Under the pieces are notes generated by a model that was not told where the DNA came from, did not search any database, and saw only the letters and a list, made by a program, of their open reading frames with translations. A program made the position numbers and the translations under genes. Shown here one piece after another: positions 1 to 64,000 of a stretch of DNA of 64,000 nt (positions are counted from its first letter, which is position 1; each line of letters starts with the position of its first letter). The stretch covers positions 181,621 through 245,620 of the forward strand of contig JAJOHG010000048.1 of assembly GCA_021029095.1 (NCBI GenBank), written 5' to 3'. This stretch comes from Phellopilus nigrolimitatus. Its lineage: Eukaryota > Basidiomycota > Agaricomycetes > Hymenochaetales > Hymenochaetaceae.

Positions 1-716
1 ATGGCCAGTTTCTTTCCCTATTCCCTGTTTCAGTGAACACCATCTGACCATCTAGGCAGACGTCGAAGTCCATAAGCTTCTGAAAATTGCGATGCCATCC
101 TATTCAAACCTCCATCTTCGCAGTAGACTAGTCCATCTTCTGCTACGTTTACAGATCAAGTAGGTGAAAAGTCTCTGCTTGGACCCTTCCTCATAACCGA
201 ACCAGCATCCGAGCTCACGAGTTCTATACTGCTCCAAAGTTCAGACGTCAATATGACATCGATCTCTGTCGAACAAATCCACACGGTTCGCGAGATGATG
301 CACGCTTCCAGTGCTAGGGAATTACAACTTCGCCGACGGGGTCGGTATCACCGTTTTATTTCACTCTCGGAGTTTGTTTTTCCGCGGGGGGAAGGTTCAC
401 GCCAGCGATACGAGGTTTTTATCTTCGCAGCTTCTTTGACAAAGAGCCACGGACATCGGGTGGGCCACCGGATTGATTTCTTCTACCGCTGGCGCAGATT
501 TGACGGTTGTGACCAGATGACTTCAAAGGTCGAATTTTGGCCAGTTGGAAATCATGTTAGACACAGCAAACCGTGAATTGCTTTATTAGAATGTATCTCA
601 ATATTACTGCCAACCATCGTCTATTCGACTTTCAACAGGATGATTTATAAGTAAACCACCGCAGGTGTGATTAATTTAGGGGAGCACAGTACCGTCATCT
701 GTATAAGATAGCTGCA
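1..716. other. No gene recognised (left edge)
   Basis: Open frames here are short and none resembles a known family. The longest plus-strand frame starts with ATG near 253 and runs to about 576. It has no detectable domain and no flanking splice pattern. The stretch is the 3' side of the SurE-like gene that ends at 717. Confidence 0.4.
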
Positions 717-2001
717 TTAGCAAACTCCACAAGCATCCCAGAAAGATATCAGATGTAAATGCGTGCCATAACGCTTTGAAAACGCAGCACGAAGGTCGTA
801 CCTGTTCGCAGTAAACATCAGCTCCTTCCCAACGCCTGACTCTACACACGTCAATAGGGCTCCAACCTTCTGCAGCACATATGCCTGCGCAGCTGCGTCC
901 GCATCGAGCTTCGTCGCCGCGCTCAGGGTGCTCACACTCGCGAAGCACCCGCCCATCGCGAGCACCGCTGCCTCCGTAGGAAGACGAGTCGAGCCACATG
1001 TGCTGACGTCCTTAGCAGTGAAGATCGTCGCGTCGACTGCGCGTGCCAGCACGAACCTGTACGCGTCCGCGTCCGCACACGCGCCCGTCGCGTTTGGGTA
1101 GTTCACGCTGACCATCACGCCCGCCGGAAGAATGGGTGCGGACGCGTTGATTCCCGGCGCGAGGAGCGCCGCGAGGAACTTGGCGCCGAGCGCGGCGTAG
1201 ATGGTCGCTGCGGTCGTCGAGTCGGAGGGCGCCGACAGTGTAGTATAACCCGTCTGCGTGGAGAATGCGCCGGAAAACGCGACGGCAGGGATCCCCTCTT
1301 TGGTCGCCTCGGTAGCAACTCCTCTGAAAGGAGTTATGAGTTTTTTGAGTACAGCACATAAGTTCCTGCTGAATTACATTGTTCCCGAGAAAAGGTTTAT
1401 CAAGCCACTGTTGGTGCCCACATTAGGGCCGGAAACGACCAAATCGGGCTTCGTGCCGTTGAAGAAGCGTCGTCCGAAGGTCTGGATGCCATATTTGACG
1501 GATGTGACGCTACATTTCAAAATAATATCAGTTCCGACGCTTCTGAACTCTCATTTGCACTTTTTATCTCACGGAAACGAGTTCACATAGTTCAGACGTG
1601 CTGCTCATATTCATGAGAAAGACGTATGAGACGGGCGAGGGCAGCAGAGACACATACCATCACTAGCGTTGTGTCCAGTCGCAGGAGACAATGGCGGGCA
1701 CGAATCAAACTCACACCCAGACAGCACAGGAGTCGGAGGAACGTCCAGCGAGCCAGTGCCCGAGCCATTTTCTGCTGGAGCAGACAACACAATCTGTGCG
1801 ACGAGAAAAAAAAAACTCTCATGAACATCAATTGCAAATCCGTGTTTGGGTCAACCGTACGTTGTAGCCCTCCGAGATTAGCGCATCGTACTGGGCGCGG
1901 ATGTTCGCCGCCGCCCAACCGTCATCGTTTGAAATGACGACCTTCGTCTGCGCATGGGCAAGTGAAACAAAGAAGAGCAGTGCCGCAGCAGGAGCGTGCA
2001 T
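717..2001 (-). CDS. SurE-like secreted 5'/3'-nucleotidase (acid phosphatase), copy A
   Basis: The predicted enzyme removes phosphate from nucleoside monophosphates or other phosphoesters using a divalent metal. Inferred exons are 2001-1861, 1793-1658, 1600-1573, 1509-1378 and 1323-717, giving 347 residues. The ATG at 2001 is chosen because it opens a signal peptide (MHAPAAALLFFVSLAHA). SurE hallmarks follow in order: the metal-binding ISNDDGW just after the signal, the loop SAPAENGSGTGS, then VVSGPNVGTNSG. A Cys-containing C-terminal region is typical of fungal secreted members. A TATA-like TTATAAAG lies about 45 nt upstream (2042-2049, minus strand). The tail after LLTC is longer than in copy C, so the last residues may be misread. 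The family is clear; the natural substrate is not. Confidence 0.85.
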
Positions 2002-2019
2002 AACGCTGCAATTAGTTAA

Positions 2020-2210
2020 CAATGGCAAGTAGCATTGCTGCCTTTATAACTGGTCAGATCACCAAACACGTGAAGAGACGGCAATATATGAGAATATGGG
2101 CTTCGAGAATACGCGTAGTCTCCGTGCCAACTCGCCAATCGCACCACGACACGTTCTAACGGTCCATGCGGGAAACCTCAGAGAGGATGGCGGAAGGCAG
2201 GGGACCTCAA
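2020..2210 (-). repeat. Duplicated SurE promoter segment (copy A)
   Basis: This segment upstream of the SurE-like gene has a diverged duplicate at about 4415-4600. The order of shared blocks is the same: the CTTTATAA TATA-like box, ACCAAACACGT, GAGACGG, TACGCGTAGTC, CCATGC and GGAACCTCA. The shared sequence continues beyond the coding part, so the duplication took the promoter with it. Between 2210 and 2678 I see no further feature. Confidence 0.7.
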
Positions 2211-2678
2211 AGTCGAGCATGCGGCATCTCATTATCGCCTTAAACAGACGCAGCGGCATGTCGGCTTCAAGTTCTTAGTCAGCGCACGAGAGGCGACCGC
2301 CGCCGAGCCATTCTTGAAGCTGTAAAACGAATTAAGTTCGGACGAAGCAGTAGCGATATAACTTAGTAAATCTACCTCCCTATGATGAAACCTCCCTTAA
2401 CCAAATATGTTATAAAATCCTGTTTGCTTCTCTTCGCATGAGCAGTCACATAATCTTTCATTGTTGCAATTCTTTCAACGTTTACAGAAAATCGTTACAG
2501 CAGAATCCTTTCAATCTTTAACATCTCTTTAAATCGCATTGCGACGGCTAAGCGACAAAAAAAATTGCAGATGAGAATACTGTGCTCAAGTTTATATGCG
2601 AGGGGCGTACCTCCGAATTAGACTCTTGAGCCGTCTGAGCGCACGTTCGCTTACTCGAAATGCTTGTTCAAATCGATT

Positions 2679-3267
2679 TCAACCTCGTCGTCGCTGTTCT
2701 CTGTAATCGGGTACCTTATTATCGACATTAGGCTTCAGCGGAAAATACATAAAAATGGAGGGAAAAGACTGAGCGTACGAGACGGTCTTCTTGACCTCGT
2801 CGCGCTGCACGGTAAAGCCCTCGACCGGAGAGAAGTCGCTGATACGCTTTTCGTCGCCCGGGGTGACAACAAACGGTGCCGCCGCGCGTGCGACGTTGGT
2901 GTACTCGCCAGAGATGGCCTTGCTACCCGTGTTGAGAAACTTGAAAGAGGGAGCAAGCCCAGCAAACGCGGTGTTCACGTCGATCGTGGTGACATTGGCC
3001 GTGAACGTCGGGCTTTATCGGTTTGCTTGCATTTTAGAATGGGTGCATAAAAAAGAGAGAGAAATGGACGCACGTCAGATATTGCGTGTAGGGGCCGCGC
3101 TGCAGGGTCAACGGGTATGTGCCGTGCAACGTGAAGTCCGAGTTCCTTGGGATTTGTTGGTTTGGGTTGATATGGAGTAAGACATAAGCACCGGAGCTGT
3201 TCGTGTACGAGAATGTAACGATCTGGTTACCGGTGTTGCTGAAGATGACAGAGACAAAATAAGACAT
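2679..3267 (-). CDS. Unclassified two-exon protein
   Basis: Two exons, 3267-3074 and 3012-2679, join through a GTGCGT donor and a TAAAG acceptor to give 175 residues. I do not recognise the family. The N-terminal half is rich in beta-branched and Asn/Thr residues (FSNTGNQIVTFSYTNSSG) and reads like a beta-sandwich. The C-terminal half contains FKFLNTGSKAISGEY and FSPVEGFTVQRDEVKK and ends in a basic tail. No signal peptide or membrane segment precedes residue 20. It lies on the same strand as the SurE copies and interrupts their tandem array. Either exon could extend further, since no homologue anchors the ends. Confidence 0.45.
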
Positions 3268-3829
3268 TGGGCGAAGTAAACTTGGGTGCTAATACTAGGT
3301 AAGTGGTATTGGGTGGGAGGGATACTGACATGGCAAATTTGAGTCTCTCGTTTTATAGCTTGGACGTCGGGCGCCTACCGAGCATGTCTCCTCGCCTCCG
3401 ATCCATCGAGTACACGTACATGGGGCGAAGAGATCACTTGAAACTCCGTACGAAGGTACGACTAGAGTTTGGGACAAAGCGAGAAGTGAAATGACACAAC
3501 GTCTTCAAGCCTGCAGCAGCATAACAGGGTAAAGACATAGCTGTGTCCGTCAAGTTGCCAACCACGGAAGGCACAATTACGCAAGGGGTGTATCACTTCA
3601 TGGTGGTCATATTAATGTTCGCGCTATAAAGCCCTTGAACACAAGTTATATCTGGGAAACGAAGGACCGACTCGGAGCGAGGATACTTCTGTACATTCAA
3701 AGCCGGGTAATATTGCTGGCAGAACTCGAGGGTTTCGTCGACGTCGCCGGCAAAACATAGTGCTGCCAAGGTTTGCAAAACGGAAGATCTCGTCTCTTTG
3801 AGTTTTTTCCCTTCTAAATGAACGCGTTG

Positions 3830-4445
3830 TACTGGGCGTGGATATTCACCACCGCCCAATCGTTTTTGTTGAGATGACGGTCTTCGTCTGGCATGGGCAA
3901 GCGAAACGAAGCAGTATTCGGTACGATCTCAGGGTTCAATGAAGAGGGCCGGTCCGATATCTAAACGATTCGGGTCAGAGGGTCAGGTAGTAGTTCTTCT
4001 CTAATGGTTTTCAAGCGAATAGTGCTTAATTGTCGCACAACCCGTAGAGTTGCCTTGGATCTGGTCTGAAAGACTAGCAAGCGCGCTGTTGTCGCGGAGA
4101 TGCTCATAATGCAAGATTTGAGCTGATTGAATCCACCTAATCGAAGTCATCGCCGAGTCTGATTGCTCTTATAGCTCGAAGACTGCTATTACGAGCCGTA
4201 CGTACGTTCGTGTTTCAATGTTTCACGCGAGAAAAAAAGCTGCAAAGCCGTAAGCATAGGACTTGTGACCATCTCTTCTGATTCCACTGACCCCCAGTAT
4301 TTTCAGAATTCAAGTGCACCCAGCCCTTTGATTCGGGTCAGAGGGGTCGGGGGTCCATCCGAACACTGACACGAAGAGAAGCAGTGCTGCAGTATGGAAC
4401 CTTGGCATAATGCTGCAGTTACTTGACAATGATGAGTAGCAATAC
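3830..4445 (-). pseudogene. SurE-like gene relic, copy B, interrupted in exon 1
   Basis: The segment 3830-3914 matches the signal-peptide and NDDGW exon of copy A at DNA level: the strings coding for AHAQTK, ND-GWA and the AQY region are recognisable. Small indels shift the frame. The other half of the exon, with the start region and TATA-like box, lies at 4374-4445. About 460 bp of unrelated DNA sits between the halves. No downstream SurE exons were found to its left, so this is a truncated and interrupted copy. Confidence 0.7.
3915..4373. mobile_element. Insertion inside the SurE relic, possible decayed transposon
   Basis: The insertion splits a SurE-like exon and is flanked by an imperfect direct repeat: ACGAAGCAG on the left and ACGAAGAGAAGCAG on the right. 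Near its two ends it carries a direct repeat, ATTCGGGTCAGAGG (about 3964 and 4330), followed by GGTCAGG or GGTCGGG. The GGTCA-type motif recalls the element at 42091-42767. No coding capacity is visible. The identity as a mobile element is inferred from the split exon. Confidence 0.45.
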
Positions 4446-4600
4446 TGCCTTTATAAGATCACCAAACACGTAAAGAGACGGTAATATGAACTTCGGAATT
4501 ACGCGTAGTCTTGTGCCAATCCACGAATCGCACGTCCCAATGGTCCATGCTAGGAACCTCAAAGAGAATGGCGAAAGGTCCGTTTACTATGGAAATGTTA
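4415..4600 (-). repeat. Duplicated SurE promoter segment (copy B)
   Basis: Diverged duplicate of 2020-2210, belonging to the dead copy B. It lies immediately 3' of the live copy C gene. The TATA-like box (CTTATAAAGG on the minus strand) and several blocks of 7-12 bp survive. Confidence 0.65.
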
Positions 4601-4721
4601 CCACCGGGAACGAAACAGAAAGAAAAAGCGCCTATGAGTATCATGTCCGGAAGTCCATACAAAACAAAGGAAACAACATACAAATTGAACATCGCTTAGT
4701 AATAAACGTCTTTCAAATACA

Positions 4722-5899
4722 TTACGTACAAGACAAAAATGAACGAAGCTTGTTCAGCACAAACTCCTGAGTATCCGAGTCGACGTCTCCTTTGGTCGTC
4801 GCATTCATGACGCTGACGCTCGCAAAGCAGCCCGAAAGCGCCACGACGCTGTTCTCCGTCGGGAGACGGTCGCTTCCGCAGGTTGTAACATCAGCAGGCG
4901 TGGTCGACGTTGCAGCATTGATGCGCGTCAGCACGAAGCTGAATGCATCTGCATCCGTGCAGTTGCCCGTAGCCGCCGCGTAGTTGACGTTAAGGGTGAT
5001 GTTCGGTGGCAGGATTGGCGAAGACGAGCTGAAGGGCGTGGCGAGAAGGGCTTGCGTGAACGTCGACCCCAGCGCAGCGAAGACTTCCGCAGTAGTGGTA
5101 GATGCCGAGGGCGTGGAAAGTGTGGTATATGAGACTTGTGAGCCTCCCGCTCCCGAAAACGCGACAGAAGGGATGCCTTCCTTGGCAGCTTCACAGGCCG
5201 CACCACTGAGATCAATTCAAATATAAATATAAACTGTGCTGACCACGCGCGAGACGGCCCGGATGCAGATCTTACTCACACTGTACCTGATTCGAGAACC
5301 ACTGATCCTAGATTATTTCCCACATTCGGTCCAGAAACAACAAAGTCGGGTCCGGTGCCGTCGAAAAACGGTGGGGCCGCAGTCTGAATGCCGAATCGTA
5401 CAGAAGTGACACTGCAGATGTTTTTTCAATATCGTAATAACTAGCAGCTTTCTCTGTAAATGCTCTCACGGAAATGAGTTCACATAGTTCAGGCGAGCTT
5501 GAAGAACATTGTCAGAAAGGATCAAACTTCGAAGAATTTGCCAGACCTACCATCATCAGGATCAGATCCAGTAGCGGGAGCACCAGCCGGACAGCTCTGG
5601 AACTCGCAGCCATCGGAACCCAGCACTGTCGGTGGTGCATCGGAAGATCCAGTCCCAGATTCGTTCTCTGCCGGGGAAGAGAGAACAACCTGTAGGACAA
5701 TTTGAACATGAGGGATGTCATTCTTAAGATAAAGGAAGCTGCAAACATTGAACCCAGCGTTCTTCAACGCAGTGTTTTGTGCTCGAACATTTGCAACAGC
5801 CCAACCGTCGTCGTTAGTCAATACGATTTTACTTTGACCGTTTACAACGGCGATGGCAGCGAGCAAGAAGTAGAGACGATGGAGCACAGACGTACGCAT
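4722..5899 (-). CDS. SurE-like secreted 5'/3'-nucleotidase (acid phosphatase), copy C
   Basis: Paralogue of copy A with the same five-exon structure: 5899-5747, 5689-5551, 5497-5470, 5411-5280 and 5205-4722, giving 311 residues. A signal peptide (MRTSVLHRLYFLLAAIAVVNG) precedes the metal-site motif LTNDDGW. SSPAENESGTGSSD and VVSGPNVGNNLG follow, matching the conserved SurE loops. The 28-nt third exon is identical in length in copies A and C and codes for RLNYVNSFP in both. The protein ends at SFLSCT, about 35 residues earlier than copy A. Shared introns and a shared miniature exon show that the copies arose by gene duplication, not by reinsertion of cDNA. Confidence 0.85.
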
Positions 5900-6594
5900 T
5901 ATGAGGTGGGGACTGGAATCCAGGCGCAAGGTCGACGCCAAAGAGTACTTTGTCTTTTATTCGCATCCCGATGAAGTTTATTTAATCATTACGGAAGGAC
6001 TTGATGACAATGGAGCGCATGCGTCGTTTGCGCAGTGATCAATGTTCTCTACAAGGCACGCACGTTTGCTGGCATGACGGATGTAAATGGAAATCGTGAC
6101 TCGGACTGAGCAAGTATAACGCCGTGGATGCCTATCCGCGAGCCACGTTCTCCGACAACTAGCACATCCATGAAGGACAAAGTAAGACAGAAGATGCCGA
6201 TGCGGTTTGTGAGAATGAAACGACCAGGCGGGTCAAGATGGGTTTCGGTTCCTTGATGGATCCGAAAACACCAGACACGACGAGCTCAAGATAAATCTCT
6301 CCAAGCTCCTTGGCTTCTTCTGAGCACCACAGTAGCAGCAACGAACTGCATTCCTGTCAGATGATGACCCAAAGAGCGCTATGTACCTCCGCCAGAAATA
6401 CTCGACGGACTAAGGATAACTTGATAGGCACCAAAACTTGTACATTAATATTAATATTCGGAGATGAAAATGGCCAGAGAGACCGAAAAAACGTTGCTAT
6501 ATATGGCTTTTTTAGATCTCCGCCTGGACTTCGCCGTGTTGCCGAACAACACAGAACGGTGCAGACATTGACCGCGAACGTACAACGCTCAACC
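5900..6594. other. Intergenic, divergent promoter region
   Basis: This space separates the divergently transcribed SurE copy C and mago nashi genes. No open frame here resembles a protein family. I see no repeat or RNA gene. Confidence 0.5.
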
Positions 6595-7447
6595 ATGGCT
6601 ACACTCGAAAAGGACCCGTTTTACTTGAGGTGTGTTCTTAAGAACTTCATTTTCGTTCACAAAAAGCTGACGTGGGCTTTAAAATGATCAGATATTAGTG
6701 CGTACCAAGCGAGCTTGTGACTCTGGTTGAGCGAAATTTACGAAACTTCTCTGGCACAACTTTTTCTCCTGCAGCACTGGTCACTCGGGCAAGCACGGAC
6801 ACGAATTCTTGGAGTTTGAGTACTCGCACGGACGTTTACGATACGCGAACAACTCGAACTACCGCAATGACAGCTTGATTCGCAAAGAGAGTGCGCTGCT
6901 CTTATTCATATCGGGTTATACAAGTGCTGATCATTCCTTTCATTGTACAACTTGCCTCAACTAGTGTGGGTAGGACCGCTGGTGGTGAAGGAGCTGAAGC
7001 GGATCGTGGAGTCGAGCGAAATTATCAAGTGCGTTTGTCTCTAGCCAACTGTCGTTGTCAGACCCCGAGCCTTACCGACTCATACAGGGAGGATGACGCA
7101 AACTGGCCAAAGAAGAACATCGTCGGGAGGCAGGAGCTGGAAATTCGTGTGGGGAACGATCACATCGCTTTTGAGGTACGTCAACTCCCGGACAAGATGT
7201 CGAGCCGAGCATTGATGAGAACGTCGCAAATGTACCCCACATAGACGGCGAAGATTGGCTCTCTTGTAGATGTCCAGGACAGCGAGGATCCGGATGGGCT
7301 GCGAGTGTTTTACTATCTTGTGCAAGATCTCAAAGTGCGTGTCTTCTTTCCGTCACGCTGAACCATGGTTCTGATAGCTTCTCGTACCGTGTCCAGTGTC
7401 TTATTTTCTCTCTTATCTCGTTGCACTTTAAAATCAAACCCATATAA
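6595..7447 (+). CDS. mago: Mago nashi homologue, exon junction complex core
   Basis: Mago binds Y14/RBM8A and, with eIF4A3, forms the exon junction complex deposited on spliced mRNA in the nucleus. Seven exons are inferred: 6595-6629, 6692-6697, 6775-6890, 6965-7028, 7088-7175, 7245-7334 and 7397-7447. They total 450 nt and 149 residues, the usual length. Diagnostic blocks are [70 protein letters not shown] and the C-terminus LHFKIKPI. The second exon is only 6 nt (ATATTA), bounded by CAG and GTGCGT. It is needed to restore the invariant RYY between FYL and TGH. Without it the protein would read FYLSTGH. Confidence 0.93.
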
Positions 7448-7693
7448 TTCACTTATTCAATCTCTCCGTTTCGTTTCCGTTTTGTCCATCCGTAAAATTC
7501 TGTACATCTGTGTTTTGTCTGCATGGGTACCCAAATGTAAAACGGTACTTACTGGGTTTTGGCCTACTTTGCGCGATGAATCTGCGAATGTTCTCGATAA
7601 TGCTGCTGTGTATGAGCGGTGTATGAGAAGAAATTAGTTGCGACCCAAGTGTGAGTGGTATGTCGGAGCGCTCCTCTGCTAGGTACCACCATC

Positions 7694-8969
7694 ATGTCGA
7701 CTGTGCAGTTCGCGCCTAACGAACGCGTTCTATGCTATCATGGCCCTCTCGTCTATGAGGCAAAAGTGCTCAAAGCCGACAACTGGGATGAAACTAATAC
7801 ACAGTCGGGCGTAGTTGGCCCGCACTACTTCGTGCACTACAAGGGGTGGAAACAGACGTGCGCGCCCCCGCCTACCTCTGTCTTGTTTATCGCTAACGAA
7901 TTGTCTTTTTATGTATACCTATTGGGCCTCTGGTTTATGCTTGTGCCGTCTTTCCATCTTGCAGATGGGACGAATGGGTGCCCTCGGCACGGCTGCTCAA
8001 GTACAACGACACGAACGTCGCGCTGCAAAAGCAGCTCGTTGCCTCGACGAAGGAAGCTCAGTCAGTCGCTGCAGCGACGGCCAAGACGCAGAAGACAACC
8101 GGAACTACGTCCGGACGTATCTCGACTGCGGGCGGACGCAAGGAGGGAACTCGTGGTACGAAGCGCGGTCGAGAGGAGGTGCGTGCGTTCTGGTTCTATT
8201 CAAACGGAAGGCGGCTCAACTCGTGCCCTCCTTTTCCCTGCAGGACGATGGCTCGCGAAAACTAGAGATGAAGCTGACCATCCCGAACGTCCTCAAAGTC
8301 CTACTTGTGGACGACTGGGAAAATATCACGAAGAAACAACAGGTCCGTCTTCTTTTTCTTTCCCTCACACATCTTGTCTGACTGTCTGTCAGCTCGTTTC
8401 CCTCCCACGCTACCCTACCGTCGAGGTACTTCTGCAGGAGTTTGCTACCTATGTACTCTCGCAGGAGAAGCCACCTCAGAAGGCGGATATCCTGTTGCCA
8501 GTCGTCACCTCAGGACTGAAGCTGTATTTCGACCGCGCACTCGGCACGAACCTACTCTACCGCTTCGAGCGCCCTCAATATCGTCAGCAGCGTGAAAAGT
8601 ATGTGACAGGTGCGCACGTTATCGTCGCGCAGACGAAAGAAATGAGCCAGGTCTACGGTGCGGAGCACTTGCTCAGGATGATAGGTATGTTTTGATTTTG
8701 ATTTGTTCTCTGATATGTGTCTGACTTTCCCTATAGTGAGTCTACCGGCGATGGTTGCTCAATCGAAGATGGACCAGGAATCTGTGCTAATACTGAGAGA
8801 ATACGTGCACGAGCTTTTAAAGTACGCTATCTCCCTGTCTTTTATTCGGACTACTATCGACGCAAGTTTCTTTCCACCTAGTTTTATGGTACAAGAGCGA
8901 CACCGTATTTTCTTGAAGGAGTACGAGACGGCCAGCTCGCATTATCAAAACATCATTGGTCGCACATGA
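7694..8969 (+). CDS. EAF3: EAF3/MRG15-type chromatin reader (chromodomain + MRG domain)
   Basis: EAF3 is a subunit of the NuA4 acetyltransferase and Rpd3S deacetylase complexes and binds H3K36-methylated nucleosomes. Exons are inferred at 7694-7857, 7965-8178, 8244-8342, 8393-8684, 8737-8821 and 8882-8969, giving 313 residues. The N-terminal chromo barrel covers about residues 5-75, with [15 protein letters not shown] and [13 protein letters not shown] (aromatic cage). A basic, Thr/Lys-rich linker follows to about 125. The MRG domain starts with [19 protein letters not shown] and continues through [14 protein letters not shown] and [18 protein letters not shown]. Length and order match the family. 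It follows mago by about 250 bp on the same strand. Confidence 0.92.
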
Positions 8970-9608
8970 CCGTTATTATCATCTTCCGCTGTTTCCTCTG
9001 TTGTACTTACTATTGCAGGTCTTGTAATTATAGCCGATATTTCATAACATACTTCAAATACCGATCTATGCATTTTGGTTAATTACGCTCGATATATACT
9101 TGTTTTTGCGTTGAATTCGACAATGTTCGAAATTGCCGATGCGCGAGTCATGCGAAATGCTGAAGCATATTTTCAAGTTTCTACCTACAAACACAGCAAA
9201 GCAGTAAATTCAGACTGAAATTCAGAGCTTCAAGTTATAAAGCCTTCGTAGTTTTGGAGAATATTTCTCAGATGGCTGGTGTTCATGCACAGCCACGCAA
9301 TCGAACGAGGCGCGTGAACGACCTACCCTTTTCGGAAGCAATCACTCCCTTTGTGCTCCTGCAGAAGCCACTCGCAGTTCAACTGCTCAGCCAATCAGAG
9401 CTCGTTCAGCTCCCTTTCAAAACCTGTAAAAAAGCAATCAAGTCCTCTGCTCGTTCAATCCACAAGCGATGCCCTCCCTTCCTATAAGTATGGCCTGCCT
9501 GGGGGGTTGTTCGAGTCCATCACTACCGCTCCCCACATCCCAGCCGCAGTCCGCCGCCCTCTCCCGCCCCAATTCCCGCTTTCCAACTCCATTCCAGCGT
9601 TATTCAAC
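8970..9608. other. Intergenic and 5' UTR of zinc-finger gene A
   Basis: The last 250 bp are conserved with the upstream region of zinc-finger gene B (15434-15680), including the TATA box. Copy B keeps an open frame with an ATG upstream (from 15769), whereas copy A has no in-frame ATG before 9609. No other gene is seen. Confidence 0.5.
9483..9490 (+). promoter_or_regulatory. TATA box of zinc-finger gene A
   Basis: The sequence TATAAGTA lies about 120 nt before the chosen ATG at 9609. An identical box sits at the same distance in the inverted paralogue (15552-15559, minus strand). Conservation in both copies supports a promoter function and supports the downstream ATG. Confidence 0.6.
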
Positions 9609-10667
9609 ATGCCTCGCGCCGCTCCTCCCAATATGGTCAAGGCCATTGTTTGTCCCGAATGCGATCGCGCTTTCGATAGGAAGCACGAGTTGAATCGTCA
9701 CATGATGACCCACTCGTCAGACGTCGATGCGTTGTAAGCATTCCTTTCTTTGTTTACTTACTTAGGCCCTTTGAACTAATTGTATTCGCTGTTGATAGGA
9801 AGATGCCATGCCCATATGAGGGCTGCTCGTACCGCACTTTGCAGAAGAGCAACGTCAAGACCCACATCATTGCACGGCAGTAAGTGATGTTACACAACTC
9901 GTTGATATCACCCGTACTGACTCTCTTCTTTCAGTCTTAAGTTGAGGCCACAAAAGTGCACCATCGGAGACTGCGAGAGTGCATTTGCCGACGGGGCTTC
10001 GCTCATCCGACACGAGAAGGCCAAGCACAAGTTCTTCCGTAAGGCGAACGGCAAGCCTAAGGCGAGCTCGAAGCCTATCCATAAAATGGCCAAAAAGTCC
10101 GAGCAGCACGAATTCCTTTCCATGAGTTTTTCCGATACAGTCTCTGTCTGTTCGACGCCATCGCTCTCCAGCTCGTCGAGCAGCTTCTCTTCACCGTCTC
10201 CTGCGCCAACGGAGTACTTCCCTTTGACCCCGTCGGCGTACTCGCCCGGTCCCTCGCCAGCCTCCCTCTTTGAGCCCAAGCCGCAGGATGATGAAGCGCT
10301 TTACCTTGCCACGTGTTTTCCCGAGCTCTATCCTGAGCTAGTACAATTCCCCGCAGCACCCGAGTTCGTGGAGGGCTACTTGTCCTCTTCCGTATCTGAT
10401 CCATCCTTCGCGCCTTCGCAAAACTGGAACATTCCTCCTTTCTCCTCCATCGCGAATGATACCTCTGTTCCTTCCACACCCAATTACGCGCCTCACCGCT
10501 GGAACGAGACTCTTCCTGGCTTCTCGCACTCTCAGTCGTCTCACTACAATGAGATGCAGCACATGCAGATGGCATCGTCCTTGAATCTCCCTTCGGAGAT
10601 ATTTCACGGACCTGCATCCATGTATGATCCTTCGTGGTATTCCGCGCTCGGGCTCAGTAACCTTTAG
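9609..10667 (+). CDS. C2H2 zinc-finger transcription factor, paralogue A
   Basis: Three exons (9609-9733, 9799-9879, 9935-10667) encode 312 residues starting MPRAAPPN. Three zinc-finger units are seen. The first is CPECDRAFDRKHELNRHMMTH. The second is CPYEGC followed by KTHIIARH. The third is CTIGDC followed by LIRHEKAKH. Each finger module roughly fills one exon or its start. The remaining 220 residues are Ser/Pro-rich with acidic patches, as in an activation region. It is presumably nuclear and DNA-binding; targets are unknown. A closely related gene on the opposite strand lies at 14324-15433. Confidence 0.85.
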
Positions 10668-12011
10668 ATCTTTACTTTCTTCTGTATTGGATTTGTACTT
10701 TTTATCTTCTCATTTATTTCTTTGGATCTCTTCTATTTGTTTCCCCGCAACTTGTACTGTATCATCTTATATTCTGTTTGTTCGTTGCAATCTCAAAACC
10801 ATCTCTTGAAGCACAGCTTGCGCGAAGCAGATCAGTTCTAAGATGCCAAATGCCACTTGTATCTGAATGCAAGAGATAGTGGGTACAGATATGATATAGT
10901 ATACATACAAGCCATGTTTGCGAAGGCTTCCAATTCGTGCTGTCTTCAAAAGGAGAATAGGTGCGTGGTTACGGCGTCAGAACCGAACCGCTAGATTGTG
11001 GGTAAAGGAGGAGTCTGTTTCAGTCAATAAAGAGACAACACGGATTCAACACGGAGTTGGCTGATCTGAAAAAGAATGAATGCAGACGAACATCTCCGGA
11101 ATGTATGCTTCCGATTGAATGTGGTGTAGCAATGCAAGGGTCTTCAATCGACCTGCTTCTCTACAAATGTTTTGATCATGTTTGTGATTTCTTTCTTCAC
11201 AGCGAGAGGTACGGAGGCTGAGCGAGTCTTAGTAAGTGTGTGGCTGGCTAAGAAGACACCGTCACCTACAGTGGCCCTGATCCTCGAGCTCTGTCAAGAG
11301 ATCTTTGAACCGCGTCGTCGACATGTTACGCGCCTGCTCTTCAGCGAGAGGTCAACACGAAGTGAATTGGTACGTCGCGCCGTCGCACCTTTTGCAGAGA
11401 GTTTGAACTCATCCATCCAGCCGATTTCGTTGAGTCGAGCCACGAGAGCAGCAAATATCCTGGACAAATGTTATGAGTTCTTGTCAGAGAGAATCAACAA
11501 AGAGGTTACGGTACGTACCTGTCCCATTCACCAGACTCGACCATGCGGCGATGAATATGTGCATACGTCGAATCCGCCGCCATGGTGATACTAACGCGGT
11601 GATGGTTAGACTCGGAGGTAAGCGTTGGGTTAGTGACTCGGTACCGAGACGCGGCGATCCAAAGAACGCTTCGCGCGTAGTCTTTCGCGTGCCCGCCTTA
11701 CTTTGACATTGACCTGCTAGTCGTGCCCGACGACGACGATGCCTGCCCTTAGCTATATGAATGCTCCGCTACAGGAGCTTACGATGTTCTTGCTTCACCG
11801 TTTCGATAATGCGGACTTTCCAGCCGCCCGTTGTGTCAAGGCGATCGGGAAGAGCGCGTTGCCGAAGTGTGAAGGGAGAAAATATTGATCGAACCATAGA
11901 AAACAAAACATTTTATACTGGTTTTAGACACCTAAAAACAGATATGCAACGTACGGACAGCTCAGAGCCTTTTTTTCTCCTCCGGAGCTGCTTTCAAGCA
12001 CACTGGTGACC
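10668..12011 (+). other. Intergenic with one unclassified open frame (11172-11588)
   Basis: An open frame at 11172-11588 is preceded by a good acceptor (TTTCTTCACAG at about 11203). It reads TEAERVLVSVWLAKKTPSP and later LSRATRAANILDKCYEFL. It ends soon after a GTACGTAC donor-like site near 11513. I do not recognise the protein, and later frames to 11900 are broken. It may be a gene fragment. Nothing else is seen. Confidence 0.3.
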
Positions 12012-13943
12012 ATGGTTCCCGCCAGCTTGATCGTCATTCTAGTGTTCTCTCTCTTGTCGTCAACTGTATGGGCAGAAAGCAACAAAACGCTGGACGTTAC
12101 TTTCCCCGATGCACCCGAGTCTGCGACCAACATCGTCCAGGATAACTTCCTAGGAATATCATGGGAGCTGTTTCCTATCGACTATCTGTGTGAGTCTAGC
12201 TGCTGCATCACAAACGTCGCGTGCCTATAAGTCTGTCTCTATAGGGGGTAAGACACCCGACGCCATGCCGAATGCGATGAAGAACTACCTCTCGAACATC
12301 CGCTCACGTATGGCCAACCCGTTGCGCATTAGCTTCGGCGGCAACAGTATGGACGGCTCGACCTACGTCCCAACCCAAACCGATATGATCATCCTCTCTA
12401 ACGAAGACGCGTACTACAACGACGTTCCCTGCGACTTCGGGCCGCTCTTGTTCGACGTGATGAATGCGATGGCGGACGCCGTGGGCGAGATGCAGTTCTT
12501 AATTGGGCTCAGCATGCGCAACCCATTGAACGACGACAACATCGTCGACGTAGCGGCCGCGGCCCGCGAGAAGCTTGGGTACAGACTGGACGCGCTGCTT
12601 CTGGGAAACGAGCCGGATCTGTACGCTGGACACGGAACGCGCGATGAGTACACTATTCAGAATTATGTCCCAGAAGTCGGGAAGGTTCTGGATGACCTTG
12701 CGAACTCGGCTTTCGGCAATCTCACGAACATAACCGTCATCGGAGGTCCGACAGTGTGCTGCTCTTGGAACCTCGAGGACGTTCTCGACGCGGGCTTGGA
12801 TAAACTCCATTACAAATACTTCACGTACGGCCTCCTCTTAGGAAAGACGACCTGAACTTACTTTACTATTTGAACAGCGTCCAGCATTACCCTGAATATG
12901 TATGTGGAGGTGTTTCTGCGTCAAGCTCAAATATTTCGTATTATGTCTCGCATGCGAACGGTAAGTTTTACCTTGTGTAAATGTTCACACAAATTGATTT
13001 TTATCTGCTTTGCCAGTGGCCCCATTCTTGCGATGGAATGACGCGGGCCTCGAGTCGGCAAAGAAACTGAACGTCCCTGTATTGCTCACGGAATATAATT
13101 CTGCTTCATGCGGCGGTGATCCCAGTGTTGCGCCAACGGTGAGTTACTTTACAATATAAGCACCGGGATTACTGGTCCTAACTATCTCAGTTCGCAGCTG
13201 GTCTCTGGGCCATTGACGCCGCCCTTCAGAGTGCCGCGCTCAATTTCAGCGGTGTCTACTTGCACACACGCGAGATTGGCATCACGTACAACCTCTTCGA
13301 ACCCCCGTCAGAGAGCGAGTACCTAGGTGCGGATTGGCGCACTGGCGCGGTGTACTACGCGATGCTTGTCCTCGCCGAGGTGATCTCAAACACGAAATCT
13401 ACTGTCGTCGATCTCAACCTCAACAACTCTATGACCTCGTACGATGCGACCGTCGCCGCGTACGGCGTCTACGACGGCGATGCGAAGACCAAAAGCAAGC
13501 TCGTGCTTTTCAACTTCGACTATCCGCACGCGTCAGACTCCGGACCATCTGGTTCGTTGGGCTTGGTTACGACACAGACGTTCAAGCTTCCCTGCAACCT
13601 GACAACCTCCATCGGCGTACGGTACCTACTAGCGTCGAACATTACGGAGGAAACTGCGATCACCTGGGCGGGACAGACAGCCGGGGGAAACGGAGAGCTG
13701 CGAGGGAAGCAAGCGATGGACGTGTTCGAGTGCACGTACGGGTGTGACGTCGTGGTGCCTGGACCGGGACTCGCGGTCGTGTGGCTCGACCCTGCATCTG
13801 ATGCTCAAGTCGCAGACATTTATATGGGCAACTCTACGATTGCCGGGATCTATGCAGGCGAGACTAGCGGTGCGCTGCGTCCGGGCGGCGCTGGTCTAGG
13901 TGGTGTCCTTCTCTTTGGGTTGATGGTAGCATTTGTTTTATAG
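12012..13943 (+). CDS. GH79-family secreted glycoside hydrolase (beta-glucuronidase type)
   Basis: Members release glucuronic acid from arabinogalactan or proteoglycan side chains. Exons at 12012-12189, 12245-12824, 12878-12960, 13017-13138 and 13191-13943 give 571 residues. Residues 1-21 form a signal peptide (MVPASLIVILVFSLLSSTVWA). RISFGGNSMDG opens the TIM barrel. Glu182 in LLGNEPDLY is the expected acid/base and Glu306 in LLTEYNS the expected nucleophile. The C-terminal beta domain covers about 330-530. The end has a Ser/Gly-rich stretch and a hydrophobic tail (LLFGLMVAFVL) that would suit a GPI anchor. The 53-nt third intron (12825-12877) was chosen over an apparent in-frame read-through because it restores the VQHYPEY block. 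Substrate specificity cannot be told from sequence. Confidence 0.87.
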
Positions 13944-13960
13944 GGTTTCTTGCTGGTTGC

Positions 13961-14037
13961 ATCTCACTATTCACTCGTTATCTCACTATTCACTCGTTAT
14001 CTCACTATTCGCTCGTTATCTCACTATCCTTCGTTAT
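13961..14037 (+). repeat. Short tandem repeat, about four 19-bp units
   Basis: The unit ATCTCACTATTCACTCGTT is repeated just after the GH79 stop codon, with small substitutions in units three and four. It probably lies in the 3' UTR. Confidence 0.8.
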
Positions 14038-14323
14038 CTTCTTGCTATCATTCCTACTTATATCCGTCTAGTTATTTCCTTTATTCACGAGTGGAGTGCG
14101 GATTTATAGATCCTGTAGCGCAATTCCTCGTGTGCTCAGACTGTCTGTTGAGTATCACGCTAATAGTAATCAATCTATGCTTTGTTAATGCCCATCGTGG
14201 GACGCTTTCTTCATAATTGTGGCCGAGCACTAGTACATTATTACAATATTGAGATAGATGGATGGTGAACAGTTAGATATGTTGAAAAATGAAAATACAT
14301 GATAGAAAAGTTTGTGCTCAGGC

Positions 14324-15433
14324 TCAGAAGTTTTCCAAGTCAACGTTGGAGTTGTTGAGGAACTCAGCGTCCACGAACGGAGGAGCGAGCCCGAAATGAT
14401 GGTCCGGGGACTGCGTGGACTGCACTTCATCGTAATAAGGCGAATGGGGTTGCGAGAAACTAGACAGGGTCCCGTCCCATGGGTGCTGTGCAAGAGCAGA
14501 AGCTGAATAAGCGGAGACGTCTGTGGTATTCGCGGGAACAGAGAAAGGCGAAAGATCCATGTCTTGCGAATGGGGGGAAGATGAACCGGACGCGATGGAG
14601 GACGAGTAGTCCTCCGCGATCCCGGACGTTGCGGTGAAGTGGATAAGCTCGGAGTAGAGGTTGGCAACAGTGGCGTAGATCGCTGCATCTTCCAGCTCCT
14701 CGGGCAAGAAATGAGAGGCCGATGGGGGACTGGGCAAGTATAGAGTCGACGGCGTCGAGGGGAAGTCTTCAGTTGGAGCAGGAGACGGCGAAGGGAATTT
14801 GCTTGATGGACTGCAGAGCGTGGGGGTCGAACAGGCTGAGGATGCGTCGGCGACGTCCACGGAAAGGATCTCACGTTGCTTGCGTTTATCCTCCTTGACC
14901 GGTCTACGAACAGCCTTCGAGCTCGCCTTAGGCTTTCCGTTCCCCTTAGGCTTTCCGTTCCCCTTAGACTTGCTGTTCGCCTTCGACTTGCCGTTCGCCT
15001 TACGGTAGTAGCCGTGCTCGGCCTTCTCGTGTCGGATAAGCGCAGCAGCGTCGGCGTATGCACTCTCGCAGTCTCCGATGGTGCACTTGTGTGGCTTCAA
15101 CTTAAGACTGAGAGAAGAGTGTCATTACGGGTGATATCAACGAGTTGTGTAACATCACTTACTGCCGTGCAGTAATATGCGTCTTGATGTTGGATAACTG
15201 CAACGTGCGGTACGGGCAGCCCTCATATGGGCATGGCACCTTTCTATCAACAGCGAATACAATTAGTTCAAAGGGCCTAAGTAAGTAAACAAGGGGAGGA
15301 ATGCTCACAACGCCTCGACGTCCGACGAGTGGGTGATCATGTGACGATTCAACTCGTGCTTCCTACCGAAAGCGCGATCGCATTTGGGGCAGACAATGGC
15401 CTTGACCGTATTGGGAGGAGCGGCGCGAGGCAT
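14324..15433 (-). CDS. C2H2 zinc-finger transcription factor, paralogue B
   Basis: Three exons (15433-15309, 15243-15163, 15107-14324) encode 329 residues, with exon lengths 125, 81 and 784 nt against 125, 81 and 733 in paralogue A. The fingers are CPKCDRAFGRKHELNRHMITH, CPYEGC with KTHITARH, and CTIGDC with LIRHEKAEH. After the fingers comes a tandem Lys/Gly/Asn-rich segment (GKSKANSKSKGNGKPKGNGK) that is an expansion relative to A. An Asp/Ser/Pro-rich tail follows. An upstream in-frame ATG at 15769 could add 112 residues, but the conserved TATA box between argues for the ATG at 15433. Confidence 0.85.
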
Positions 15434-16538
15434 GTTGAATAACGCTGGAATGGAGTTGGAAAGCGGGAATTGGGGCGGGAGAGGGCGGCGGATTGTGGCT
15501 GGGATGTGGGGAGTGGTGGTGATGGACTCGAACAACCCCCCAGGCAGGCCATACTTATAGGAAGGGAGGGCATCGCTTGTGGTTGAACGAGCAGAGGACT
15601 TGATTGCTTTTTTACAGGTTTTGAAAGGGAGCTGAGCGAGCTCTGATTGGCTGAGTGGCTGAGTTGCGGATTGCGGTTCTACAGGTGCACAATGGGAGCG
15701 ATTGCTTCTGAAAGGGGTAAGTCGCTCGCGCGCCTGGGCCAGGGTCCATGCTGGATCCGAATGAGGCATTTCGTCTTGTCGGTCTAAGAGTCAGTTGGAA
15801 ATATGCCATATGTGCTTTGACAGCATTGCTTATTTTACCAATCCGCAGCAAAAGCATTGAGATGATGAGACCAGAATGTTGCCTAACTATGTATTTCGTC
15901 AGTTAAGCACGGAAATAAAAACACGAAAATAATTAAATTAGAGTGGACAGGAGGCCTGCAGGAACTGTATCCTGGTCGGACCAGTGCGCGTTCAATCTTA
16001 AATCCATATTTTGCAAGTGCAGCATCCAGGGCATCTCTTGAAGCCAGCTCTCAAGCTGTGTAGTGCTTGAGAAGATAAGTGGACGGGCAGCCGGATGTTG
16101 CTACTTTCATCATAGGCTATAGCTGCAATGAAATCGAGAAGCTTGATCGTTGCATCATACAGCACTCTGCAACTGGGTTGAGGGTATCTCCAGGTGAGGG
16201 ACGAGCAATTTCTATTTTTTAAATAGGAAAATCAAGCACGGACTATGAGAGACAGTTCCTAAACAGAATAACCCGAAGACATAGGGGATCCCCAGGAGAA
16301 CAAGAACAAACCAAAAGCGGAAGAAACGCGATGTGACGAGAGTCTGTCACGCGTTGTTTGTCACCGAATACAGCTAGCCGAATTCGGAAAGAGCCCAGCC
16401 ACCGCTTCGTGTTTCCTTTCGTCCCATCGTCACGTCCGCATCGTCTCCACTCCGTCTTCTTCCACTTCCTCAACGAACCCTGCTACTTCGTCAATCGCGA
16501 CGCTGAAAGCTGCCAGATATATAGAGTTCTACAAAAGA
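15434..16538. other. Intergenic: promoter of zinc-finger gene B and of casein kinase
   Basis: Positions 15552-15559 hold the conserved TATA box of zinc-finger gene B (TATAAGTA on the minus strand). From about 15800 to 16538 no gene is recognised. The last 150 bp are pyrimidine-rich and precede the casein kinase start. Confidence 0.5.
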
Positions 16539-17943
16539 ATGGAGTTTACGTTTGGTGGGAAGTACAAGCTTGAGGAGGAGATCGGGTATGGGGGCTGTGG
16601 TACGTTGAATGGGGAAAACCATCCATTCCGCTTCCCTGGCCATCTAATTTCTTTATTTCTACGCGTTTTGCGTGCAGGCTCAGTGTACATGGGTACACAC
16701 ACTATTGCCGGGAAAGAAGTCGCCATTAAGGTCGAGTCCGCCAATACGAAGCACTCGATGCTCAAGCAAGAATCACGAATATACAAGACGCTTATGGGTG
16801 GTCCAGGCGTGCCTTGGATGATGTGGTCGGGCAAGCAGGGTCAATTTAACGTCATGATCATCGACCTTTTAGGCCCGTCTTTGGAAGACCTATTCAGAAT
16901 ATGCAACAAACATTTTACTTTGAAGACTGTGCTCCTTCTGGCAGACCAGATGGTACGTCGCTTTGTTCTTATTTTATTTTATTTTATTTTCCTCGACGTT
17001 GCTGTCAAAAAAGAATCACATTTCGTCTTCTGTTCGTATATTGGTGACTTCTGTCATTTGCTTTTCGTCATCCACTTTGAGCTACAGTTCTCTATCCTTC
17101 CACATTGGGCCGAATAGGATTCGAAGCTAACTCATGGTTGTTCTAGCTCTCTCTCACAGAGTTTATTCACTCGCGTGACTGGGTGCATCGCGACGTCAAG
17201 CCGGCGAACTTTCTCATGGGTCCCGATGTCTATACGACTTCGCGGCCATCCTCCTGCGACCGGGTGAACGTCATTGACTTCGGCCTGGCGAAGAAGTACA
17301 CGAATGGCAGGACTGGAGAACACATCAAAAACACGCACTGTGACAGCCACGGCGTTGGCACGCCCCTATTTGCGAGCATAAATACTCACAAAGGCGAGGG
17401 TAAGCAGCAATTGACTATTCGCCTCGCCACTGTTATTATTTAACGACGTGCCTGCAAATAGATTGTTCACGTCGTGACGACCTTGAGTCGCTTGCGTACA
17501 CTTTTATCTACTTCATGCGCGGGACACTCCCATGGCGAAAAGTCAAGCCGCCGCCTGATGCAGACAAGAACCCGAAATTAGCATGGGATAAGATCCTTGC
17601 TGCGAAGCTCGCAGCGGAGGCATCTGGCATCATTACGTCCGGTCTCCCAACCGAGTTTGACATATTCTTCCGCTATGTTCGTGGTCTCGCCTTTGAAGAC
17701 CTGCCAGACTATGAGGGCTGCCGCAAGCTTTTCAGAGACCTCGCGAAGAGGGAAGGCATCGAATATGATGGTGTGTTCGACTGGACGGTTGTTGGTGATC
17801 GAGTATGGCGACGGTCGAGTCAACGCTCGGCGAGTGGGAGCAGCAGCGGGAGTGGAAGACGGCGCAGGTATTGCGAGGCATGCGAGGCACGGGCGGCGAC
17901 GGAGTTGGACTCGCAATCAATTTCTCTTTCAAGGCGCTCATGA
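16539..17943 (+). CDS. Casein kinase I family Ser/Thr protein kinase, divergent
   Basis: Exons at 16539-16599, 16678-16952, 17147-17399 and 17462-17943 give 356 residues. The glycine loop is GYGGCGSVYMG, the ATP lysine is in EVAIKVES, the catalytic loop is WVHRDVKPANFL, the metal motif is VIDFGLAKK, and RRDDLESL is the CK1 signature. These place it in the CK1 fold. It diverges in two family landmarks: KPDNFL is KPANFL, and the usual GTARYASINTH is GTPLFASINTH. After the kinase domain a short tail is rich in Arg and Ser. It is probably a basidiomycete-expanded CK1 paralogue and not the conserved YCK or HHP enzyme. Activity is likely but substrate choice may be altered. Confidence 0.85.
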
Positions 17944-18664
17944 AGGAACGGGAGAGGAGAAAAAGGAAAGGCTGTATCTGTATGTTTTTATGCTTTGGGG
18001 TGTAATACTACTTGGTGGGACGGGAATGCGGTACGTCTCATTCGCACTTAAGAACTTCAAATGCATTCTTATACTGGATTTACTAGCTTTAACTATTCCC
18101 TGGCTGAGGGGTCATCGATCCTGCTGACGTTGGCAACGAGAATTCTACGACTACTGGACGAACCAAGAAAAAGGCATGGACTGCCGGACTGCTCTGGACA
18201 ACCGGGTACGTCATGGAATCTAGTTTTACTGGATTGCGGCGTGCCCGGTTTTCTCTGATTACACTCGCGGTGAGTGTGTTTTACTGTTATATCTGATTTA
18301 CAGATGTTCATTCATTAGCTGCTCTTGTCAGACGAACTTTCGCTCATGTATGCTTCTAATCTGAGCTTGAGACTCGGGAGTGTGCGTATGTAGACGGTGC
18401 TCGAGCACATCCTTGGCCCGATGCGCACCATGCTAATGTATATTTAATATCTTGACATTTTTCTCGATTAATGTATGTGTATGTGTGATTATCATGATAC
18501 GAAGGACTTCCAACAAATATCCGAACGAACTCAAAAGAATTGACCCAAAATGTTACCAGAAGTCCAAGTGAAAAGTGCCGTGACACGCGTGACATTGGTT
18601 AGTTTCTTTCTTGAAGACATGCTTTGTGCCGCGCGCACGACCCAGCTTGTCGCTGCCTGTGAAT
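17944..18664. other. Intergenic, no gene seen
   Basis: Short open frames only. No domain, repeat or RNA gene is recognised between the casein kinase and the ribosomal protein gene. Confidence 0.5.
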
Positions 18665-19571
18665 ATGCTTGCGAGACAAGCCAGGGCAAGCCTTGCTCGA
18701 ACAGAGCAATTGCTGAAGGGTACTTTTCACTCAAGGTATGTCCTAGAGTAATTGTATGAAGTTTAGCTGACTTATCACCGGAAGGCTGGCTCTGTCGAGA
18801 GGCTTCGCGACTGAAGCTACCACACCTCGTACACCATCTCCTTCAAACAGTTCTCCGCCCTTCATTTCTTCAGAAGAAGTGGCGGCTATCGAGCGTGAAT
18901 TCTCCTCGAAGATCATACACGGGCGCTCTGTGTTCCAGCCCCTCCGCCACCCGAAGACGCACGGCATCCCCGTCGCGACATTGCACGTGCGCGGGTACAA
19001 CCACCGCGCGCTCGACTTCTTCCTGCACTTCGCGTCGCACGCCGCGGCCGCGCTGGGGATCCCTGTGTCCCAGCCCGTGAGCCTCCCGACGCAGCGCTCG
19101 ATGTGGACCGTGCTGAAGGGTCCCTTCGTACACAAGAAGAGCCAGGAGAACTTCGACCGCAAGGTGCATAAGCGCGTGATAAAGGCATGGGATGCAACGG
19201 ACGGCGTCGTCGAGCGCTGGATACGCTATCTCCAGATGTTCCCCCAACCGTCGATCGGTCTGCGCATCGTGCGCTGGCACCGCGCGCCAATAGGCATCGG
19301 GCGGAAACATGCGGAGACGACGACCGACACGCAGAAGGAGACGATGCGGTTGGAGAATGTGACGGACCGCGAGAGGGTTAAGAAGGTCGCGAAGAAGATT
19401 GTCAAGCAGGAGACGGCAGCAGCGAATCTGACCCCTGCGGTGCCGAAAGTGATCACGCAGAAGAAAAATGTGAAGGCCTCGAAAAATGTGAAGGACCTCG
19501 ACAGCTGCTCGGGGCAAGAAGTAACTTATATGTACGTATGTGGAATTTCTAAATACACTACAAAATGCTAA
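18665..19571 (+). CDS. RSM10: Mitochondrial small-subunit ribosomal protein uS10m
   Basis: This is a component of the mitochondrial ribosome small subunit. Two exons (18665-18735 and 18785-19571) encode 285 residues. The first exon and the start of the second give a typical matrix-targeting peptide: MLARQARASLARTEQLLKG, then SRGFATEATT. This frame was preferred over the longer overlapping frame from 18550, which cannot join in phase. The uS10 core covers about residues 60-170: HPKTHGIPVATLHVRGYN, LPTQRSMWTVLKGPFVHKKS, ENFDRKVHKRVIKAWDA and VVERWIRYL. A Lys-rich extension of about 80 residues follows and may contain an unrecognised 3' intron. Confidence 0.85.
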
Positions 19572-21281
19572 CAAGCAGTACAGACTTAGATTTTCATACA
19601 TACTTAATGCACAATTACGGTCAAAGTACCTGGTCAGAGTTTTGAGCAAAAACTCTTGCTAGTCCGTCGCGGAGAAAACATTTATTGACTATGCTATGTG
19701 CTCCACGAAACCCGGTTTTCACAGAGATAAGAAGATCGGCTCTGTCGTTCTGCAACATAAAGCTATTCGCACCTGACCTGCTGCGAATAACACCACTACG
19801 CCTAGTAATGGAGTTCACGTTATGAAATCTATCCTCGATGCTTGCCGCAAACCAGTGTATGCGGACTTCTGCAATTATCGTCACACATATTGACTAGCTC
19901 AAGCCAGTGGGGTCACCCTCTGGCGCTAAAGCTCGCACGGGGAATAAAAACATCTCGAGGAAGCGGAGATTCAAGAGAACGCGGCGTCGAGACTCATACT
20001 GTAAATTTCACACGTATGCATCGGATGTAATTTTGAAAGATATGAAGTCGACCGAGCTACTTGCTATGTATATTAGCGCTATATTTTTTATGGAATTCGT
20101 GCGCATAAATCGTTTTGGATCTTTACCGAGCTGCCAAAGCCACAGCGACATAGGCGCTCGTTGTTCATGCATGACCAGATTTGGCTAGCTTGCTTACCTA
20201 CTCGAGAAAAATTGTGTCTGCGCACGGACCACGCACAGAGGATATAAAGTGGTGCCCTCTCGCTTTGTTGTTTCCTTAGAACATACTCAGCTAGGATCTA
20301 TTTTATAGAAACTAACTCGAGTCTCGCATGTTTACACATGCCACATCCTTCAAATCCAGTAGATGACTTTCGCGCTCTCTCGTCATACTGAGAACTATGC
20401 TCCTTGTGAGCTCGAGGACGTTTGGCTTGTGCTTGTTGTGCTGCCTCTTCGGGGGTGCGCGGCAGGCCTTGCCAGCGAGTAGAGCGTTTGTCTGATGGAT
20501 TCCTTTCCTTTCTTTCTTACTGTCCTTTGTATCATTGTCGTTAGTCGAATATATATGTACGAGTTGTCATAATAAATTGTCTCCAGACTATCCAATCTAC
20601 CTGAATTGTGACTATGAAGAGTGTTTCTACGTTGAAAATGTTGCTTTGGAGTTTTCAGTTCATATAGTCAGACATCCATGTTTGACTGATTCCTATGTTT
20701 AGCACTGCAAACTTTTGCTGCCGGTTACCTTGGCAGACATTTCCATGGATCCGATGTAAGTATACTTTGAAGGTTCTAGGCCATGATTTCTGAATCCATG
20801 GCCCGTACACCCGTGGCCCGGTTGCTTATCTCTTCAGAACAGACATTCATAAAATGTCATTGTCAAACAACAATGTGAAACGGGCCCTGAGTTTTTCTAA
20901 GCTATACAGGCCCCAAGAATAAAGTAGCCAGGAATAAGCAAACATCGGCGAAAGATCATATCTCTCAACAATATCAAATTGATGAACAAATTGATGCACT
21001 GCGGAGGCTCACGGATGGATGGGAATTCGAGAGGACGAGGAAGTCGTAGGGGTTATTGTAAGTTATGTAACCCTAAAGTAAACGTTCTTGTTTACATACG
21101 CCCACTGGCGTCAAGGAGACCAACGAGCCAACAGCGTTTCAACTGTTGCGAGCTCCCTCCTCCGCCCACCCTCTATCTCTCTTTTAACCCCTACTCCCAC
21201 CGCAGGTCGGTCTCAACAGCGCAGAGCGCTCACTCGTTTTTCTCCAGGTTTTCTTCACACTAGACTATACTCTTTGACAAC
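19572..21281. other. Intergenic, with one short signal-like reading frame
   Basis: No conventional gene is seen. At 20397-20498 (+) a 33-codon frame begins MLLVSSRTFGLCLLCCLFGG, which resembles a secretion signal. A TATA-like ATATAAAG lies near 20240. Whether it is translated is unknown. The last 150 bp before 21282 are pyrimidine-rich and probably belong to the noxA leader. Confidence 0.35.
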
Positions 21282-23433
21282 ATGGCGTATAACATGAAGA
21301 GGTCGTCCGGCCTCGACTTCTCCGATAGAGGCTCGACCTTCGACGCCCACCCCGACGTCGTCCTCAGCGCGGGAAACCCCAATCTACAGCGTAACAAGAC
21401 GGAGAGAAGTCGTATGCAAGGCCTTATGCGCATCCCGACTATGAGGGGCATGGGTAACAAGCCTCTGACCGATGCGAGGAAACTCTCTTTGAAAGAGAGA
21501 TGGGACCTTTGGATGGTCAACGAGGGCGGCCGCCGTCTGTTCTTCTACTTCATTGTCTTCTTGCACGTTTTGGTCTTCATCTTCGGCTGGTTCAATTATG
21601 CCTTGAAGGATAACGAGGTGACTGCAAGGGCTACTTTTGGCGTCACTTTCGGTGAGCAGAAACAAGACCTCATCAGTTTGCTCTGTTATTAACGTACTCG
21701 TAGTAATTGCTCGTACGGCCGCGCTCGTATTGCACGTCGATGTCATTTTCATCCTTCTTCCTGTCTGCCGGAATTTTATTTCGATGTTACGGCGCACGCC
21801 TCTCAACGATATCATCCCCTTCGACAAGAACATCACGTTCCACAAGATGGTCGCCTGGTCGATCGTGTTTTTCTCGTTTGTGCACATCGCTGCGCACATG
21901 GTCAACTTCGCCGAGCTCGCAATGGCGGACACCGACGCAAAGACGACTGGTCAACGTGTCGTCGCATTTATAGCTGCGAACTTCGTCACCGGACCTGGTG
22001 CGACCGGCTGGATCATGACTGCAGCGCTCGGTGTTATGGTGTACTTTGCAATTGAAAAACGGCGCCGCGCACATTTCGAGCGCTTCTGGTACACGCACCA
22101 CCTCTTCATCGTGTTTTTCATCAACTGGCAGTTGCACGGCATGTTCTGCATGATCAAGCCGGACAGGCCCCCGTACTGCTCGTTCAACACAATTGGGGTG
22201 TTCTGGCGCTACTGGCTTGTCGGCGGCGTGATCTGGATCTACGAGCGCATCCTCCGTGAAGTGCGCTCCCGCCATCGCACATACGTCTCCAAGGTCATCC
22301 AGCATCCGTCAAAGGTCATGGAGGTGCAGATCAAGAAGGAGAAGACGACGACGCGCGCAGGGCAGTACATTTTCCTCTGCTGCCCGGAGGTCTCGTACTT
22401 CCAATGGCACCCGTTTACGCTCACGAGCGCACCTGAGGAGGACTACATCTCCGTGCACATCCGCGTCGTCGGCGACTTCACGGGCGCGTTCGCCAAAGCT
22501 CTCGGGTGTGACTTTGATTCGAAGGATGCTAAGGAGACAGAGAAGAGCGGCGCAGGCAAGGTCGTGCCTCCGCCAGTCAACCGCGTTTTACCTCGTGTCA
22601 TGGTTGATGGCCCCTTCGGCTCGGCATCTGAGGACTTTTTGAAATACGAGACAGTGCTCCTCGTCGGCGCAGGCATTGGCGTAACACCGTTCGCATCTAT
22701 CCTGAAGTCGATCTGGTACCGCATGAACAACTTCAACAACTCGAAACCGACACGTCTCTCGAAGGTGGGAATGCGTTTTCTAACGGTTTTTTTTAAGTCT
22801 GTTTCGCGGTTCTAATATTACCTTTTTTTTGCGACTGCAGGTCTACTTCACGTGGGTCATCCGTGACTTCGGCACAGCGGAATGGTTCCACTCGCTTTTG
22901 AAGGCCATCGAGGATCAGGACACGCAGCGCCGCATCGAGATCAGTATCTATCTCACCGCGAAGATCAAGCCAGATGACGCAACGAACATTATGGTGCGTG
23001 CTTTTCCCTTTCAGTTTTTGTCTGCCGATCAAATAAACATAAATTTCGCAATCTCCACAGGTCCAAGATGTTGGCGCTGACGTCGATGCCATCAGTGGCT
23101 TGCGCGCGCCGACCCACTTCGGACGGCCGAACTGGGACCGCGTGTTCCCGTCCATCGCAGAAAACCATCCGGACACCGACGTCGGCGTGGTACGCCTTTT
23201 CTAACTGTACCTTTCCGTATACCCTTCTGACTTAGGCACTCCCAAATAAGTTCTTTTGTGGCCCCTCGGTGCTCTCGCGCACGCTGCACACCATGTCAAA
23301 CAAGTACTCTTCGCCGAAGGGCACGCGTTTCTTCTTTGGCAAGGGTAAGCTACGTCTTGCTACCACAGCTCAACAAAAACGGTGTAGATCTCACTAACAC
23401 CCTGTTCCGACTCCTTTTACAGAGAATTTCTAA
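21282..23433 (+). CDS. noxA: NADPH oxidase A, superoxide-generating flavocytochrome
   Basis: NoxA passes electrons from NADPH through FAD and two haems to oxygen; in fungi it drives hyphal differentiation. Exons at 21282-21651, 21704-22764, 22841-22993, 23061-23189, 23251-23344 and 23423-23433 give 605 residues. Six membrane helices occupy roughly 85-330. Haem-ligand histidines lie in FHKMVAWSIVFFSFVHIAAH and in WYTHHLFIVFFINWQLHG. The FAD site is HPFTLTSAPEEDYISVHIR. The NADPH site includes VDGPFGSASED and LLVGAGIGVTPFASIL. The C-terminus FFFGKENF is the Nox signature; its last four codons lie in an 11-nt final exon. An insertion of about 20 charged residues (around SKDAKETEKSG) lengthens the FAD-NADPH linker. 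No EF-hands are present, so it is not the NoxC type. Confidence 0.95.
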
Positions 23434-24175
23434 GTGCATTCGCACGCTCACTCACCAGTCGTTTTTTCAAGTCCTGGGTTCCGTGTTCTTCTTTCCTTTT
23501 CTTCGTCTTCCGAGTCAGCTGTGTTAGAGCTGTGTGCAGGGCCGCTGTGCAACTCGAGGTTGACCCAGTGCGTCCTCGCGAGTTCTACGAAGAAGTAGTG
23601 GTCCGTTCGTGCTTTCGATGTTCATGTTTTATCTCTTGTTCTCTGAATCGAATAGTCAATCTAGTCGGAGGCATCTAAAGAAATCTTTCTGTATTCTGTG
23701 TGATGTCTTGTCATCAGAGCCGGAGCGTCATCGCCCAAGACTGCAGCAGTAGTGAGATTCACGTAATGATGCGTTGAATGCAGCCATTTTCGACGGATTC
23801 TTTAACTGTCTATGGACGCCTTCAGGACTCATAGCCTATTATGTAGGCCCGAAGCCCGCTCAACATGAATGTGGCTCGGCACGCGTCACTCCAAGTCATG
23901 GACCTTGAGCACAAATTGGTCTATGTAAAAGACTAGAAATTGCTACCATTCAAGAGACAAGATATCATCAAATTTGGAGGATGTACATGTACATGCATGG
24001 ACAAGTTCAAGCGATAGTATTACAATCAGAGCGAGAAAGAGCAGACATTGAATATACGTATGATACTCAAATTTGTTGGAAAATGTTACATAGTGAGAGT
24101 AGATTTCCATACTTCCCTGTGGGTTATTCGATAACGATCATCTACCATCCTAACCTCTTTGGCCACTGATCCAGG
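23020..24175. repeat. Left copy of the noxA-3'/NTPase flank duplication
   Basis: From within noxA intron 3 (about 23020) this DNA is nearly identical to 30024-31200, displaced by exactly 7000 bp through the noxA part. It covers noxA exons 4-6, the 3' UTR and the DNA up to the NTPase stop codon. From about 23755 it also matches, in reverse, the 3' flank of NTPase copy 3 (47737-48160), for example at CATAGCCTATTATGTAGG and GCCACATTCATG in reverse. The point where all three copies agree, GTGAGAT, probably marks the 3' border of the NTPase repeat itself. Confidence 0.85.
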
Positions 24176-27100
24176 CTAAAACTTGTCATCGCCCGTAGTC
24201 ACACCTTCAGCTACAGGCTCTTCAACAGGAACCACTCCCGAAAGCTTCGGTTCGTCCGTCCAACCAAAGTATTCGGGGCCTTTTATCCAAAATGGCTTCA
24301 GTCGCCGCACTGCGGACAATGCATCCTTTGTCTGCCGCGGATGTTCTTGCAAAATATGGCGAGATGAGAGCAGTGTCGCATATACGTCTTTGTCATCCAC
24401 TACATTGTATACCGACGGCGAACAACCGTTTACGAAAATAGCGTATCGCGGATGCACCACTTTGGCAATGTTCTTCCCTTTGTCAGTGTTCCTATCGCTC
24501 CTCTTTCCCATATGGCTTGTCCTGAGATTTGATGGCGTACCTTCGACCTCATTAACAGTCGACCTCTCCCCCGCAGAAGAAGCACGGGTCGGAGTGCGAG
24601 GGCGAGCTACTTCCGTGGGCGCGCTCTTCGCCTCGTACTTGGCCTGTGTCTGATAATAAGGCTGCACACCCAATTCCATGACAATCGTGATGTATGGCCG
24701 CCCATCCTCGTTCGGGCCGGACTGCGCCGGGAAAAAGTGGATGGCACGTTCGTCGATCTCAACACTGGCTTTCGTCCCAGCCCTCACTCGATCCTTGATC
24801 TGAATAAGAATTCCGGACATGATTTCTTCTCGGAGTTCCGCGTCCCATAAGATGATTGGGATAAACATGTTTAACAACGCTTGACCAGAACTGCATTGGA
24901 AAGCCATTGCACGAGCCGCCGCTGCCCAAGCGGCCTCTGTCGATATTACCGACGAGTCCCCAGCACGCTGGAAATGCGTGAAACGCACCCAGGCTTTGTC
25001 GAAAGCCTCCTCGAAAGTCTGTCCATTTTTAACATTATCGGGGTGGCTTTTGAAGATATGTTCCGCATGCTCATCTCCAAAGAGTGCTCTGATGAAGTAC
25101 TTCAAGGGTACACCTCTGCTGTAAAACGGATACTTTGAGCTTTCGTCAACAGGTTTATTAAGGTTCTCTGAAGTGTCTCTTTCATACGCTTCAGCCGCAT
25201 CATCGTAAGCCAGGGTGAAGATGAGCCTAGCGACGAGCTCGCCACGTTCGCCCTTGTCGATCACGCCGGTGTCTAGAAATTTTTGCAGAAGTCGAGAAGG
25301 ACTGTTAGAGCCCCCCCTGCTACGCAGGATACGCATCTGCCGAGCCGCTGCTTCGGCGAGGATCGGCTCCGATGGATAGCCTGTCCTTATCGTTTCACAG
25401 TGCTGTGGGATCGAGAATGCTATCGCCATATGACTCTGGACAAGCTTGACTATCCGCGCTTGCGTCTTCGATCGAGATGTGTTGAAGTTAAGAAGAACGC
25501 GCACGGCCAAGACAGCTAACTTCGCATCATCGGTCATTTCAGCACTATCAGGCTTGTTACGTCCGATGAGTTTGGACCTAGCGAGATTGATTATGCTCCA
25601 TTCCATTTCCGGTTCGCCGCTCTTCAAGAGACTGAAAAACCTGGCAAAGATACAGCATAAGCAAGGTCTCATGCATAGTAACCAAGACGTAAAACGGTGC
25701 ATACATTGGCCTTCCAAACGCACTCATAAACTTGATGGTCGCTACATCACGGAGCGCCTTCTCACCAGGCCGGATAACTGGTCCATCCTGAGAACAATCG
25801 AATGGAAGTTCCGTAAACGGAGGCTGGATAGTGTCTTCGCCATCATAGACTCTCGCCGATGGATACATCCATTGAGGTGGTGCAAATTTCGTGAGACTAG
25901 AATGCGTAGACAGAAAGAGGAAGAACACCGGTGTGTCCAAAATGCCATTGGCAGTTGAGCAGAAGGCATGGTAAAGAGTGCATGAAACTGATCCGGTTTT
26001 GTCAGGTACGATGATGTTCGTCAGATCGTGGGCTTCGTCAAAGTAGATCACCACACGAGCATCAGACGGATCATTGACTTTCGCGAATTTGCTGATGATT
26101 GAGATTAAGGCAGAGATCTTGTTTATGGTCTGCTCGGCTAAAAAGAGGTGTGCAGCAGAATCGGCAGTACGTCCGTCCGTTTTCGCTGGGTCAGGATTCG
26201 ACTTGGCTTGTTCCTTGTCACGTTTTTCCTTGGACTCCTTGAACACCTTGAAAGCCTTCTCATCTCTCTGCATAAAGGCAATCAGCAGAGAAAGGTGATC
26301 CCGGTATACCCAAACCACGTACGTCGTACTTCATATCCACGACCTTCTGGTATAATTCATCCCGACCTTTCTCAAGATGCGCCGACCACATTTTCGCCAC
26401 TTCCCCGTAAGTTCTTGCCACCTTAAACTCAGGCTCAAGCGCCTTGACTTCGTCGAAAACTACTGAGAACAGATTGTGCAGAAATTCCATGAAGTGCAGG
26501 CGAGCTGCTTGCAACTCTTTCGGTGCGTTTTGACAAAGGTGATCGCGTATCTTCCTGTCAGGAAAAGGGTATGCGAAACCTGAAAAAATACGTCGTCAGC
26601 TGACGTACGATAACGTCTCTTCGCGGCTCACCCTTCTGGTCCCCGGTCCGATCTCAGATTGAACGGTATAGTGAATATAAGTTTACTGTGCTCGTGCACA
26701 GTCCGCGATTTTCCAGTTCCCGAGCTCTGGACGATGGCCAAGCTATTTGCATAGACCTGCTTACCCATTTCCTTGGTCATGGTGCGGACCGTTTCGTAGA
26801 GTAAACGATGGGCCTTTCCGTTGTACGTAACCGTCCACGCCTGCTTGACAGCTGGTGCCGTATCTGTCAGACGAGCCGATCGAAGACATATATAAGACAC
26901 GAATACCTTGCTCTGTATGACGTTTCAGATAAAGGACAAAAGGAACCTGAGATACATCACTCACTCTGCTGACCCTTATCGTCTGTACCGTGGGAGACGT
27001 CTTGATACAAAGACTTATATTGTTGAAGGTCGACTGCGTAGCCAAAGGTGGGAGCGATAGAATGACGAACGAGATTTACTTACGCAGATTTCTAATGTCT

Positions 27101-27462
27101 TTATATTCTTTCTTCTTATGCGCCTCCTCGATGCGATTTTTCAAAGCGGAGCCGTATAGCGATAGTATTGGTTTCACCAATGCTGGCTCTCGGTATTTAG
27201 GGTTTAGTCCTGAGCACGTCGCGACGACAGATTGAACAATACATGGGGGAGTTATGGGTGACGGCATGATATCCGAATTCTCTTCCTGGTAAGCCAATGC
27301 CCGCTTGTCTAGCTCATCATGAACAACCTCGTCGTATCGGTCTTCAATGAAGATCAATCCCGGCGGCTGAGTCCTCGGTTTTGTTGAGGGACGATTAATC
27401 TCGTCAGCGTCTTCATTGGGACGTTTTGACCCTTGACCGGAAGACCTTCCTGTGTTCGCCAT
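24176..27462 (-). pseudogene. P-loop NTPase / nuclease-like protein, copy 1, frameshifted
   Basis: Exon positions follow copies 2 and 3: 27462-27084, 27033-26965, 26851-26632, 26579-26323, 26267-25705 and 25640-24176. Walker A is VQSSGTGKSRTV and Walker B is VVIYFDEAHDLTN. The putative nuclease region has QCSSGQALLNMFIPIIL and ILIQIKDR. Two lesions are visible. A run of four C at 26641-26644 replaces three C in copy 2, so the exon is 220 nt instead of 219 and the frame is lost after the Walker A exon. The acidic residue seen in copies 2 and 3 (LDM, IDM) is Asn here (codon 24869-24871). A few residues of N-terminal exon 1 are unique to this copy. A sequencing error could explain the frameshift but not the Asn change. 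Confidence 0.75.
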
Positions 27463-27815
27463 GATGGGGAAAGCGGAGGATGGGAGAGCACCAGAAGTGA
27501 AGCCACCCTGTTGTTATACTGGCTGTTCCTATTCAAGCTCCCGCGTGTTCTGATTGAGGGAAGCTGTGCAGGCCTCGTGGGAACTACCCATAATGGTGCA
27601 TGCCTTCAAGGCCGCCGCCCTGAACTCAAGAGCCAACAATGGCAAACAAGTCCATTCACCGGTCAATGGGACGCCAAAATGTAAATTTGAATTTAAAGCA
27701 ACTCAACACTAAACCGTACAATTCTTTTTAGCCTATGCTACTCATATATATCAGCAAGTTTCATATGAGCTACGGAGCGAAACCACTTTAAAATGAGAGA
27801 GAAATAAATTATTTA

Positions 27816-28233
27816 CAGCGTTTTCAAAAAACCTTGTCAGTGCGCGCAAAAAAAAAAAAAAAGTTGCGGCCCCCCAGGGTGTGCCAAATAAGGCATTATT
27901 GCCTAATTGAGCGAAGTCGCGTCGTGGTTGCCTCGTCCATCGTGCCGTCCGTGTCCGTGTCGTGCAGCGTGCGCTAATCTGCCAACGGCGCCAAAAACTA
28001 CACTCGGAGAAGCCAAAAATTTCAGCAAGTGCATCAGGGCAGTAGTGGGTTATCCCATATAGCCAAAGAACACGGACTTTCAAGTCCTCACTGATCTTTC
28101 GATTGGGCATGTACAACATAAATTCACGACGCGACTTCGCTCAATTAGGCAATAATGCCTTATTTGGCACACCCTGAGGGGCCGCAACTTTCTTTTTTTT
28201 TGCGCGCACTGACAAGGTTTTCTGAAAACGCTG
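27816..28233. mobile_element. TA-flanked inverted-repeat element B with a leftover transposase HTH
   Basis: The 418-bp element has terminal inverted repeats of about 110 bp (27816-27926 and 28125-28233), starting CAGCGTTTTC and bounded by TA on both sides. This fits a Tc1/mariner-type miniature element. The short interior holds, on the minus strand from 28110, MPNRKISEDLKVRVLWLYG and then an FGFS motif. This looks like the N-terminal helix-turn-helix of a fungal DDE transposase, cut off after about 45 codons. Both arms contain the A-rich run and the GCGCGC core. Confidence 0.8.
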
Positions 28234-28235
28234 TA

Positions 28236-28836
28236 CAGTGGAACCTCCCATACTGCATAAAGGTCGGTGGAAGGGTCAGCTTATGCTTATTCAGAGGTTA
28301 TGCAATACGAGAAACTTGACTTATTAGGTAATTAAAACCATTAAAATCAAAGGATAAGCTATGATGGCATTTATCGGGTTGCTATAACATCCCCTAAGCT
28401 GAAAAAAAAAACCTGTGTGATATCAGGTTGTACAAGGCTCTTTGTGTGCTCTGCTCGCAGCTTTATTCTGAGTTGGTGGAGATGGCCGTGAGCCTGCCTG
28501 AAATCCGGCTGAATGTTCAATGGCACCGGAATTCTCCCAAAAGAGGGGAAGGTCTGCGGAATGAGCACTGAGAGTATGTCAAATCCTCATCATAGCGTTG
28601 ATAGGTGAAAAAAAATGCGGAAGAAAAGGAGAAAATAAATGATGAAAGTGTCGCAACCCGATGGCAACCGACCTTGCATAATGCATATCCATATTTAAAT
28701 TACTCAAATTGGCTATGCATTATGCATATATAGTTTTATATAAGGATTTTCTATCTACCGACCCGGTGGAAACCCGGATCATGCATTATGGGAGGTTATG
28801 CATTATGAGAGTTATGCAATATGGGAGGTTCCACTG
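28236..28836. mobile_element. TA-flanked inverted-repeat element C, copy 1
   Basis: The 601-bp element has ends CAGTGGAACCTCCCATA and the reverse complement, with TA at both borders (28234-28235 and 28837-28838). Inside the ends, TGCATA/TATGCA motifs repeat in both orientations. A second copy lies at 43428-43933. It starts at the same TA that ends element B. No transposase frame remains; a short minus-strand frame (around 28371-28568) is open but unclassified. Confidence 0.8.
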
Positions 28837-28838
28837 TA

Positions 28839-29190
28839 ATATGTTTGGTCAATTTGAGCTCTCACCACACCGGATTCCCACGCTCAATCAAAGCCGGGCA
28901 TTTCGCATCCGGCTCCCAAGTCCGCAGAGGCCCAGAAAACTCAGAGCATCTTGCAAGCTACTATACGTGTGCGTCGTAACCCTCTCTATTCTGTCTTTTA
29001 TTCTTGTTGTTGTTGTCGTCAGCGCTGATTTTGGTTCAGTCTGCTGGAAAAGCCCGAAAACCACCATATATGATCCTATGGGGCACCAATGGCCCGAACT
29101 GTGAACCGCCCGAGCCGCTTGCTCTCCACGCCCTGCCTTCTGTCAGGGCGTCACCACGGGTTGGGCCCTCCCACCGCTAACTGACCGCCA
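28839..29190. other. Unassigned DNA between element C and the Ser/Tyr-rich frame
   Basis: It contains an acceptor-like GGTTCAG at about 29038 followed by an open stretch in one frame (from GKARKPPYMIL) to about 29170. This could be an upstream exon of the Ser/Tyr-rich frame at 29191, but I found no connecting donor that keeps phase. Confidence 0.25.
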
Positions 29191-29778
29191 ATGAAGCACA
29201 GTTCGATGTACGGTAACCACTCTGCGCATCCAAGCTTGCACCTGCTTTCGCCTGCAGACGAGTATTCGCAGTCGACTACAGGCTTTTTGCCCACACCATA
29301 CGGAAGCATAGGCATGCATTACGGATACACCGACTCTAACTCGTGGAGGATGTCGCCGAGCAGTGCGGACTCGTCTTCCCAGCAGGGCACGGGAAGTTTT
29401 TCGTCCCTCCTGAACCCGAGCGATAATCAATATTCGCGTGGCTCCTTGCAAACAACATATTCTTCGCCGTTCTCAAGTGTGCCTTTGCAGATTAACCATA
29501 GCGTGTCGAGCCTTTCTCCTGACAGCCGTCCGACTACTGGCTATTCGCTCTCGTCTATGTCTTCCTTTCCCTACGACACGGAAAGCACGTCGACCAGCAT
29601 ATCGCACGACTACCCTCCCGGGCTCGGGCCATCTATGATCCCTTGGCAATCTCACTCATTGCACGAGTCGAGTCTTGCAGGCAGCCCAGGCGGCGGTATT
29701 AGTTCAGGCTACTCGTCTTCGAACACCAGCTACGGCATTGGCGTCGGCGGCTCTGCAGTGCACCGCCAAAAGCCATAA
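29191..29778 (+). CDS. Ser/Tyr/Gly-rich protein or C-terminal gene fragment
   Basis: A 195-codon ATG-initiated frame encodes a low-complexity protein. It begins MKHSSMYGNHSAHPSLHLL and contains SNSWRMSPSSADSSSQQGTG and TTGYSLSSMSSFPYD. Composition resembles the transactivation tail of fungal transcription factors. No DNA-binding domain is present, so it may be a detached C-terminal exon. It lies between NTPase copy 1 and the noxA fragment, inside the 7-kb duplication period but absent from the second period. The codon pattern looks coding; function unknown. Confidence 0.4.
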   Translation: MKHSSMYGNHSAHPSLHLLSPADEYSQSTTGFLPTPYGSIGMHYGYTDSNSWRMSPSSADSSSQQGTGSFSSLLNPSDNQYSRGSLQTTYSSPFSSVPLQINHSVSSLSPDSRPTTGYSLSSMSSFPYDTESTSTSISHDYPPGLGPSMIPWQSHSLHESSLAGSPGGGISSGYSSSNTSYGIGVGGSAVHRQKP

Positions 29779-30060
29779 GCGTCCCTCGCAGGCGATGAGC
29801 CCCTACCCGAGCCCTTATGACAATAACTAGATTCATGCCCACCACTTAGACCTCAGCACACAGGAATGGCTACGCATACGTACATGCAATCGCGCAGAAC
29901 GAGTTTTTGAGCTTAATTCCCCACCGTTCTGCACGATATAAGCTGGTAAACTTTCGAGTGATATGGGGTTGGGAGGTCTCTGTTGTCGACTGTTTAATCT
30001 CGCCTTCAAATGGCAGAACTTCCGTTCATGTCTGCCGATGAAATAAGCATAATCTTCGCA

Positions 30061-30433
30061 ATCCAGGATGTTGGCGCTGACGTCGATGCCATCAGAGGCT
30101 TGCGCGCGCCGACGCACTTCGGACGGCCGAACTGGGACCGCGTGTTCCCGTCCATCGCAGAAAACCATCCGGACACCGACGTCGGCGTGGTACGCCTTTT
30201 CTAACTGTACCTTTCCGTATACTCTTCTGACTTAGACACTCCCAAATAAGTTCTTTTGTGGCCCCTCGGTGCTCTCGCGCACGCTGCACACCATGTCAAA
30301 CAAGTACTCTTCGCCGAAGGGCACGTGTTTCTTCTTTGGCAAGGGTAAGCTACCCCTTGCTACCACAGCTCAACAAATTCGGTGTAAATTTCACTAACAC
30401 CTTGTTCCGACTCCTTTTACAGAGAATTTCTAA
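30061..30433 (+). pseudogene. noxA 3' fragment (exons 4-6), duplicated and headless
   Basis: It is nearly identical to noxA 23061-23433 at a fixed +7000 offset and keeps the splice sites and the final ENF stop. Upstream of about 30024 the similarity ends in unrelated DNA, so the haem and FAD domains are missing. A few substitutions have accumulated, for example an Arg-to-Cys change near the FFFGK motif. It cannot make a working oxidase. A short ATG frame from 30010 reads into it but terminates in the retained intron. Confidence 0.9.
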
Positions 30434-31201
30434 GTGCATTCGCACGCTCGCTCACCAGTCGTTTTTTCAAGTCCTGGGTTCCGTGTTCTTCTTTCCTTTT
30501 CTTCGTCTTCCGAGTCAGCTGTGTTAGAGCTGTGTGCAGGGCCGCTGTGCAACTCGAGGTTGACCCAGTGCGTCCTCGCGAGTTCTACGAAGAAGTAGTG
30601 GTCCGTTCGTGCTTTCGATGTTCATGTTTTATCTCTTGTTCTCTGAATCGAATAGTCAATCTAGTCGGAGGCATCTTAATAAATCTTTCTGTATTCTGTG
30701 TGATGTCTTGTCATCAGAGCCGGAGCGTCATCAAACAGCAGAAGTAGTGAGATAAATGAAGGGATGCGTTGAATTCAGCCCGTCTTCGACGACTTCGAAT
30801 TCTTCAGAACTCATAGCCTATTATGTAAGCCCGAAGCCCGCTCAACATGAATGTGGTTCAGCACGCGTCACTCCAAGTCATGAACCCTTGTCTTATTTTT
30901 TGTATGGCTCGAGGCAGCGAGCGATATCTAGTCTTTTACATGCATTATAGCATGTAGACCGAGTCTCATCGATTTTTGGAGAATGCACATGTACATGCAT
31001 GGATAAATTCAAACGATAGTGTTACAACGAGAACGTAGAAGAAGAAAAAAAAACAGCAGACTTTGATCACACGTGTACTACTGCTTATATTACGAGGCGC
31101 GATGTGCTGGAAAAATTTATGTATAGTAAGAGTAGCATTCCACATCCACATATCCCTGTGGATTATTTCTATATGAACGGGTTCTCTTCCTCCTCTCCCT
31201 T
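30434..31201. repeat. Right copy of the noxA 3' UTR and NTPase 3' flank
   Basis: Matches 23434-24175 with several indels. It carries the conserved CATAGCCTATTATG and AACATGAATGTGG blocks also found, inverted, at 48000-48070. No independent gene is seen. Confidence 0.85.
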
Positions 31202-34200
31202 TCAACCCTCTTCAAACGCTGATCCAAGCTCCAACTGGTCCTCGCCCGTAGTCACACCTTCAGCTACAGGCTCTTCAACAGGAATCACTCCCGAAAGCTT
31301 TGGATCGTCCGTCCAATCAAAGCATTCGGGGCCTTTTATCCAAAATGGCTTCAGTCGCCGCACTGCGGACAGTGCATCCGGTGTCTGCCGCGGATGTTCC
31401 TGCAATGTATGGCGAGACGAGAGTAGTGCCGCGTATACGTCTTCATTGTCAACCACTTTGTACACCGACGGCGAACAGCCGTTTACGAAAATAGCGTATC
31501 GCGGGTGCGCCTCCTTTGCAGTCTTAGTGCTCCTCACCTTCCTCGTTATCTCATGGCCTGTCGCGAGGGACGATTGCGAGACGGGCGGTCTCTTTTCTGC
31601 AGGAGGAGCCTCGTACTTGGCCTGTGTCTGGTAAAAAGGCAGCACGCCCAACTCCATGACAATCGTGATGTATGGCCGCTTGTCCTCCTTCGGACCTTCG
31701 CTGGACTGCTCCGGGAAAAATTTGATGGTTTCCGCGTCGATCTCAACACTGGCTCTTGTCCCGGCTTTAAATCGATCTTTGTCCTGGACAAGGATCGCGG
31801 TCATGATATCTTCCCCAAGTTTCCCCTCCCGTCGTAAGATGACCGGGATAACCATGTCTATCACCGCCTGACCGGAACTACATTGGAAAGCCATTGCACG
31901 AGCTGCTGCTGCCCAAGCGGCCTCTGTCGATACAACCGACGAATCCCCAGCACGTTGGAAGTGTGTAAAGCGCACCCAAGCGTCGTCGAACACCTCCCTG
32001 AAAGTCTTCCCATCTGCAACATTATCAGGGTGGCTTTCGAGGATACGCTCCGCATGGTTGTCCCCAAAGAGTGCTTTGATGAAGTATTCTAAGGGAACAC
32101 CTTTGCTGTAAAACGGATACTTTGAGCTTTCGTCAACAGGTTTATTAAGGTTCTCCGAAGTGTCTCTTTCATACGCTTCAGCCGCATCATCGTAAGCCAG
32201 GGTGAAGATGAGCCTAGCGACGAGCTCGCCACGTTCGCCCTTGTCGATCACGCCGGTTTCTAGAAAATTCTTCAGAAGTTGAGAAGGACTGTCAGAGCCC
32301 CCCCTGCTACGCAGGATACGCATCTGCCGAGCCGCTGCTTCGGCGAGGATCGGCTCCGATGGATAGCCTGTCCTTATCGTTTCACGGTGCTGTGGGATCG
32401 AGAATGCTATCGCCATATGACTCTGGACAAGCTTGACTAGCCGCGCTTGCGTCTTCGATCGAGAGGTATTGAAATTGAGAAGAACGCGCACGGCCAGGAC
32501 AGCTAACTTCGCATCATCGGTCATTTCAGCACTATCAGGCTTGTTACGTCCGATGAGTTTGGACCTAGCGAGATTGATTATGCTCCATTCCATTTCCGGT
32601 TCGCCGCTTTTCAAGAGACTGAAAAACCTGGCAAAGATACAGCATAAGCAAGGTCTCATGCATGGTAACCAAGACGTAAAACGGTGCATACATTGGCCTT
32701 CCAAACGCACTCATAAACTTGATGGTCGCTACATCACGGAGCGCCTTCTCACCAGGCCGGATAACTGGTCCATCCTGAGAACAATCGAATGGAAGTTCCG
32801 TAAACGGAGGCTGGATAGTGTCTTCGCCATCATAGACTCTCGCCGATGGATACATCCATTGAGGTGGTGCAAATTTCGAGAGACTAGAATGCGTAGACAG
32901 AAAGAGGAAGAACACCGGTGTGTCCAAAATGCCATTGGCAGTTGAGCAGAAGGCATGGTAAAGAGTGCGTGAAACTGATCCGGTTTTGTCAGGTACGATG
33001 ATGTTCGTCAGATCGTGGGCTTCGTCAAAGTAGATCACCACACGAGCATCAGACGGATCATTGACTTTCGCGAATTTGCTGATGATTGAGATTAAGGCAG
33101 AGATCTTGTCTTTGGTCTGCTCGGCTACAAAAAGGTGTGCAGCAGAATCGGCAGTACGTCCGTCCGTTTTCGCTGGGTCAGGATTCGACTTGGCTTGTTC
33201 CTTGTCACGTTTTTCCTTGGACTCCTTGAACACCTTGAAAGCCTTCTCATCTCTCTGCATAAAGGCAATCAGCAGAGAAAGGTGATCCCGGTATACCCAA
33301 ACCACGTACGTCGTACTTCATATCCAGGACCTTCTGGTATAATTCATCCCGACCTTTCTCAAGATGCGCCGACCACATTTTCGCCACTTCCCCGTAAGTT
33401 CTTGCCACCTTAAACTCAGGCTCAAGCGCCTTGACTTCGTCGAAAACTACTGAGAACAGATTGTGCAGAAATTCCATGAAGTGCAGGCGAGCTGCTTGCA
33501 ACTCTTTCGGTGCGTTTTGACAAAGGTGATCGCGTATCTTCCTGTCAGGAAAAGGGTATGCGAAACCTGAAAAAATACGTCGTCAGCTGACGTACGATAA
33601 CGTCTCTTCGCGGCTCACCCTTCTGGTCCCGGTCCGATCTCAGATTGAACGGTATAGTGAATATAAGTTTACTGTGCTCGTGCACAGTCCGCGATTTTCC
33701 AGTTCCCGAGCTCTGGACGATGGCCAAGCTATTTGCATAGACCCGCTTACCCATTTCCTTGGTCATGGTGCGGACCGTTTCGTAGAGTAAATGATGGGCC
33801 TTTCCGTTGTACGTAACCGTCCACGCCTGCTTGACAGCTGGTGCCGTATCTGTCAGACGAGCCGATCGAAGACATATATAAGACACGAATACCTTGCTCT
33901 GTATGACGTTTCAGATAAAGGACAAAAGGAACCTGAGATACATCACTCACTCTGCTGACCCTTATCGTCTGTACCGTGGGAGACGTCTTGATACAAAGAC
34001 TTATCTTGTTGAAGCACGACTGCGTAACCATAGGTGAGAGCGATAGAATGACGAACGAGATTTACTTACGCAGATTTCTGACTTCTTTATAATCCTTCTT
34101 CTCATACGCCCCTTTAAGGAGATCTTCTAAAGCGGTACCGTGTTCCAACATTGCTTGATGCGCCCCTGGATACTTTTGGAGTTGAGAGTCGAGTCTATCG

Positions 34201-34445
34201 CACGTGTCAGCGACAGCTACAAGGATCCATTCAGGAATGGTCGCCGGCATGGCCATGGAATTGTCTCGAAGATAAGTCGCCGTATCCTCGTCTAGCTCAT
34301 GATGAACAAGCTCGTCGTATCGGTCTTCAATGAAGATGAATTCCGGCGGCTGAGTCCTCGGTTTTGTTGAGGGACGATTAATCTCGTCAGCGTCTTCATT
34401 GGGGCGTTTTGACCCTTGACCGGAAGACCTTCCTGTGTTCGCCAT
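31202..34445 (-). CDS. P-loop NTPase with C-terminal nuclease-like region, copy 2 (intact)
   Basis: Exons 34445-34070, 34019-33951, 33837-33619, 33566-33310, 33254-32692 and 32627-31202 sum to 2910 nt and 969 residues without a stop. The N-terminal exon carries a basic start (MANTGRSSGQGSKRPNEDAD). An ATPase core follows with Walker A VQSSGTGKSRTV, Walker B YFDEAHDLTN and a sensor-like FLFLSTHSSL. The C-terminal half has KGERGELVARLIFTLAYDDA, then GQAVIDMVIPVIL and ILVQDKDR, a spacing that suggests a D...QxK (PD-(D/E)XK-like) nuclease site. This order resembles Crinkler/RHS-type NTPase-nuclease proteins; that assignment is inference. The region between the nuclease motif and HPRYAIFVNG is shorter than in copies 1 and 3. 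Confidence 0.75.
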
Positions 34446-34626
34446 GATGGGGAAAGCGGAGGATGGGAGAGCACCAGAAGTGAAGCCACCCTGTTGTTAT
34501 ACTGCAATACAGTGGCTGTTCCTATTCAAGCTCCGGTGTGTTCTTGATATCGATAAGTGCTAGCATCAAATTCGATAGTACAATACATACTGTTGATCAT
34601 CGATTCCGTTTCTTGTACAGTTGTTA

Positions 34627-34885
34627 CAGGTAGGAGAACAAATGGGTCGGCAAAGTCTTCCCTCCCTAAAAGTGAGGCGTTGTTCGCGCAGAGGATTGCG
34701 AAAATTGTTTAGCCGTGCAGGGCCCTTGTTCTAGACGCGTATCATAAGCATGCAATATGCATCTGATAGTTACTTTTGAATGAGCAGCGTACCAGGCAAT
34801 GGTGAATGACGACGCGACGAACGCGACGAACGCGGCGTCGGCGGGAACCGCTTTCCTTTTTCAGGGTGGGAAAGGGACTCACCTG
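34627..34885. mobile_element. TA-flanked element D, degenerate copy 3
   Basis: Ends TACAGGT and ACCTGTA are preserved. Inside the left end are GGGTCGGCAAAGTCTTCCCTCC and, at the right, GGGAACCGCTTTCC followed by a G-rich block, matching element D at 43035-43340. It lies about 180 bp upstream of the start of NTPase copy 2. Confidence 0.65.
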
Positions 34886-36581
34886 TACCATCCCTCGCGC
34901 CACATCATACTCGCGATGCCTACCTCTGCTCCTTCATTCTGAAAAATGTCTTTTGACCTTTCCTTTCCCTGAAAACGCTAATAGGAGGCTGCGCTCCTTC
35001 CATATCGGCACGTGTCTAGTTCCGCCGCGCTCTGCGGACAGCTTTCCTGAAGCAATTGTTGGTTTGTCGAGCTGATCTCACTCACGCGTTTTGTGGATAG
35101 GCCATACTTATCTCCGCCGTCCCCCTTTTCTGCGGAACTTACGAGTTCCATTTGTTGGGATCTTCAGGATAGGCGAGACTAGCTTCGTTGTGAAAGATTT
35201 CTCGCACCCAACCCTGATCTACCACCTGTTTGGAGGCGGGTTGGTCTCGGTCTTCGCGGTCAGCTTCTTGAGACGCACCTGCCAGTGCACGAAGCCGGTA
35301 CGCACGAGGCAGAGGAAGGACAGAGCGGGCTTGACTATTGTACAGAGAACAGTGAGTCTACAATTATGATTCCCTCATGTTACATATTATGACTGTGGCT
35401 TTTACTCCGTTCATTCCTGGAGTGTATCATGACTTGTCACCACAAAAGATTCACTGCTTTTCTCCACAAAACTGTAAAAGAAGAGCTGTTAAATGATGAG
35501 ATCTGAAGAAACGATCAGATTGAGAGCGGATGGATGTCCACATACACGTCCACGCGACCTCAACTATCATTTTACCAACATTATTCCGAAACCCAGATAT
35601 CAGCGAAACCCGCCTCCCCTCGTGTGCACCCCCGATCCCGAGGACACCCTCGCATCGTGTTTATGACTGCTGCATGCTTGTTGATACATAGCAGCCGATG
35701 CCGATAACGAATTTCTCAAGACTACCGAATACCTCCTTTTCATCATTCGCATCTCCAGAGATTTGAGCGAATGCAGGGCGCAGAAGCCAATGCATGTTTG
35801 TACCTAGCTCATGCGCCTCGTCCGGTGGATATGGGGCGACGTGGGAATAGTATGCGAGAAAAGTGCTTGTTCGTGGCTGTCCATGGATGTGCGTCGGACC
35901 TGCTCGTGCACGGGCGACGGAGTGTGTCGACTGACCGATGGCCTTGTGAATCGCTTGAAATTATTCCTGCAGCGTATCGCTGATGAAGGGAAAGAAAGAT
36001 TTGAAGGCCGACATGCTACAAAGTTGTTGGAACCAAAATTTTCCGAGAAGTTACCGTCGCTATACTTAAGCTTTCAGCCATAATGCGACTGTACTCGCTT
36101 TTCAGTGCAGATATTTGGACTCATATTTGGGTTCTAGTCGTCTGACATCGTCCTGCTGGCTCCTCCGAACAGAATCTCCGAATCTACCAATAAGGTGAAA
36201 CAGAGTCGATGACGACTTGCGCAAAACAAGTGGGTCACATGCCAGATGGCTTCTGTTCGCTGTAGGATAGACACCTGATGAAGAGGTGAATATTGTGTCC
36301 TCAAATTTGGTGCAAAAGAGCGTATCAGCATTCGTCCCATGATCTATGACCAGTAGTCGCCTTCTCTTCTGAATTTATGGGAAGAGATGATTCTATTCAG
36401 AGATGACACTACTGCGAGATGGCCGAACGCTCGAGTGGTCTTGCGGACTCGTGTCCGTGCTACATACCGGAGGAAAGCCCGGCTTACTCTGTGAGCGTTA
36501 TCCATTTGTATCTTCACCGTCACCTACATTGTGAATTTCTTCAAAAAGGAAAGGCCGAGCTGGATTTTGCAAGACAGCAGC
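34886..36581. other. Intergenic, no gene recognised
   Basis: Several short plus-strand frames occur (for example 35091-35369 and 35771-36083). None matches a family, and none is joined by convincing splice sites. A decayed gene is possible. Confidence 0.4.
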
Positions 36582-38631
36582 ATGGTGTTCCCCATGGTTC
36601 TTGCTCTGCTCTATCTCCAGCTTTCTGTCTTTGTCACTCTTTTTGCCATTGCCAGTCCATCCTCGTTGGGTGATGCGTATATCGTCGACACAGGATACGC
36701 AAAATATCGCGGGAATTTTACTGGGCCTTACAGTGTCGCGTTTCTCGGCATACCGTATGCGGAGCCTCCCGTTGCAGACTTTCGCTTTCGTAAGCCCGTG
36801 CCCCTGAACACAACTAAGGAGAACGGTGACGTCATCGACGCAGCTACCTACCCCGATTTTTGCGTACAAGGCAGCACCGGGCAGGGTGATGCTGGTGGTG
36901 CTGGCAGTGAAGACTGCTTGAAGGTCAACGTATACACGCCTGTCAATGCGACATCTCGCAGCAAGCGTGAATAGTAAATCAAATTCACAGAATTGCATTA
37001 TTCTTACTTCCTTTCCCAGTGCCTGTTCTATTTTATATTCACGGGGGAGGTAAGCCTTCGTCGGAATACGCAAGAAAAATGATTCTGAAGCAATTTTATC
37101 AGGCTATGTCTACGGCAATCCACGCAATTGGCCATTCGATCATTGGATTAACCAATCTCCGAACGTGGTGGTCGTCTCAGTATACTACCGCCTTGACTCC
37201 TTCGGATTTCTTGCGCATCCAATGTTTTCCTCTGACGCGTCACTCGGCGATCACAACGTTGGCTTCCAGGACCAGATACTTGCCTTAAAATGGGTACACG
37301 ATAACATAGCTGCGTTCGGCGGAGACCCATCTCTGGTGACGATCAATGGACAGAGTGCGGGTGGTGGAAGCGTGCAGATGCACATGATCGCGAACGAAGG
37401 CTCAGACCAACTCTTTTCCGGAGCGATCGCACAAAGCGTCGATCGAGAAATCATGCCCACACCAGAGCAGCAGAAGGTATGCACATATGATTTTGTTACT
37501 AGCAAACACCCCTCTAATAAAACCCTTTCTACTTCCGAGTAAAGCCACTATTTGATTTCTATGCCGAACAAGCAGGATGCGGCAGCCTTAGTTCCGTTGA
37601 CAACACCTTAGTTTGCCTTCGAAACGCATCCATAAGCGCTCTTGCGCGTGCTCAGGATGCCGGCTCGTCTTTGTAAGAGGCGCTTTGAGGCTACCATCGG
37701 TTTGCTCACCTATCATACCAAACGCAGCAACGGATCCCTATACAATAAGTGGCGCCCAGTTCTGGACAAAGTGATAATACCAGACTACCCCACCAAGCTT
37801 TTGGCAGAAGGTAGGTTCGCACATGTACCGGTCATTGCTGGGTAAGCAAACGAACATTGCACATTGCATTCTGTGGCGTAGAAAGTGCTCATCTTCAAAT
37901 TAGAGCGACGAGCAATGAGACGGGAGGAGGAACTACGAATCTCACGGCAGATCTTCATCAAGCGTTTCCTCTGTTGACCGCTGATGAACTGTCTGAATTT
38001 AACAAAGTATATGATCCGAATCAGTTCTCTTCTATAGAAGAATGGATTCGAACAGGTACCGGAGAGCCTGCGCTACGCTGCGGGGTGAGCTCGCTAGGAA
38101 AATTGCTTATGTCAACTAATCCGGGCTCCTTGTTTTCAGAGAGAAATCATCGGAAACGCGGGAGTCAAGCATTCGAAAGCATGGACATATCGATACAACC
38201 AACCGAATCCGACGCAAAATGAGCCAGGCATCACAGAACACGCTGCAGAGAATTGGATGATGTTCCTGGGTACAAACACCGGGTACGTACTCTCTCGGAT
38301 TTGTCCGCCATCGACTTCGACCTCATTTTACTGTTTAATTCAAAGAACAAACGGGACTACAGTTTTCACTGGTCTCGACAGCACAGAGACCGCGTTCTCC
38401 GAAGAGCTGATAGCTTATTGGCTCTCATTTGTGCGTTCTGGAGACCCAAACACATTCAGACTGGCTCGGTCATCCGAGTGGCCGGATTTCTCGTCGGATA
38501 AAAGGACAGTCTTACAGCAGGATCCCCATAACACGACGACATTCAGTGGAATCTATGTAGAGGAGGAGGATGTTGGGGACGCAATGCGGTGTACATTTGT
38601 GGCTTCGAAAGATGAGCATATGCAGGACTAG
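36582..38631 (+). CDS. Type-B carboxylesterase/lipase, secreted
   Basis: An alpha/beta-hydrolase that would cleave carboxylic esters outside the cell. Eight exons are inferred: 36582-36966, 37020-37049, 37103-37476, 37545-37672, 37728-37841, 37904-38084, 38140-38282 and 38346-38631. They give 546 residues, the usual length. A signal peptide (MVFPMVLALLYLQLSVFV) is followed by FLGIPYAEPPVADFRF and SEDCLKVNVYTP. The oxyanion loop is YIHGGGYVYG. Ser223 in NGQSAGGGS is the nucleophile; the usual GESAG has Gln for Glu here. A later NETGGG probably carries the acidic triad residue and EHAAEN the His. The second exon is only 30 nt. Substrate unknown. Confidence 0.88.
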
Positions 38632-38721
38632 TTACATTACATGATGCGTTCAGGTCTTGTTGCTGTAGCTGTGAATCACATTAGAGTATTACGGTTAGCG
38701 AGGCCACACGCTGATCCACAG

Positions 38722-38754
38722 TGACGTCAGATGCAGTCCTCGAACCTTATAAGG
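38722..38754 (+). promoter_or_regulatory. CRE-type site and TATA box of the miniprotein gene
   Basis: A perfect TGACGTCA palindrome (38722-38729, a bZIP/ATF-CREB site) lies 15 bp before CCTTATAAGG (38745-38754). The ATG follows about 60 nt downstream. The compact arrangement suggests a strong, cAMP- or stress-responsive promoter; this is inference. Confidence 0.55.
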
Positions 38755-38813
38755 ATCCGGCGCGTTCTCACTGCTCGGTACCACTTTACGCTCTCTCTTC
38801 GACTCCCGCAACA

Positions 38814-39256
38814 ATGGGGTACGTCGAAACTGAAAAATACTGAGATTTATATGTATCTAATTACGTTTATTTCCACCCGTCAGGATCATCATCTCCTGTA
38901 TCGGCGGTGCGCAAGGCCTCTCGTTGTCATGAGCATTTTTTATTTCACTAACGAAGGACGCCTCTTATCACATCAATAGGCATCTTCGCCTGCATTGGCG
39001 ACCTTATCATGGACATTGTCGGGTGCGTCGCCGGCTGCCTAGAGTGGATTGTCTCGGGTATGCACCTCTTCCGTTAATTTCATTCGCGACATAGTCGAAT
39101 GCTTGACTTGCTTTCTATTCTAGCGATCGCTGGGTGCTTAACGGGCATCTGCGACTGTATCACAGGAATTCTCTGTTGTGGGTAAGTATACGGCCGCGTT
39201 GTTAGTGCATCCTTAAACCCGTTTTCTTACCATTTTGTTGTTACAGGAGAGCCTAG
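38814..39256 (+). CDS. 57-residue Cys-rich membrane miniprotein
   Basis: Five small exons (38814-38818, 38884-38906, 38980-39057, 39124-39181, 39247-39256) sum to 174 nt and encode 57 residues. The first exon contributes only ATGGG and the last only the final three codons (counting the stop). The protein starts MGIIISCIGG, continues with FACIGDLIMDIVGCVAGCLE and ends ILCCGRA. It has about nine Cys and an Ile/Gly/Ala-rich hydrophobic core able to span the membrane once or twice. The MG start with a Cys nearby suggests N-terminal lipidation. Similar tiny multi-exon proteins are common and uncharacterised in basidiomycetes. It is easily missed by gene finders. Function unknown. Confidence 0.7.
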
Positions 39257-39715
39257 CAGGGGGCTTCGGGAAGATAACCTATCTTCAATACCCATTCCTG
39301 AAGCCCTTATCCATACCCTACTCTTACCCTTTGCGCATATGATGGACACCGCCTCAGCTTATTCGGATATTATATAACATGTACGGAGTATCGCAGAATC
39401 TCGTTTGTATTGTGTTACATAACGACTACGACGAAATGTGATTATTAGAAGAGAAATTCGAGTGCTACTGGACAACATCGTAGACAAAAAGCAGGGGGAA
39501 AAAAAACACAGCGATGAAAGAAAATAATGTTACACTCCGCAAATAACCAGTTGGCTGGATAAGGCCGCCTAGAAGATTGCGAGCAGCTTTGAAAGCCTTT
39601 AGGCGGTCCCCGAAAGAAAATGAGAGAAAACAGGTCTGTTAGAGTATCAACGGGTCGCGGGAAATTTTTACCATTGGTTCCCAATCAAGTCAAGAAACAC
39701 TATAAATCAATTAAA
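39257..39715. other. Intergenic between convergent genes
   Basis: Holds the 3' ends of the miniprotein and the F-box gene. No open frame or repeat of note. Confidence 0.5.
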
Positions 39716-41243
39716 TCACAGATGCAGTTGCACTTGTCTTCTCGGTGGGACACCGCCGGGCATGTCCTCAGGTAGAAGGACATTTACCTCCCTGAAAACA
39801 ACCCTCACCAGATCACCGCTGTGGTCCTCGAGGCGCACGCCGACACGCTCGAACCTTTTCACCCAGAACGCCCAGAACGCGACGCCCGATGAGCGCCACG
39901 GCACGCTCCGGAAGCGCGACTGGTCGAAGTCGAGCAGGCGCACGAGCTTGACGTTCGGGTAGCGCGTGCGGTCGAGGAGCATCGGGAAGGCCGCACCGAG
40001 CGCGTGCAGTACCGTGCGCTGCTCCGCGTCGTGCTCGGGGAGTGCGAGCGCTCCGCCCCGCGCGCGCGCCTGCGCATGAGCGAGGAGGTGCAGGCCGCGC
40101 AGACCAACCCGCTCGATCGCGGCGTGCCCGCGCGTCGCCTGGCTCGCCGCCCAGTGGACCTGCAGCACGAGCTCCTTGATATTCGGACAGCGCGCGAGGA
40201 GCATCGCCGCGCCGCGTGTGGGACCCTCGGGCCCGATGGAGGTCTCCTGCTCGCCGGCATAGTCGAATTCGAGCGTGTGCAGCTGCGGGCCGTGTGTGGC
40301 GAAGAACGCGGAGGCGTGCTCGAGCTCGGCCTGGCCGCACAGCACGACCTGGCGGATAGAAGGGAGACGCCAACTCTCCATGACAGTCAGGACGTCCGAT
40401 GGGTCCGTGTCGGGCGAGACCAACTCCAGCGTGTGGAGGTAAGGAAGTTCGACGCGCTCGAGCGTCTTCAGCTCCTTCAAGATGGCATCCAAGTCGTGCT
40501 GCACACACATGAAAAATGATTGCAGGCTCGACACGCGCGGGAGGAGACGGAACATCTGCACGGTCTGAGCGAGGCCGAGGTCACATGTCCAGTCGAGGGA
40601 GCGCAGCGCCCGGGGGCAAGTTTCGAACACGGCTGCTACGAGCTCGGCGGGGACCCCGTCCGACTCCTCGAAAGCGCCTACGGTCAAGACGCGTAAGTTC
40701 GGACAACAGCGAACCACACGTGCCGCCGCCGAGCCCAGTGCCTTTGTCCAGCATAGCGTGCTGATTTCGAGCCTCCGGACGTACCAGCCAGCGCCGTGGC
40801 CGCCACGCTCTACGTCGTGTCTTATACTATCCTCGAGCCCGTCGGCAAGTTTTGTCCAATCGTAAGTATCCTGAAGGAAAAGATACTCAAATATGAGCTC
40901 CTGTGCAATCGCTCTCCATTGCCTCGACACGAGACAGAGTATCTGTTTTGTGCGATGATTGGTTGAAAGTCGCTTTAGGAACGCGTTATGGCCGTCCGTG
41001 ATGTCTGAGAATTCAAATGGGGAGCTGCAGACAGGAGGAAGATGATGAGAATATCGGGTCTCCCTAAGTATATATCACGTACTTGAACGACGTGTCGTAC
41101 CCTCCTGCAACTTTAGTCGCGTGCACGAATATTTCTCTCCATAGCTCGATCGGAAGCTTTGCAGACGGGTGCGCGGGACGCGGGTCTGGCTCTGCGACGG
41201 TTGTCACCGCGGATGGTAACGACGAGAAGAAAGGGATCGGCAT
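39716..41243 (-). CDS. F-box protein with leucine-rich C-terminal region
   Basis: Two exons (41243-41083 and 41024-39716) give 489 residues. The ATG at 41243 (MPIPFFSSL) is chosen because upstream codons lack ATG. The F-box lies at about 35-100: KLPIELWREIFVHAT, then TKQILCLVSRQWRAIAQEL. The remainder repeats the pattern LRxLxxxxF with blocks such as RRLEISTLCW, CPNLRVLTVGAFEE and CPNIKELVLQVHW, as in the LRR-like sheets of basidiomycete F-box proteins. It would recruit targets to an SCF ubiquitin ligase through Skp1. The 3' half is very GC-rich. The target is unknown. Confidence 0.8.
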
Positions 41244-42090
41244 CGTCCACGACGATGTCGAGGAGGCCTTCGCTGGCGGGGAACGCGAGTCTTGAGCGAC
41301 GCGATGGACGCTGCGTGCGTCCAAGGTGTTCGCGTCTCAGTCGGCCGCAATAAGCAGTTCAAAAGCCTAGAAAGGAAAAATATGTGGCACGCTCATCGTC
41401 GGACTTTGTCCGACACAAAAAATCCCATACGCAGGAAGTTGCGAGAAACATATGTATGTACATGTAGTAGAGTGAGTATATCATTCGTCTACTTTACTAT
41501 CAGATTTGTGTAATGATATAAATTACATCGTGGCTTATAAAAAATGAATCTGAGAATCCGAGGAGTCCTTCAGCCAGAGATTGCTATCTCAGTCCCTCCG
41601 TGCTTTCGTCCGTTCTAGCCAGAACGCGAACTCAATCTAGACAATGATCTCCTGTCAGTCACGACGGGAACTACGCGCCGGTTTTTGCTTGGCAAAAGTC
41701 ATCGCAGACACTGTACCCGGAGTGCTTGCAATAGGGGAGCTCAAAGTTGAGCGTGCGACATTCAATGTTCATGACGCCTGCCTCGGCGTCGGCGTCATGA
41801 TGTGATTGCTGGTCACAGATTCCTGACGGCCGAGCCCATCCAGACCCTGGTCACACTGAGTCACATTCATTCCTAAAGGGTACAGGTGGTCCCGAAAGTG
41901 TCCGTCATGCCTGATTATTCCCATCTGCGCTCAACATGTCATTCTTCAACTCCCTAGCTTCAATTCTGATGTGCATGTTTGCATCTCTGTCTCATGTGTC
42001 TAATAATCCAATTTTATTTAAACTTAACCTGCGGTTTGTGTGATCTGAGGCCAATAACTGGTTGAGGTTGGAGACGATGTGGTGAGCTGG
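41244..42090. other. Intergenic, no gene seen
   Basis: AT-rich DNA with only short frames. It ends at the hAT-like element. Confidence 0.5.
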
Positions 42091-42767
42091 CTAGTGTTCT
42101 CAAAGGTCAGGTCGGGCCAGGTCAGAGCACTTTTCCACCCGACCCTGACCTGGCCAGGTCGGGATTTTCTGAGTTTTAGCTGACCTTGACCTGACCCGCT
42201 GTGACCCGCAGCTGACCTGACCCAGCAGGTCAGGTCAGGGTCGACCCGGGGCCGGCCACCGACCTGCAAGTAAACATAATTTTCCACAAATGTTCACCAA
42301 ATTTTTTTTATAGATGCCATTTGCACTTTATAAGACACTCATCACAATAAAATGCTAATACAAAAGTTCCTTTTTCTTGAGGAAGCTAGAAAACCATATT
42401 CAACTTGGTGCAGCCTTAGCTTTGTAAGCAGTGACACAAAACTGCAAGTACCATATGCAGTATATTTGTCACAAAAGAACTTAAATTTATGCCTGGTTTA
42501 GGATAGCACATATCCGAGGTCGGAAATTTCTCAAGCTTTCACAGCTTACAATATGCTCTTGTCTACCTCTCAAGTACTTCCGGGTCACAGGTCAGGTCAA
42601 GGTCGGTCGGGGGTCGAGGCGGGTCGGGAAATTCTGGCGGATGCTGACCTTGACCCGGCCCAGCAACGGCCCAGCTTGACCTGACCCGCTAGTGACCTGA
42701 CCCGCGGGTCAGGTCAGTGGTCAACCCCGGGTCAGCACGGGTCTGACCCGGCCTTTGAGAACACTAG
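42091..42767. mobile_element. hAT-like miniature element A with GGTCA arrays
   Basis: The terminal inverted repeats are CTAGTGTTCTCAAAGG and its complement, about 677 bp apart. The octamer AGCTGGCT occurs at 42085-42092 and again at 42768-42775, so a target duplication of 6-8 bp is likely. The terminal 150 bp on each side are packed with GGTCAGGTCA and its complement, while the AT-rich centre has none. Such subterminal repeats bind transposase in hAT elements. No coding frame is present. Confidence 0.75.
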
Positions 42768-43034
42768 AGCTGGCTGCAGCGCAGATGGAAATGAATTGCC
42801 ATAATTAGGCACAGGGGACACTTTCTGGACCTGTCTGTAATATCGTGTATATAGACTAGAGAGGCCTCAATTACTGGCTTGTTTATTTTCATTATTACTA
42901 TTAGGTACCATAGAAACGAGAAAGAAAAAGTGGCAGCAAAATAGTAAGCAGGATCGACGACATGCACAGTAACGCAACGAGTAACGTTGCTTGGATTTAT
43001 TTGCTCAGCTCAGGGATCCGTGACCTGCGATGTA
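42768..43034. other. Unassigned spacer between elements A and D
   Basis: No gene or repeat recognised. Confidence 0.4.
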
Positions 43035-43340
43035 CAGGTGGGTCAGAAAAGTCTTTGCCCCCCTTCCCCCCCCCCCCCCCCCCCCCCCTAAAAAAGGAAG
43101 GCAGTTCACCTTGTTGAAACAAAGACTGCATCAAAAATTGTTTGACTGCACATGATCTTTGCTTTAGATGCATATTATAAACATACGATACGTACTTGTT
43201 AACTATTTTTTGGATGTGTTGAGCTGGCAGCACACCGTAGGCAATGGTGAGCGAGGACTCGACGACGCGGCAGCCTTTGCTACGCAGGCGGGAACCGCCT
43301 TCCTTTTTCAGGGGGGGCGAAGACTTTTCTGACCCACCTG
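43035..43340. mobile_element. TA-flanked element D, copy 1 (best preserved)
   Basis: The ends are CAGGTGGGTCAGAAAAGTCTT and the complement, with TA on both sides (43033-43034, 43341-43342). A run of 23 C (43066-43088) lies just inside the left end. The 306-bp element is non-coding. Related copies lie at 34627-34885 and 52057-52341, and a partial one near 48285. Confidence 0.8.
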
Positions 43341-43427
43341 TAATCCCAATGTGCTTGACCCGGCACCATTGGGGGCATGGGATTGATGGTATCCTTGATG
43401 GCCCTTTTTGGAGATATCGGGCTTTTA

Positions 43428-43933
43428 CAGTCGAACCTCTCCCATATTGCATAGAGGTTGGTGGAAGGTCTGTCTATGCTTATGCAGAGGTTATGCAATA
43501 CGAGAAACTTGACTTATTAGGTAATAAAAACCATTAAATGAGAGGATAATTAATCTGGAAACCCCCCCCCCCCCCCCGTGTGATGTTGGGCTGTACAATG
43601 CTCTCTATTTGCTGCTTGCAGCTTCATTCTGAGTTGGTGGATATGGCTGAATGGCGCAGGCTTCTCCAGAAGGACAGTGAGGCCTGCGGAATGAGCATTG
43701 AGAGTGTATCGAGTCCTTGATAAGTGGAAAAATGCGGAAGAAAAATTAGTAAAAATGTCACAACCCGATGGCATCCATATTTAATTTACTCAAATTGGCT
43801 ATGCATTATGCATATATAATTTTATGCATTATCATATAGGGATTTTCTATCTACCAACTCGGTGGAAACCCGGATATATGCATAATGGGAGGTTATGCAC
43901 TATGAGAGAGATGCAATATGGGAGGTTCGACTG
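43428..43933. mobile_element. TA-flanked element C, copy 2
   Basis: Related to 28236-28836 along its whole length, with ends CAGTCGAACCTCTCCCATA and complement and TA at 43426-43427 and 43934-43935. It is about 95 bp shorter, mainly by deletions in the interior. A run of 16 C replaces a CCCCT/A-rich part of copy 1. Confidence 0.8.
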
Positions 43934-44111
43934 TAGTTGATCACGAAACGCGTGCACCACAATGGACTCGACGATCTTGGAGGGCCACACAGCGCGGTCA
44001 CGTGATGCTATTTAGGGATTATAGACCCAAACATTTTCTCATCATTTGACCAGACCTTATATATCTGTAAAAGTGGAGGACTTATTTGCCACCTCGTTGG
44101 TCCAGGAGTTC

Positions 44112-44112
<1 letters not shown>

Positions 44113-44144
<32 letters not shown>
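44113..44144. repeat. Run of 32 T upstream of NTPase copy 3
   Basis: A homopolymer run of 32 T near the 5' border of the third NTPase repeat. The border itself falls at about 44165, where similarity to the region upstream of copy 1 begins. Confidence 0.8.
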
Positions 44145-44309
44145 CTAAATACTTTCGCATGCGCGCCATTATAGGCAGCTCCCACGGGGCCTGCACAGCT
44201 TTGCCCCCAATCAGAACACCCCGAGCTTGAATAGGAACAGTCACTGTATTGCAGTATAACAACAGGGTGGCTTCACTTCTGGTGCTCTCCCATCCTTCAC
44301 TTTTCCATC

Positions 44310-47300
44310 ATGGCGAACGCAAGAAGTTCTTCCGGTCAGAGGGAGAAACGTCCCAACGAAGACGCTGACGGGACCAATCGTCCCTCAACAAAATTGAAGA
44401 CTGAGGCATCGCATTCACAGCTAACATTGCAGTCTGTCCGATCCGACGAGCTTGATCATCGTAAGCTAGACGAGGATACGACGGCGTACCTTCAAGAGAT
44501 TTCCGACGGCGTACCGGAGAGGATATATGCTGACTTGATTCTTAATGCTGTCGCTGAGACGTGCCATAGACTCGACTCTAAGCTCCGAGGGCCGCTAGGG
44601 GCGAAACGAAAGTTGTCGCAATACGGCACCGTTTTGAAAGATTTCATTATGAAGGCGCATGTGGACAAGGATTATAGAGCAATCAGAAATCTGCGTAAGT
44701 GAATCTCGTTCTCATTCTATCGTTCTCACCTTTGGTTACGCAGGCGTGCTTCAACAAAAACGGGATTTGCCCAAGAACGTCTCCCTCAGTCCACATGATA
44801 AGGATCAGCAGAGTGAGTGGTGTACCTCAGATTCATTCTTTTCTTTGTCTGAAACTCGATACAGAGCAAGGTATTCATGTCTTATCGTATTGCTTCGAAC
44901 GGCTCATCTGACAAATATGGTATCAGCTGTCGAGCTAGCATGGAAGATTAAGTACGCGGGAAAGGCCCATATTTTGCTCCACGAAACGGTCTCCAACATG
45001 ACTCGGAGCATGGGTGGGAGAAGCTATGCAAACAGTTTGGCCATTGTCCAGAGCTCTGGAACTGGAAAATCGCGGACCGTGCACGAGCTCGGTAAGATGG
45101 TCTTCACTATTCCGTTCAATCTAAGGGCGGACCAGGACCAGGTGGGTGAGTTATAAAACGATGATTCGCTACTTCAGCTGACGAAGCCATTCTTAGGTTA
45201 TGCATACCCTTTCCCTGACAGAGAAATACGCAATTACCTTTGTGACGCACCAAAAATGTTGGAAGAAGCTCGCTTATACTTCATGCAATTTCTCTACAAT
45301 CTGTTCTCAGCAGTTCTCAAAGAAGTAAAAAAGCTTGAGTCATCGTTTAAGCAAGCGAAAACTTATGGGCATGTGGCGGAAAGGTGGTCAACGTATCTCG
45401 AGAAGGGAGGTCGGCATGACTTATATCGGAAGGTTGCAAATATGAAGTATCAAGTACGTGTTTTGAGCAGATGGGTGTGACTTTTCCTCTATTGATTACC
45501 TTTGTGTAGAGAAATGAAGAGGCATTCCTGGATTTCGAGATGAACTATAAACAAACTCAGATGGATACTGTCCCAGATGAAGCGAACCCCGGGGACGATG
45601 AAGACGCTGACGACGTTGAAAAGAATGAACCTATTGTCGATCTTGCTGAATTCAAGTTTGTCGCGCAGCAGACCGAAGGGAAAATCTTTGAATTGATCTC
45701 CTATGTCGACAAATTCGCCAAAGATGACCGCTGTACATCGCTTGATGCTCGTGTGGTGATCTATTTTGACGAAGCCCACGATTTGACGAATATCTGCGTA
45801 CCTAGCAACAGAGGTTCAATGTGTCGTACTCTTTACCATGCATTTTGCTCAGCTGCCAATGGTATTTTGAGCAAACCGGTGTTCTTCCTCTTTCTGTCGA
45901 CTCATTCTAGTCTCTCTCAGTTTGCACCACCTCAATGGTCGTATCCCTCGGCAAGAACCGCCGTTAGCGAAGACACTATCCAGCCTCCGTTTACGGAGCT
46001 TCCTTTCGATTGCTCCCAGGCTGAACCACTTATTCGACCTGGTCAGAAGAAGTTAGAAGATGTTGCAAACATCCGCTTTATGAGCGAGTTCGGAAGACCA
46101 TTGTATGTGTATGTTTCCCTGGTTGTGCATGACATTTTACTCATGCTGTATCTTTGCCAGGTTTTACAGTCTTACGAAAGTTCCGCAGGAAGGAGTGGAA
46201 CGGAGAATAGTCAACCTCGCTAGGGCCAAACTCGTTGGCAGTAACAATCCTGATACTGCTGAAATGACCGATGATGCGAAGTTAGCTGTCCTGGCCGTGC
46301 GCGTTCTTCTTAACTTCAACACATCTCGAGCGAAGACGCAAGCGCAGATGGTCAAGCTTGTCCAAAGCCACATGGCGATAGCATTCTCGATCCCTGAGCA
46401 CCGTGAGACGATCAGAACGGGCTATCCATCGGAGCCGATCCTCGCTGAAGCAGCGGCTCGACAGATGTATGTCATGAGTAACAAGACGGACGTTGCGAGT
46501 CCTTCTCGGCTTCTGCAAAAATTTACAGATAGCGGCGTGGTCGACAAAGGCGAACGTGGCGAGGCTGTCGCTAGACTCATCTTCACCCTGGCCTACGATA
46601 AGGCGGTGGCAACCCATCAGAAGGAAAACATGATAAATGGTGTTGACCATAGGCCGGCAGGCTGTCCGTTTTACAGCAGAGGTGTACCCTTGAAGCACTA
46701 CATCAGAGCACTCTTTGGAGAGGAGCATGCGGAACATATCTTCAAAAGCCACCCCGATAATGTTAAAAATGGACGGACTTTCGAGGAGGCTTTCGACAAA
46801 GCCTGGGTGCGCTTCACGCATTTCCAGCGTGCTGGGGACTCGTCGGTAATATCGACAGAGGCCGCTTGGGCAGCGGCGGCTCGTGCAATGGCTTTCCAAT
46901 GCAGTTCTGGTCAAGCATTCTTAGACATGTATATCCCAATCATCTTATGGGACGCGGAACTCCGAGAAGAAATCATGTCCGGAATTCTTATTCAGATCAA
47001 GGATCGAGTGAGGGCTGGGACGAAAGCCAGTGTTGAGATCGACGAACGTGCCATCCACTTTTTCCCGGCGCAGTCCGGCCCGAAGAAGGATAGGCGGCCA
47101 TACATCACAATTGTCATGGAGTTGGGTGTGCAGCCTTTTTATCAGACACAGGCCAAGTACGAGGCGAAGAGCTCGCCCACGGAAGTAGCTCGCCCTCGCA
47201 CTCCGACCCGTGCTTCTTCTGCAGGGGAGAGGTCGACCGTCAATGTGGTCGAAGGTACGCCATCAATTTTAAGGATTAGCCATATGGGAAAGAGGAGCAA

Positions 47301-47736
47301 TAGGAACACTGCCAAAGGGAAGAACATTGCAAAAGTGGTGCACCCGCGATACGCTATTTTCGTAAACGGTTGTTCGCCGTCGGTATACGGTGTAGTGGAC
47401 AGCAAAGATGTATACGCGGCATTACTCTCATCGCGCCATATCTTGCAAGAACATCCGCGGCAGACAAAGGATGCATTGTCCGCAGTGCGGCGACTGAAGC
47501 CGTTTTGGATAAAAGGCCCCGAGTGCTTTGATTGGACGGGCCAACCGAAGCTTTCGGGAATGATTCCTGTTGAAGAGCCTGTAGCTGAAGGTGTGACTAC
47601 GGGCGAGGACCAGTTGGAGCTTGGATCAGTGTCCGAAGAAGAGGAGGGAGAGGAAGAGGAGGGATCCGAAGAAGAGGAGGGAGAGGAAGAGGAGGGAGAG
47701 GAAGATGAGGAAGAGAATCCGTTCATATTGAAATAG
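44310..47736 (+). CDS. P-loop NTPase with C-terminal nuclease-like region, copy 3 (intact)
   Basis: Exons 44310-44694, 44744-44812, 44927-45145, 45197-45453, 45510-46102 and 46161-47736 give 1032 residues (two more if a 6-nt AGCAAG microexon at 44865-44870 is used). Walker A VQSSGTGKSRTV centres on Lys199. Walker B is YFDEAHDLTN with Asp397, followed by FLFLSTHSSLSQF. The putative nuclease residues are Asp763 (FLDMYIPIIL) and Gln786/Lys788 (ILIQIKDR). An HPRYAIFVNGCSPSVY block precedes a purine-rich tail coding for a run of Glu (about 35 residues, 47625-47720) that copies 1 and 2 lack. Structure, not annotation, suggests a Crinkler/RHS-like NTPase-nuclease. No signal peptide; probably nuclear or cytosolic. 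Confidence 0.78.
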
Positions 47737-48160
47737 CCCACAGGGATGTGTGGAAGTGGAATGCTACTCTCACTACACGTAAGGTTGTCCAGCAAACTCG
47801 AGCACATCGCGCCTCGTAGCATAAATAGTATCTTGTGTGTTTTCAAAGTCTGCTCTTTTTCGCTCTGGCTGTAATACTATTGCTTGAACCTGTATGTACA
47901 TGCACATCCTCCAAAATTGATGATATCTTGCCTCTTTTGAATGGTAGCAATCTGATATTTGACATGCATCATAGTATGTAGACCGGTTTGTGATCAAAGA
48001 TCCATGACTTGGAGTGGCGCGTGCCGAGCCACATTCATGTTGAGCGGAGCTTCGGGCCTACATAATAGGCTATGAGTTCTGAAGGCGTCCATAGACAGCC
48101 AAAGAATCCGAAGCCGTCGAAAACGGGCTGGATTCAACGCATCCCTTCGTTTATCTCACT
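47737..48160. repeat. 3' flank of NTPase copy 3, shared with copies 1 and 2
   Basis: Inverted match to 23755-24175 and 30748-31200. It ends at TTTATCTCACTT, the complement of the GTGAGATAAA border seen in copy 2. Beyond that point (GGTTGTGGGG) the copies differ, so this is probably the true edge of the dispersed repeat. Confidence 0.8.
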
Positions 48161-48284
48161 TTGGTTGTGGGGCATTGCTTCCATGGCAACTTATTGCTTT
48201 TTCAAACATTGCCATTTGCTTTAGTATATATTAGAACACGTGCACTCTAGATAAACGACAAACATAAACTATGTAATTATTTTG

Positions 48285-49440
48285 GGTGAGTGAATGCCAT
48301 AGGCAGTGATGAGCGAGAAGGTCACCACGGCAAATAAGGGCGCATTTATCCTTGACGTTGACGGATTTCCTTTGTCGACCTGCTGCGAGTCCGACCTTTC
48401 CCTTGCACGGCGTTATCCAGGCAGCGCTGGCTGCCCCAGTGAGTGCGCCTCGTAGACGGCTGCATTTTTTACCCGCGAAACACGAGCGTGCTCGTGCTGC
48501 AACTCTGTTCGCCCGTCCAGCAGCGGCAGAGAGCGGACTGAAAGAGGCTGTCGCGCCGCGGGGGGGGGGGGGGGGGGGGGGGGGCTCCTGCAGCAACGCG
48601 TCGATGCTGGCGGTTTGAAGTATGTAGTAACGGTGTCTTTTCCGACCGCTCGCCGCGCCGTGCCTCGACAGCTCGCAGGCGTACTTCTGCCACGACCTCT
48701 GGCTGAGCGCTGCGCGCGAAGGCATGCGCGCCGTCGAGGAGCGTGCGGACGCAGCGAGCAAGGCTGCTGCTGGCGAGGCGGCTCGGGCTTGGATTTATCC
48801 TCGGATGGGGCGCGGCGAAGCCCATAAAGGCCGCAGTCGCAGTCGATGCGGACGAGTGCCGGAGGCATGCGAAGCGCGCGGAGGAGGCTGCGGAGGAGGC
48901 TGCGGCGGAGGGCGAAGACGCAAGTTGCGCAGAGGAGGACGAGCAAGCAAAGCGCGTAGAGGGCGAGCGTGGAAGGCGCACAGATGAGGGCGGGGACGCG
49001 CAGCGCCAGTGGCCGCAGGGCGACTCGGACGCGAACGTGGGCTCGAACTTCGACGCGACGCCGAACACGGGGGAGGGCAAGGCGGATGACACCGCGGCAG
49101 GCGAGGACGATGCGCTGGCGGACGCGTTCTCCGTGCGTGACGACGTACACGGGGGTGAGCCATGCACAGCTCACGTTCAACCTGTTCGGTCCGGACAAAG
49201 ACGAGGAGGACGGGCCTGGCTCGCGCGAGAAGTATGTCCTGGACGACTGGAAGGGCACGCCCGATAGCTTCGTTTGCCAAGAGTAGCGGTACGTCTTTCT
49301 TGGAATCTTCTTGTTATGAAAACTGAACTGGTGGCCTTTTCTTAGGTATACCGGAGGCCGCAACCTCACGGAGAGCGTTCAAGGACTCTCTGGGGTTCCA
49401 GGCGAAGCTTGGGACTCTCGGCCGGTTACCATTATAGCTT
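48285..49440 (+). pseudogene. GC-rich coding-like relic with element D remnant and poly-G
   Basis: At 48285-48335 the string ATAGGCAGTGATGAGCGAGAAGG recalls the interior of element D. A run of 25 G occupies 48560-48584. From 48600 to 49290 GC content and codon-like periodicity rise sharply above the surroundings. One plus-strand frame ends with YTGVSHAQLTFNLFGPDK and KYVLDDWKGTPDSFVCQE, then a possible intron (49290-49345) and GRNLTESVQGLSGVPGEAW. Antisense frames are also open, as expected for GC-rich DNA. I do not recognise a family; a truncated host gene is the simplest reading. Confidence 0.3.
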
Positions 49441-50146
49441 ATCCTCTCATTTAATGGTTTTCATTACCTAATAAGACCTCTATGAATATGGTGTATCTAT
49501 TGGTCTACTCGATCTGGACAGCACTTTTGACTTACTGTAATATGTATTTTTGACTGTTTGAATCCACGCGTAGCTCGGCCAAGGAATGCCTTCACATTGA
49601 AAAAAGAGGCTCAAATTTGTTGTCACCAGAGCAGTGCCCAACCGGTCAGCTTTCACATATCACTCAGCCACATATATGCACAAAAGTAAACACGGATACA
49701 TACCTTAGACATGGGCCTTCATAACAGATGATTGATCAAGGTTTATATGCAGAGAAAAAAAAATAGACATGTTAGATATGAGCAAGGAAAAGGTGTGACC
49801 CGTGGCGGAGTCGTGTGGCAGTGAACCACTCCCATTCTAAGGCATACGTTTTCACACTCTTTGTACACTTTTCGACGACATTGTACACTTTTTCGTACAG
49901 TAACTATGACCGTGACTACTTACACTGCAATCCAAAATGGATGATCCCTTCCTTACGTCAGGAATCGTATTTCATTACATAATATAGTTTGCTCTTGAAT
50001 ATGTTCTACCTAGCAACTTTGCTTTTCGCCCTGCGCAAACTTCGTCTCAACACCGCTGCCAGTAAATACAGGTCTGGCGCAAACTTCGTGAGGCATACAA
50101 AGATGCAAGCCCTGTCGTGCACGATGGCTCAACGAGCCATCCGAAA
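49441..50146. other. Intergenic, no gene seen
   Basis: AT-rich DNA with short frames only, leading into the second F-box gene. Confidence 0.5.
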
Positions 50147-51811
50147 ATGTCCTTCGACGTCTCTGCGGTCCCAATCGATATCTGGTTCGGAATCGCTTCA
50201 TTTTGTGGCTTGGAGGAAATCCTATGTCTAGAAGCTGTACGTATATCCAATATATCTCCCCAGCCGAACGACGAGCCAATTTTTTCCCCAGACGTCCAAG
50301 TTGTTTCTCGAGGTCGTTTCCAATAAGCTCACCTGGCTAGAATACCTCCACGCGCTGGACCAAAACCATGCGCCCGATCTACCTCGGCACGTTCCTCTCA
50401 GCGAGCTTTCCTGGTCTGATTTGCGCACACTCGTCGTGCGCGCGCGGCGGAGACATCTCAATTGCTCCGGCTCCGCTCCACCGCGACCCACACGCGAGAT
50501 CACAGTACCCATCGGGTCGGCGAACGCGGACGGCGCACTCGGGAAACCGCATGGCGCGGGAACGGATGTGACGCTGCTCCCCGGGAGCAGTTTTCTGCTG
50601 GTCCACTGGTCTGCGGGACACTTGCAGTGCTGGGACGTGTTGTGCGGCGTGTGTGTGTGGACGTACCCTCCACGAGCCTCATCCGACGCGTCTGGCATGC
50701 AGACACTGAGAGTGTGCAGCTTCAGTTATGACATGCAACCCAATGGCGACGCGCGCGTGCTTGTGGTGAGCGAATCTACAAATAGTGACGTCAACGAACG
50801 GTGAGATATATGACGTCTGCTGAACATGCCCATTGTCATGGCACGCTGATACTTCACTATTATTCAGGACTCTCGAGTTATTCTAGATTTCTTGCCTGAC
50901 GAAAGTGGCTACATGCCTTTACAAGTGCGCGCCAGAAGAACTCGATACGTTGCATGGATCGTTGATATTCTCAAAGTTATGCGGCGACGTATCTGCAGCT
51001 TACACGGAGGGCCATCTTGTCCTGACGTTCTGGGAAAAGGACCTCTCGGCCGTGATCGTTGAGGTATGTCTACATCTCCTTGAAAAATACGAAACAGGGA
51101 AATTGACCGATGCTTTTGTGGCAGGGCACACTCGACGCCATAGACATAGTAGATGACTATCTCATTTGCGTGTACGGCGACTCCGGGAGTAAGTCAGTCA
51201 TGGCCGTACTGCTCTCGTCTATACGCGACTCCCTGGCTAGCACCGCCCAGGCCTCGATGTGCCGACTGATCCTCAACGACCTTCCGTACACGAGGTGCTT
51301 CATCATCCCGCCCCCCTATTTATATTACCACAGAGCGATGCTGTCCGTCTGCACCTCCCACTGGAAGCCCGCAGCAGAGCGAGATGGCATCGCCATCACT
51401 GTACTGTTGGACGTATACAATGCAGAAACCACGCGCGACTTCTGCGTGGCAAACTTCTTTCTCTTGGAGAGTGTTTCAGATACAGCCGATGCGGGTGCGT
51501 CTGGTCATCCGCGCCTCTCGCATCTCGGGCTTCCAGAGTCTATAGCCTTGGACGAGCAGCCTAACATGTTCAGCCTCATGAGTCCACCTTCGCAGGCCGG
51601 TGCGACAGCGATCTCGTTCTACAATAAAACCCTTCACCGCGACCCCCCAGAAGTCGTACGGAAGCTCGCTACCATTTCGCGCGAGAAAGAAGTGGTGTTC
51701 AGTAGTCTCGATCTGCCATATGCGGCGAGCTTGAGCGTGGAATCCTACAGCGGAGCTCTCTACTTCCCAACGATAGACTCGACATCCATTGTCATCCAAT
51801 ATTTTGACTGA
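50147..51811 (+). CDS. F-box protein, second locus, with doubtful exon 2-3 junction
   Basis: The start MSFDVSAVPIDIWFGIASF is followed by an intron (50237-50291), then TSKLFLEVVSNKLTWLEYL. This is a typical basidiomycete F-box followed by a beta-rich, WD-like region (SSFLLVHWSAGHLQCWDV). The last two exons end at 51063 and 51811 (GTLDAIDIVDDYLICVYGD to IVIQYFD). The junction after exon 2 is unclear. The best-looking intron (50801-50867) is in phase but leads at once to a TAG at 50884-50886. A longer intron (GTGAGC at 50766 to TAG at 50886) keeps the frame. The gene may therefore be alternatively spliced or carry one nonsense change. Role as in the first F-box gene. Confidence 0.65.
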
Positions 51812-52056
51812 AGCGCGTACATATATTTCGATTTGTTTTATTTCTCGGTAGGCACGTAAATATCAGACGTCGACATTAAGAAGTGGGATACAGGCACTCG
51901 GCAAATGCGTTTACGTACATATAAACCTTGTGAATCCATGTATACCACTTGTGAGTCCATGTATACCATTATGTAAGACTTCGACGTTTCTGCCCGACGT
52001 TTGGAGAGCACTATTATAATTGAGCACTGACTTGCGAACCGTCGTACGAGAAGCTA
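51812..52056. other. Intergenic with a short repeated phrase
   Basis: GTGAATCCATGTATACCA and GTGAGTCCATGTATACCA occur in tandem near 51930-51970. No gene. Confidence 0.5.
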
Positions 52057-52341
52057 TAGGTGAGACAGAAAAGTCTTCCCCGCCTTCCCCTGAAAGGAAG
52101 GCGGATCCCACTTGTAGCAAACGATACCACGTCGAGATATCACACACCTTTGCTTATGGTATGCTGCCCGCTCAACTCACGCAAAATCTAGTTAGCAAGT
52201 ATATATTGTATGCTTGCAATATGCATTTAGAGCATATATTGTAAGCAACCAAACGCTAGTTGACCACATTTTTGTCTGGACAATGCAGACGGGAACCGCT
52301 TTCTTTTTTTAGGGGAGGCGAAGACTTTTATGACCCACTGC
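52057..52341. mobile_element. TA-flanked element D, copy 2 (interior inverted)
   Basis: Left end GGTGAGACAGAAAAGTCTTCC and right end GGGAGGCGAAGACTTTTATGA match element D with substitutions. The interior (TATGCTGCCCGCTCAACTCA) is the reverse complement of the matching part of 43035-43340, so the element lies in the opposite orientation. Confidence 0.7.
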
Positions 52342-52958
52342 ACTTGGGATCCAGCAACAAAGCCTGGATGATTGATCTTCAACTCACCTAAATCCCTAGA
52401 GGTAGACGGTGGACATACACTATACATGCAGTTTGATAAGATGCCGTCGAAGCGGTCTGCCATAGGTGTGTCGAGCTCGTCGAGATAAGACCGGAAACAA
52501 AACTTAACCAAAACTCAAGAGACCGCGATGATTTACTATAGAGCTTCCCGTCACAGGCGAAAGGTCAAATCCAAAAATCGCAAATGACTGCGCTTTGCGA
52601 AATCATTGAGCTGCGAAACGAAACGTAGACGCTAAGTCAATCGTCAGGCAAAGTAAAATGTCTCGGGTGCTTGTATTAGAGTCGTAAAGCCATATTTCCC
52701 TTCGCATCTGACTGAGTTCTCTTGGAGGGTCATTCCGTTCTCACTGCTATGTACTCATAAATACTTTTTCGTATCGGTCTCGTTGTTCGTGCTTCTTCCA
52801 AGTGGCGGCACCAACAGAGCAATAAGAAAGTAAAATGAAAATGTCACCAAATTGTATTATATCTATAATAATACATAATAGATTTACTTATCCAAGCTTG
52901 TTTTCACCCTTCTGTCGAGACTTTATACATGACTTATCTTTTCTTATATAATGTCCTC
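52342..52958. other. Intergenic, 3' of URA2
   Basis: No gene recognised; AT-rich towards the URA2 stop. Confidence 0.5.
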
Positions 52959-55900
52959 TTATCCCATAACGCTGGCCAGTAGAGCCATGCGAACCTGAAA
53001 TGTGTCTATCAGAGACATCATAAAGGAATTTCTGACATTAAATACGCACGAATAAGCCATAACGCATCTGGCGGAAGTAAACGGCCCTGCGGGAGTCGAA
53101 GTCAACCTCTGGGTCGATTTCTGCGATTCAGAGTCAGAATGTATCTCAAGTGCAAGAGATGGAAGAAAATAAACAGACCGTTCACGCGCGGGAGAGGGTG
53201 CATGACAATCATGTCCTCTTTTGCCCTCGAGAGAACAGAGTGATCGATCCTGTATACATCCTTGACTCTAATCCAGTCCTCCTCGCTCTCGAAGCGCTCC
53301 TTTTGTACGCGCGTGACGTAGAGCACGTCCGTGTCCGCGAGGACTTCCTCCAACGAGTCACACACCCTTACGTAGACACCCGCTTTGCGTGCCGCATTAA
53401 TCACGCTTTGAGGCATTGCAAGCGACGGTGGAGCGACGAAGTTGAGGCGGACCGAGTATAGACAGAGGAGTGTGACAAGGCTGTGTACTGTACGCCCATT
53501 CTTGAGGTCTCCTAGGAGAGTGATAGTACGCCCATTTACGGTACCAAGCTCCGAGCGAATCGTGTACACGTCTAACAGAGCCTGAAGATACAAGTAAGTC
53601 CAGTTATTACAATCACCGAAAGAAAAGAGCAATATGTTTTTTTACCTGAGTTGGATGTTCACCAATGCCATCTCCAGCATTGATAATGGGAACAGGCGAG
53701 AACTTTGCCGCCGTCTGTGAGCTACCGACCTCTGGATGCCTGATAACGATGGCATCGGCATAACAACTAAGAGTTCGTACGGTATCTGCCAGACTTTCGC
53801 CTTTGAGAACCGATGATACCTCTGCATTAATTTGGACAACTTCGCCTCCACAGCGTTTCATTGCCGCATCGAACGACGCGCTTGTACGAGTCGACGGCTC
53901 ATAGAAAAGCGTGCAGAGTATTTTGCCTTTGAGAATGTCTAGAGTACCGTTACGTTCCACTTGCAGCCGCATTTCGTGCGCCAAGCTGAAAAGGTCGTGC
54001 ATGTCCGAGTGCGTGAACTGCTTAACGGATAGCATGTTTTTACGATGGAAGGAAGGGTGTGGGGTGAGTGGCGAGAACACGCGAGGTACCGAAGCGATAG
54101 CTAGTGCGTTGGGGCTAGCAACTGCAGAGGTCAAGGGCATGGGTCCATATTGCGCCGGAAGAATAGCATCCGCTAGCTTCAGCATGCTAGCAGTAGCAGT
54201 GGCTTGCTCTGTAGAGAGTGTTGCAGAAAATGTCGGCCGCGGGCCGCTCATCGACGACCGCCTGTCAAGCGTTGCGCGAGAGACTGTTGCACTCGAAACA
54301 TCGCGACCCAGAGGCGTAGTGATGAGCGCTCCATCGAGGAAGATGGTTTGCCCGTGTACAAGAACTCTGCTAACTGTTCCGCTTATGTCCGACTTGTTGA
54401 CAGGGGACCATGTCAAGACCTTTTTCTTCGCGATAATTGATTTGCGATTAACCACAACCTCGATTTGCGTATGAGCCTGCTCCGAAAGACCAAATATTCT
54501 GATCGGGTTGTCGTGCAAACGCTCTCTGATTGCCTCAAGCGTGAGCTTTCCGTCGCTGACGGCAGTCAGCAGCAGCGGAAGAGTATCTTCGATACCAACC
54601 GAGGTAGAGAAGGTTTTGCCGAGTTCGGATGCCAGCTCGTACGGAAGAGTACCAACTGAAAACGCGTCGACAATGTCCAAATTGCTCCAAAGGCCAGCTT
54701 GATCCTCCTTCGTCGGGAGACACCTGACACCCTCAAAGTCCTCGCGATTGAAGAACAATGCATACGCTGAAACATCACAGGTAACCTTCAGCTTCTTCGC
54801 CTTACTCAACGAGATCAACAGAAGGTCCTCTCGACTGCGTACGTCAGTCACATGGACGCCACGGCTATGCAAACTAGCAATGAGTAGAACAGACGCAAGC
54901 TCGGACCCTTTGGCATCAGTAACAATGGGCTTGTCAGATGGCCATGCAGCGAAATGTGCGGCGACAGCAGCGACCTGCTGAGACATAGACCGAGCCGCGA
55001 AGAGACTGCTGAACGGAATGTATAAAGATTTCGACTCCGCTTGGGTCTCCTCGTCGAGAGCCTGAACATTGGTCGACGAAGCGACTACACTCAGTGCATA
55101 GTTGCAGAGCGCAGATCCGGAGGCACTTGCGTGTGCAGCATCGAGAGAGGCAGCATCAACGATCTGAGCCGAGGTGCCGAAGGGCAAGACAAGTGTCGTC
55201 GTGAACCCTCCACCGAGTGAGGCTTTAGTGATGTCCTCGAAATCCTTACTTCCCGGAAAGTTGAGACCGGGGGCAAACGTCGAGATGCTGACAAGACCAG
55301 GAAAAGTGTGGACTTTATGAGAAGTTTGATAATCCACACTTGACACCTCGGTAGACGACTTGCGAACAAGTGCCTCCACAAGTAACTTCGCGCACTTTAC
55401 GTTGGTGATGAGGGGGACAGCGAAATCCACTGCCATACGGCGTGTACGGTAACCTTTGCTCGTATAGCTGGCCGGACGGCGGTAGTGGTTCTTCGATGGA
55501 AGATTGATATACATGTCGATGAGGTTGTTCGCCAGGTGCTGCGTGAGCGAGTATTCGGACTTCTCTTTTCCAGCTTCTTCTCCGAGAAGGTCGAGGTACT
55601 TTGAAATCAAGTCTTAATAAAAAAACAATAGATAAGCAAATCAGTTAAAATTAAACGGACTTTGCAGGGGACGTGATGCTCGGTGAGGAAGTCGGCCGTT
55701 CCAGACGTCGCAAAAATGTTGAAGCCTGTCGCGACAAGTTTCTGCACGGAAGGTAAAATCTCCATCTTTTCCTTGAAGCTCCCTACAGAGAAAAGAATGT
55801 TCTTCTTTGGCGGGACAATTCCAGTAGATATTAAAGCCTTCAGGTAAGCTTCATACTTATCCCGCCCGAAACATGCGACCTCTCCAGTTGAAGCCATCTC

Positions 55901-58900
55901 AACCCCCAAGACCGGGTCAGCCCCTGACAGACGGCTGAAGCTGAATTGAGGGACCTTCACCCCAACATAGTCCGGAGGCAAATTGAGCTCAGGGTACGAC
56001 TCGACAGAGATGCCCAACATAACCTTCGTGGCCATCTCGATGGCGTCCACGCCCGTGACCTTGGATACAAAGGGGAACGAGCGCGCCGCGCGGAGGTTAC
56101 ACTCGATGACCTTGATGTCGTTGTTCTTCGCGATAAATTGAATGTTGAAGGGGCCCGTGACATTGAGTGCGTTCGCGATCTTTGCAGTCGCCTCCTCGAT
56201 ACGGCGCACCGTCTCGGGGTCGAGATCCTGCGGAGGAAGGATCAGGGTAGCGTCTCCGGAGTGGACGCCTGCATTTTCGACGTGCTCAGAGATGTAATGC
56301 ATAACAAGCTTGCCGTTCTTGGCCACGGCATCCATCTCAATCTCCTTCGCCTGTTCGATGTACTTTGTAATTACCACCGGGTGGTCCCGCGAGACGGCTG
56401 TCGCCTGAGTCAGGTAGTTCGAAAGGTCATCCGCGGACGACACGACGTTCATCGCCGCGCCCGAGAGCACGTACGACGGCCGAACGAGCACAGGGTAATT
56501 CACCTTCTCGCAGAACTCGTGCGCAGCCTCGAAACTCGTTAGTTCCTTCCAGAGTGGCTGATCTACTCCAATCTTGTCTAGCAGACGCGAGAACTTGTAC
56601 CTGTTCTCCGCAGTGTCGATCATCTCCGGGCTTGTCCCGTAGATATGGACATTCTCGCGATGGAGTGGCAAGGCAATGTTGTTCGGAGTCTGACCTCCCA
56701 TGGAAATAATGACACCGCGAGACTGTTCGGTGTCGTAGATATCGAGGATCGTCTCCAAACTGATCGTCTCGAAATAAAGACGATCTGCCTCGTCATAGTC
56801 CGTGCTAACAGTTTCAGGGTTATAGTTGACCATAACAGTCTTGATGCCTTGGTCGCGAAGAGTTCTGATGGCCCGTACAGCACACCAGTCGAATTCGACA
56901 GAAGAGCCAATGCGATAGACGCCTGAACCGAGGACCATTATACCGTGGTCGTCGAAATTGACGTCGTGCTCAACAGCATTGTAAGTCGTATAGAGGTAGT
57001 TGGTGAACGCAGGGAACTCAGCAGCGACTGTGTCAATCTGTTTGACGAATGGGGAGACGTTAAATTCCTGACGCAGGCGGCGAATAGCGAGCTCCGTCGA
57101 ATTGAAGCAGCTGGCAAGTTGGCGATCTGAGAAACCCATCTGCTTGGACTGCGTGAGTAGGTCTTTGGTCAGTGCCGACACATTACAATCTCTGTGAGTT
57201 TAAAAACATCAGCTCTTCCTTGAAAAACACTTGTAAATAAAGGAGGAACTGACGAAAGATATTGCTCCATTTTGAACAAGTTTTGCAAACGTGTTAAAAA
57301 CCATTTGTCAATGTTTGTCATCTGCCAGATCTTCTCGATGCTATAGCCTCGAGCGAATGCCGTGTGGATCGCAAACATGCGCTTGTCCGTCGGGTTCAGC
57401 AACTCCTCATCAATATCATCGACAAGGTCATTCTATACAATTTTCTCGTCAGCGCCGTTCGGGAGTCGATAAACGACAAAAAAAGGGTTAAAAGCAGGTG
57501 CCCACCTTCGAGAACCCAGGAAACTGGTCATCAATCGCACGAATTGCCTTCTGGATGGTCTCCTCGAACGTGCGGCCAATGGCCATCACTTCGCCGACGC
57601 TCTTCATGCTGCTGCTTAGCAGCCTGCTTACCCGACTGAATTTCTTGAGATCCCAGCGTGGGATCTTCACGACGACATAGTCAAGGGAAGGCTCGAAGCA
57701 TGCGGAGGTGACACGCGTGACGGAATTCCTGATCTCGTTGAGCGGGATGCCCAGCCCGAGCTTCGCGGCGATGAATGCCAGCGGGTAGCCAGTGGCCTTC
57801 GAAGCGAGCGCGGAAGAACGCGACAGGCGTGCATTCACCTGTGGATGGCAACTTATTTAGTATTGGGGGTTCTCTTCTTAGATCTGATTTTGTTTGACAA
57901 AAGCGCGTACCTCGATGATGCAGTACTCTTTCGAGATTGGATTCAGTGCATACTGGATGTTGCATTCGCCAACGACGCCGAGGTGGCGGATGACGTTGAT
58001 TGCGGTCGTACGAAGCATGTTGTAGTCGGCGTCCGAGAGGGTCTGTGAGGGGGCCACGACTATAGAGTCACCTGTATGAATACCAAGAGGATCGAAATTC
58101 TATCAAGCAAGTCAGATATATATCCCACACAACTTATTGAGGATGAGCTTTCTTACCTCCATGTTACAGACAGTGATGCAGTTGTCTCTGCAGTCGCGCA
58201 CGACCTCATACTCGATCTCTTTCCAGCCTTTCATACTCTTCTCGACAAGCACCTGCGGGCTCGTCGCAAAGGCCTTCCCACATAATGCGCGCAGCTGCGC
58301 CTCGTTCTGCGCAAAACCCGAACCAAGCCCGCCGAGTGCATACGCCGCACGCACAATGACCGGGAACCCAATCGTGTGCGCCGCAGCGCATGCCTCATCC
58401 ACCGTGATTGCCGTCGCGCTCTGTGCGCAGCGTTCCCCGATCTGCGACATCGCGTCCGCGAACATTTGGCGATCCTCAGTCATAATGATTGTGTCGATCT
58501 TCGTGCCCAGCACTTCCACGCCAAGCTGCGCGAACTCGTCCTTGAGCGCAATGCCTACGTTAAGCGCAGTCTGGCCCCCGAAGGTCACATAGATGCCGTC
58601 CGGGCGCTCGTACCGGATAATACGCCGCACGAAATCCGGCGTCACGGGCAGAAAGTACACCTTGTCCGCGAGTCCTTTCGAAGTGGCGATCGTTGCAATG
58701 TTCGGGTTTACAAGAACGGTGTAGATGCCCTCCTCCTTGAGTGCTTTGATCGCTTGCGAGCCGGAGTAGTCAAACTCGCCCGCCTGTCCAATCGAGAGAC
58801 CACCAGAACCGAGAATGAGCACTTTGTGCACGTCCGAGCGCGGCGTCCGTTTTTCATTCTCTTCCTTTGTGCCGCCGGGCATAGAAATGGGCACGAGTAC

Positions 58901-60310
58901 ACCCGTCGCAGCGCTGTCGACAATGTTTTTAATGAACACGTCGAAGAGGAACTCCGTGTCGCGCGGCCCGGGTGTAGACTCGGGGTGGAATTGCACGGAG
59001 AAGTATGGCTTGTCCTCGCAATAGATTCCCTCGTTGCTGCCGTCGTTCGCGTTTCGGAATAGCTCCTTCCAACCGGCCGGTAGGCTCTGCGTGTCAACCT
59101 GGAACCCGTGATTCTGACTTGTGATGTAACATCGCCCGCTCAATGCGTCCGTGCACGGGATGTTGTGCCCACGGTTGCCATACTTCATCTTCGACGTCGT
59201 GGCGCCTGCTGCAAGTGCGAGCAGCTGGTGACCCAAGCAAATGCCGAATATCGGACGTGTTGCATCTTCCATGGCTTTTTGCAGTCGCGCAATGGTCTCC
59301 GGTACCATTGTCGGGTCTCCTGGTCCGTTCGAGACGAATAAGCCATCGAACGGATCTTCACCCGGTGCCAAAAAGTCATAGTCCCACGGCACGACCTTGA
59401 GCTCCACGCCGCGATGCGTAAAACAGCGGATCTGGTTGAACTTCATGCCCACATCGATCGCCACCACACGAATCGGCCTGTTGGACGGGTGAAGTCGTGC
59501 CTCGCCAACGGGCTTGTAAATTTTGGGTACGGATATGGACACCGCTGAGACCAGGTTCTCCTGGTTCGGGTCCTTGAAGTCTATGTCGAAGTAGTCCTCT
59601 CTCCATACCTGCAAGTCCTGAGACTGGGCACGTGATGTCGACGGCTTGGGGTTGGGCTCCAGAGCGCGGAAGCGCTCATGGCCCGCCGTAGCACGCATCA
59701 TGAGTACCTTACCGAGCATTGATCCCTTCTCACGAATTTTTTTGGTGATTGCACGCGTGTCCACACCGTAGATGGCGGGGATGCCGTTCTCCTTTAGCCA
59801 GTCTCCAAGCGACGAGTTTGCAAGATAGTGACTGAAGTCTTCAGAGTAATAACCAACGACGAGAGCGGTAACATGTATGCGCGAGGACTCGAAGTCTGCG
59901 GGCAGGTCTTCGAGCGAAGGCGCAGGACGGTGAGGCACACCGTAGTTTCCGACGAGCGGGTAGGTTAGAATGAGAACCTGACCCTCGTACGACGGGTCTG
60001 TGAGCGATTCCGTGTAACCCACCATACCTAACAAAATTTACATGAATTCACGTGAAAAACAAATGCAAGTTTTATTCGACTCACCCGTCTGGAAGACGCA
60101 TTCGCCTGCGACACTCTTTTCCGTCGCACCGAAGCTAATTCCTTGGAAAGCTGTACCATCGCTCAGCTCGAGGACGGCGTTCCCATTTTTTGAAGGTGAA
60201 TCGCGGCCGTTGGGCAGCGCTGTGGTAGCAGGCGCGGTCGGGAAGCCGTTCGCGTAAGTTGGGGTGCGGGAAAGGACCGGACGAGCCGTATCAGACTTCA
60301 AACCAGTCAT
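52959..60310 (-). CDS. URA2: URA2/CAD-type carbamoyl-phosphate synthase and aspartate carbamoyltransferase
   Basis: This enzyme makes carbamoyl phosphate from glutamine and transfers it to aspartate, the first two steps of pyrimidine synthesis. Ten exons are inferred: 60310-60085, 60027-58157, 58099-57911, 57838-57506, 57432-57254, 57191-55657, 55612-53646, 53581-53179, 53120-53050 and 52994-52959. They total 2269 residues. The glutaminase covers about 40-430 with GICLGHQL (Cys nucleophile). The synthase covers about 470-1530 with [20 protein letters not shown] and MGGQTPNN. A dihydroorotase-like domain (about 1540-1900) lacks the metal-binding HxH: the usual place reads [12 protein letters not shown], so it is inactive as in other fungi. 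Aspartate carbamoyltransferase follows (about 1970-2269) with [12 protein letters not shown] and HPLPRVNEIDPEVD. The intron 55656-55613 needs a weak GTTTAA donor. UTP feedback inhibition is expected from the family. Confidence 0.93.
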
Positions 60311-60819
60311 TCTGATGTTTTTTAGGTGAATGAATGCGCGCTGTTGTTTGGCAAATGTTCCTTTTCACCCAAGCCCTTTTGGCGGTATTGAGTGAAAAGG
60401 AAGAGGAGCTTTTCTTTCACGAGAAACGCCACGGTGGCGGGGGGTGCTTACCTCAGCGTTTCTCGAGAAACCAGGCACGTCTGCCGTCGCTTAACCGCTT
60501 CCTCCGGTGATCGCCGGTGCCGGCTAGCCATCATGCCGCTCGCGTGCCCGGCATGCGTGGACCTCTCGCACCGTGTCCCACAGACCCACATCGAATTGCG
60601 ACCTGACCACCTTCGACATTCTCGCTCAAGTTCCGGCCGACGTACATTCATCGCGCTCAGAGGCGGCCATGCAACAGATTCGTGAAGAAGGCATCGAAGC
60701 AATTCATTACATAGTGTAGAAAAGTAATAATATAAACATAATGGAGTCACATTTGTACGACACGATGAGAGCGATCTGTTGCATAAGTACTTACACAAAG
60801 AGTGCGTACGCTTACCCCC
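60311..60819. other. Intergenic, URA2 5' region
   Basis: On the minus strand CGCTGAGGTAAGCACC near 60450 could be the donor of a leader intron of URA2. No other gene is seen. Confidence 0.4.
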
Positions 60820-61290
60820 ATCCAATCTGTGCATGAAATGTGAGACGACTGTGGAGGAGGATTGCGCGCGTCTCGGAACGTACCAACACTGGCATTTGCA
60901 GTGTCTTCAGTGCTCTACGTGCGGGAAGCCTTCTGCACCACCTGTGCCGAAGGGAAATGTGTCATCGAAAGAACTGAGCGCAGAGGACAAGGAAGGTGGC
61001 ACGCCTAAAGTCTCCACTGAGTCGGCCGCCAGCAAACGTCGATCTTTTTGTCTACGAGCAAGACTGCACAGGAGTCGCCGTACGGTCCGATCCCCACTGC
61101 GACATATTGCTTGGACCACCAACATCCAGGGTGTGTCGGGGGATTTCAGGCTGTGTCGAGGCTTGAGCAGTACGCTTTCCTGCTGAACGTAGCATTACGT
61201 CAGTTGTCGTATCTGTTGAAAAGACAAGGTGTTCATATCCCTTCCAAACATAGTTTACATATCATGAACCGCGATAAGTGCCTTCCGCTG
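60820..61290 (+). pseudogene. LIM/RhoGAP gene relic
   Basis: In one frame (60826-61000) a half LIM zinc finger reads CMKCETTVEEDCARLGTYQ then HWHLQCLQCSTCGK. In a different frame (61075-61260) follows YGPIPTATYCLDHQHPG and GFQAVSRLEQYAFLLNVALR. The second block resembles the segment linking LIM and RhoGAP domains in fungal Rga-type GTPase activators. The frame changes between them without good splice sites, and neither the other LIM repeats nor the RhoGAP domain is present. It is a short decayed fragment. Confidence 0.6.
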
Positions 61291-61489
61291 ACTGGACTCA
61301 TATTCTGTAGCCTCCGCTGCTAGCATGCCTCAGGTACGAGATGGACCCGAACAGCAGTCGTGCCGCGACTCCAGTGACATCATGCGCATGAAGTCAGTTC
61401 ATCTTGGTAGGACCGCACGATTTCCAAAACACTCGGTTCTCTTGTAAGAAAATTTCGAAGGCGCGTTTGCGGTAGTCGCATTTCGATTA

Positions 61490-64000
61490 TTGCTGTTGAA
61501 CAAATGCTCACAAATACAGCGCAAACAGGCCGCTGCTCAATGTCGCGCCTTCCTCCTCGTAGAACGAACTGAGCTGATTGCTGAAATTCATGAGGCAACA
61601 ATTTGGGGTTTGTCCTCAAGCGCGTTCACAAGTGCGGAGATGAGCGGGTGGAGGAGCTCATTGAGCTCATTTGTGATTTGCGCACGCAGCTGCGGCATGC
61701 TCTCTTTCGCGCTGCTCTCTGCATCGCCATTCATTCTCCTTGCGCGCATCAACAAGCTTGACATCCATGGTATGGTCAAGGTACGGCTCGAAACCTGAAT
61801 CGATCGCGAGCGCGGTGTCACCGAAGCACGACAGAATCGGGATCTTCACGTTACGGTTGAGTGTTTCGCTCGATAGGCTCTCGAGCAGCACCAACATAAA
61901 TGGATCGGCATACTGCACGCTCTGCTCGCCAATCGCGCGAGATGTCGCCGATGATACCGATCGCGACCGTGCACAGCTGCGTGTCCTGGTGCGCCTTGAG
62001 TGCCGGGTAGAGGAATGGCAAGAAGGCTTGAATATAGGGCGGGAGCTTAACCTCGAGGGTGGCAGCCATGGTGCCCGCGATGAGGAAAGCATCTTCAAGC
62101 ACGGCTGATGTCTTGCTAGACCGGGTAAGACCCAACAAGACGGTCATAATTTGGTCCGCCAGTGGCTCAATGCCATTGCAAAGCATGTAGACAACGCTCT
62201 GGATCGCAGAGCAATTAACTTAGCATCAGCATCCACACCATTGTTTTAACGAGTTATTATTGAGAAATACGAACGCACGATCAAGTCGCTGCAGAGGTTG
62301 CTCTGCAGCTCATTCCAGTTGTTGCGATCGTCGATGCCGAGGAGCTAGTTCTGAACGCCGATAAGCTGCTCCATGCGCGACAAAGTAGCGAGGGCCCTGT
62401 TCTGGACTACAGTGATCGACTCAGGGCCAGCGTATGTGACATACGACGCCAGCGCCTCGTACGCAAACGTACGGAAATTGGACTCATTGTCAGTCCTGCA
62501 ATAAATTAAATTGACTGATATGAGGGATCAAGTTACTTTTGCACTTACCCATCAGTGACACGAAGTAAGGCAGTCACGATGCCTTTGTAATACGACGAGA
62601 GCGGGACACTGCTCGACGTTGCGCCTTCCTCCTTGTAGAACGAATTAAGCTGATCACTGAGATTCATAAACGCCCAACAGCAGTTCGCATCAATTCGCGG
62701 CTTGTCTTCGAGCGCGTTCACAAGTGCGGAGATGAGCGGATGGAGGTGCTCATCGGGCTTGAGTGTGACGACGAGCAGGTCACAGATACGGCCAAGCGTC
62801 CACGCGACGGTGTCCTTCACGTGCAAGTTCTCGTCCCGAGTCATGTCGACGAGGATCGGCAGCGCTTGAGTGACGAGCGGTGTGAGTACCGTCGGGTCCG
62901 GTCCATCGGGAATTGAGCCGAACGTCTTCACGGCCGCCTCGCGTTGGTGCCAGTTGGCAGCCTTGATGTTCGCCTCGATGGATGGATGGGATCACGGCGG
63001 GCACAATAGCCTCCGGGACAGTCTGGGCGAGTAGCGCGAGGCAGGTGGCCGCCACCATGGACACGTTCCATTCATCCTCATCGGCATCCTCGTCTTGCCG
63101 AGTCAGTAAACCAAGCAGAACCGGGATGATTTCAGGTAGGGCAATTTTTGCGAAGTTCTTGGATTCAGTCTCCGGTGCTTCACCATACTCCGCAGCCTAG
63201 AAAAACAAGTCAGATACCTTGTTTTCGTATAAACGTAACCAGGTTCGGAAGGCAGAAAACGCACCTATGAAGCCTCGATGGCTAGCTCGATTTCTTCCTC
63301 GCATACAGTCGACCAAAATTCAACGGCTTGTAATGAGATGCTTTCTTCAGGGTGTTTCATGCCGAGGACAGTCAGCTGAAAAGAAGTTGTTGAGATTAAT
63401 GTTGAGGTACAAAAATTCATTTGATGTTTGATGCCCGATACTCACCTCAAAGAGCGCTCGTTCCATATAAAACACCATTTTATCATAATAAAGGCTCATT
63501 ATTCGGACAAGGCACTCAAACGCGCCGACTTGCACGGGTACGGACAGGTTTTGTGTCGCCTCACACACGACTTGCATAATGTAATTGCGCTCACCCTAAG
63601 CGAGAAAAGTCAGTAAAAACGCCGAAAAAAGCGGTTGGCACATACCTCGCGCTTAAAGTTGTCGCGAACAAACTCTAAGGAAATGTAAAGAGCGTTGATG
63701 GCGGGAAGCTGAACGTCAACCGAGGGTTCCTCCTCGCGGGCACCATGAATAACAGCCGTCAGGATCTCATTAGATCGCATGCTCAATATCTCGGGTTTCT
63801 AAGCGAGAGTTAGAGCGAGCATAGACAAGCAAAAAGCCGTCTACGCACGATAGTTTCGCAGATGTACCCAATCGCCTGGAGCGTCGCGATCTTGAGGCTC
63901 ACATCATCGGGGCCGTCCATAAAGCGAAATAGAATCTCGATGATTTCTGGCCACTGGCTGTTGGGGAGCTCTACGGCAGCGATCGCAGCAACCAATCTGG
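61490..64000 (-). pseudogene. Importin-beta (karyopherin beta-1) gene, decayed, 5' end outside window
   Basis: HEAT-repeat blocks of importin-beta are plain: AAIAAVELPNSQWPEIIEIL, AFECLVRIMSLYYDKM, MKHPEESISLQAVEFWSTV, NVSMVAATCLALLAQTVPEA, DTVAWTLGRICDLL and NVKIPILSCFGDTALAI. The copy is broken. A TAG (63265-63267) replaces the expected CAG at an exon end. A 4-nt expansion of the ATCC repeat at 62976-62988 shifts the frame. A TAG (62345-62347) stands where Gln is expected. A frame change lies near 61930. The 3' end is replaced by a degenerate duplicate of an internal piece (61525-61660 matches 62600-62745). A second, functional gene must be assumed elsewhere, since importin-beta is essential. 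Confidence 0.8.

Follow-up and report, generated by a model that had tools for sequence, protein, structure and literature searches.

Three neighbouring genes for putative Crinkler-RHS-type NTPase-nucleases in Phellopilus nigrolimitatus, and their relatives without the nuclease residues

Three gene copies and their surroundings

The window analysed here, a stretch of 64,000 nucleotides (contig C423, 181621-245620) from the 56.4-Mb assembly of the wood-inhabiting fungus Phellopilus nigrolimitatus, holds three homologous genes with five introns each, all GT...AG and at identical places, so that our gene models bear out what a preliminary description of this DNA had read from the letters. Copy 1 (27462-24176) and copy 2 (34445-31202) lie on the minus strand, copy 3 (44310-47736) on the plus strand. 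Copies 2 and 3 are open over six coding exons and encode 969 aa and 1032 aa, respectively, the latter with an acidic C-terminal tail, and both have a complete set of four putative catalytic residues (E-D-Q-K); copy 1 is interrupted in exon 3, carries Asn for the putative catalytic Asp and is a mosaic of the other two (see below). Among the deposited models, P0001 corresponds to copy 2 (971 aa), P0002 to copy 1 (partial) and P0003 to copy 3 (partial), and we attribute the two extra residues of P0001 to a 6-nt micro-exon within our modelled second intron. The three neighbouring genes of the window are confirmed as real.

In copy 3 (plus strand), exon 1 (44310-44694) encodes an N-terminal header with a dN/dS of about 1 between copies. 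It is followed by Walker A (QSSGTGKS, 45049-45072), assigned by motif and column conservation, and by Walker B (FDEAHD, 45765-45782), assigned by motif and with its Asp present in 96 of 96 aligned members. The nuclease-like domain as modelled (46498-47547, 350 aa) contains the putative catalytic residues E642 (46561-46563), D763 (46924-46926), Q786 (46993-46995) and K788 (46999-47001), all placed by alignment and sequence, and includes the HPRYAIFVNG strand (from 47341) with the helix after it. Both Walker motifs, Asp763 and the Q-x-K with Lys788 had been picked out before and are indeed present. By eye, a carboxylesterase/lipase-like gene (36495-38631) sits between copies 2 and 3, and an open frame with the look of an NADPH oxidase or ferric reductase (21622-22815) lies beside the cluster.

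Under the splice pattern common to the copies, copy 1 runs into a stop after 229 residues, in exon 3. Contig C484, however, aligns with the window at 20516-35695 over 15185 columns that include one mismatch and 28 gap bases, and because it is so nearly identical it is probably a redundant contig rather than an allele. Within the copy 1 gene (3450 columns) a single gap is the only difference between the two, and in our six-frame search the exon 3 match lacks the stop in C484 and has it in the window. Since C484 shows no stop there, the interruption may be an assembly indel, a comparison that weakens the view of copy 1 as a clear pseudogene. Judged from site counts, copy 1 is a mosaic whose middle resembles copy 2 and whose nuclease end resembles copy 3. 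Where the other two differ, it shares the letter of copy 2 at 410 sites and that of copy 3 at 12 between 27083 and 25200, but at 50 and 129 sites, respectively, between 25199 and 24180; a model with one switch fits best (565 of 601 sites) when the switch lies between 25131 and 25116. In the adjoining 3' flank (24179-23752) copy 3 is once more the nearer one (63 versus 22 sites); beyond about 23741, homology to copy 3 ends and the flank of copy 1 matches that of copy 2 at 94-100%. By these counts, the inverted copies exchanged the nuclease end.

The genes had also been described as embedded in dispersed repeats with a shared 3' border and as perhaps self-spreading. Such repeats are indeed present, but the gene unit does not include them. 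Upstream of copy 1, a MITE-like element (27814-28235) has inverted ends of 113 nt, complementary at about 95%, that enclose some 200 nt, and it recurs in near-full length at least 12 more times across the genome; an independent dispersed repeat at 28234-28838 has a 70% relative at 43426-43935 near copy 3. What looked like a shared border, near 48158-48160, is the abutment of another dispersed repeat (48158-48316) on the 3' flank of copy 3, and the homology between copies 1 and 2 extends about 0.7 kb past that border. All these repeats occur widely by themselves, independent of the gene unit.

The genome-wide count and flank comparison that had been proposed as a check gave two clusters and one relict, a lower bound from six-frame searching. 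Cluster A is the window, parts of which are repeated on contigs C484 and C482; a search with the 3' flank of the gene (22900-24200) hit no contigs other than C423 and C484, both of cluster A. Cluster B lies on contigs C90 and C522, with seven copies each in the rows as read, and the two differ by real mismatches (172 in 6645 columns, for example), as two haplotypes would. The relict (G000:C223:1216491-1217096) is degraded, with 43% identity and 7 stops, and lies far from both clusters. Because the repeats are independent and the copies fall into two clusters, self-spreading finds no support, and we dropped the idea on the copy counts and on a gene flank that is not dispersed. A transposon-derived, self-spreading unit might still draw on the likeness of the NTPase part to TnsC and MuB, and on contig C482, which joins the 5' half of copy 3 (no mismatches and 3 gap bases in 2541 columns) at position 2541 (window 43786) to sequence with about 96% likeness to contig C489, where the continuation is a different one. 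Behind that junction may be a chimeric contig, a rearrangement or a second site, and C482 itself stops within the gene. With copies confined to two clusters and one relict (albeit as a lower bound), we regard a transposon-derived origin as very unlikely.

NTPase, nuclease-like part and N-terminal headers

Structure prediction, likewise proposed earlier, yielded a P-loop NTPase model whose nearest folds are ORC, TnsC, CED-4/NLR and RdrA, with a likeness to MuB too. An ORC/STAND-like P-loop NTPase with Walker A and B, as is characteristic of the Crinkler-RHS (CR) class, is thus present, and the motifs are well kept across the family: Walker A GK[ST] in 92 of 93 members and Walker B DE in 90 of 96. 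Profile searches had little to add. Copies 2 and 3 gave no Pfam match to NACHT or NB-ARC, Pfam on 46 members returned AAA-type matches only plus one weak HEAT_EZ (E 0.049), and scans of members against Pfam, PADLOC and NCBIfam found no convincing model of the module, with weak AAA matches in a few. A sequence search of the PDB gave no match, pattern-based scans of prokaryote and viral collections no confirmed relative, and Foldseek no significant match for either the NTPase or the C-terminal model, an absence that is not evidence.

On a second look the best matches of the C-terminal model were restriction-type nucleases at low Z. One of them, MspJI, is matched over the range 15..312 (first and last residue only) with 11% identity and again low Z. 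Such matches give a weak indication that the C-terminal part would adopt a nuclease fold. E-D-Q-K is complete in copies 2 and 3 and in 59 of 95 members (one of 96 rows, P0040, was left out for its gaps), copy 1 being without it, and a Calcarisporiella homologue (P0191) has E, D and Q-x-K as well. Our findings support a protein of the CR kind in which a PD-(D/E)XK-like nuclease follows a P-loop NTPase. Of the Crinkler/RHS-type NTPase-nuclease proposed in the preliminary description, then, the NTPase, the E-D-Q-K residues and the kinship to proteins with a Crinkler header (see below) stand, while for the nuclease fold the structural matches stay at low Z. The extra C-terminal domain that was thought to follow the nuclease is not supported. 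We dropped it for two reasons: the MspJI-matched range takes in both strand 284-290 and helix 303-310 of the modelled HPRY piece, and a counterpart of that strand (RYLFVNN) can be seen by eye in P0191, shortly past its YITL strand. On this moderate evidence, the nuclease fold appears to end with the HPRY piece.

At the other end, copy 2 starts with a hydrophilic, Lys/Arg-rich stretch, and its header is modelled as a disordered start followed by a helical domain. The Crinkler header PF20147, a ubiquitin-like domain, was absent from both copy 2 and copy 3 in a search that allowed E values as high as 10. It does occur on the same module in P0069, P0071, P0096 and P0108, 4 of 120 listed homologues, which cover 95-96% of query residues 180-969 at 32-34% identity, and a separate search added six further proteins with PF20147 and the module. 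At the level of sequence, the window module is shown to share ancestry with Crinkler-headed proteins. We grouped the headers of 74 of the 96 aligned proteins (22 with an N-terminus under 50 aa were left out) by BLASTP and obtained groups of 34 (including P0001), 9, 5, 5, 3, 2 and 2 plus 14 singletons; as this setting may miss distant kinship, truly unrelated headers number at most as many as the groups. The header of copy 2 falls with 33 others, none carrying PF20147, and the four Crinkler-headed proteins all sit in one group of five. The NTPase-nuclease module thus occurs in many Agaricomycetes with the Crinkler header as one of several N-termini. In Cyclocybe aegerita, the Crinkler headers of P0069 and P0186 are 85% identical over 119 residues, P0069 ending in the NTPase-nuclease and P0186 in a kinase-like domain; this identity therefore speaks for recent header swapping. 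The Phellopilus nigrolimitatus genome itself has two PF20147 matches, L001 (G000:C147:17624-20839) and L002 (C212). The former adjoins an open frame that by eye resembles a protein kinase, and this species may also have a Crinkler-kinase type gene.

Could the window genes encode secreted Crinkler-type effectors that act in another organism, be it a plant, a competitor fungus or a bacterium? Copies 2 and 3 lack the Crinkler header and the start of copy 2 is hydrophilic and rich in Lys/Arg, both of which speak against secretion, as do the hosts of many homologues, which we take to be saprotrophic or ectomycorrhizal fungi. On the other side, the module is common to Crinkler-headed proteins, a class that has host-directed members (PMC5289972, PMC6131194) and was first found in plant-pathogenic oomycetes (PMC5289972). 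The CR class, however, is placed in free-living eukaryotes too (PMC5289972), and in our view secretion is rather unlikely.

Selection and the loss of nuclease residues

Between copies 2 and 3, dN/dS is 1.06 in the header exon and 1.04 in exon 2 (22 codons), 0.36-0.38 in exons 3-5 and 0.43 in the last exon, the latter composed of 0.38 for the nuclease, 0.86 for the linker and 0.26 from HPRY to the end. A value near 1 means that the header undergoes relaxed or diversifying change, which this test cannot separate. Across the family, the four putative catalytic positions are incomplete in 36 of 95 members, ten of which deviate by Ser for Gln alone. On a tree built without the catalytic columns (a quick method, with some long branches) the complete/incomplete label changes at least 17 times, and at least 14 times if only well-supported branches count. 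Purifying selection over most of the protein is what an ordinary DNA-metabolism family, expanded by local duplication and without any role in conflict, would be expected to show. Its copies, however, are clustered and recombining, its N-termini are varied and its nuclease residues have changed as often as the tree suggests, and we therefore find such a family quite unlikely.

Cluster B is where the loss is most uniform. Among its 14 loci, 13 last exons were read (the split copy on C90 was left out), and all 13 have H-x-[N/D/G] in place of Q-x-K, 12 by pattern and L008 by separate reading; L015 has a stop. Pooled over 28 pairs of 8 loci, the nuclease region shows a dN/dS of 0.27, a figure that mixes two haplotypes in pairs that are not independent and leaves out L014 (the haplotype partner of L009), L015 for its stop and the shorter L018-L020. 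In the deposited cluster B proteins a Walker A glycine is changed in two of five. Cluster B, as judged from these sequences, appears to have lost the cutting residues yet to be kept by selection. Loss of catalytic residues combined with purifying selection therefore implies that members may be useful without cutting, and we infer that copies devoid of the nuclease residues presumably act as regulators or partners.

An armed cluster A and a disarmed cluster B in one genome hint at an internal defence or conflict system. A selfish, drive-like arrangement in which active nuclease copies are the poison and disarmed paralogues protect, comparable to Tribolium Medea1, a CR-type NTPase-nuclease element (PMC11342252), could make use of much of this evidence: complete (copies 2, 3) and disarmed paralogues (all 13 cluster B exons read) coexist, the disarmed nuclease region is under purifying selection by its pooled dN/dS, and sequence is exchanged between copies. 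Yet clusters A and B are on different contigs, so that their linkage is not given by the assembly, and of the 23 species that contribute at least two members to alignment A1, just six have both kinds, 13 have complete members only and four incomplete members only. This count comes from incomplete repertoires, as A1 is no census, and one of the 23 (Serpula) stands for two strains. We consider a poison-antidote pair unlikely. For the same reason there is no support for armed and disarmed members being paired as a rule, both kinds being found in so few species. Taiwanofungus has one of each kind under nearly consecutive gene numbers (AcV5_002142, AcV5_002144).

Proposed action and comparison with known systems

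Our preferred reading, to which we give a probability of roughly 60%, is that the window genes encode intracellular, probably nuclear CR-type NTPase-nucleases that cut DNA as a weapon in conflicts within the fungus. In such a scheme the variable N-terminal header would set the destination of the protein or what is sensed, the ORC/STAND-like NTPase would bind NTP and then assemble or switch, and the C-terminal restriction-fold nuclease would subsequently cut DNA, the targets being mobile DNA, viruses or a foreign nucleus inside the fungus' own cytoplasm or nucleus. We infer the nuclear site, the gating by NTP, the DNA cutting and the role in defence, the last of which we see as possible for the family. 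A tentative and rather doubtful elaboration has two tiers, with cluster A cutters being checked or directed by cluster B paralogues in which NTPase and folded nuclease body persist without the cutting residues; rings that mix active and disarmed subunits, with headers that change rapidly, would then decide at what point self-destruction, or the killing of a foreign nucleus, is triggered. Should cluster B indeed comprise pseudo-nucleases that selection maintains, one genome with an armed and a disarmed cluster would offer a clean test of what the module natively does. This would, if true, bear on how fungi police a shared cytoplasm.

The literature searched (titles and abstract starts, with few subscription papers) showed no paper recognisable as a description of this family or of its nuclease loss. 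The family is nonetheless of a known kind, and it is the split into armed and disarmed members that is unexplained. Its architecture is already known since PMC5289972 describes CR C-termini of which over a quarter are NTPase plus REase and headers that include unrelated alpha-helical domains. Like those CR proteins, the family combines a header, a P-loop NTPase and a putative restriction-fold nuclease, with unrelated alternative headers; unlike them, the window copies have a non-Crinkler header that is helical in the model, and many relatives lack the nuclease residues with Walker A kept. STAND/NLR and Avs proteins differ in that there is no NACHT or NB-ARC Pfam match here and in that the nuclease-like part is C-terminal. 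MspJI, whose catalytic domain is given as Mrr-cat with (D/E)..(D/E/Q)XK (PMC3874153), compares to the window C-terminal model at no more than the low identity and Z noted above. Two systems described in PMC11342252 bear on the armed/disarmed split. Tribolium Medea1 is linked there to CR-type NTPase-REase elements and, by this description, shares with the window family a CR-type NTPase and, putatively, a REase. In Wolbachia CifB, active and inactive REase domains coexist, a likeness by description to what we see here, albeit within one protein; in Phellopilus nigrolimitatus the complete and disarmed versions are separate paralogous genes.
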